Virus record (IMG/VR): IMGVR_UViG_3300025276_000151
Coordinates: 1-29,162 of that record
Source: a virus
DNA: 29,162 bases
Strand: one strand, 5' to 3'
Shown in pieces: positions 1 through 29,162 of the stretch. A program made the translations under genes and the position numbers. Each line of letters begins with the position of its first letter. The stretch's first letter is position 1. The notes beneath the pieces are model-generated. The model did not search any database. It saw only the letters and a program-made list of their open reading frames with translations, and had not been told where the DNA came from.

Positions 1-84
1 TTTCATTTGCATTTTCAACAAATATAAAGGACTGGATTAAATCAAGGCAAAGACGATACGATCAAAAAGCGTACAAGATTAAGA
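1..84. repeat. Terminal direct repeat, left copy
   Basis: These 84 bases are identical to the last 84 of the window (29079-29162). The repeat lies inside a small open reading frame that is continuous across the join. This is what a circular assembly, or a circularly permuted or terminally redundant phage genome, gives when linearised. It does not by itself show that the virion DNA has an 84-bp terminal repeat. Confidence 0.95.
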
Positions 85-95
85 AAAAAGAATAA
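1..95 (+). CDS. 3' part of a junction-spanning small basic protein
   Basis: This is the C-terminal part of a 54-residue protein whose ATG lies at 29009. Codons run from position 3 and end at TAA 93-95. The C-terminal half is strongly basic and aromatic (DWIKSRQRRYDQKAYKIKKK), as expected of a small nucleic-acid-binding protein, but I recognise no family. It stands just upstream of the ERF/SSB recombination genes. The gene is interrupted only by the linearisation point, not by a real truncation. Confidence 0.6.
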   Translation, partial: SFAFSTNIKDWIKSRQRRYDQKAYKIKKKE

Positions 96-118
96 ATATA
101 TTTTTAAAATAAAATGTT

Positions 119-126
119 TATATTTG
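119..126 (+). promoter_or_regulatory. Candidate Bacteroidetes -7 box TATATTTG
   Basis: TATATTTG matches the Bacteroidetes housekeeping -7 consensus TAnnTTTG exactly. It lies 12 nt before the ATG at 138 and precedes the ERF/SSB/ATPase run. No TTG is seen at the usual -33 distance, so the site is only partly supported. Confidence 0.45.
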
Positions 127-137
127 TTAAAAAAACT

Positions 138-290
138 ATGCAACAAATAGTAAACATAGAAGACTTAAAGTATCAGCACAAGGTGCAGATTCAAGAATTT
201 CAACTAGTTATTTACAAGTTGGAAAATAAGATTGAAATGCTACAAGCACTACTTCAATCTAGGGAAAATCCCGAACAGGTTAAATTTTAA
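138..290 (+). CDS. Small coiled-coil protein, 50 aa
   Basis: The ATG at 138 opens a 50-codon frame ending at TAA 288-290, ten bases before the ERF gene. It is rich in Gln, Lys, Glu and Leu with a heptad-like pattern (VIYKLENKIEMLQALLQS), so a short coiled coil is likely. No family is recognised. Support comes from the perfect TAnnTTTG box just upstream, tight spacing to the next gene and the A-rich leader. It could be a regulator or accessory subunit of the recombination genes, but that is only an inference from position. Confidence 0.6.
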   Translation: MQQIVNIEDLKYQHKVQIQEFQLVIYKLENKIEMLQALLQSRENPEQVKF

Positions 291-299
291 AACAGAAAA

Positions 300-836
300 A
301 TGGATATATCACTAAACCACAAGTTATCGGAAATTCAAGCATTATTTAAATCGAAGAAAAGTAGATTTAATGCATTTGGCAAATACAATTTTAGAAGTGC
401 AGAAGATATTTTAGAGGCTTTAAAGCCTTATCTTTTAAAACATGATGTTACTATCAGAATTAAAGAAAAGTATCTAGGTAGTCATGTAATTAAATCTACG
501 GCTATAATATCAGATGGAGTACAGAAAATAAAAGCAACTGCCATTGTAGGTGTTGATACAGATCAAAAAGGTATGCAAATGCCACAAAGGTTTGGATCAG
601 CAAGTTCATACGGTAAAAAGTATTCACTAGGCAATTTGTTTTTGATTGATGACACACAAGATTCTGATGCGATCAATAAACATGACAAAACCCAAAAGCC
701 TATTTTGCTAAAGAATACACCAAATTACAAAAAAGTATCAGACGCAATGAGTAATGGATTTACCATTGATGATGTGAAAAAGAAGTACACAATAAATGAT
801 GAATTAATTTTAGAACTAGAACAAATAAATAAATAA
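300..836 (+). CDS. erf: ERF-family single-strand annealing protein
   Basis: This is a phage recombinase that anneals complementary single strands during replication and repair. The 178-residue protein shows the ERF family pattern. An N-terminal block reads FNAFGKYNFRSAEDILEAL (about residues 24-42). A central block around 97-124 contains RFGSASSYGKKYSLGNLF followed by LIDDTQDSDA. The C-terminal part beyond about 130 is variable, as is usual in the family. The ATG follows an A-rich leader with no Shine-Dalgarno. The SSB-like gene begins two bases after its stop, the usual ERF-SSB pairing in which the SSB covers the strands the annealing protein acts on. In this context it works with the NinG-like and PD-(D/E)XK nucleases encoded elsewhere. 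Confidence 0.9.
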   Translation: MDISLNHKLSEIQALFKSKKSRFNAFGKYNFRSAEDILEALKPYLLKHDVTIRIKEKYLGSHVIKSTAIISDGVQKIKATAIVGVDTDQKGMQMPQRFGSASSYGKKYSLGNLFLIDDTQDSDAINKHDKTQKPILLKNTPNYKKVSDAMSNGFTIDDVKKKYTINDELILELEQINK

Positions 837-837
837 T

Positions 838-1152
838 ATGGGATCACTAGGAAGTTTAAACATAAGGGTAGACAAATTACCCAAGGAAAAATTTGTAAAA
901 GGTAAAGATGGGGCGGTGTATTGTGACATAACATTTTCAATAAATGATGACACAAGATACGGAAACAATGTATCAGCAATGATTCCTCAAACAAAGGAAG
1001 AACGAGAAGCCAAAAAGGCAAAGCAATACATAGGAAATGGGAAAATCTTTTGGACAGACGGAACTATTAAGATTGCAGATAAGGATGAACTTGCTAAAAA
1101 TTTAAATAGTTCTCCATACGATAAGCAAGAAGATAGCGGATTACCGTTTTAA
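838..1152 (+). CDS. ssb: Single-stranded DNA-binding protein (phage type)
   Basis: This 104-residue protein probably coats single-stranded DNA in phage replication. The N-terminal half is beta-rich (LGSLNIRVDKLPKEKF, then VYCDITFSINDDT), consistent with a small OB fold. The GNGKIFWTDGTIKI strand pair follows. The C-terminus ends DSGLPF after an acidic/polar linker, which resembles the acidic tip with terminal Pro-Phe that bacterial SSBs use to recruit partners. It starts two bases after the ERF stop and is closed by a strong terminator at 1156, so ERF and SSB form the end of one transcription unit. The OB-fold assignment comes from the tip and the ERF neighbour rather than a strong motif. Confidence 0.7.
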   Translation: MGSLGSLNIRVDKLPKEKFVKGKDGAVYCDITFSINDDTRYGNNVSAMIPQTKEEREAKKAKQYIGNGKIFWTDGTIKIADKDELAKNLNSSPYDKQEDSGLPF

Positions 1153-1155
1153 TTT

Positions 1156-1183
1156 AAGGGGGATTAAGTTCCCCCTTTTTTTT
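1156..1183 (+). terminator. Intrinsic terminator after ssb
   Basis: GGGGGA (158-163 of this kilobase) pairs with TTCCCC-type sequence at 1170-1175. The stem is extended by AA/TT and followed by a run of eight or more T. It closes the ERF-SSB unit 4 nt after the stop codon. The next gene starts 17 nt further on, so read-through or a weak promoter must feed it. Confidence 0.85.
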
Positions 1184-1199
1184 ACATAAATTACACCAC

Positions 1200-2009
1200 A
1201 TGACAGATATAGAATTACAATTGGCTGAAACCTTTTGTAAAATTGACAACACAAAAGAAATAGAATATCCACCAATTGCCTTATCAATAGGCACTAAAGT
1301 TATTAGCACTAAAAAGGGGAATGAAGTAGTTGATATTCCTATTGGAACTTATGGGAACTTCTCATTTATACAAGCACCCCCAAAAAGCCGTAAAAGTTAC
1401 TTTGTAAGTTTGCTAGTTTCAGCTTATTTAAGACATAATAACTTTGTAGGTAAAATAAAAAGCCATAGAAATAATGAGCAAGTTTTACACTTTGATACAG
1501 AACAAGGACACTGGCACAGTGCAAGGACTTTTAAAAGGGTAATTGATATGTGTGCTACATCAGACGGTTACCATACGTTCGCTTTGCGTACGCTTAATTA
1601 TTCTCAAAGGATGGAATTTATTGAATATTGCTTTATGAAACACAAAAAAATAGGAATTTGTGTAATAGATGGAATAGCCGATTTAGTAAGTGATGCAAAT
1701 AATATAGAACAAAGTAATGATTGTGTTCAAAAATTAATGAAGTGGAGTACTGATTTTAAATGTCACATTATTACGGTGATTCATAGCAATTTTGGAACAG
1801 ACAAACCAACAGGGCATTTAGGATCATTTTTGGAAAAGAAAGCAGAAACCCAAATATCACTTGAAAAAAACACAGTACATTCAGATCAAACAATTGTAAC
1901 CTGTAAAAGAAGCCGGGGTTTCCCTTTTGAAAACTTGTCATTTAAAATTAATACCTTTGGTTACCCCGAAATAATAGAAAATCTTTATGATCCCCTCCAA
2001 GGCGCTTGA
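1200..2009 (+). CDS. RecA-fold (RepA/DnaB-like) replication ATPase
   Basis: This 269-residue protein is probably the replicative helicase or a helicase-loading ATPase. Seen in sequence: a P-loop-like APPKSRKS at 59-66, an acidic strand HFDTEQG at 97-103, a Walker B strand ICVIDGIADL at 153-162, and a sensor strand IITVIHSNFG at 190-199. This order matches the AAA_25/RepA-like branch of RecA-fold ATPases. The P-loop is not canonical: the Gly before the catalytic Lys is Arg (R64) and the first Gly is Ala, while Lys65-Ser66 are kept. It overlaps the sigma-like gene by 23 bases, which suggests coupled translation. No primase or DNA polymerase is visible, so this ATPase may recruit host replication proteins (inference). 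Confidence 0.7.
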   Translation: MTDIELQLAETFCKIDNTKEIEYPPIALSIGTKVISTKKGNEVVDIPIGTYGNFSFIQAPPKSRKSYFVSLLVSAYLRHNNFVGKIKSHRNNEQVLHFDTEQGHWHSARTFKRVIDMCATSDGYHTFALRTLNYSQRMEFIEYCFMKHKKIGICVIDGIADLVSDANNIEQSNDCVQKLMKWSTDFKCHIITVIHSNFGTDKPTGHLGSFLEKKAETQISLEKNTVHSDQTIVTCKRSRGFPFENLSFKINTFGYPEIIENLYDPLQGA

Positions 2010-2466
2010 AAAAATATTTGAAAAGAACACTCAATGGATTGATATTGTCAAATCTTTTGGGTGTAATCGTGACACATCACAAGACATTGTTCAAGAAATG
2101 TATTTTAAGGTTCAGAAACGATTAGAGAAAGGTACAGACATTCAATATAATGAAGATGATATAAACTACTACTACATTTTTAAAGTGCTTAGATCGCTTT
2201 TTTTAGACTTAAAAAGAAAAGAATCAAAAGTTAAAATAGTTGAACTAGGAGAAATTGAAAATTGTGAATTAGATATTAATTATGAAGATGCGTATGAAGC
2301 AGTGACTGAAGAAATAAACACCTTGTTTTGGTATGATCGAAAAGTATACGAAATAATAGATAATGGTAAATCTATTTCTGAACTGTCGAGGCAAACAAAT
2401 ATTTCTTACTATTCACTCTACAACACGTATAAGAAAGTTAAAAATAAACTAAAACATTTGTTATGA
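1987..2466 (+). CDS. ECF-type sigma-factor-like protein
   Basis: This 159-residue protein has the layout of a minimal sigma factor. Residues 13-80 resemble region 2 (SQDIVQEMYFKVQKR, then YYIFKVLRSLFLDLKRKES), the part that contacts core polymerase and the -10 element. After an acidic linker (85-106), residues 107-157 resemble region 4, with a helix-turn-helix SISELSRQTNISYYSLYNTY at 129-148. The ATG lies 23 bases inside the ATPase gene and no later Met is near, so the overlap is real. Such proteins occur in other Bacteroidetes phages. I infer that it may redirect host RNA polymerase to the five CGTTATATA sites before the structural operons. An alternative is a non-sigma transcription regulator built on the same two domains. 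Confidence 0.65.
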   Translation: MIPSKALEKIFEKNTQWIDIVKSFGCNRDTSQDIVQEMYFKVQKRLEKGTDIQYNEDDINYYYIFKVLRSLFLDLKRKESKVKIVELGEIENCELDINYEDAYEAVTEEINTLFWYDRKVYEIIDNGKSISELSRQTNISYYSLYNTYKKVKNKLKHLL

Positions 2467-2951
2467 ATTACAAATATCCTAAATCTTTTTGGAAAATAGC
2501 TGAGCAGTTAGGACATGCAAGAACTGTGATGGATGAAAAAATAATGATAAACAATCCAAAACATGAAAGGGGATCAAAGAGGGAACATATAGATAAAATA
2601 GGGGTGTTGGGTGAATTAATTGCAATGGATTATTTAACGAATAAAAACATTGAATTTACAATGGCAAACCTTTTAGAATTATATCCTGTTAAAAATGCTG
2701 ACTTTGTTTTTAAGAATAAAAAAATAGATGTTAAATCTACTTTACATTTTGAAAAAGCACACATTTTAATTAATGATGAAGCCCATAAAAAAGGATTAGG
2801 GATAATTGAAATGTATTGGATTATTTACATTCTTGATGAAACGAATTGTGAATTTTATTTTGTTGATTATGATGATGTAAGCAAATGGGATTGTAGGCTA
2901 TTTAAATATACAAATGCTTTTTACACAAAACGAGAAAATTTAAAGAAATGA
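2463..2951 (+). CDS. PD-(D/E)XK-type nuclease
   Basis: This 162-residue protein has the core residues of the restriction-endonuclease-like fold: Glu51 in GVLGELIAMDYL (47-58), Asp80 in KNADFVF (77-83) and the D-x-K pair Asp89-Lys91 in KIDVKST (87-93). Asp80 is nine residues before Asp89 on the neighbouring strand, the usual hairpin geometry. Metal-dependent DNA cleavage is the family activity. Here it may be a recombination or Holliday-junction nuclease, or a replication-associated nuclease; the sequence does not decide which. It starts inside the last codons of the sigma-like gene (4-base ATGA overlap) and ends overlapping the next ATG in the same way. Confidence 0.65.
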   Translation: MNYKYPKSFWKIAEQLGHARTVMDEKIMINNPKHERGSKREHIDKIGVLGELIAMDYLTNKNIEFTMANLLELYPVKNADFVFKNKKIDVKSTLHFEKAHILINDEAHKKGLGIIEMYWIIYILDETNCEFYFVDYDDVSKWDCRLFKYTNAFYTKRENLKK

Positions 2952-3097
2952 AATTAGGGGATTTAATTTATTACATAACCAAATACACAGGGATAAAAGC
3001 CTTGGTAGATTGGTACAGTAAATACACCGGGAAAGATTGCGGATGTGATGAAAGAAGAGAAAAATTAAATAAGGTAAACGGAATTAAAAGATGGTAA
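2948..3097 (+). CDS. Conserved small Cys-containing protein, 49 aa
   Basis: The ATG at 2948 overlaps the stop of the nuclease gene (ATGA), and TAA 3095-3097 lies inside the next gene. The pattern GDLIYYITKYTGIKAL, then KDCGCDERREKLNKV, is one I associate with a small protein common in Bacteroidetes phages: a membrane- or DNA-proximal helix, then a C-x-C and a basic helix with RREKLN. The typical form has C-x-x-C, which could bind zinc or a cluster; here only CGC (31-33) is present. The function is unknown. Confidence 0.7.
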   Translation: MKLGDLIYYITKYTGIKALVDWYSKYTGKDCGCDERREKLNKVNGIKRW

Positions 3098-3330
3098 AAT
3101 TTAAAAAAGAAGATTTAATTGTTTGGGATGGTTTTAGATCGGTTAATAAATCTGTAATTAGTCACGATGAATATACCATGATCTGTGAATTTCATGCACA
3201 CTATTTTGAACACAAACTTGAAGAACCTTGTAAGTGCGCACCCAAAAGAATAAACCAATTAATAGCTGATTTAAATAAGGTGTGGGAGCAGTCAAAAAAG
3301 AAACCTAGAAAGAAAAAGAAAGAAGAATAG
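3091..3330 (+). CDS. Conserved phage protein with basic tail, 79 aa
   Basis: The core MICEFHAHYFEHKLEEPCKC followed by RINQLIADLNKVW (about 30-64) contains two Cys and three His, a possible metal site. It resembles a small protein seen repeatedly in Bacteroidetes phages. The last dozen residues (KKKPRKKKKEE) are almost all charged and mostly Lys, which suggests nucleic acid contact. It overlaps the previous gene by 7 bases and ends the first operon; a gap with a candidate promoter follows. The function is unknown. Confidence 0.75.
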   Translation: MVKFKKEDLIVWDGFRSVNKSVISHDEYTMICEFHAHYFEHKLEEPCKCAPKRINQLIADLNKVWEQSKKKPRKKKKEE

Positions 3331-3350
3331 TTTATTAAACTTTTTGTGTA

Positions 3351-3358
3351 TATCTTCG
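3351..3358 (+). promoter_or_regulatory. Candidate -7 box TATCTTCG
   Basis: TATCTTCG differs from TAnnTTTG at one position and lies in the only gap of this region, 22 nt before the ATG at 3381. The leader contains TTAAACAAAA, as do the leaders of the genes at 7782 and 28761. No clear -33 TTG is seen. Confidence 0.4.
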
Positions 3359-3380
3359 TTACTTATTAAACAAAACAGAT

Positions 3381-3506
3381 ATGGATAATTTTATAGAACA
3401 CATTTTTGGAGACGTTATGAAAGATGTTGATGAATTAGTAAAGGATGCAAATAAAATCATAGAAAATGAGCAGATCAAAACTACTAAGGGAACGAAAAAA
3501 GATTGA
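3381..3506 (+). CDS. Small acidic/basic bipolar protein, 41 aa
   Basis: The ATG at 3381 is the first start after the candidate promoter at 3351. The frame ends TGA 3504-3506, overlapping the zinc-ribbon gene by 41 bases. The N-terminal two thirds (MDNFIEHIFGDVMKDVDELV) is acidic and helical and the tail (KTTKGTKKD) is basic. No family is recognised. Being first in the operon, it may help translation of the downstream micro-genes. Confidence 0.5.
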   Translation: MDNFIEHIFGDVMKDVDELVKDANKIIENEQIKTTKGTKKD

Positions 3507-3687
3507 TAACTTATATGTTATTGAATGTCCAACTTGTGGAAATTATGCAGCATCTTCTGATGATATGCAATTATTGCCGGATTGGATTGTTTGTAAAGAA
3601 TGTTATCCTACTAAACTTTTAAGCAATGTCATACGAATGGACTACCGCAAACGATTTTCAAAATTTGGAAGTAAATCAAGCTTATAA
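3466..3687 (+). CDS. Small zinc-ribbon protein, 73 aa
   Basis: It has two Cys pairs, CPTC (21-24) and CKEC (43-46), spaced 18 residues apart between predicted strands. This is the pattern of a single zinc ribbon. The flanks are basic (KLLRERKK at the start, YRKRFSKFGSK at the end), consistent with nucleic acid binding. It overlaps genes on both sides. The exact role is unknown; a transcription or replication accessory factor is plausible. Confidence 0.7.
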   Translation: MSRSKLLRERKKIDNLYVIECPTCGNYAASSDDMQLLPDWIVCKECYPTKLLSNVIRMDYRKRFSKFGSKSSL

Positions 3688-3799
3688 GAAATACCTTAAA
3701 GCCAAAAAAGCCACAAATAACCACACAGAATATAGCCGATGGTTTGAATATTGGCTAGATTATTTACATTTAAGAAACAGATATGGATTATACAAATGA
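3626..3799 (+). CDS. Small aromatic-rich protein, 57 aa
   Basis: The ATG at 3626 lies in the last third of the zinc-ribbon gene and the frame stops at TGA 3797-3799, overlapping the next ATG (3783). The protein is basic and unusually aromatic (YSRWFEYWLDYLHLRNRYGLY). No family is recognised. The coding call rests on the continuous overlap chain 3381-4870, in which every gap is filled by one such frame, and on its non-random composition. Confidence 0.55.
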   Translation: MSYEWTTANDFQNLEVNQAYKKYLKAKKATNNHTEYSRWFEYWLDYLHLRNRYGLYK

Positions 3800-3908
3800 A
3801 TTTTTAAATTATGAAGAAGGAATAAGTAACTGCTGCGGTGCAAAAGTTATAGAGCATTCAGAAAGATGTGATGCTTGTCAAGAAAACTGTAAAGTAGTCG
3901 AAGAATGA
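3783..3908 (+). CDS. Cys-rich micro-protein, 41 aa
   Basis: It starts inside the previous gene and ends with a 4-base ATGA overlap with the exonuclease gene. It holds five Cys in 21 residues (NCCGAKVIEHSERCDACQEN, then C), giving CC, CxxC and a final C, which is a likely zinc knuckle. The CCGA...CDAC arrangement recurs in small phage zinc-ribbon proteins. The function is unknown; translational coupling to the exonuclease is likely. Confidence 0.6.
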   Translation: MDYTNEFLNYEEGISNCCGAKVIEHSERCDACQENCKVVEE

Positions 3909-4606
3909 TATTACTTGTAGATGCTGATAGTTTGGTTTTTGCAAGTTGCTACCGACCAAGAGAAGATGTTGACACATTCTACACAAATTTAGATGATGTT
4001 ATTCACAAATTTGATGAATCATTTATGAAGATAGTAAATGATCTATCTGATAGGTACGAAGTAAAAGAAGTGTTAACCTTTAATAATAGCAAAGGCAACT
4101 TTAGAAAGCTAATTACACCCACTTACAAAGCAAATAGGATAGGACAAAAGAAGCCACCAATGCTTAAAGAAATGCATAACTACGTTCAAGAAACGTATGA
4201 TGGCATTTATGGTTATGGAATTGAAACGGATGATATAGTTGCTACCTATTGGAAGGAATTAAGCACTAAGTTTGGCAGGGAAAACGTAATGATTGTTAGT
4301 ATAGATAAAGACTATCTTCAATTCCCGGCATTGATTTACAGATACAACCGTAAAGAAATTTTAGATTTGTCTAAATTTGATTCATTGCTTAACTTTTACA
4401 CTCAAATGATAGTAGGAGATACTGCGGATAATGTGAACTACTTCAAAGGTAAAGGCATCAAGTTTGCACAGAAATATTACAAGGACTGTGACACAAAATA
4501 CCAATTCACTAAAATGTTATACCTTCTTTTTAAAGAACGTTACAAGAGCAAAGCAAGGGAGAAATACATAGAGTGCTACAACCTTTTAAAACTTAGAACA
4601 GAATGA
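3905..4606 (+). CDS. 5'-3' exonuclease, FEN/T5 exonuclease-like
   Basis: This 233-residue metal-dependent 5' nuclease would remove RNA primers and flaps in phage replication. Motifs run in family order: LLVDADSL with Asp6 and Asp8; FRKLITPTYKANR at 66-78 (the usual F-R-x-x-x-x-P-x-YKxNR); the metal pair ETDDIVA with Asp109-Asp110; SIDKDYLQ with Asp134 and Asp136; VGDTADN with Asp172 and Asp175; then KGKG at 181-184, the start of the helix-hairpin-helix. All metal ligands appear present, so it should be active. It is translationally coupled to the genes on both sides. Confidence 0.9.
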   Translation: MILLVDADSLVFASCYRPREDVDTFYTNLDDVIHKFDESFMKIVNDLSDRYEVKEVLTFNNSKGNFRKLITPTYKANRIGQKKPPMLKEMHNYVQETYDGIYGYGIETDDIVATYWKELSTKFGRENVMIVSIDKDYLQFPALIYRYNRKEILDLSKFDSLLNFYTQMIVGDTADNVNYFKGKGIKFAQKYYKDCDTKYQFTKMLYLLFKERYKSKAREKYIECYNLLKLRTE

Positions 4607-4776
4607 ACTTAAAAGAACAATTAAGCGAAAAGATAAAAACAAGAAATGAAAGAAGAAAAGCAATCCTTGATCCAAGCATTGACCAATTGACAATAGTTGG
4701 AATGACTAGAGGATTAAAAAGATTAGAAAAGGAAATAAATGGTTTAATTAAACAAATAAAAAATGCAGAAGGCTAA
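4603..4776 (+). CDS. Small basic helical protein, 57 aa
   Basis: It starts with an ATGA overlap on the exonuclease stop and ends TAA 4774-4776, overlapping the next ATG. It is almost entirely helical and charged (LKEQLSEKIKTRNERRKAIL, then GLKRLEKEINGLIKQIKNAE), so a coiled-coil hairpin is likely. No family is recognised. Confidence 0.55.
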   Translation: MNLKEQLSEKIKTRNERRKAILDPSIDQLTIVGMTRGLKRLEKEINGLIKQIKNAEG

Positions 4777-4870
4777 AAAAATAGTAGGCACTTTGTTAAT
4801 ACTTATAGCAAGTGCATTAATTTTAATAATTGGAAACTTTATAAATTTACACAAACCAAATGACAGATAA
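4763..4870 (+). CDS. Single-helix membrane micro-protein, 35 aa
   Basis: The ATG at 4763 lies inside the previous gene and TAA 4868-4870 overlaps the next ATG at 4860. A short basic start (MQKAKK) is followed by about 18 hydrophobic residues (IVGTLLILIASALILIIG) and a polar tail, a clear single transmembrane segment. Its place in the early region argues against a holin. It could act in superinfection exclusion or anchor a replication protein, but nothing in the sequence decides this. Confidence 0.55.
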   Translation: MQKAKKIVGTLLILIASALILIIGNFINLHKPNDR

Positions 4871-5051
4871 AGAAAAAAATGCAAGTGATAAAGCGCAGCA
4901 ACTAATAAGTAGACACATTAGCGAATGCGGCATAGATGAAGATGCCTCTAAGAAGGCTAGTTTAATCCTTATAGATGAATTATTTAAGTGGGGGTTACCT
5001 TACACTTATCAAATAGAATTTTGGACTGAAGTAAAAAGATATTTAAAATGA
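4860..5051 (+). CDS. Small helical protein of unknown function, 63 aa
   Basis: It begins MTDKEKNASDKAQQLISRHI and is amphipathic helical throughout, with no Cys pair or membrane segment. It overlaps the membrane micro-protein gene by 11 bases and the DnaA-like gene by 4 (ATGA). No family is recognised. The tight coupling to the DnaA-like protein suggests a joint role in replication (inference from position only). Confidence 0.6.
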   Translation: MTDKEKNASDKAQQLISRHISECGIDEDASKKASLILIDELFKWGLPYTYQIEFWTEVKRYLK

Positions 5052-5419
5052 CGGCACAAGAAATAAGCGACAGAATAGTAAAGAAAACAGGAGTGAATGT
5101 TTTTGCAGATAGTAGGAAAAAAGAAGTAATTCATTACAGATCACTTTTAATTTACCTACTAAGGGAAAAGATGAATTTAAGGTGGATGAACATAGCACTG
5201 TTTTTTAAAGCAAATGAAAAGAGTATAACACACGCAACTGTAATCCACTCACATCATTACTATGACATTTACAAGGATGAAAATCCCAAACTAGAGGAAT
5301 TAGAAAAACAGTTTAACTTTACACCGGTAGACCTTGACACACTAGATAAAATTCACATGCTAGAAAATAAAGTGAAAAACCTTAGAAAAAGAATCAAACA
5401 ATATGAAAAAGTTAATTAG
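5048..5419 (+). CDS. DnaA domain IV-like DNA-binding protein
   Basis: Residues 26-68 (VIHYRSLLIYLLREKMNLRW, then IALFFKANEKSITHATVIHS) resemble the C-terminal DNA-binding domain of DnaA. The block THATVIHS at 61-68 corresponds to the DnaA signature around D-H-T-T-V. There is no AAA+ domain; the rest (from about 95) is a charged coiled coil ending NLRKRIKQYEKVN. It may bind DnaA-box-like sites at the phage origin, or act on host DnaA regulation. The length is 123 residues against more than 400 for a full DnaA, so it is an orphan domain IV, not a truncated DnaA. Confidence 0.65.
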   Translation: MTAQEISDRIVKKTGVNVFADSRKKEVIHYRSLLIYLLREKMNLRWMNIALFFKANEKSITHATVIHSHHYYDIYKDENPKLEELEKQFNFTPVDLDTLDKIHMLENKVKNLRKRIKQYEKVN

Positions 5420-5573
5420 TTCAATAAAAAAATCGTTAAGGAATTTATTCACAGAAGATGATCCCACAAAAATATGGGTTCAGATACCTAGGACTTTTAA
5501 AACAAAGAAAGATCAAAATTATATGATCAGAAGAACAAAGGATTTTATTGTAGAAAACACAGAAGTTGGATGA
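5403..5573 (+). CDS. Small basic protein, 56 aa
   Basis: The ATG at 5403 lies inside the DnaA-like gene and TGA 5571-5573 overlaps the methyltransferase ATG. The N-terminus is basic and amphipathic (MKKLISSIKKSLRNLF), then come acidic residues and a beta-like stretch (KIWVQIPRTFKTKKDQNYMI). No family is recognised. It is supported by perfect gap-filling between two confident genes. Confidence 0.55.
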   Translation: MKKLISSIKKSLRNLFTEDDPTKIWVQIPRTFKTKKDQNYMIRRTKDFIVENTEVG

Positions 5574-6202
5574 TTACCAATGAAGACAACATGGATTTAA
5601 TGGTTAGGTATAAAGACAATCATTTTGACTTGGCTATTGTTGATCCTCCTTATGGAAGCAATGATGCCATAGGTTTAAAAGATAATCTTTCTAAAAATAA
5701 ACAAGCAACAAAAAGAACTAATTACAATGTTTTTAAAAATGTATCACCATCAATTAAATACTTTAAAGAATTAAAAAGGGTTAGCAAGAATCAAATTATT
5801 TGGGGTGTAAATTTTTATAAAAACTTTGATTTGAGTGGTGGAAGGTTGTGTTGGGATAAAAAAGGGACTGCATTTGGAAGGGCGGAACTTGCTTATTTAT
5901 CTATGACAAAAAGCGTAAATGTTTGTGAAATAATATGGAACGGTATGATTCAGCACGACATGAAAAATAAAGAATTAAGAATACACCCAACACAAAAACC
6001 AGTGAAACTTTATGAATGGCTTTTAATGAATTACGCAAAAGAAGGAGACACAATATTAGACACTCATTTAGGAAGTGGATCAATTGCTATTGCTTGTCAT
6101 AACTTAAAATATGATTTAACTGCTTGTGAACTTGACACAGAATATTATGAAAAAGCGATGGAAAGAATTAATAATCATAAGCGACAAATAAGAATGTTTT
6201 AA
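5570..6202 (+). CDS. DNA methyltransferase, N6-adenine/N4-cytosine type
   Basis: This 210-residue amino-methyltransferase has the catalytic DPPYG motif IV at 25-29, HPTQKP at 139-144 and the AdoMet-binding motif I DTHLGSGS at 164-171. The motif order IV before I places it in the beta class (N6_N4_Mtase family). No target-recognition insert is obvious and no restriction endonuclease is adjacent, so it is an orphan enzyme. It probably protects phage DNA from host restriction or marks it for replication or packaging. It is the last gene before the terminase operon; CGTTATATA begins 4 nt after its stop. Confidence 0.9.
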   Translation: MITNEDNMDLMVRYKDNHFDLAIVDPPYGSNDAIGLKDNLSKNKQATKRTNYNVFKNVSPSIKYFKELKRVSKNQIIWGVNFYKNFDLSGGRLCWDKKGTAFGRAELAYLSMTKSVNVCEIIWNGMIQHDMKNKELRIHPTQKPVKLYEWLLMNYAKEGDTILDTHLGSGSIAIACHNLKYDLTACELDTEYYEKAMERINNHKRQIRMF

Positions 6203-6205
6203 TGA

Positions 6206-6214
6206 CGTTATATA
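6206..6214 (+). promoter_or_regulatory. CGTTATATA motif, copy 1 (terminase operon)
   Basis: Exact CGTTATATA lies 4 nt after the methyltransferase stop and 23 nt before the small terminase ATG at 6238. It is the only one of five copies not placed 3 nt from the ATG; a leader containing AATAAACAAAAATAAATC lies between. It is a proposed late promoter element. Confidence 0.6.
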
Positions 6215-6237
6215 AATTGAATAAACAAAAATAAATC

Positions 6238-6507
6238 ATGGATGGACGAAAACAAAATGGAGGGGTAAGGGAAGGAGCAGGAAGACCAAAGAAAGCTGAT
6301 GAAGAAAAGCTAATCGAAAAACTAGATGCATTAATTGACAGTGACAAGGTGGTAATGAAACTAGGGGAAATGTGTATGAAAGGTGACACAAGAGCATTGA
6401 CATTATACTTCAATTACAGATATGGAAAGCCAAAAGAGAAGATTGATATTTCAGCAAGTGAAGGGTTAAATGTGAATTTTAAGGACTTGATTCAGTTTAG
6501 TGATTAA
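6238..6507 (+). CDS. terS: Small terminase subunit
   Basis: This 89-residue protein begins with NGGVREGAGRPKKADEEKL, the GAGRPKK motif typical of small terminase subunits of Bacteroidetes and Gram-positive phages. A helical region follows (KLGEMCMKGDTRALTLYFNY) that would form the DNA-binding and oligomerising part. It recognises the packaging site and recruits the large subunit. It overlaps the large subunit gene by 8 bases, supporting coupled translation. It is short for the family but not obviously truncated. The ATG follows an A-rich leader downstream of CGTTATATA copy 1. Confidence 0.8.
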   Translation: MDGRKQNGGVREGAGRPKKADEEKLIEKLDALIDSDKVVMKLGEMCMKGDTRALTLYFNYRYGKPKEKIDISASEGLNVNFKDLIQFSD

Positions 6508-7708
6508 GGTAAACCCGAAGTATTCACCAATATCAAAGGCTGATTCTAGGTATTTCATTGTAACAGGTGGAAGGGGTAGTGGTAAATCCTTTTCTATTAA
6601 TTTGATGTTGTGCCTTTTAACCTATGAGAAAGGGCATGTGATCTTGTTTAGTAGGTACACCTTAACATCTGCTTATGTTTCTATCATTCCGGAATTTATA
6701 GAAAAGCTAGAACTGCTAAATATCTTTGATCACTTCCAAATCACAAAGGATGAAATTCAAAATAAAATATCCGGCAGCAAGATTATCTTCAAAGGAATTA
6801 AAACATCATCGGGTGATCAAACTGCAAATCTAAAATCATTGCAAGGGGTTACTACCTTTGTCTTGGATGAGGCTGAAGAACTAACAAGTGAAGACACATT
6901 TGACAAAATAGATTTATCTGTCAGATCACAAAGCCAAACCAACCGGATTATCTTAATATTAAACCCAACGACAAAGGAGCATTGGATTTATCAAAGATTC
7001 TTTCAAGATAAAGGAATGCAAGAAAGTTTGAATACTAGTAAAGATGATGTGACATACATTCATACAACTTACCTTGACAACATTCAAAACCTTTCAAAAA
7101 GTTACCTGTCCCAAATAGATAACATTAAAGTAAGGCGTCCAAACAAATACAAGCATCAAATTCTTGGGGGTTGGTTGGATAAAGCTGAAGGTGTAATATT
7201 TGACAACTGGAAGATAGGTGAATTTAAAAAGGTAGGTGTTTCAGTGTTTGGACAAGACTATGGTTTTGCCTCAGATGAATCTACGTTAATTGAAACGAAC
7301 ATTGACACAACAAATAAAATCATCTATCTAAGGGAATGTTTTTACATCAAACATCTAACCACATCACAGATTGGAGAACTTAACTTAAAACACGCAGGAA
7401 ATGCCTTGATAATAGGGGATAGTGCAGAACCTAGATTAATAAATGAACTAAAATCCAAGGGTAGTAATATTATATCAGCAATTAAGGGACAGGGTTCTAT
7501 TACTTATGGTATATCCTTGATTCAAGATTATGATTTAATTGTATCTGAAGATTCGGTTAATCTAATAAAAGAACTAAATAATTATTGTTGGTTAGAACGT
7601 AAATCAAAAACACCACAAGATAAATTCAATCACCTTCTTGATGGACTTAGGTATGCAGTAACCTATCAACTACAGAACCCAAATAGGGGAACATATATGA
7701 TTAGTTAG
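6500..7708 (+). CDS. terL: Large terminase subunit (ATPase/nuclease)
   Basis: This 402-residue packaging motor, PBSX/Terminase_3 type, has Walker A GGRGSGKS at 23-30, Walker B FVLDEAEE near 118-125 and a coupling-like LILNPTT near 152-158. The RNase H-like nuclease part carries Asp residues in GQDYGFA (about 251), IIGDSAEP (about 306) and LDGLRYA (about 379-385). It cuts concatemeric DNA and drives it into the prohead. The start is GTG at 6500, eight bases before the end of terS; no ATG is available nearby. The C-terminus ends shortly after the last catalytic Asp, as usual. Confidence 0.95.
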   Translation: MIKVNPKYSPISKADSRYFIVTGGRGSGKSFSINLMLCLLTYEKGHVILFSRYTLTSAYVSIIPEFIEKLELLNIFDHFQITKDEIQNKISGSKIIFKGIKTSSGDQTANLKSLQGVTTFVLDEAEELTSEDTFDKIDLSVRSQSQTNRIILILNPTTKEHWIYQRFFQDKGMQESLNTSKDDVTYIHTTYLDNIQNLSKSYLSQIDNIKVRRPNKYKHQILGGWLDKAEGVIFDNWKIGEFKKVGVSVFGQDYGFASDESTLIETNIDTTNKIIYLRECFYIKHLTTSQIGELNLKHAGNALIIGDSAEPRLINELKSKGSNIISAIKGQGSITYGISLIQDYDLIVSEDSVNLIKELNNYCWLERKSKTPQDKFNHLLDGLRYAVTYQLQNPNRGTYMIS

Positions 7709-7715
7709 TGAACTT

Positions 7716-7746
7716 TTTGTTTTATAAGTTTATTTGTGTATCTTGC
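7716..7746 (+). promoter_or_regulatory. Promoter TTTG-N19-TATCTTGC
   Basis: TTTG at 7716-7719 is spaced 19 nt from TATCTTGC at 7739-7746, a near match to the Bacteroidetes TTTG/TAnnTTTG promoter. It lies between terL and the gene at 7782. The following leader holds AAACAAACAAAAA, a 13-mer repeated before the gene at 28761. Confidence 0.55.
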
Positions 7747-7781
7747 ATATAAGATTAACAATTAAACAAACAAAAATAGAT

Positions 7782-8054
7782 ATGAGAATTTCAGATTTAA
7801 TAACCAAGTTAGAAACCTATAAAGAAAAGATGGGTGATATGCATTTAGAATTTACTGTTTCTGATCACTACACTAAAGGTGATTTTAGATGTACAAAAAG
7901 GAAGGGTATGGACTTCATAAAAAGCAATACTCGTAGAGGCAAGGAAATTGCTAAATTCGGTTTTGACTTGTGTCATCAATACGATGATATTACCAATGTA
8001 TGTAAGCAGCCAAAAATTACTTACAGAAAAGGATCAGAAGTTTATAGTGTATAA
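7782..8054 (+). CDS. Accessory protein of unknown function, 90 aa
   Basis: I place the start at ATG 7782 (MRISDLITKLETYKEKMGDM), because the upstream TTG at 7734 lies in the promoter. The protein mixes helical and beta segments (MHLEFTVSDHYTKGDF) and is basic in the middle (FIKSNTRRGKEIAKFGFD). No family is recognised. It has its own promoter and a strong terminator at 8061 and sits between the packaging and tail genes. This is the layout of an autonomously expressed moron-like gene, which might act on the host or competitors rather than in the particle. Confidence 0.7.
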   Translation: MRISDLITKLETYKEKMGDMHLEFTVSDHYTKGDFRCTKRKGMDFIKSNTRRGKEIAKFGFDLCHQYDDITNVCKQPKITYRKGSEVYSV

Positions 8055-8060
8055 TTTAAT

Positions 8061-8085
8061 AGGGGGGTAATTCCCCCTTTTTTTT
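8061..8085 (+). terminator. Intrinsic terminator
   Basis: A GGGGGG run pairs with CCCCC across a TAATT loop and is followed by eight or more T. It ends the single-gene unit at 7782-8054. Confidence 0.9.
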
Positions 8086-8118
8086 AAATTTAATTTTATA
8101 TATTTAACCACAGATAAA

Positions 8119-8457
8119 ATGGAAACAATGAAACCTTTATTTACAGATATAGAACTGAAAGAAATTATTCATGATATAGATATAGCCTATATAGATATGA
8201 TGGATTCAGAAGTGCACAGGCAAGAAGTAAATTGGTTTGTGCATGATCTTGAAATATTTGCTAGTGTGTTGTGTATTCGTGAAACGCTTAGTGAACCGTA
8301 CGAAACGTATGATCATCAAGAACCGGGAACATACAGATATTTTTTTGAAATTGATGATTGTTGTGCTTACTTTAACGATGAGGATTGTATCACAAATCAT
8401 CAACTTGAAAAAATAATAGTCCCAGTTTTAGAAGTTAAGATACACCCACATGGATAA
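8119..8457 (+). CDS. Acidic accessory protein, 112 aa
   Basis: It is strongly acidic with clusters such as DIELKEIIHDIDIAYIDMMD and a Cys pair in EIDDCCAYFNDEDC. No membrane segment or known motif is seen. The low pI and small size recall phage DNA-mimic or inhibitor proteins, but that is speculation from composition. A TTTTATATA stretch 20-odd nt upstream, after the 8061 terminator, may be its promoter; it resembles but does not match CGTTATATA. It overlaps the next gene by 8 bases. Confidence 0.65.
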   Translation: METMKPLFTDIELKEIIHDIDIAYIDMMDSEVHRQEVNWFVHDLEIFASVLCIRETLSEPYETYDHQEPGTYRYFFEIDDCCAYFNDEDCITNHQLEKIIVPVLEVKIHPHG

Positions 8458-8734
8458 AATACAAAATACACACGATGCTGAATATTGGAATAATGCACAC
8501 CTTTGTTCTAGTATTCTTAGGGGATGGCATAAGATCAAACCCAACAATGAAGAAATAACATCAGTAATGACTGCTCTTCAAGAGATGACTTTTTATGTGG
8601 CACGTTTAAAGCACGATGCACAAGCAAAGGATAAGATAGTTGAAGAGTACAAATTAGAAAGGAACAAGTGGTGCATGAGGGCGCAACAGGCAGAGCGTAG
8701 ATTTGACAACGCAGAGAAGTTAATAGATATTTAA
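8450..8734 (+). CDS. Coiled-coil accessory protein, 94 aa
   Basis: An N-terminal region (HDAEYWNNAHLCSSILRGWH) is followed by long helices with many charged residues (LKHDAQAKDKIVEEYKLERN, then MRAQQAERRFDNAEKLI). The last 55 residues look like a continuous coiled coil. No family is recognised. It overlaps the preceding gene and is closed by the terminator at 8760. As the last gene before the tail operon it could be an early/middle gene rather than structural. Confidence 0.65.
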   Translation: MDKIQNTHDAEYWNNAHLCSSILRGWHKIKPNNEEITSVMTALQEMTFYVARLKHDAQAKDKIVEEYKLERNKWCMRAQQAERRFDNAEKLIDI

Positions 8735-8759
8735 AATATTTGTTTAGTTGGTTAGTTAT

Positions 8760-8789
8760 GGGGTAGTCAAAAATGGCTACCCTTTTTTT
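8760..8789 (+). terminator. Intrinsic terminator before the tail operon
   Basis: GGGTAGTC (8761-8768) pairs with GGCTACCC (8775-8782), including one G-T pair, around an A-rich loop and is followed by seven T. An ATG at 8773 lies inside this loop and should not be used as the start of the next gene. The stem resembles that of the terminator at 19791. Confidence 0.9.
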
Positions 8790-8814
8790 GTGTTTAAAAA
8801 TCCCTTCTATTTTG

Positions 8815-8823
8815 CGTTATATA
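8815..8823 (+). promoter_or_regulatory. CGTTATATA motif, copy 2 (tail operon)
   Basis: Exact CGTTATATA ends 3 nt before the ATG at 8827 and lies downstream of a strong terminator, so the tail operon needs a promoter here. AAAAT lies 13 nt upstream of the motif, as in copies 4 and 5. Confidence 0.7.
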
Positions 8824-8826
8824 TTT

Positions 8827-9483
8827 ATGAAAGCAAGTGTAACTGTGCCGAACTTATCGGAAATTACCCTAGAACAATATCAAAGATTCTTGAAAGTTCA
8901 AGAAATTAACAAGGATGATGATTATGTTTTACAGTTAAAAATGATTGAAATATTCTGTAATGTGGATTACAAGGATGCAAGGAACATCAAGTTTTCAGAT
9001 GTTGAAAAAATCATTGAAGTTCTCACAAAAACCTTTGAAGAAAAGCCAAAACTTGTAACTACTTTTAAAATGGATGGGGTTGAATATGGATTTATCCCAA
9101 ATCTAGAAGAAATTTCTTTTGGTGAATACGTTGATTTAGATTCTTTTCTTCCATCAGAACAAGATTTACATAGGGCAATGAATGTTTTATACAGACCCAT
9201 TGTAAATAAAAAATCAGGAAAGTATTCTATTGCGGAATATGATATTGATACAAAGGATATAATGAAGCAAATAAAACTAAATGCAGTTCTTAGTTCTATT
9301 TTTTTTTTTCAAAGTTTAGGCTTGGAATTATTGAAGGTTACGAACAATTATTTGCAGGAGGAACTGGAGAAACAACCACAATTGCAGCAGGATTTGGAAA
9401 AAAATGGGGGTGGTATTCAAGCATCTTTGCACTCGCTCAAGGAAATATTGAACGATTTGAAAGTATCACTTCCCTTGAATTAA
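8827..9483 (+). CDS. Tail assembly chaperone, zero-frame product (gpG-like)
   Basis: This 218-residue zero-frame product probably coats the tape measure protein during tail assembly. The start is ATG 8827, because an upstream ATG at 8773 lies in a terminator loop and the CGTTATATA motif ends at 8823. The protein begins VTVPNLSEITLEQYQRFLKV and is mostly helical, with a conserved-looking EISFGEYVDL segment. It contains an 11-T run at 9299-9309 encoding Phe-Phe-Phe. From there a second frame (-1) is open and protein-like to 9566, as in gpG/gpGT systems. The zero-frame C-terminus is Gln/Leu-rich. It is first in the tail operon, upstream of terminator/completion and tape measure genes, the usual chaperone position. 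Confidence 0.7.
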   Translation: MKASVTVPNLSEITLEQYQRFLKVQEINKDDDYVLQLKMIEIFCNVDYKDARNIKFSDVEKIIEVLTKTFEEKPKLVTTFKMDGVEYGFIPNLEEISFGEYVDLDSFLPSEQDLHRAMNVLYRPIVNKKSGKYSIAEYDIDTKDIMKQIKLNAVLSSIFFFQSLGLELLKVTNNYLQEELEKQPQLQQDLEKNGGGIQASLHSLKEILNDLKVSLPLN

Positions 9484-9566
9484 ATAAGTGTTTAACAATG
9501 TTGACATTTATGAAAGAAAAGAACGAAGCAGAAGCACAACAAATAAAAAATAAACAAAGAAGATGA
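9294..9566 (+). CDS. -1 frame extension of the tail chaperone (gpT-like)
   Basis: The -1 frame opens after TAG 9291-9293 and runs to TGA 9564-9566, overlapping the next ATG in an ATGA. It has no start codon near its beginning, so it must be reached by slippage from the zero frame. It reads as real protein: GFGKKWGWYSSIFALAQGNI, then ERFESITSLELNKCLTMLTF. The WGWY...LAQG pattern is one I associate with tail chaperone C-terminal parts in Bacteroidetes phages. Candidate slip sites are the 11-T run 9299-9309 and A_AAA_AAT at 9399-9405, in phase for a -1 shift. Either gives a fusion of about 246 residues. A homopolymer length error could also explain the split. Confidence 0.7.
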   Translation, partial: FYFFFSKFRLGIIEGYEQLFAGGTGETTTIAAGFGKKWGWYSSIFALAQGNIERFESITSLELNKCLTMLTFMKEKNEAEAQQIKNKQRR

Positions 9567-10042
9567 GCCAAGGAATAAGGGGTTTTTATCAAGTAACCAA
9601 GACACTAGAAGATCAACTGCTTTTAGATGTGAATTGTAAAACCGTTACCACCGGTGATATATCAAAAATTAATCTTGAAAAGCAGGATATTTTCCCCTTG
9701 TCACATATATTAATTAACAGTGTGACACAAAGTGATGACAATGGAAGTGGTTTATACACCTTTAATATTAGCATCCTTTCAATGGATATTGTTGATCAAA
9801 GCAAAGAACCAACCACAGATTTATTCAGAGGCAATGACAACACACAAGATATTCTAAATACACAAATGTCTGTAAGCAACAAGCTAATTCAACTAATGCG
9901 TGGGGGGACTTTATTCCAAGATATGTATCAAGTGCAAGGTGATGCTACATTTGAATTTTTTACAGAACGCTTTGAAAATGAATTAGCAGGTGTTACCGCT
10001 ACTTTTAATATTATTATCTATAATGACATTTTTATTTGCTGA
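9563..10042 (+). CDS. Tail terminator-like / tail completion protein
   Basis: This 159-residue protein begins GIRGFYQVTKTLEDQLLLD and continues VTTGDISKINLEKQDIFPLS, a pattern I associate with a conserved protein between the chaperone and HK97 gp10-like genes of Bacteroidetes siphoviruses. It is alpha/beta with a late beta sheet (ATFEFFTERFENELAGVTAT), compatible with a tail terminator fold. The role, capping the tail tube and joining it to the head, is inferred from size, position and resemblance, not from a diagnostic motif. Its ATG overlaps the stop of the -1 frame extension. Confidence 0.5.
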   Translation: MSQGIRGFYQVTKTLEDQLLLDVNCKTVTTGDISKINLEKQDIFPLSHILINSVTQSDDNGSGLYTFNISILSMDIVDQSKEPTTDLFRGNDNTQDILNTQMSVSNKLIQLMRGGTLFQDMYQVQGDATFEFFTERFENELAGVTATFNIIIYNDIFIC

Positions 10043-10572
10043 TGAATTACGCAGAACTTAATAAGGCTTTAAATGCATTTGGCAAATACGTTATTCAACA
10101 ATCAAGATCAAACTTGACAAAACAAGGTAAAAATTCTACAAGTGATTTGTATAATTCTTTGAAATACGAATTGACAGAAGAAAGCGCAAACTTTTTACTT
10201 GAATTTTTACAAGAAGATTATGGTGATTTTGTAGATCAAGGTGTAAGGGGTGCAGGTAGTAGTTCAAATAATAGAACATCACCTTTTAAGTTTGGAAGTG
10301 GGACTGGCAAAAAAGGAGGATTGACAAAAGGAATCAGTAAATGGATTAAACAAAAACCCATTAAACAATGGAAGGATAAAAAGACAGGTAAATTTCTTTC
10401 ATACAAATCAATGACATTTTTAATTGCCCGAAGTATTTACAACAAAGGAACTAAACCAAGTTTGTTTTTTACCAAACCATTCTATCAAGCATTCAGAAGA
10501 TTGCCGTTAGAAATAGTAAAGGCATTTAAATTAGACATTGAAAAGGCAATAGTGTTAGGCACAAAGAAATAA
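10042..10572 (+). CDS. HK97 gp10-like neck/tail-completion protein
   Basis: This 176-residue protein starts at ATG 10042, which shares its A with the preceding TGA; a TTG six bases upstream is less likely. The N-terminal helix (NYAELNKALNAFGKYVIQQS) followed by TSDLYNSLKYEL and YGDFVDQGVRGAGS is the pattern of HK97 gp10-like proteins (YG.FVD.G....). A basic middle (KGISKWIKQKPIKQWKDKKT) precedes SLFFTKPFYQAFRRLP. It probably joins head and tail. The placement next to the terminator-like gene supports this. Confidence 0.65.
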   Translation: MNYAELNKALNAFGKYVIQQSRSNLTKQGKNSTSDLYNSLKYELTEESANFLLEFLQEDYGDFVDQGVRGAGSSSNNRTSPFKFGSGTGKKGGLTKGISKWIKQKPIKQWKDKKTGKFLSYKSMTFLIARSIYNKGTKPSLFFTKPFYQAFRRLPLEIVKAFKLDIEKAIVLGTKK

Positions 10573-10574
10573 TT

Positions 10575-11567
10575 ATGGCAAATATATTAGTAGGCTCTCC
10601 AAGATTCGAAAGTACCACAATGGGTACTGGCAAAAATAGTGTAGCCTTAGAACTTTATGTGGGGGGTGTTTTAAAATATACTATTATAAAAAATGCCACC
10701 CAAGCAACAGTAGTCACTTTTGAAATTGGAGAATTAGTAAAAGATTATATTATTCAAACATTTAATGGTAGTTATACCGCAGCAAGTGTATCTACGGCAG
10801 GCAGTCAGTTCAAACAATATACAGGTCAAAACGGAACAGGTAATGCTCAAGTATTTTCTATAACAGACAATGTTGGGGTTGATGGTTATGGAACTTTCAT
10901 GGAAGGTGTAAATCCAACTTTAAGCACTTATGAATGGTTAATTCAAAAAGATGTAATTAAAAATGGATATTATTTTTATGCGCCTTTGGGGGTTTCCGGT
11001 GTCGTCCCAGTTTCAACAAATAATGTTTTATCTTATACAGGTTTTAACACTACTAATCCACAAACCATTTCTTTATCTACCCCATCCGGCCCGGTATTGG
11101 TAAACATTATTAGGGTTGATTGTACAAAATTCGGAAACGGAAACAAGATTACATTTTTAAATAAATTTGGAGTATTACAAGATTTGTGGTTTTTTCTTAA
11201 AAGCGTTAAATCAACTACTTCAACAAAAGAAACTTACAGTTCAAACACAATAAGCACAAGTAGCGGATCAGCTACCTATTCAGTAAACGCACCAACAAAA
11301 CAAGTATTTAATAAATCAGCAAATCAAAGGATTGTTTTAAGTAGCGGATATTATCCCGAAGGTGCTAATCCATTTTTTGAACAGTTATTATTAAGCAAAT
11401 CGGTATGGTTAACACAACCCGATCCATACGATCCATCAACTGAACAAGTAGTACCTGTTATTATTAATACAAGTTCATTCACATATAAAACTAGCTTAAA
11501 CGATAGGCTAATAAATTATGTCATGGAATTTGACATGGCATTTGACTATATAAATAATGTTAGATAA
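10575..11567 (+). CDS. Tail-tip structural protein
   Basis: This 330-residue beta-rich protein begins NILVGSPRFESTTMGTGKNS, then ALELYVGGVLKYTI. The segment VDCTKFGNGNKITFLNKFGV, then LQDLWFF, matches a pattern I associate with a conserved tail protein of Bacteroidetes siphoviruses, probably the distal tail or upper baseplate. It starts three bases after the gp10-like gene and overlaps the large protein that follows (stop and ATG share a base). No enzymatic motif is seen. The tail-tip role is inferred from order (chaperone, terminator, gp10, this gene, large tip protein, tape measure). Confidence 0.5.
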   Translation: MANILVGSPRFESTTMGTGKNSVALELYVGGVLKYTIIKNATQATVVTFEIGELVKDYIIQTFNGSYTAASVSTAGSQFKQYTGQNGTGNAQVFSITDNVGVDGYGTFMEGVNPTLSTYEWLIQKDVIKNGYYFYAPLGVSGVVPVSTNNVLSYTGFNTTNPQTISLSTPSGPVLVNIIRVDCTKFGNGNKITFLNKFGVLQDLWFFLKSVKSTTSTKETYSSNTISTSSGSATYSVNAPTKQVFNKSANQRIVLSSGYYPEGANPFFEQLLLSKSVWLTQPDPYDPSTEQVVPVIINTSSFTYKTSLNDRLINYVMEFDMAFDYINNVR

Positions 11568-13714
11568 TGCAGAAAGTTCAAATATACATAGGGGGTGAAC
11601 GGTTAGAACTTTTCAAGGATGAAACAATTTCAATCACACAATCCATCCAAAACATAAAGGACATTTCTAGAATATTTACAGAATTTTCCCAAAGTTTTAC
11701 AATCCCGGCATCACCTAATAATTCAAAAATTTTCACTCATTATTACAATTACAATATAGTTGGTGGATATGATGCAAGAATTAAATCAGCAGGTTCTATT
11801 GAATTAAACTATATCCCTTGGAAGAATGGCTTTATAGCTTTAAATGGAGTGGATTTAAAGAACAATAAACCCTATGCTTATAGGATCACATTCTTTGGTG
11901 AAACGATCAACTTAAAAGACATTCTAGGGGAAGATTTGCTTTCTAATATATCAACCTTATCTTCTGAGAATTTAATTTATGAACCTGACACAATTGAAGC
12001 TAAATTACAAGTTGATCCAACAACAACAAACATAATTGCCCCATTAATTACGCATACTAAAAGATTATATTATAATAATTCTTCTAGTGCAGCCGGAGAT
12101 GGTAATTTATGCTTTGATGTAGCAAAGCCTTTGCAAGGTGTTGAATGGAGTGATTTAAAATTTGCAATCAGATTAGATACTATTATTCAATCTATTGAAT
12201 CGCACTATACAATAGCAAATGGATTCCCTTCAAATATTGTTTTTTCAGATGATTTTTTTAATGATTCAAATCAAAATTACTACAACCTTTTCATGTGGTT
12301 GCACAGAAAAAAAGGAAGTGTTCAACCTGCCACACAAGTAGAAGAATTTTTATCACAAGTAACTGGTTTTACTCTTACTTCGGGAACACCAAACACAGGG
12401 ATGAATGCAGATGGTGACACACTATCTATCCTCACCCAATACAGAGTAATTAACACCAACTATCTTTATTTATTAAGCACAACAACAGAAGAATATCAAG
12501 TTGTAATTTCTAGAAACGGATCGGTGTTTTTTACTTCTGAATTAATAAATGGAGGAAATGTAACTTTAGGACAAGCTGAATTTGGCATACTACAACCCGG
12601 AGCGTATACGGTTGCAATAAAGCAAACAGGAAGTACTGCTACAAACATGACTTTTTCAAGTGTTAGATGGGAGATAAACGGAATAGATTCAAGCGTTAAT
12701 TGGCAAGATATTTATACTTCAACTAATTTTTCAACTGAACTTGCTGATTATGAATTTAACATAACCGAACAAATACCGGAAATGAAAGTAATTGATTTAC
12801 TTACCGGATTATTTAAGATGTTTAATTTGACGGCTTATGTGAAAAATGGGATTATAATAGTTCAAACTTTAGATGAGTATTACCAATTAGAAAGCACTTG
12901 GAACACGACAAATTTACTTTGGCAAAATGATGATAGGTTTTGGAATGAGGCAGGAACATCGGGTGCTACCACTTATTCTTTGGATGAATTTGTAGATGTT
13001 AATTCTACTCAAGTAAATGTGGCACTACCTTTTAAACAAGTAAATTTTGAATACGAAGGTTTAGGAACATTTTTAGCACAACAGTATAATCAGTTAAACA
13101 ATGTTGGATGGGGAACGGAAAGATACACTTTAGATTCTGAAACATACGATGCGCCAAATGAAGTTTACAAGGTTCAAGTTCCTTTTGAACACGTTCAATA
13201 TGAAAGGTTAGTAAATGTAAATGGTGGAGGAGAAACACCTATACAATTTGGCTATTTTGTAGATCAAAATCAACAACCATACTTCGGTGAACCTTTATTA
13301 TTTTATCCAATTAAACAAACAACAACGGCAGGTTTAGAAAAAAGTATTTCTTTTAGGGACACTTCTTCAACACATTTAGAACTAATAAATTATATTATTC
13401 CATCAAATAGTGTTGCTCTTTCTTCGGGTACTGATACATCAAATATTAACTTTAGTTTGGAAATTAACGAATATCAACTAGACACAAGTTTTACAGGTAC
13501 TTTATTTGCCACATATTATGAAAGCTACATTGCGGAAATATTCAACACAAAAAGAAGAATGTTTAAAGTGAATGCATATTTGCCTTTAAATCTGATTTAT
13601 AATCTTCAATTATTTGACACAATAGAAATTAACTATGAAAATTACAGAATTAATACAATAACAACAGATTTAACAAATGGTAAAAGCAGTATTGAACTAA
13701 TTAATTTAGTATGA
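11567..13714 (+). CDS. Large tail-tip / baseplate protein, 715 aa
   Basis: It begins QIYIGGERLELFKDETISIT and continues ISRIFTEFSQSFTIPASPNN, where FSQSFTIPAS-N followed by IFTHYYNYNI is a pattern I associate with large tail proteins of Bacteroidetes phages. The rest is mostly beta structure with Asn/Thr-rich loops. Near residue 400 is ADYEFNITEQIPEMKVIDLL, then TGLFKMFNLTAYV, which resembles a tail-hub core. It likely forms the hub or tip that holds the fibre. No lysozyme or peptidase motif is visible. It is followed by a micro-gene overlapping its stop. Confidence 0.5.
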   Translation: MQKVQIYIGGERLELFKDETISITQSIQNIKDISRIFTEFSQSFTIPASPNNSKIFTHYYNYNIVGGYDARIKSAGSIELNYIPWKNGFIALNGVDLKNNKPYAYRITFFGETINLKDILGEDLLSNISTLSSENLIYEPDTIEAKLQVDPTTTNIIAPLITHTKRLYYNNSSSAAGDGNLCFDVAKPLQGVEWSDLKFAIRLDTIIQSIESHYTIANGFPSNIVFSDDFFNDSNQNYYNLFMWLHRKKGSVQPATQVEEFLSQVTGFTLTSGTPNTGMNADGDTLSILTQYRVINTNYLYLLSTTTEEYQVVISRNGSVFFTSELINGGNVTLGQAEFGILQPGAYTVAIKQTGSTATNMTFSSVRWEINGIDSSVNWQDIYTSTNFSTELADYEFNITEQIPEMKVIDLLTGLFKMFNLTAYVKNGIIIVQTLDEYYQLESTWNTTNLLWQNDDRFWNEAGTSGATTYSLDEFVDVNSTQVNVALPFKQVNFEYEGLGTFLAQQYNQLNNVGWGTERYTLDSETYDAPNEVYKVQVPFEHVQYERLVNVNGGGETPIQFGYFVDQNQQPYFGEPLLFYPIKQTTTAGLEKSISFRDTSSTHLELINYIIPSNSVALSSGTDTSNINFSLEINEYQLDTSFTGTLFATYYESYIAEIFNTKRRMFKVNAYLPLNLIYNLQLFDTIEINYENYRINTITTDLTNGKSSIELINLV

Positions 13715-13857
13715 TAAAGATGATTTTAAAAATGCTAGAAATAGCAGATGGACAAACCGAGAACATAAGAATTGCACAAGGTAAATATCTATATCCAAAA
13801 ACATTTAAAGGTGCTTGGAAAGGTTTTAAAAATGAAATGAAATGGCAGAAGAAGTAA
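13711..13857 (+). CDS. Small basic protein, 48 aa
   Basis: The ATG at 13711 overlaps the preceding TGA (ATGA) and TAA 13855-13857 lies inside the tape measure gene. The tail YLYPKTFKGAWKGFKNEMKW is basic and aromatic and looks conserved-protein-like. The N-terminus is hydrophobic and Met-rich (MIKMILKMLEIADG). It may be a small tail-tip or tape-measure accessory. No family name is known to me. Confidence 0.6.
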   Translation: MIKMILKMLEIADGQTENIRIAQGKYLYPKTFKGAWKGFKNEMKWQKK

Positions 13858-15653
13858 GCGTAGAATTAAACGTAGAAACCAAAAAAGCGGAAAAAAACGT
13901 TGATGATTTAACTGGTGGAATTAAGAATTTAACCAAAGCAGTTGAAGATGGAAACGAACAAACCGCAGCCGGTTTAAAAAGCATTGAAGAAACTTCCAAA
14001 TCAACAGGGGAAGGGATTAAAGGTATTGGTAGTTCAATAAAAGCTGCCGGATTAGGATTGTTTTTAATTGCTTTAGAAAGCATGAAAGAATTGTTCATGC
14101 AAAATCAAGTGGTAGCCGATGCAGTAGGTGGTGCTTTTGAGGGATTAGCTTTGGTTTTCAATGATGTGTTTGGATTGTTGACAAATGGACAGGAGAGTGT
14201 TCAAAAATTGGGGGATGCCTTCGATAAATATTTTGGCGAACCTATAAAAACTGCTACACAAGCCTTTGAAAAATTCGGTGATGCATTCAGCAAGATATTC
14301 GGTGGTGATTTTAGTGGTGCGTTAGAATCTGCTCAAGAAGGGTTTAGTGGTTTAGGTGATGCAATATTACAAACAGGTGATGGTCTTGCAGAGGCTGCCA
14401 CAGATGCAGCAGAATATGCGGTTGATATAAAAGATGCAGCAGTTGCAAATGTTCAACTTGCAAAAGATGCACAAAAAGCGGAAGTAATAAATGCCGGTTT
14501 ACTTGAAAAGTACGACAGACAAGCAGAACAACAAAGGCAGATAAGGGATGAAGAAAGAAATTCAATCACAGATAGAATTGCAGCAAATGTAGAACTAGGA
14601 AGAATATTAGAAGAGCAGAATAAAAAAATGCTTGAAAATGCTAAGACAGTAGAAAAGGCAGCCCAAGTTGCATTTAATAGAAATAAAAGTTTAGAAAATG
14701 AAACCGCATTAATCGCTGCAAAGAATGAAGTGATGGCAGTAGAAGCCACTATTGAAGGCTTTAGATCAGAGAAACTAGCCAATGATTTAGCACTTGATAG
14801 GGAAAGAGTAGAACTAATAAATACTGAAGCAGAATCTGTATCTAATTTAGGTTTTGAAAGAAGAAAATTTGATGCAGAGCAAGAAACAAATGCAATAAAA
14901 AGAATTGAAAAACTAAAAGAAATAAACGAAGAAGAAAAACTAGTTGAGGCGGAAAGATTACAAGCAATAGTAGATGAGGCTAATACAGGAACACAAGCAA
15001 AAGTTGATGCACAAATTGCCTTAGATGAATTTATGCAAACCAGTAGGCAAGAATCTGTTACTTTAGAAAAAGAATATACAGAAGAATTAGCTGCTGAATT
15101 ACAAAAAAGAAAAGATGATGAATTAGCAGCCTTTGTTCAAAAAAAAGAAATAGAAATGGCAAAACTTGGTGTTTTGCAAAATGGGTTGGGTGTACTTAAA
15201 GGAGTAACTGAAGGTAATTTAAAACTTCAAAAAGGAATAATTGTAGCGGATGCAGCAGCAAGTATTGGACAGGTTATAATGAGTACTCAAATAGCAAACG
15301 CAAAAGCATCTGCAGCATCTCCACTTACTTTTGGAATGCCTTGGGTGGCAATTAATACAGCAAATGCAGCAATAGGAATTGCGGCAACAATCGCATCATC
15401 CAAAAAAGCATTATCTGCAATAGGTAAAGGTGGATCAATAGCATCTGAAGTTTCACCTAGTAGAATAGGAGGAAGCGGATCAGCAACAATGGAATCACAA
15501 GCACCCGAATTTAATATAGTAGGTACAAGTGGAGCAAATCAAATTGCAGATGTAGTTTCATCCCAAGCACCTATAAAAGCGTTTGTGGTTGCTAATGATG
15601 TTACAACGGCACAAGCATTAGATAGGAATATTGTAGAATCCGCAACACTGTAA
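13842..15653 (+). CDS. Tape measure protein
   Basis: This 603-residue protein sets tail length. It starts AEEVSVELNVETKKAEKNVD, typical of tape measure N-termini. A hydrophobic segment follows near 68-80 (AAGLGLFLIALES), then repeated short AFEKFGDAF-type segments. A long charged coiled coil runs from about 220-440 (EKYDRQAEQQRQIRDEERNS and others). A hydrophobic Ala-rich C-terminal part follows (IIVADAAASIGQVIMSTQIA, then WVAINTANAAIGIAATIASS), likely the membrane-interacting segment. At about 0.15 nm per residue the tail would be about 90 nm (inference). It is the last gene of the tail operon; no terminator is seen before copy 3 of CGTTATATA. Confidence 0.85.
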   Translation: MAEEVSVELNVETKKAEKNVDDLTGGIKNLTKAVEDGNEQTAAGLKSIEETSKSTGEGIKGIGSSIKAAGLGLFLIALESMKELFMQNQVVADAVGGAFEGLALVFNDVFGLLTNGQESVQKLGDAFDKYFGEPIKTATQAFEKFGDAFSKIFGGDFSGALESAQEGFSGLGDAILQTGDGLAEAATDAAEYAVDIKDAAVANVQLAKDAQKAEVINAGLLEKYDRQAEQQRQIRDEERNSITDRIAANVELGRILEEQNKKMLENAKTVEKAAQVAFNRNKSLENETALIAAKNEVMAVEATIEGFRSEKLANDLALDRERVELINTEAESVSNLGFERRKFDAEQETNAIKRIEKLKEINEEEKLVEAERLQAIVDEANTGTQAKVDAQIALDEFMQTSRQESVTLEKEYTEELAAELQKRKDDELAAFVQKKEIEMAKLGVLQNGLGVLKGVTEGNLKLQKGIIVADAAASIGQVIMSTQIANAKASAASPLTFGMPWVAINTANAAIGIAATIASSKKALSAIGKGGSIASEVSPSRIGGSGSATMESQAPEFNIVGTSGANQIADVVSSQAPIKAFVVANDVTTAQALDRNIVESATL

Positions 15654-15675
15654 ACACAAAAACAAAATTTAAAAA

Positions 15676-15684
15676 CGTTATATA
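15676..15684 (+). promoter_or_regulatory. CGTTATATA motif, copy 3 (protease/head operon)
   Basis: Exact CGTTATATA ends 3 nt before the ATG at 15688 in the 34-nt gap after the tape measure gene. Five A lie 13 nt upstream of the motif where copies 2, 4 and 5 have AAAAT. Confidence 0.7.
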
Positions 15685-15687
15685 GTT

Positions 15688-16596
15688 ATGAAAATAGTCG
15701 AATTATTTTTAGATGATAATGAAGAAAGCGGAATTGAAGCAATTAGTATAGTAGAATCACCTGCAATTGAAAGTGATTTTATTGCTTTAAAATCTGATGA
15801 AGTAAAACTTGCAGAAGTTGACAAAGAAAAAAAGATATTAATGGGTGCTTTGTTAATTCCAAATAAGCCGATTTACCGAAAAACAGAAGGTGAAGAGTAC
15901 TATATTTATTTTTCAAAAGAAACTGTTTTAAAAGCCTCACAAAGGTACTTGATGAATGGCTATCAAGGCAATTCAACACTAGAACATTCTGATAATTTAG
16001 AAGGGTTGACATTGGTTGAAAGTTGGATAGTAGAAGATGAAGTTCAAGATAAATCAAGGAAGTATGGATTGAATGCCCCAGTGGGGACTTGGATGGGAAC
16101 GATCAAAGTAAACAATGATGATGTTTGGAATGATTATGTAAAAACCGGAAAAGTAAAAGGATTTAGTATAGAAGGCTTTTTTGCCGATAAAATAGAAGCA
16201 CAAAAAATGAGTAAAGAAGAAAAAGAAGCAGAATTATTGCTTAGTAAAATCACAAGCATTGTCAAAGGTGAAAGGGTTGATTTAGGATTAAAAGAAGATA
16301 TTCAAAAATTAATTGATGATGCCGAAGGAATAAGAAAAGACGCTGAAAATATATCAGATATAGCATCAAAAGGATTAAAAATATCAAATTCTACAATTCA
16401 AAATATTAAATCTTTAAATACTAAAATAGATAAAAAATTAAATGAAGTAGAAAAATCAGCAAAAGAATTAGGAGTTGATCCTAAGAATATCTTGGGTTAT
16501 AGTAAATTAAGTAAAAACACTAAACAGATAATTAAAAATTATACTTCTTATATTGAAAAAGCAGATAAAAGTTTTAAAAGTTTAAAAATGAATTAA
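15688..16596 (+). CDS. Prohead serine protease, XkdF-like, with coiled-coil tail
   Basis: This 302-residue protein combines a protease with a scaffold-like tail. Residues 1-172 resemble XkdF-type prohead proteases: MGALLIPNKPIYR (52-64), the His of NSTLEHSDN (His100), ESWIVED (111-117) and the Ser of VKGFSIEGFF (Ser160). His100 and Ser160 fit the catalytic pair of herpesvirus/HK97-type head proteases. Residues 175-302 are Lys/Glu/Ile-rich coiled coil ending with KELGVDPKNILGY (from about 259), a motif repeated in the next gene. It would cleave scaffold and capsid N-termini during head maturation; the tail could place it inside the prohead. Confidence 0.75.
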   Translation: MKIVELFLDDNEESGIEAISIVESPAIESDFIALKSDEVKLAEVDKEKKILMGALLIPNKPIYRKTEGEEYYIYFSKETVLKASQRYLMNGYQGNSTLEHSDNLEGLTLVESWIVEDEVQDKSRKYGLNAPVGTWMGTIKVNNDDVWNDYVKTGKVKGFSIEGFFADKIEAQKMSKEEKEAELLLSKITSIVKGERVDLGLKEDIQKLIDDAEGIRKDAENISDIASKGLKISNSTIQNIKSLNTKIDKKLNEVEKSAKELGVDPKNILGYSKLSKNTKQIIKNYTSYIEKADKSFKSLKMN

Positions 16597-16625
16597 AGAA
16601 TAAGTTAAAATAAAACACAAAAACA

Positions 16626-17060
16626 ATGAACATACAAAACAATTTACAAAACATACTAGACAAATTTCCTAAAAATAAAGTTGAATTAGCAAATCATAGG
16701 GTTGAATTAACCATTATAACGGATATTCAAAAATATTTAAAAAGTGCTGAAGGTTATTTTGATGAGGCTATGAATTCTGAAGAGGAACTTTCAGGATACA
16801 CTTCAGAAATAGAAAATACAAAAGATTTATTAAAAAGATCAATAGATGTTGCAAAAAGTGAAGTTGAATATTTAAAAACAGGAATAAAGGGTGATGTAGA
16901 CGATATAAAAAACAGAGCATCAAAAGCAGCAGGAGAATTAGGCATTGATATTAAAGATATTAAAGGCATGAAAGAATTAGAAGGATTACTTCAAGAAGGA
17001 AAACTAGCTGCCAAAAGTTTAGAAAATGAAATAAAATTCGCATCAAAATTAGCTAAGTAA
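16626..17060 (+). CDS. Helical scaffold-like protein, 144 aa
   Basis: It is almost wholly helical and charged, with GELGIDIKDIKGMKELEGLL from residue 103 matching KELGVDPKNILGYSKL in the C-terminal tail of the upstream protease. The shared motif and the downstream helix in both proteins suggest a common ancestor domain, probably an internal head or scaffold element. No Cys and no membrane segment are seen. The ATG follows an A-rich leader (AAAACACAAAAACA), and the next gene begins directly after its stop with GTG. Confidence 0.55.
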   Translation: MNIQNNLQNILDKFPKNKVELANHRVELTIITDIQKYLKSAEGYFDEAMNSEEELSGYTSEIENTKDLLKRSIDVAKSEVEYLKTGIKGDVDDIKNRASKAAGELGIDIKDIKGMKELEGLLQEGKLAAKSLENEIKFASKLAK

Positions 17061-17282
17061 GTGCAAGGCATAAATCGTGATAGCGTAATACCTAGTAGAT
17101 CATCACCTAAATCAAATACTCGTGCTTGTTTGTGTGCAGATAAAGCGACATACTCAAGGGATTGTTGCGAAGGTGCTATGATGAATCAAGGCATTGGAAA
17201 CGTTACAGGTAATTATGTGAACCTAGCACAAGAAGATGATAATTTAATTCTTCAAGAAGACTATTCAACAATTTACACATAA
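17061..17282 (+). CDS. Small Cys-rich conserved protein, 73 aa
   Basis: It starts with GTG at 17061 immediately after the previous stop. The core ACLCADKATYSRDCCEGAMM, then NQGIG (about 22-46), with C-x-C and CC, is a signature I associate with small proteins of Bacteroidetes phages (the usual form has TYS..CCDGS..AQGIG). It lies in the head gene block and could be a minor virion protein stabilised by disulphides or metal. It ends sharing a base with the next ATG. Confidence 0.65.
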   Translation: MQGINRDSVIPSRSSPKSNTRACLCADKATYSRDCCEGAMMNQGIGNVTGNYVNLAQEDDNLILQEDYSTIYT

Positions 17283-17737
17283 TGGGAAATTTAAAAATAA
17301 GTGAATTACCAAATGCAACCGCATTAACAAATGGCGAATTATTGGTAGTTGTTCAAAGCAGCAACACAAAACAATCAACGATTGGATCAATTAGTAATTA
17401 CATAAATTCCATTTCATTGACTGTAGCAGCAGGGCAAACAGTTAACTTGTCAGACGCTGCTTATTCTAGTTTAAGTCTCTTAAAATTGACGTATACGGCA
17501 GCAGGTGGTGCTGAGAACATGACTATGAACCTACCCGATGCAACAACAAACGCAAACAGGTTAATTAGGTTTATTTCTGACACAACATTTACCACAAATA
17601 CAAGGGTTAATTTAACTGCTATTAATTCACAGACAATTGATGGTTCAACAGATGCCTATATAATCAACAAAGAATATGAAGGTGTTCAGTTGTGGAGTGA
17701 CGGAATAGAATGGTTCATAATTCAAAAGAAAAGTTAA
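17282..17737 (+). CDS. Virion surface/decoration-like protein, 151 aa
   Basis: It begins LKISELPNATALTNGELLVV, a motif often found at the N-terminus of phage fibre and decoration proteins, where it attaches the protein to the virion. The rest is beta-rich, with Thr/Asn-rich strands and a closing strand VQLWSDGIEWFIIQKK. The closing WFII strand resembles that of the protein at 18373-18792 (EWYIIGGVGIWA). It lies between head genes, so head fibre or head decoration is my best guess. It is last in the protease operon. Confidence 0.55.
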   Translation: MGNLKISELPNATALTNGELLVVVQSSNTKQSTIGSISNYINSISLTVAAGQTVNLSDAAYSSLSLLKLTYTAAGGAENMTMNLPDATTNANRLIRFISDTTFTTNTRVNLTAINSQTIDGSTDAYIINKEYEGVQLWSDGIEWFIIQKKS

Positions 17738-17761
17738 AAATGCAAAATTAATTTCAATAAA

Positions 17762-17770
17762 CGTTATATA
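17762..17770 (+). promoter_or_regulatory. CGTTATATA motif, copy 4 (scaffold/capsid operon)
   Basis: Exact CGTTATATA ends 3 nt before the ATG at 17774 in the 36-nt gap after the decoration-like gene. AAAAT at 17744-17748 lies 13 nt upstream of the motif. Confidence 0.7.
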
Positions 17771-17773
17771 AAT

Positions 17774-18376
17774 ATGAAATCGAATGATATAGTGAATCAA
17801 ATCAAAACACTTCTAAACATCGAAGTAAAACTTGAGGCGATGAAATTAGAAAATGGGACTGTTGTAGAAGCAGAATCATTTGAAAGCGGTAAAGAAATTT
17901 TCATTGTTACAGATGATGAAAGGGTTGCTTTGCCAGTTGGTGAATATATGCTTGAGGATTCAAGGCTTTTGGTTGTAGAAGAAGAAGGAATGATTTCCGA
18001 TGTAAGGGAAGTTAGTGATGAAGTTCCGGAAAAAGAAGAAGAGACTGAAGAAGAGACTGAAGATATGGCTGATGAAGGTAACTATGTTACCAAAGATTCA
18101 TTTAAAGAAATGGAGGCTAAAATTCAAAATCTTGAAGATGCAATTGCAGATTTAAAATCTGACAAAGTAGAAGCATCTGATGATTCAAGTACTTTAAAAT
18201 CCAGAACAGTAAAGGAAGAATTTAGTGCTGAAAAACTTTCATCTGAACCGGCTGCTGAAGCAATCAAACATAACCCGGAAGGGGAGACATTAAAAGAAAT
18301 GAAATTTGTTTATTCTCCAAACAGAATAGAAAGTTCATTAGATAGAATTTTAAACAAAATAAATAACATAAAATGA
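17774..18376 (+). CDS. Capsid scaffold-like protein, 200 aa
   Basis: An N-terminal beta region contains TVVEAESFESGKEIFIVTDD, then VALPVGEYMLEDSRLLVVEE, a pattern I associate with a protein just upstream of the capsid gene in Bacteroidetes phages. A very acidic stretch follows (EKEEETEEETEDMADEG, near 97-113), then a coiled coil (DSFKEMEAKIQNLEDAIADL) and a C-terminal region ending in a basic helix (SSLDRILNKINNIK). The acidic linker, coiled coil and basic end fit a scaffolding protein that binds the capsid protein and is removed by the protease. It is first gene under CGTTATATA copy 4. Confidence 0.6.
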   Translation: MKSNDIVNQIKTLLNIEVKLEAMKLENGTVVEAESFESGKEIFIVTDDERVALPVGEYMLEDSRLLVVEEEGMISDVREVSDEVPEKEEETEEETEDMADEGNYVTKDSFKEMEAKIQNLEDAIADLKSDKVEASDDSSTLKSRTVKEEFSAEKLSSEPAAEAIKHNPEGETLKEMKFVYSPNRIESSLDRILNKINNIK

Positions 18377-18792
18377 GTACAACAAGTAACACATCAAATG
18401 ACATTGTATACGTACAAGCATCACAAGAAATTGTAACCGGATCAGCAGCTATTCCTGCAGGATCAGCAGGTGTTGATCAAAACGTAGCAACAGATGCCCT
18501 AATAACCACTCTGCCAAAGATTGAAGCAGGTGATTTGGGTTTAACATACCTATTTAGAAACACAGGTGCAGATGGAAACAACACAATTACATTGTCTCCA
18601 AATGCAGCCGATGCAATTCATGGAACTATTGCCAATGCTGCTGCTGATTCAGTCGCCGGTGGTGTAGTAGATAAAGATTTTATAAACACAAAAGCAACTG
18701 CAAACAAAGGTGATTATGTGGTTTTAAGGGCAGTAGCCTTAACTGAATGGTACATCATCGGTGGTGTAGGTATTTGGGCATCTGAAGCATAA
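18373..18792 (+). CDS. Head decoration-like protein, 139 aa
   Basis: The protein is Ala/Gly/Thr-rich, beta-rich and Cys-free (SGVDQ-type loops, then NNTITLSPNAADAIHGTIAN), ending EWYIIGGVGIWASEA. It lies directly before the major capsid gene with a 4-base ATGA overlap to the scaffold-like gene, the common place for a decoration protein. Its final strand resembles that of the protein at 17282-17737, so the two may be related. No specific family is recognised. Confidence 0.5.
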   Translation: MSTTSNTSNDIVYVQASQEIVTGSAAIPAGSAGVDQNVATDALITTLPKIEAGDLGLTYLFRNTGADGNNTITLSPNAADAIHGTIANAAADSVAGGVVDKDFINTKATANKGDYVVLRAVALTEWYIIGGVGIWASEA

Positions 18793-18817
18793 TTAAAAAT
18801 TTAAAAATATAAAAAAA

Positions 18818-19771
18818 ATGAATTTAAAAAACATACAATTAGGTACAACTACCAATATTACTACTAGTTATGCAGGTGAATTTGCAGGTGAATATATCGC
18901 TGCTGCTTTGCTTTCAGCAAGTACGATCAATGATGGTGGTGTAACCGTTAAGCCAAATATTTCTTTTAAAGAAGTAATCAAAAAATTAGACACAGGTTCA
19001 TTGGTTCAAGATGCCACTTGTGATTTTAATCCTAATTCTTCAGTTACGTTAACTGAAGTGATTTTGCAACCGGATGAATTTCAAGTAAATCTTCAGCTTT
19101 GTAAGCAGGATTTTGTAAGTGATTGGGAAAGTCAATCTATGGGATATGGAATGGCACAAACACTTCCCCCCAAGTTTTCAGATTTTATGATTGCTCATGT
19201 TGCTGCTGAAGTTGCACAAAAGACTGAAACCACAATGTTTCAAGGATTCGCTGCAAACGTTGGTGAATTTAACGGATATGAAACACTTCTAGCAGGTGAT
19301 GATACAGTTGTAGATGTTGCTGCCGTTGGTGGTGGTGTTGATGCTGCAAACGTAATTGCTCAATTATCTAGGGTAGTGGATTCCATTCCTGCCGCACTTT
19401 ACGGAAAAGAAGATTTATTTCTTTATGTACCTTCTAGCATTGCAAAGTTTTACGTCCAAGCATTGGGTGGATTTGCAGCAGCAGGTTTAGGTGCAAATGG
19501 TGTGAACAACATGGGAACACAATGGTGGAATAACGGAAGTTTGACTGTTAACGGAGTAAAGATTTTTGTTTCTCCGGGACTTTCTAATAATAAAATGATT
19601 GCAGCGACAAGAAGCAACTTGTTTTTTGGAACTGGTTTATTAAATAATTTACAAGAATTACGCATAATTGACATGTCCGAAATTGACGGAAGCCAAAATT
19701 GCAGATTTGTAATGCGTTATACCGCAGGTGTAGCCGTGGGAATTGGTTCTGACGTTGTTTTTTATTCATAA
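18818..19771 (+). CDS. Major capsid protein
   Basis: This 317-residue protein lies between the decoration-like gene and a strong terminator, the layout of the most expressed head gene. It contains EVILQPDEFQVNLQLCKQDF, then VSDWESQSMGYGM, and later LFLYVPSSIAKFYVQALG and SLTVNGVKIFVSPGL, which resemble capsid proteins of Bacteroidetes phages with an HK97-type fold. The C-terminus ends as a beta strand (AVGIGSDVVFYS). The leader is very A-rich (AAATATAAAAAAA) with no Shine-Dalgarno. The HK97 fold is inferred from family resemblance and context. Confidence 0.8.
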   Translation: MNLKNIQLGTTTNITTSYAGEFAGEYIAAALLSASTINDGGVTVKPNISFKEVIKKLDTGSLVQDATCDFNPNSSVTLTEVILQPDEFQVNLQLCKQDFVSDWESQSMGYGMAQTLPPKFSDFMIAHVAAEVAQKTETTMFQGFAANVGEFNGYETLLAGDDTVVDVAAVGGGVDAANVIAQLSRVVDSIPAALYGKEDLFLYVPSSIAKFYVQALGGFAAAGLGANGVNNMGTQWWNNGSLTVNGVKIFVSPGLSNNKMIAATRSNLFFGTGLLNNLQELRIIDMSEIDGSQNCRFVMRYTAGVAVGIGSDVVFYS

Positions 19772-19790
19772 TAAATTTTAACCATAAACA

Positions 19791-19826
19791 AGGGGTAGGT
19801 GGGAATGTCTATCTACCCCTTTTTTA
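19791..19826 (+). terminator. Intrinsic terminator after the capsid gene
   Basis: AGGGGTAG pairs with CTACCCCT across about 12 nt and a T tract follows. It lies between the capsid gene and the tail tube gene, where no new promoter is apparent. It may therefore act partially and set the capsid/tail-tube ratio. The stem resembles the terminator at 8760. Confidence 0.9.
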
Positions 19827-19842
19827 TTAAAACAAAAAAAAT

Positions 19843-20382
19843 ATGGCTTGTAACGTAACCGCAGGAAGAGTACTTCCATGCAAAGCAGGATTCGGAGGAA
19901 TCAAGGCTGCTTACTTTTTTGACTTAGATGCACTTGGTGTATTGACATATACAGATGGGGTAATTAGTGCAATAGCAGGTACTCCGACAGTTTATGAATT
20001 TGATGTTAAAAACACATCATCACTAGAAACTGCTATAAATAGTTCTAGGGAAACCGGAACTACATTTTATGAACAAACGCTTAGTTTAACTTTAACTTAT
20101 CTAGATGCACCAACACAAGAGCAGATCAAATTGATTGCTTGGGGGCGTCCTAGTGTCTCGGTTGAAGATTATTATGGTAATATGTTCATTGCAGGATTGG
20201 AAAATGGAATGGAAATGACAGGGGGAACAATAGGCACAGGCACACAACCTTCCGATTTGAGCGGATTCACTATGACATTAGTAGGGCAAGAAGTTGATCC
20301 TGCTACATTCATTACACCAACATTGATAACTGGAGCAACACAAGGAACAAAAATTGATCCTACTGCTGCGGTATCACCTTAA
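19843..20382 (+). CDS. Major tail (tube) protein
   Basis: This 179-residue protein begins ACNVTAGRVLPCKAGFGGIK, then AAYFFDLDAL, the Cys-containing N-terminal pattern of major tail proteins in Bacteroidetes siphoviruses. The middle contains beta strands with ETGTTFYEQTLSLTLTYLDA, then TQEQIKLIAWGRPSVSVEDY, and a late GFTMTLVGQEVDPATF, typical of a tube protein hairpin. It would polymerise into the tail tube. It stands between two terminators; no promoter is seen between 19826 and 19843, so expression likely depends on read-through from the capsid gene. Confidence 0.75.
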   Translation: MACNVTAGRVLPCKAGFGGIKAAYFFDLDALGVLTYTDGVISAIAGTPTVYEFDVKNTSSLETAINSSRETGTTFYEQTLSLTLTYLDAPTQEQIKLIAWGRPSVSVEDYYGNMFIAGLENGMEMTGGTIGTGTQPSDLSGFTMTLVGQEVDPATFITPTLITGATQGTKIDPTAAVSP

Positions 20383-20401
20383 TTAATTATTCTCTTCTAG
20401 T

Positions 20402-20434
20402 AAAAGCATCTCTTTGGGGGGGTGCTTTTTTTTT
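20402..20434 (+). terminator. Intrinsic terminator after the tail tube gene
   Basis: AAAAGCA (20402-20408) pairs with TGCTTTT (20423-20429) around a loop with a run of seven G, followed by more T. It ends the capsid/tail-tube unit. Confidence 0.8.
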
Positions 20435-20461
20435 GTCTTATTTTCACATTTTTTAACTTTC
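20432..20461 (+). promoter_or_regulatory. Candidate promoter TTTG-N18-TAACTTTC
   Basis: TTTG 20432-20435 is spaced 18 nt from TAACTTTC 20454-20461, one base from TAnnTTTG. It starts in the terminator T tract and lies 13 nt before the ATG at 20475. It is a plausible host-type promoter for the micro-gene. Confidence 0.4.
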
Positions 20462-20474
20462 AAATCTTACATAG

Positions 20475-20636
20475 ATGCAAGAAATACACAATCAAATTCA
20501 ATCGTTAGAATCACAATTAACCGGTAATATGTTTAGTGACATGGAAATAAAAGATAAAATACATAATTTAAAAATGAAAGTAAGTGGTTCTAAACCGTGT
20601 TCATCGGAAATTGATTGTATTGGGTGTGGTTCTTAA
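20475..20636 (+). CDS. Small protein with CIGCGS C-terminus, 53 aa
   Basis: The ATG at 20475 opens a 53-codon frame ending TAA 20634-20636, between a terminator and CGTTATATA copy 5. The first 35 residues are helical (MQEIHNQIQSLESQLTGNMF, then MEIKDKIHNLKMK). The end is PCSSEIDCIGCGS, a Cys signature I associate with small proteins of many marine and Bacteroidetes phages. The three Cys may bind metal. The function is unknown. Separate flanking signals suggest independent transcription from the portal operon. Confidence 0.65.
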   Translation: MQEIHNQIQSLESQLTGNMFSDMEIKDKIHNLKMKVSGSKPCSSEIDCIGCGS

Positions 20637-20657
20637 AACAAAATCTATCTTTTTTTG

Positions 20658-20666
20658 CGTTATATA
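20658..20666 (+). promoter_or_regulatory. CGTTATATA motif, copy 5 (portal operon)
   Basis: Exact CGTTATATA ends 3 nt before the ATG at 20670. AAAAT at 20640-20644 lies 13 nt upstream of the motif, the same spacing as copies 2 and 4. Like copy 2 it is preceded by TTTTG. Confidence 0.7.
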
Positions 20667-20669
20667 TGT

Positions 20670-21029
20670 ATGATTGTACTAACAACATCAGCAATTGCAC
20701 AAACATTTAAGGTAATACCAAGGGATTATTCTTTAACCGCATTTACAATGAGTATAAGAGACGATAGCACAAATGTGACTGTGACATATAATATTACTGG
20801 TGCAAGTGTGTCGGGTAATTATGTTACTTATCAGAATATATTTTCACCCATTTTAGTTGAAAATCATTTTTATGATATGACGCTTTATGTAGGAACAAAC
20901 ATAATTTTTAAGGATCGAATATTTTGCACTGATCAAACGATTAATCAAGTTAATAATGATTATTACAAATTAAATAAAGGGCAGTTTACAACGGATGATT
21001 CTTTTAATAATGAATACATAGTAACATGA
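20670..21029 (+). CDS. Conserved structural-region protein, 119 aa
   Basis: I choose ATG 20670 (MIVLTTSAIAQTFKVIPRDY) over an in-frame TTG at 20655, which would translate the CGTTATATA motif. The protein is beta-rich with a C-terminal KDRIFCTDQTINQVNNDYYK, a pattern I associate with a small protein placed beside portal genes in Bacteroidetes phages. The first dozen residues look weakly hydrophobic but not like a clear signal peptide. It overlaps the portal gene by 4 bases (ATGA). It may be a neck or tail component; the exact role is unknown. Confidence 0.6.
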   Translation: MIVLTTSAIAQTFKVIPRDYSLTAFTMSIRDDSTNVTVTYNITGASVSGNYVTYQNIFSPILVENHFYDMTLYVGTNIIFKDRIFCTDQTINQVNNDYYKLNKGQFTTDDSFNNEYIVT

Positions 21030-23206
21030 AAAGAAACAATAAAAACTTACCCAAAGGTGTGACACAACAAGCAAATATTGGTGTGATTAATTTAAGCACA
21101 TATACTTCACCGGAAGTAATTGAAGTAAAAAATAAAAGTTGGGTTGATTACGGTAGGGATAATAACTATTTTGGTTTCCTTATTGATCGTTTTATGGGAT
21201 CACCTACAAATAATGCAGCTATTAATGGAATAAGTTCTGCCATTTACGGTAAGGGATTAAACGCAACAAACGCAAATAGAAAACCCGATCAATATGCGCA
21301 AATGGTTTCAATGTTTGGGAAGAATGTTGTAAGAAAATTGTGTTATGATCTTAAATTAATGGGGCAATGTGCAGCACAAATAATCTATTCTAAGGATAGG
21401 AAGAAGATTGTTAAAGTTGAACATTTTCCAATTGAGACTTTAAGGGCAGAAAAGGCAAATGAAAAGGGTGATATACCTGCTTATTACTATTTTAAAGATT
21501 GGGCAAACATTAAACCATCAGATGAACCTTTGAGAATACCGGCATTTGGAATGTCAAAAGATAATATTGAAATTTTTTATATAAAGCCATACAAAGCAGG
21601 GTTCTACTATTATAGTCCAGTTGACTATGCCGGAGGGATTCAATACTGTGAGGCTGAAGAGCAAGTAAGCAACTTTCATATAAACAACATTCGAAATAGT
21701 TTTAGTCCCAATATGCTCATTAATATGAATAATGGGATTCCAAATCAAGAAGAACGGCAATTACTAGAAAGCAAAATAGCATCTAAATTTTCGGGAACAA
21801 GTAATGCAGGTAAATTTATCCTAAGTTTTAACGCGGATAAAGAATCTGCTGCTGATGTGACACCAATTCAATTAAGTGATGCACACAACACTTATCAATT
21901 CCTTTCTACTGAAGCTACACAAAAAATAATGGTATCACATCGCATTGTGTCACCTATGCTTTTAGGTATTAAAGATAATAGCGGACTGGGAAATAATGCT
22001 GAAGAAATAAAAACTGCAAGTCTTTTAATGGACAACACTGTAATCCGTCCATTTCAAGAACTTATGATTGATGCATTTGATGAAATACTAGCGTATAATA
22101 ATATTGCTTTAAATCTTTATTTTGTCACCTTGCAACCGTTAGAATTTACAGAAGTTGACACAACAATACAAAGCCAAGAAGACGTTGAAGAAGAAACAGG
22201 TGTACAAATGTCTTTAAAAGCATATCCTTGGGATAAGTGCATAAAAGAACAAACCGCAAAATACGGTGCAACGGCAGCCCCTAAAATTTGTGGGTACATT
22301 AAGGAAAACATGGGAATCAGTTTAAAAGAAATTGATGGAACTGTGGCTTTTGAAACCATAGAAGAAGCTGAAAAAATGGCTGAAATTATGGGTTGTGAGG
22401 GACACCATACACACATGGAGGATGACAAAGAATGGTTTATGCCTTGTGAATCACATGATGAAGCTATTGATCTTAAAAAGCCTTGTTATGATGGGTATGA
22501 AATGATAGGAATGAAAACCAAAAACGGCAAAAAAGTTCCTAATTGTGTACCTATAAAAGCAAGTGAAGACACACCCGAATTAACAGATGAAATGGGTGAT
22601 GAAATACTTGCTGAATTAGAAGGTGAAGTTATCACAAATGAGTGGGAACTAGTAGATGAAAGGGATGAAGGAGCAACTGAACCAATAGAAGAATGGGCAT
22701 CAAAATTAATTAAACCCAAAAGATCATTATTTAGAAAATTAGCTGATGAAATTCAAGACACAAGAACAGATGTTTTTAGTGTTTTGGATAAAGGATTATA
22801 CAAAGTAAGATATAAGTATATTAAAAAATCTAGAAAGCCAAACAAGACAGGAAACAAATCTAGAAAATTCTGTGAAAATATGATGGGATTAGCTAAGCAA
22901 GGAATCATATATAGAATTGAATCCATTGACAAGGCTAGTGATAAAGGTGTAAACAAGCAACTAGGACACAAAGGGAAGGCTTACAGCCTATTTAAATTTA
23001 AAGGTGGCATCTATTGTAGACACGCTTGGAAAGAGCAGTTATACAGGCTTAAAAAAGGCACAGAAAAAAGCGATAAATTAAAGGATTACAACAAAGTAAA
23101 AAGCGTTCCAAAAAGCTATAAGCCAAAACCCAAAGGATGGAAAGACGCAGCAATAGCACCGGTAAATATGCCAAATGAAGGAGCATATCCAACTAAAAAG
23201 AAATAG
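21026..23206 (+). CDS. Portal protein with long C-terminal extension
   Basis: Residues 1 to about 385 form the portal: EVKNKSWVDYGRDNNYFGFL near 32-51, a dense alpha/beta middle and a clip/stem-like SHRIVSPMLLGIKDNSGLGN near 305-330, then FQELMIDAFDEIL. The extension has three parts. WDKCIKEQTAKYGATAAPKI at about 400 is followed by CGYIKENMG. KKPCYDGYEMIGMKTKNGKK, then VPNCVP, lies at about 483-508. A basic C-terminal domain from about 583 contains SRKFCENMMGLAKQGIIYRI and GGIYCRHAWKEQLYR. That last domain matches one I associate with virion proteins of Bacteroidetes phages (SR.FC...GVN..LGH.G). A usual portal is 400-500 residues; this is 726. DNA enters the head through the portal ring. The extension may be a head-internal or ejected domain (inference). 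Confidence 0.85.
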   Translation: MKRNNKNLPKGVTQQANIGVINLSTYTSPEVIEVKNKSWVDYGRDNNYFGFLIDRFMGSPTNNAAINGISSAIYGKGLNATNANRKPDQYAQMVSMFGKNVVRKLCYDLKLMGQCAAQIIYSKDRKKIVKVEHFPIETLRAEKANEKGDIPAYYYFKDWANIKPSDEPLRIPAFGMSKDNIEIFYIKPYKAGFYYYSPVDYAGGIQYCEAEEQVSNFHINNIRNSFSPNMLINMNNGIPNQEERQLLESKIASKFSGTSNAGKFILSFNADKESAADVTPIQLSDAHNTYQFLSTEATQKIMVSHRIVSPMLLGIKDNSGLGNNAEEIKTASLLMDNTVIRPFQELMIDAFDEILAYNNIALNLYFVTLQPLEFTEVDTTIQSQEDVEEETGVQMSLKAYPWDKCIKEQTAKYGATAAPKICGYIKENMGISLKEIDGTVAFETIEEAEKMAEIMGCEGHHTHMEDDKEWFMPCESHDEAIDLKKPCYDGYEMIGMKTKNGKKVPNCVPIKASEDTPELTDEMGDEILAELEGEVITNEWELVDERDEGATEPIEEWASKLIKPKRSLFRKLADEIQDTRTDVFSVLDKGLYKVRYKYIKKSRKPNKTGNKSRKFCENMMGLAKQGIIYRIESIDKASDKGVNKQLGHKGKAYSLFKFKGGIYCRHAWKEQLYRLKKGTEKSDKLKDYNKVKSVPKSYKPKPKGWKDAAIAPVNMPNEGAYPTKKK

Positions 23207-23209
23207 AAA

Positions 23210-23722
23210 ATGGCAACAGTATTATTCATAAATCGCACCGACTTAGTCAGAAATTCTATCTTAGATGGCAATGTTGACACAGACAAATTCATACAATTTA
23301 TCAAAATCAGCCAACAGATAAACATCCAAAATTATCTAGGATCAAAGTTGTACGATAAATTCACAACTATAATAGGAAATGGAGACATAGACACTGCCCC
23401 CTTTGCTGATTATAAACTTCTATTAAACGAATACGTTCAACCAATGTTGATTTGGTTTGCCCAAGTGGATTATCTTCCATTTGCTGCTTACCAAGTAAAG
23501 AACGGTGGGGTGTTTAAACATACTTCAGAAAACGCTGAGACGGTGAGTAAAACAGAAGTGGACTATCTAGTGGAAAAAGCAAGAACACACGCTGAGTGGT
23601 ACTCTAGAAGGTTTATAGATTATATGTGTTTTAATCAGTCAAAGTTTCCCGAATACACCACAAACACAAATGATGATATTTACCCCAGTTATGACGCAAC
23701 TTTTAACGGATGGGTTCTGTGA
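23210..23722 (+). CDS. Head-tail connector protein
   Basis: This 170-residue helical protein lies directly after the portal gene. INRTDLVRNSILDGNVDTDK, then FIQFIKISQQINIQNYLGSK, followed by LYDKF, matches the pattern of a connector/adaptor family (DUF6712-like) in Bacteroidetes phages, in which an early D..KF...I..AQ...I...LG..LYD block recurs. The later part (LIWFAQVDYLPFAAYQVKNG) is helical. It would form the ring between portal and tail. Confidence in structural role is good; the exact family name is from memory. Confidence 0.65.
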   Translation: MATVLFINRTDLVRNSILDGNVDTDKFIQFIKISQQINIQNYLGSKLYDKFTTIIGNGDIDTAPFADYKLLLNEYVQPMLIWFAQVDYLPFAAYQVKNGGVFKHTSENAETVSKTEVDYLVEKARTHAEWYSRRFIDYMCFNQSKFPEYTTNTNDDIYPSYDATFNGWVL

Positions 23723-23793
23723 ATTACAAACCGAAGGAAGAAAACATTAAAAAATTAAAAAGGTTTTTACTAAAACTAAAAAAGAATGGCTAG
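23719..23793 (+). CDS. Possible basic micro-protein, 24 aa
   Basis: The GTG at 23719 overlaps the connector stop, and the frame runs 24 codons to TAG 23791-23793, inside the tail fibre gene. It is very basic and helical (ENIKKLKRFLLKLKKNG). It fills the only gap between the two large genes and fits the overlap habit of this genome, but it is short enough to be chance or just a re-initiation device. Confidence 0.35.
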   Translation: MNYKPKEENIKKLKRFLLKLKKNG

Positions 23794-26416
23794 TTTATTT
23801 AATCAGCAAATATCAGCAACATATCAAGGGTTATTAAAAACCACAAGTAATGGAATTATCACATCATCACTTGCACAAATTACAGATGGAAGTGGAAATG
23901 GATCACAGTTGTATCTTTCAACTGCTAGTATTAATTTTTATAATGCTTATAGTTTCCCAAATTCAGATGGTTCAGCTAATCAAGTTTTAAAAACCAATGG
24001 ATCGGGTGTTTTAACTTGGCAAAATGATAGCCTTTCAAACACATTAAACTTTTTGGGTGGAAATTCTACAACAGGTTCGGTTCTTTTAAGTACTCAAAAT
24101 TTTTCAGTTTTAGGAACTGCAAACGAAATAGTAACAACCGCATCTAATCAAGCAATTACTTTATCTTTCCCAACTGCAGGGGTTACTTTACCCAATGGAT
24201 CAGTAGCGACTACACAGGCTGCTAGTGATGATTCAACAAAAGTTGCCACAACTAAATATGTTACAGATGCAATAGGATCAATTTCATCGGGAGACGTAAA
24301 TGTTGTGGGAACACCTACTGTTAATCAAATAGCTATTTGGACAAATGCAAATACCATAAAAGGTATGTCTGCATTAGAAATTGCAACAGATGGTAAAATT
24401 ACATTGTCTCAACCTAATTCTGCCGCATTCTCAACTGTCTCTTATAACATAGGTGGAGGAAATATTGCAAATGTTACGGGACTAAACAATACGGGATTTG
24501 GTTTAGATAATTTATCTAGTTTAACTACGGGAACACAAAATGTTGCAATAGGAAAAAGTGCATTGGGAGATAATACAGAGGGACTTTCTAATGTTTCTGT
24601 TGGATATTTATCCTTAACAAGTAACACTACGGGGGGTAGTAATATTGCTATTGGCGTTCAATCACTACAAGCAAACACTTATGCAAGTAATAATGTATCT
24701 ATTGGGCAAAGTGCGTTAATATTAAATGTATCGGGAGCAAATAATACTGCGATTGGATATTTATCCTTGGGAGCAAATACCGCTAATAGTAATAGTACTG
24801 CGGTAGGATATTTATCTTTAAGAAACAGTACGGGAGCAAATAATATTGCTATTGGTAAGGATTCGGGTTCTGCAATAACAACGGGTTCTAATAACGTAAT
24901 AATTGGTTCTAATACGGGTAGCACAATAGAAACATCTAGCAATAATATTATCATTTCAGATGGTAGTGGGAATATTAGGCAATATATTAATAGTAGTGCG
25001 ATAAGCCTTAATGTCATGTCTACGATTGATGTTGAAGGTTATGTCAAAATGGGCAGATCGGATGGGAATACGAGTAGATACAATCAAATAAAAAATAAAG
25101 TTTCTTCGACACAAGCAAGTAATTTTATAAAGTTATCTGTACATAATGGGACAGAAAATTCAACTACAGACGCTTTAACGATTTTAGGGAATGGTAATGT
25201 GGGTATTGGAGTTTCACCAACTGCAAAACTACATATAAGAGGAACATCGGCAAGCACTGATTCTACCTTACAAATAGTTGGTAATGGTGTTTCAACATTG
25301 TTATTAGGACAAAATGCAAGGGGTGGGGTTATTAGAGGACAAGGTGGTAGTAATGAGTTGGCATTTTTTGTGGGTGGAGCGGGAGACACGGCTGCTGAAA
25401 TTGGAACAGAAACTATGCGCATCGCATCGGGGGGTAATTTAACGTCACTTGCACAAAGCACAACTGCTCCTTCGCTTACAATGGGTGCTGCTGCGGGGCA
25501 AATATTTAAAAACGAGGATTTAGAATTTGCTTTTGGATTAAACAATGCATCACCGTATAATGCTTGGATGCAAACAAGATTTAATGGAAATGCATCTAGA
25601 AATTTTTCAATAAATCCATTAGGGGGTAATGTGGGAATTGGAACTGATTCGCCTAGTGCTAAGTTACAAATACATACAACAACAAATGCAGGAAATGCAG
25701 AAGTTGCTGCTTTTCTAGTTAATAATTCAGATTCAATTAACACAGAAGTTAGATTAGCGTTTGCTGCTAACACAAATGATATTATTAGTACGGGTAGATA
25801 TTCCTATATTTCTGCTAAAAATACTAGTGGAAGTAATGGGCAAGACTTAGTATTTGCAACAAATGCAACGGGAGCAAGTGCTACACCAAAACTCACCATC
25901 TCATCGGGGGGTAATGTTCGTATAAATAATAGTGATGCAGGGAACTATAGACTTAAAATTGCGTTTGCGGGTGACGGTGAAGAAGGTATTGGCTTACAAA
26001 GCACATATAGCGGTGCGGGCAATATGTTGCGCTTTCTTAATTCCGCGGGTTCAACTGTTGGGATAGTTTCTACAACCAACACCAGCACAAACTACGCCAC
26101 CTCATCAGATTACAGATTAAAGGAAAACGTAACACCTATTACGGATGCTTTATCAAGGGTTAATAAATTAAAGCCTAGTAGGTTTAATTTTATATCTGAA
26201 TCAGATAAAACGGTTGACGGCTTTTTAGCACACCAAGTACAAGACATAATACCCGAAGCCATAAGCGGAGAAAAAGATGCAGTAAAAGAAGACGGAACAC
26301 CCAATTATCAAGGTATTGATCAAAGCAAGATAGTGCCTTTATTAACGGCTGCAATCCAAGAACAACAAACCATTATAGAAGATTTAAAATTAAGAATTGA
26401 AACATTAGAAGGGTAA
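23786..26416 (+). CDS. Tail fibre with YadA-like roll and S74 autochaperone
   Basis: This 876-residue protein is probably the receptor-binding fibre. Residues about 228-390 are a run of degenerate repeats of the form G(S)NNxAIGxxSL (for example GTQNVAIGKSAL, GSNIAIGVQSLQANT, GANNTAIGYLSL), typical of the YadA/left-handed beta roll. Two NVGIG..SP-AKL segments (about 472 and 613) resemble other trimeric fibres. The last 103 residues are a peptidase S74/intramolecular chaperone domain: SSDYRLKENVTPITDALSRV near 773, GFLAHQVQDIIPEAI, and a C-terminal coiled coil (IIEDLKLRIETLEG). The Ser before DYRLKEN is the usual self-cleavage point, so the mature fibre would end near residue 773. Confidence 0.85.
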   Translation: MASLFNQQISATYQGLLKTTSNGIITSSLAQITDGSGNGSQLYLSTASINFYNAYSFPNSDGSANQVLKTNGSGVLTWQNDSLSNTLNFLGGNSTTGSVLLSTQNFSVLGTANEIVTTASNQAITLSFPTAGVTLPNGSVATTQAASDDSTKVATTKYVTDAIGSISSGDVNVVGTPTVNQIAIWTNANTIKGMSALEIATDGKITLSQPNSAAFSTVSYNIGGGNIANVTGLNNTGFGLDNLSSLTTGTQNVAIGKSALGDNTEGLSNVSVGYLSLTSNTTGGSNIAIGVQSLQANTYASNNVSIGQSALILNVSGANNTAIGYLSLGANTANSNSTAVGYLSLRNSTGANNIAIGKDSGSAITTGSNNVIIGSNTGSTIETSSNNIIISDGSGNIRQYINSSAISLNVMSTIDVEGYVKMGRSDGNTSRYNQIKNKVSSTQASNFIKLSVHNGTENSTTDALTILGNGNVGIGVSPTAKLHIRGTSASTDSTLQIVGNGVSTLLLGQNARGGVIRGQGGSNELAFFVGGAGDTAAEIGTETMRIASGGNLTSLAQSTTAPSLTMGAAAGQIFKNEDLEFAFGLNNASPYNAWMQTRFNGNASRNFSINPLGGNVGIGTDSPSAKLQIHTTTNAGNAEVAAFLVNNSDSINTEVRLAFAANTNDIISTGRYSYISAKNTSGSNGQDLVFATNATGASATPKLTISSGGNVRINNSDAGNYRLKIAFAGDGEEGIGLQSTYSGAGNMLRFLNSAGSTVGIVSTTNTSTNYATSSDYRLKENVTPITDALSRVNKLKPSRFNFISESDKTVDGFLAHQVQDIIPEAISGEKDAVKEDGTPNYQGIDQSKIVPLLTAAIQEQQTIIEDLKLRIETLEG

Positions 26417-26425
26417 GGGTTACCC
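26411..26425 (+). other. Hairpin over the tail fibre stop codon
   Basis: GGGTAA and TTACCC form a perfect 6-bp stem with a GGG loop; the TAA stop of the fibre gene lies in the left arm. No T tract follows, so it is not a normal intrinsic terminator. It could block 3' exonucleases or slow re-initiation. Confidence 0.45.
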
Positions 26426-26448
26426 ATATTAATTAAACAAGAGTAAAT

Positions 26449-26724
26449 ATGAAACAAATAGAACCAATAGATGTTTGGCAGAATGGTACAACCAAAACTG
26501 CGGTAAAATTACAAGCACAAGGGACAAGTGTAACCTTGGGACAAGCAGCCTCTTTTTATTGGCAACTGCTAACAGAAGAAGGCTATCAAGTAGCAAATGG
26601 TAACTTAGGAATAAGTGGTGAGCAATACGATGCGTGGGGTGCTGATGATAATTACGTGTACACAATTATTGCAGAGGATTTAAATCTAGTAATTGTTGGT
26701 GATTGGGTAGATTCAGAAGATTAA
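26449..26724 (+). CDS. Small fibre-associated protein, 91 aa
   Basis: It begins EPIDVWQNGTTKTAVKLQAQ and later reads SFYWQLLTEEGYQVANGNLG, then ISGEQYDAWGADDNYVY, a pattern I associate with small proteins encoded right after tail fibres in Bacteroidetes phages. It is acidic and probably beta-rich. A fibre-tip chaperone or accessory is plausible from position; nothing shows it directly. A host-type promoter for the lysis genes overlaps its 3' end. Confidence 0.6.
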   Translation: MKQIEPIDVWQNGTTKTAVKLQAQGTSVTLGQAASFYWQLLTEEGYQVANGNLGISGEQYDAWGADDNYVYTIIAEDLNLVIVGDWVDSED

Positions 26725-26733
26725 TTATCTTTG
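26703..26733 (+). promoter_or_regulatory. Promoter TTG-N20-TATCTTTG (lysis genes)
   Basis: TTG 26703-26705 is spaced 20 nt from TATCTTTG 26726-26733, an exact TAnnTTTG. It ends 12 nt before the ATG at 26746. It overlaps the end of the preceding gene, showing that the lysis module can be transcribed separately from the late motif operons. Confidence 0.65.
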
Positions 26734-26745
26734 AAGAAAAAAAAT

Positions 26746-26982
26746 ATGAAAATTACAGATCAAGAACTAGAAACGTTACAAAAGCAAGAGAAACAAAAGA
26801 ACGGACTTGCTCACGATATTGGTGCGCTAGAATCTAGAAAGCACAAATTACTTAATTTGTTAGATGAAATAATTGAAAATCAAGAAACTACTTTTGAATC
26901 AATTGAAGAAAACTATGGAAAAATTAACATCAACCTTGAAACAGGAGAATACGAAGAAATTAAGGAAGAAGAAACTAAGTAA
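26746..26982 (+). CDS. Coiled-coil protein upstream of the endolysin, 78 aa
   Basis: The start is ATG 26746 rather than TTG 26731, which lies in the promoter box. The protein is highly charged and helical (LETLQKQEKQKNGLAHDIGA, then SRKHKLLNLLDEIIENQETT) and ends in an acidic tail. It overlaps the endolysin ATG by 68 bases. No membrane segment is seen, so it is not a holin. No family is recognised. Confidence 0.6.
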   Translation: MKITDQELETLQKQEKQKNGLAHDIGALESRKHKLLNLLDEIIENQETTFESIEENYGKININLETGEYEEIKEEETK

Positions 26983-27430
26983 AAACTTAAGTTACAAAGA
27001 AGGAATTTTTTCTAGTACTTCCGTTAAACTGGGAATTAATAATGAACCAACAGATGAGCATTATGATAATATGCTAGTTACTGCGGACAGGTTATTTCAG
27101 CCACTTAGGGACTGGTGTGGGCATCCTATTAAGGTAAATAGTATGTACAGATCAGCAGAATTAAACAAAGCCGTAGGAGGCTCTAAAACAAGCCAACACG
27201 CATTTGGACAGGCTTTAGATTTAGACACACTTGGAAGTAAATCAAACGCTGATTTATTTAATTGGGCATCTGAGAATCTTAATTTTGATCAGTTGATTTG
27301 GGAATTTGGAACAAATGAAGAACCAAATTGGATTCATATTTCTTTTTTAAGTGAAAAAGAGAATAGAAACCAAAAACTAAAGGCAACAAATCACAGAGGA
27401 AAAACAAGATATTCTAATGCCAATACCTAA
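26915..27430 (+). CDS. Endolysin, peptidase M15 family
   Basis: This 171-residue zinc peptidase would cut the peptide part of the cell wall at lysis. Residues 77-104 (MYRSAELNKAVGG, then SQHAFGQALDLD) contain the M15 motif SxHxxGxAxD with His95 and Asp102; the third zinc ligand is His141 in NWIHISF. The fold core starts about LSKNLSYKEG (21-30). I choose ATG 26915 over an upstream TTG; the first 18 residues are a basic extension. No signal peptide is visible, so release needs a holin. It is followed by overlapping small genes including two membrane proteins. Confidence 0.85.
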   Translation: MEKLTSTLKQENTKKLRKKKLSKNLSYKEGIFSSTSVKLGINNEPTDEHYDNMLVTADRLFQPLRDWCGHPIKVNSMYRSAELNKAVGGSKTSQHAFGQALDLDTLGSKSNADLFNWASENLNFDQLIWEFGTNEEPNWIHISFLSEKENRNQKLKATNHRGKTRYSNANT

Positions 27431-27551
27431 ACCAAATAAAAACGAAAAGCAGAAGGATTTTATGATTCGATGTATTCCGCAGTTAATGGGGGAGTACAAG
27501 AAAGATCAAGCTATTGCTATTTGTTATCAAAAATACAAAGACAAAAAATGA
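27417..27551 (+). CDS. Small conserved phage protein, 44 aa
   Basis: The ATG at 27417 overlaps the endolysin stop region and TGA 27549-27551 overlaps the next ATG. The order MPIPKPNKNEKQKDFMIRCI, then QLMGEYKKDQAIAICYQKY, matches a short motif I know from phage head/portal regions (FI.RC.........QR.AIC...W). Here it stands alone among lysis genes. The function is unknown; the two Cys are at 19 and 37. Confidence 0.65.
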   Translation: MPIPKPNKNEKQKDFMIRCIPQLMGEYKKDQAIAICYQKYKDKK

Positions 27552-27835
27552 CACAATTAAATGTAGATGTGGACGGAGACAAAAAACCGGATTTTCAAGT
27601 TGATTTTAAAACCCTAATTATGGCGGTTGGTATGGTGGTTTCATTAACGCTATCATACGCAATGTTAAAGACTGAAATAGAAATTGCCAAGACAATGCCA
27701 AAGCCTATTGTGTCACAAGATGATACTAGGGTTGTCAATCAGAAATTAGATTTTTTAATTCGAGAATTTGAAAAGTTTGAATTACAAACAGACAAAAGAA
27801 TAGAAGATTTAGAAAAAAGAGTATTTAAAAAATAA
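27548..27835 (+). CDS. One-helix membrane protein, holin/spanin candidate, 95 aa
   Basis: The start is ATG 27548 (MTQLNVDVDGDKKPDFQVDF), because an upstream frame beginning at 27470 would read through the preceding small gene. A transmembrane segment spans about 26-45 (LIMAVGMVVSLTLSYAMLKT). A coiled-coil C-terminal part follows (VVNQKLDFLIREFEKFELQT, then DKRIEDLEKRVFKK). A cytoplasmic N-terminus, one membrane helix and a long coiled coil fit a spanin-like or holin-associated protein downstream of an endolysin. Confidence 0.65.
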   Translation: MTQLNVDVDGDKKPDFQVDFKTLIMAVGMVVSLTLSYAMLKTEIEIAKTMPKPIVSQDDTRVVNQKLDFLIREFEKFELQTDKRIEDLEKRVFKK

Positions 27836-27839
27836 AGTT

Positions 27840-28052
27840 ATGTTAAAGACATTTTTAAATTTAGTAGAAACATTTGTACCTGTTGGGGGTGAAATTCTTG
27901 AAAATATTCGCGCGAAGGAAGGGGGCATTAATCGTTTTTTTGCTCCAAGATTTATCAAGCAAATGATTAGATTATTGGTGGCAGCAGCAGCCGTTTATGC
28001 ATTTGTCACAGGCAAAATTTCGCTTGAGGAAGTGGAAGAAGTTGTAAAGTAA
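27840..28052 (+). CDS. Small membrane protein, holin candidate, 70 aa
   Basis: It begins MLKTFLNLVETFVPVGGEIL and has a hydrophobic segment near 42-58 (MIRLLVAAAAVYAFVTG) preceded by basic residues (RFFAPRFIKQ), then an acidic tail (LEEVEEVVK). Size, a single or double helix and its place after the endolysin suggest a holin. The N-terminal hydrophobic stretch could be a second, weaker membrane helix. No family is recognised by sequence. Confidence 0.6.
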   Translation: MLKTFLNLVETFVPVGGEILENIRAKEGGINRFFAPRFIKQMIRLLVAAAAVYAFVTGKISLEEVEEVVK

Positions 28053-28196
28053 AATTTTTTCATTATTATTGCATTGCTATCAAGGCTACACTTGCACACT
28101 AAACACCAGTGCTTGGATCGAGCAAAATATTTCTCCCATTGGGGGGTAAGGGGGGCATTAACTAGATAAGAACCCCCTTAAAGGGGTTCGTTTAAT
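28053..28196 (+). other. Structured non-coding segment (possible packaging or attenuator site)
   Basis: These 144 nt are the longest convincingly gene-free stretch. The left half is unremarkable; the right half has two G-runs (28141-28146, 28150-28155) followed by GAACCCC/GGGGTTC (28170-28176 with 28183-28189), a 7-bp stem ending 8 nt before the HNH gene ATG. The G-runs could alternatively pair with the same C-run, so two structures exclude each other. Only a weak T tract follows. HNH nuclease genes often neighbour cos/pac sites, so packaging is one option and attenuation another. Confidence 0.45.
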
Positions 28197-28586
28197 ATGA
28201 AAAAATTAACTAGGAGTAAATTAATCAAAAAACTAGATAATGTATTTAGCCAATACATAAGAAGAAAAGATGCCATTGATGACATAGCAAAATGTATCAC
28301 ATGTGGGGTGGAGCGACATTACAAAGAACTACAATGTGGACACTTCCAAAGTAGAAGCCACTATTCAACCCGGTGGGAAATACTCAATGTAGGTGTACAG
28401 TGTATTAGTTGTAACATCTTTAAACATGGGCAACAATACCTATTTAGTAAATACCTAGATAAAACCTTTGGAGAAGGCACATCAAACGAATTATTTTTAA
28501 AATCACAAATAATGGGAAAATTTACCACAAATGAAATTGAAGAAATGATTGATAAATATAAAAATTTGCTAGATCAAATGGATTGA
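28197..28586 (+). CDS. NinG-like HNH endonuclease
   Basis: This 129-residue protein resembles lambda NinG/Rap, a recombination endonuclease. RRKDAIDDIAKCITCGVERH (22-41) has the CxxC pair Cys33/Cys36. ELQCGHFQSRSHYS follows, with Cys47 and His49, then NVGVQCISCN (64-73) with the second CxxC pair Cys69/Cys72 and the HNH Asn73. The zinc finger embedded in an HNH fold is characteristic. It may resolve branched recombination intermediates made by the ERF system or act near the packaging site. A strong host-type promoter begins inside its 3' end. Confidence 0.8.
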   Translation: MKKLTRSKLIKKLDNVFSQYIRRKDAIDDIAKCITCGVERHYKELQCGHFQSRSHYSTRWEILNVGVQCISCNIFKHGQQYLFSKYLDKTFGEGTSNELFLKSQIMGKFTTNEIEEMIDKYKNLLDQMD

Positions 28587-28595
28587 CTATATTTG
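28565..28595 (+). promoter_or_regulatory. Promoter TTTG-N19-TATATTTG
   Basis: TTTG 28565-28568 is spaced 19 nt from TATATTTG 28588-28595: exact Bacteroidetes -33/-7 elements at consensus spacing, the best such promoter in the window. It overlaps the end of the HNH gene and points into the non-coding region 28601-28690. Confidence 0.7.
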
Positions 28596-28600
28596 AGCAA

Positions 28601-28690
28601 CTTAAATATCTGTGGTGGTATATTTTTTTTAGATAGACTCCTATCTAAATATCTGTTTGAAGGGGAAAATTAATTTTTTCCTCTTTTTTT
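28601..28690 (+). ncRNA. Candidate small RNA, about 90 nt
   Basis: This segment is framed by the consensus promoter at 28565-28595 and the terminator at 28661-28690 and has no credible reading frame. It contains a perfect 9-bp hairpin (TTTAGATAG 28628-28636, CTATCTAAA 28641-28649, loop ACTC). It also has a direct repeat TAAATATCTGT (28603-28613 and 28646-28656). The first repeat's TATCT can pair with AGATA of the hairpin, allowing a second structure. No known RNA family is recognised; it could instead be just the HNH operon terminator region with a leader for the next gene. Confidence 0.5.
28661..28690 (+). terminator. Intrinsic terminator
   Basis: AGGGGAAAA (28661-28669) pairs with TTTTCCTCT (28676-28684, one G-T pair) around a TTAATT loop; more T follow to 28690. 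It closes the HNH gene unit and/or the candidate small RNA. Confidence 0.75.
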
Positions 28691-28723
28691 GTTTAATCAT
28701 AGTATTATTAAATTTTTATTTTA

Positions 28724-28731
28724 TATCTTGC
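28724..28731 (+). promoter_or_regulatory. Candidate -7 box TATCTTGC
   Basis: It is identical to the box before the gene at 7782 and is followed by a similar leader (AAACAAACAAAAA at 28744-28756). No TTTG is found at the right -33 distance (the nearest is 32 nt away). Confidence 0.4.
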
Positions 28732-28760
28732 TTTTAATTAATCAAACAAACAAAAACAAA

Positions 28761-28979
28761 ATGGCAAATTTAACAATAAAGCAAAGGATAACCATTTCAC
28801 ATAAAGCAAAGGAAGCAAAAGATAAGATTTTTGAAGAAAACATGCTTTGGTATTTAGAAAACTTAACGCCTCTCGAAACAATTGAAGAAATAATGGGGGC
28901 ATGGGATGATGACAATATGAAACTAAGATTTTTTAAAGAAATTGCTTTTAATAGTTCAATTAAATTTAAAAATAAATAA
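28761..28979 (+). CDS. Autonomous accessory protein, 72 aa
   Basis: The start is ATG 28761 (MANLTIKQRITISHKAKEAK); an upstream TTG lies in the terminator and promoter region. It is basic at the N-terminus, then acidic (LENLTPLETIEEIMGAWDDD), and helical. No family is recognised. Its own candidate promoter, the A-rich leader shared with the gene at 7782 and a G-run/C-run terminator directly after it make it a second moron-like single-gene unit. Confidence 0.65.
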   Translation: MANLTIKQRITISHKAKEAKDKIFEENMLWYLENLTPLETIEEIMGAWDDDNMKLRFFKEIAFNSSIKFKNK

Positions 28980-28985
28980 TTCAAT

Positions 28986-29008
28986 GGGGGGTAAAACCCC
29001 CTTTTTTT
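28986..29008 (+). terminator. Intrinsic terminator ending directly at a start codon
   Basis: GGGGGG pairs with CCCCC across TAAAA and is followed by seven T. The ATG of the junction-spanning gene comes immediately after the T tract, at 29009. Confidence 0.9.
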
Positions 29009-29162
29009 ATGGAGCAAAAAACACCAACACCATTAAATGTCCTTTATGACAAATCAACCGATCCAAGAAGGGATAGATTTTCATTTGCATTTTCAACAAA
29101 TATAAAGGACTGGATTAAATCAAGGCAAAGACGATACGATCAAAAAGCGTACAAGATTAAGA
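29009..29162 (+). CDS. 5' part of the junction-spanning small protein
   Basis: ATG 29009 begins MEQKTPTPLNVLYDKSTDPR and continues past the end of the window; joined to 1-95 the protein has 54 residues. The ATG abuts a strong terminator T tract, so there is no room for a conventional leader if transcription ends there. Expression must come from read-through, or the true start lies elsewhere; no later Met is present. No family is recognised. The C-terminal half is basic. Confidence 0.55.
   Translation, partial: MEQKTPTPLNVLYDKSTDPRRDRFSFAFSTNIKDWIKSRQRRYDQKAYKIK
29079..29162. repeat. Terminal direct repeat, right copy
   Basis: It is identical to bases 1-84. See the left copy: the pair marks a circular assembly or terminal redundancy. 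Confidence 0.95.

Follow-up and report, generated by a model that had tools for sequence, protein, structure and literature searches.

Predicted late promoters and a candidate ECF-type sigma factor in a small Flavobacteriia-type phage

Described phage sigma factors and their promoters

The late operons of phage T4 are all marked by TATAAATA, an AT-rich -10-like block that lacks a -35 block, is served by the phage sigma factor gp55 and requires a sliding-clamp coactivator. The phage represented by the 29,162-nt stretch of DNA that was analysed here (the window) shares an AT-rich -10-like block and a (predicted) phage sigma factor with T4, but its element has another sequence and a -35-like block, and its sigma factor is probably of the ECF type; its promoters are not of the T4 kind.

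According to the published account (PMC8948821), the middle and late promoters of Escherichia phage phiEco32, whose sigma factor is gp36, carry a 9-nt element, tAATGTAtA, and transcription starts 6-8 bp downstream of it. In the same account, Salmonella phage 7-11, the closest case to have been studied, encodes the sigma factor SaPh711_gp47 and has bipartite late promoters (GTAAtg-16-aCTA) at which initiation takes place about 6-9 nt downstream of the -10 element. The window phage resembles phiEco32, as portrayed there, in combining a phage sigma factor with a 9-nt AT-rich element. However, the phiEco32 element is single, without a -35 block, and gp36 has no region 4 homology, whereas the window phage has a -35-like block and its sigma factor a predicted region 4. 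With phage 7-11, as far as that account goes, it shares a phage sigma factor with region 4, (presumed) use of the host core polymerase, and bipartite late promoters at several genome positions. In contrast, the sequences of the two promoters differ, that of the window being CAAAA(T)-N13/14-CGTTATATA; 7-11 is an enterobacterial podophage and the window a small Flavobacteriia-type phage; and the near-fixed distance from promoter to ATG of the window phage is not described for 7-11 in the accessible text. The window element contains neither tAATGTAtA nor GTAAtg-16-aCTA and does not belong to the phiEco32-like family.

Both Nonlabens (Persicivirga) phages P12024S and P12024L have a terminase and a portal homologous to those of the window phage, and a sigma-70 region 2 protein of their own; P12024S gp33 scored above the Pfam Sigma70_r2 cut-off. 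Upstream of their structural genes is a variant element, CAAA-N14/15-CGTTAATATA-NN-ATG, with a -10 block one base longer; the distance from C to ATG in P12024S is 12 nt, equal to that in the window phage. The P12024S sigma factor is only remotely similar to that of the window (profile E 1e-8) and adjoins the terminase genes. The database record of gp33 reads 'hypothetical protein' with a domain note. No description of the promoters of these two phages was found in the literature searched.

The repeated element and the operons that it precedes

The window contained five exact copies of CGTTATATA (Table 1), all on the + strand and all intergenic, 3' of the stop codon of the preceding gene; the minus strand contained no exact copy. 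In dinucleotide-preserving shuffles, 0.27 copies were expected on both strands together, and none of 100 shuffles contained five copies (maximum, two). A reading of the sequence alone had reported these five copies and none elsewhere on the + strand, estimated fewer than one copy per strand by chance, and placed the copies ahead of the terminase, tail, protease/head, scaffold/capsid, and portal operons; exact searching, the shuffles, and gene annotation, respectively, bore this out. A weight matrix built from the sites of other phages only (columns -22 to +11, ATG excluded) scored the five sites at 20-31 bits. The next-best site on the + strand scored just 3.0, and therefore no sixth site appears to have been overlooked on that strand. 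The single minus-strand match was CGTTAAATA at 2639 (17.9 bits), within the ORF at 2463-2951.

The 9-mer forms the -10 half of the bipartite element, in which the ATG usually lies 12 nt after the C. At four of the five sites the ATG lies exactly 3 nt past the 9-mer, the exception being site 6206, where the distance is 23 nt; a pattern with a 7-nt gap to the ATG had no match in the window because the actual gap is 3. The other half, a CAAAA-like block about 19 nt upstream of the C, had escaped the sequence-only reading, as had the near-fixed ATG distance, the candidate sigma gene, and the coordinated variation among clades that are described below. Among 168 dereplicated sites, 125 carried CAAA at position -19 or -18, compared with 4 in shuffled sequence.

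CGTTATATA does not match the -7 box of Bacteroidota primary-sigma promoters, TAnnTTTG, as had been claimed, and an exact search found no + strand TAnnTTTG at the five sites. The further claim that this box marks early and lysis genes was not confirmed: exact matches numbered 19 on the + strand and 31 on the minus strand, without coding-strand enrichment, and thus little can be read from the 8-mer by itself in this window. Scanning for generic sigma-70 promoters was likewise uninformative (76 vs. 72.7 expected, and 44 vs. 58.6 expected).

Table 1. Positions in the window of the predicted promoters and of associated features.
Feature	Position	Strand	Details
Candidate ECF-type sigma factor	1987-2466	+	159 aa; domains for regions 2 and 4 (alignment, predicted fold)
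Putative late promoter 1 (terminase operon)	6185-6214	+	CAAAT at 6185 (-21); CGTTATATA 6206-6214; ATG 6238; 20.5 bits
terS-like gene	6238-6507	+	first of terminase operon; terL (6500-7708) next
Terminator-like hairpin	8760-8783	+	10 bp and T-run; immediately upstream of promoter 2
Putative late promoter 2 (tail operon)	8795-8823	+	weak TAAAAAT block; CGTTATATA 8815-8823; ATG 8827; 24.5 bits
Tail operon gene 1	8827-9483	+	phrog_32199, function unknown; "tail" assigned from gene order
Putative late promoter 3 (protease/head operon)	15657-15684	+	CAAAAA block; CGTTATATA 15676-15684; ATG 15688; 30.8 bits
Head maturation protease-like gene	15688-16596	+	first in its operon
Putative late promoter 4 (scaffold/capsid operon)	17743-17770	+	CAAAAT block; CGTTATATA 17762-17770; ATG 17774; 24.9 bits
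Scaffold-like gene	17774-18376	+	before capsid candidate (18818-19771); matches phrog_24921 in its C-terminal half, the N-terminal half corresponding to the protease
Terminator-like hairpin	20402-20429	+	12 bp and T-run; upstream of promoter 5
Putative late promoter 5 (portal operon)	20639-20666	+	CAAAAT block; CGTTATATA 20658-20666; ATG 20670; 29.6 bits
Small gene	20670-21029	+	precedes portal gene (21026-23206)

A lack of conservation ahead of the corresponding operons of relatives had been set beforehand as the refuting outcome; when this was tested, the motif proved to be conserved. In the relatives, CGTTA occurred within 45 nt of 177 of the 228 starts of the five operon-first genes vs. 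5 of 477 other starts, a common element before late operons only, as in regulons of the phiEco32 and 7-11 kind. The strand bias was 85:6 and 104:0 in two partly overlapping locus sets (189:6 pooled), and the motif was conserved ahead of genes whose proteins share only about 45-50% identity. This conservation supports the sequence-only proposal of a phage-specific late promoter that unites packaging, head, and tail genes. Clades with altered motifs tended to change the copies of several operons together, and coordinated variation between operons was 6.69 vs. 5.91 +- 0.17, with about five independent clades only. The CGATATATA clade is that of L040. No clear CGTTA element was found in the most distant group (L069, L071, L073, L076, and L078), though the sigma gene was retained, and in L004-L016 the terS copy was missing from where it normally lies, while a CGTTATATA fell inside a coding sequence, at its 3' end. 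The bipartite pattern alone, searched against 2.9 million viral contigs, returned 80 loci, every one from this phage family. The family is mostly marine, and marine viromes contain many of its relatives; the host of the two cultured ones is a Flavobacteriia-type bacterium.

A candidate reader and a possible mechanism

The ORF at 1987-2466 is predicted to encode an ECF-type sigma factor. In a whole-length Foldseek comparison of its predicted fold, the top PDB matches were all ECF sigma factors (probability 1.00), at TM-scores that were low (0.35-0.44) because the placement of the two domains is uncertain; phage Sigma70-ECF proteins were also matched. Sigma70_r2 was matched by 13 of 23 alignment members (best E 3.7e-5), consistent with an ECF region 2, and the window protein by itself scored below the Pfam cut-off. 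Four C-terminal helices were modelled as region 4 (pLDDT about 90), with marginal sequence support for Sigma70_r4_2 (2 of 23 members, E 0.089). The predicted region 4 directly follows a linker and regions 1.1 and 3 are lacking, which is the layout of the ECF class (group 4; about 160-200 aa). The gene was present in all 27 relatives with a covered early region. It lies in an early-type region, and the late element was never upstream of it (0/10).

With the window protein alone, a PDB sequence search had no matches; neither had tblastn against named phages, because P12024S gp33 is too divergent, although the alignment profile did find gp33. The alignment had no relatives in bacterial genomes, and thus there is no prophage or host link. 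A phage RNA polymerase was considered as reader and rejected, no such gene being present among the scanned subset of window ORFs.

From the sequence data, the five sites are very probably late promoters that are read by the phage's own ECF-type sigma factor on host RNA polymerase. We infer that it binds these sites, that they are active late, and where exactly transcription begins. The sigma factor would presumably be made early, from host-type promoters, and would redirect host RNA polymerase to the late promoters, with region 4 in contact with CAAAA and region 2 with CGTTA. At four of the five operons, transcription would most likely start 0-3 nt from the ATG, yielding leaderless or near-leaderless mRNAs, because the ATG lies 12 nt after the C and, in phage 7-11, transcription starts about 6-9 nt downstream of the -10 element. 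The terminase operon mRNA would retain a leader of about 25 nt. On balance, we lean toward an ECF-sigma promoter that is locked to the start codon throughout the late regulon of this widespread phage family, with leaderless mRNAs for the capsid, tail, and portal operons. In F. johnsoniae 87% of leaders are longer than 10 nt (PMC6847099), and leaders are the rule in this phylum.

Other explanations and significance

A role of the 9-mer in the mRNA, as a translation-initiation signal for hosts in which Shine-Dalgarno sequences play no part, would fit its near-fixed short distance to the ATG. However, in the relatives no copy preceded genes further inside these operons (among them capsid, 0/37; portal, 0/26; tape measure, 0/28), and at terS the element lay 32-41 nt from the ATG, and on these grounds a translation signal was rejected as highly improbable; furthermore, the companion block at -19/-18 would be superfluous to a ribosome, and the 9-mer always follows a stop codon, twice directly after a terminator-like hairpin. 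It is unlikely that another phage DNA-binding protein uses the sites as operators or for activation, with a host sigma factor transcribing, even though there is a candidate in the DnaA-C-like protein encoded at 5048-5419, which gave a match to a DnaA-like DNA-binding domain and has relatives at 40 of 80 TerL loci: the bipartite layout, strict orientation, and fixed gene distance resemble a core promoter, the sites are without the TAnnTTTG box, and the sigma gene is in every covered relative.

Bacteroidota hosts commonly have ECF sigma factors, and one of these alternative sigma factors might read the promoters. Yet a search of bacterial and archaeal genomes (257 billion bases) yielded just 28 scattered, chance-like matches to the bipartite pattern, 22 of which lead into ORFs shorter than 80 aa, the phages encode their own ECF sigma factor, and the motif variants track phage clades; a host regulon was rejected and is exceedingly improbable. 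A chance or low-complexity repeat is hardly conceivable, although the genome is AT-rich (about 33% G+C) and TTATATA alone occurs seven times on the + strand and five times on the minus strand, since it is refuted by the excess over shuffles and by the comparative data, including the strand bias and the conservation ahead of diverged genes.

In the literature searched, which covered few subscription papers, we found neither the motif nor a late sigma factor reported for Bacteroidota phages, and likewise no late promoter or late sigma factor described for Flavobacteriia phages. Phage-made sigma factors as such are already known, and it is the promoter switch and its layout that look undescribed. 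The late regulon of an ECF-type sigma factor proposed here offers a testable sigma gene and promoter set, for which the cultured relative P12024S is usable at the bench, and a small sigma/promoter pair that could serve as a genetic tool in Bacteroidota. Late operons could also be called from sequence alone in uncultured phage contigs, and the clade-wise changes in promoter and sigma factor are natural material for sigma-promoter co-evolution. Leaderless late mRNAs are predicted in hosts without Shine-Dalgarno initiation; if this is true, late phage mRNAs may initiate by another route than most host mRNAs.

The repeated 9-mer and its upstream block

A scan of the window found five copies of the 9-mer CGTTATATA, all on the + strand and exactly where the sequence-only reading had placed them (late promoters 1-5, table). 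Its estimate of less than one chance copy per strand agrees with a computed expectation of 0.27 over both strands; no shuffle reached five, and allowing one mismatch added just two further sites, both on the minus strand. Four copies take the form CGTTATATA-NN-T-ATG, and at late promoter 1 the ATG of terS, a small gene that precedes the large terminase gene (TerL), lies 23 nt downstream. The operons assigned to the copies were supported by family scans, directly by PHROG names for terminase, protease and portal and, since the tail and scaffold/capsid PHROGs have no known function, partly by gene order for those two.

The start of the 9-mer, CGTT(A), is taken as the -10 core. In 46 dereplicated copies, drawn from the window and its relatives, an upstream CAAAA(T) block, the -35-like half, occupies positions -19 to -14 relative to the C of CGTT. 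Of 168 dereplicated CGTTA...ATG sites leading into ORFs of 80 aa or more, 89 have CAAA beginning at -19 and 36 have it beginning at -18; the corresponding counts in shuffled sequence are 2 and 2. Late promoters 3, 4, and 5 of the window have a clear block, whereas it is shifted by 2 bases at 1 and degenerate (TAAAAAT) at 2. A weight matrix built from other phages scored the five sites at 20-31 bits and everything else on the + strand at no more than 3.0 bits. On the minus strand, CGTTAAATA (2631-2639; 17.9 bits by this matrix), antisense within ORF 2463-2951, is probably a coincidence and possibly an antisense promoter.

Proposed late promoters and associated features in the window
Feature	Position	Strand	ATG	Remark
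Late promoter 1	6206	+		terminase operon
Late promoter 2	8815	+	8827	tail operon
Late promoter 3	15676	+	15688	protease operon
Late promoter 4	17762	+	17774	scaffold/capsid operon
Late promoter 5	20658	+	20670	portal operon; first gene pre-portal (20670-21029)
Terminator-like hairpin	8760-8783			ahead of promoter 2
Terminator-like hairpin	20402-20429			ahead of promoter 5
Candidate reader, ECF sigma	1987-2466			159 aa; early-type region

Conservation and variation among related phages

Relatives were retrieved via TerL and portal (80 loci each, with a few contigs common to both sets), and the motif was kept before the corresponding operons, as its proposed role at structural operons had implied. 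The 9-mer strand counts were 85 vs. 6 and 104 vs. 0, respectively, and the 9-mer was often identical before orthologous genes, with differing flanks, at only ~45-50% protein identity. CGTTA occurred within 45 nt upstream of dereplicated starts of terS (7/22), tail (20/31), protease (50/58), scaffold (43/59), and pre-portal (57/58), and of only 5 of 477 starts of 23 other genes, including capsid, portal, and every early gene tested (Fisher P = 2e-111, which ignores relatedness and is therefore not literal). The C-to-ATG distance was 12 nt in 121 of 177 CGTTA-bearing operon-first starts; the promoter-to-ATG lock is strong, not absolute, because in several relatives the scaffold site lies 15-16 nt from the ATG and the pre-portal site 13-14 nt.

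The cultured Nonlabens phage P12024S (TerL 58%, portal 39% identity), from which the host of the window phage is inferred, carries CAAA followed by CGTTA upstream of genes at 3031, 5412, 23961, 25201, and 26802, with the ATG 12 nt past the C. Its gene at 179 is preceded by CGTTACTATAGT-ATG, and CGTTAATTAAT-ATG lies at 21280, upstream of the terminase genes. The typical block, CGTTAATATA, is one base longer than that of the window, whereas the C-to-ATG distance is equal.

A DNA-pattern-only search of 2.9 million viral contigs with CAAAA-N13..15-CGTTATATA-NNTATG returned at least 120 stretches. All 80 examined encoded relatives of window proteins; 90 of their 94 pattern sites preceded an ORF of 80 aa or more, and 77 lay at the start of a protease, pre-portal, scaffold, or tail gene. 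Applied to bacterial and archaeal genomes (257 billion bases), the identical pattern had 28 matches in unrelated phyla, 22 of them leading to ORFs below 80 aa and none beside relatives of window proteins. The element is a property of the phage family, with no visible host regulon.

In some clades, the block was altered at several operons together: a CGATATATA-like form in L040 (tail, protease, and scaffold), CGTTATACTA in L123, L131, L136, and L138, a TTATATA type in L048, L065, and L072, and CGTTA followed by CATA, ATTA, or CTTA in L130 (all related phage loci). Operons of one genome resembled each other at 6.69/12, versus 5.91 ± 0.17 when shuffled (maximum 6.54 in 2000). Such coordinated changes support a shared trans-acting reader without proving it, because only ~5 clades vary independently. 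The most distant relatives (L069, L071, L073, L076, and L078) had no clear CGTTA element, although they retained the sigma factor (~20-26% identity); isolated sites, for example ACATTATATAAA-ATG at the tail gene of L070 and L071, may point to a promoter that has diverged.

In L004-L016, the terS copy is absent or moved: the usual place lacks it, and an additional CGTTATATA, without a good CAAAA block, lies within the 3' end of a DnaA-C-like ORF just upstream of the following gene (for example, L004:8243 and L012:6647); this may be a promoter that has moved or a coincidence of the coding sequence. An imperfect palindrome, TTGAATAAACAA (6217-6228) of class TTGAWTAAWCAA, has its sole window copy between late promoter 1 and the terS ATG. 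In 48/70 relatives, including clades with a different -10 block, it is no more than 60 nt away from the terS start; elsewhere it is rare (8 other copies). It is possibly an operator or leader hairpin controlling terminase. The gene at 19843-20382, flanked by strong terminator-like hairpins (19790-19821 and 20402-20429), has no late promoter of its own, and CGTTA was upstream of 1/93 orthologs. The protease (15688-16596) and the scaffold-like protein (17774-18376) match the N- and C-terminal parts, respectively, of the single phrog_24921, which suggests that a protease-scaffold fusion of other phages is divided between two genes here.

Candidate sigma factor and predicted transcripts

The product of ORF 1987-2466 is the probable reader of the late promoters. 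Singly, it gave only a Sigma70_r2 hint (E 0.027); 13 members of its 23-member family alignment matched this domain, and a PDB profile search with the alignment returned only four hits, all sigma factors and three of them ECF SigE (E 0.085-0.36). Its AlphaFold model (pLDDT 83, pTM 0.47) matched the ECF sigma factors SigL, SigE, SigH, RpoE, and E. coli sigmaE with probability 1.00, as well as phage proteins named Sigma70-ECF; TM-scores were low because the relative placement of the two domains is uncertain. The gene was present in 27/27 TerL loci that extend 5.6 kb or more upstream. P12024S gp33, noted as Sigma-70 region 2 in its record, exceeded the Pfam cut-off here.

The phage ECF sigma factor, together with host RNA polymerase, would initiate at the late promoters. 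PMC8948821 places phage 7-11 starts 6-9 bp from the promoter element; by analogy, CGTT(A) as the -10 core would put the start at the ATG or within ~3 nt of it, which predicts mRNAs with no leader or almost none for four of the five operons. If the whole 9-mer were the element, the start would fall beyond the A of the ATG, which is incompatible with these genes. The hairpins ahead of late promoters 2 and 5 are consistent with separate late transcription units.

In F. johnsoniae, 87% of leaders are predicted to be longer than 10 nt (PMC6847099), so leaderless late mRNAs would stand out in the host group; a remark in PMC5312081 describes phage transcripts as frequently leaderless, and leaderlessness per se is therefore not new. 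Phage-encoded sigma factors that serve dedicated late promoters are already known, namely phiEco32 gp36 and 7-11 gp47 (PMC8948821). As far as the literature was searched, what is new is the promoter sequence, the assignment of the family's sigma factor, and the near-fixed distance from promoter to start codon.
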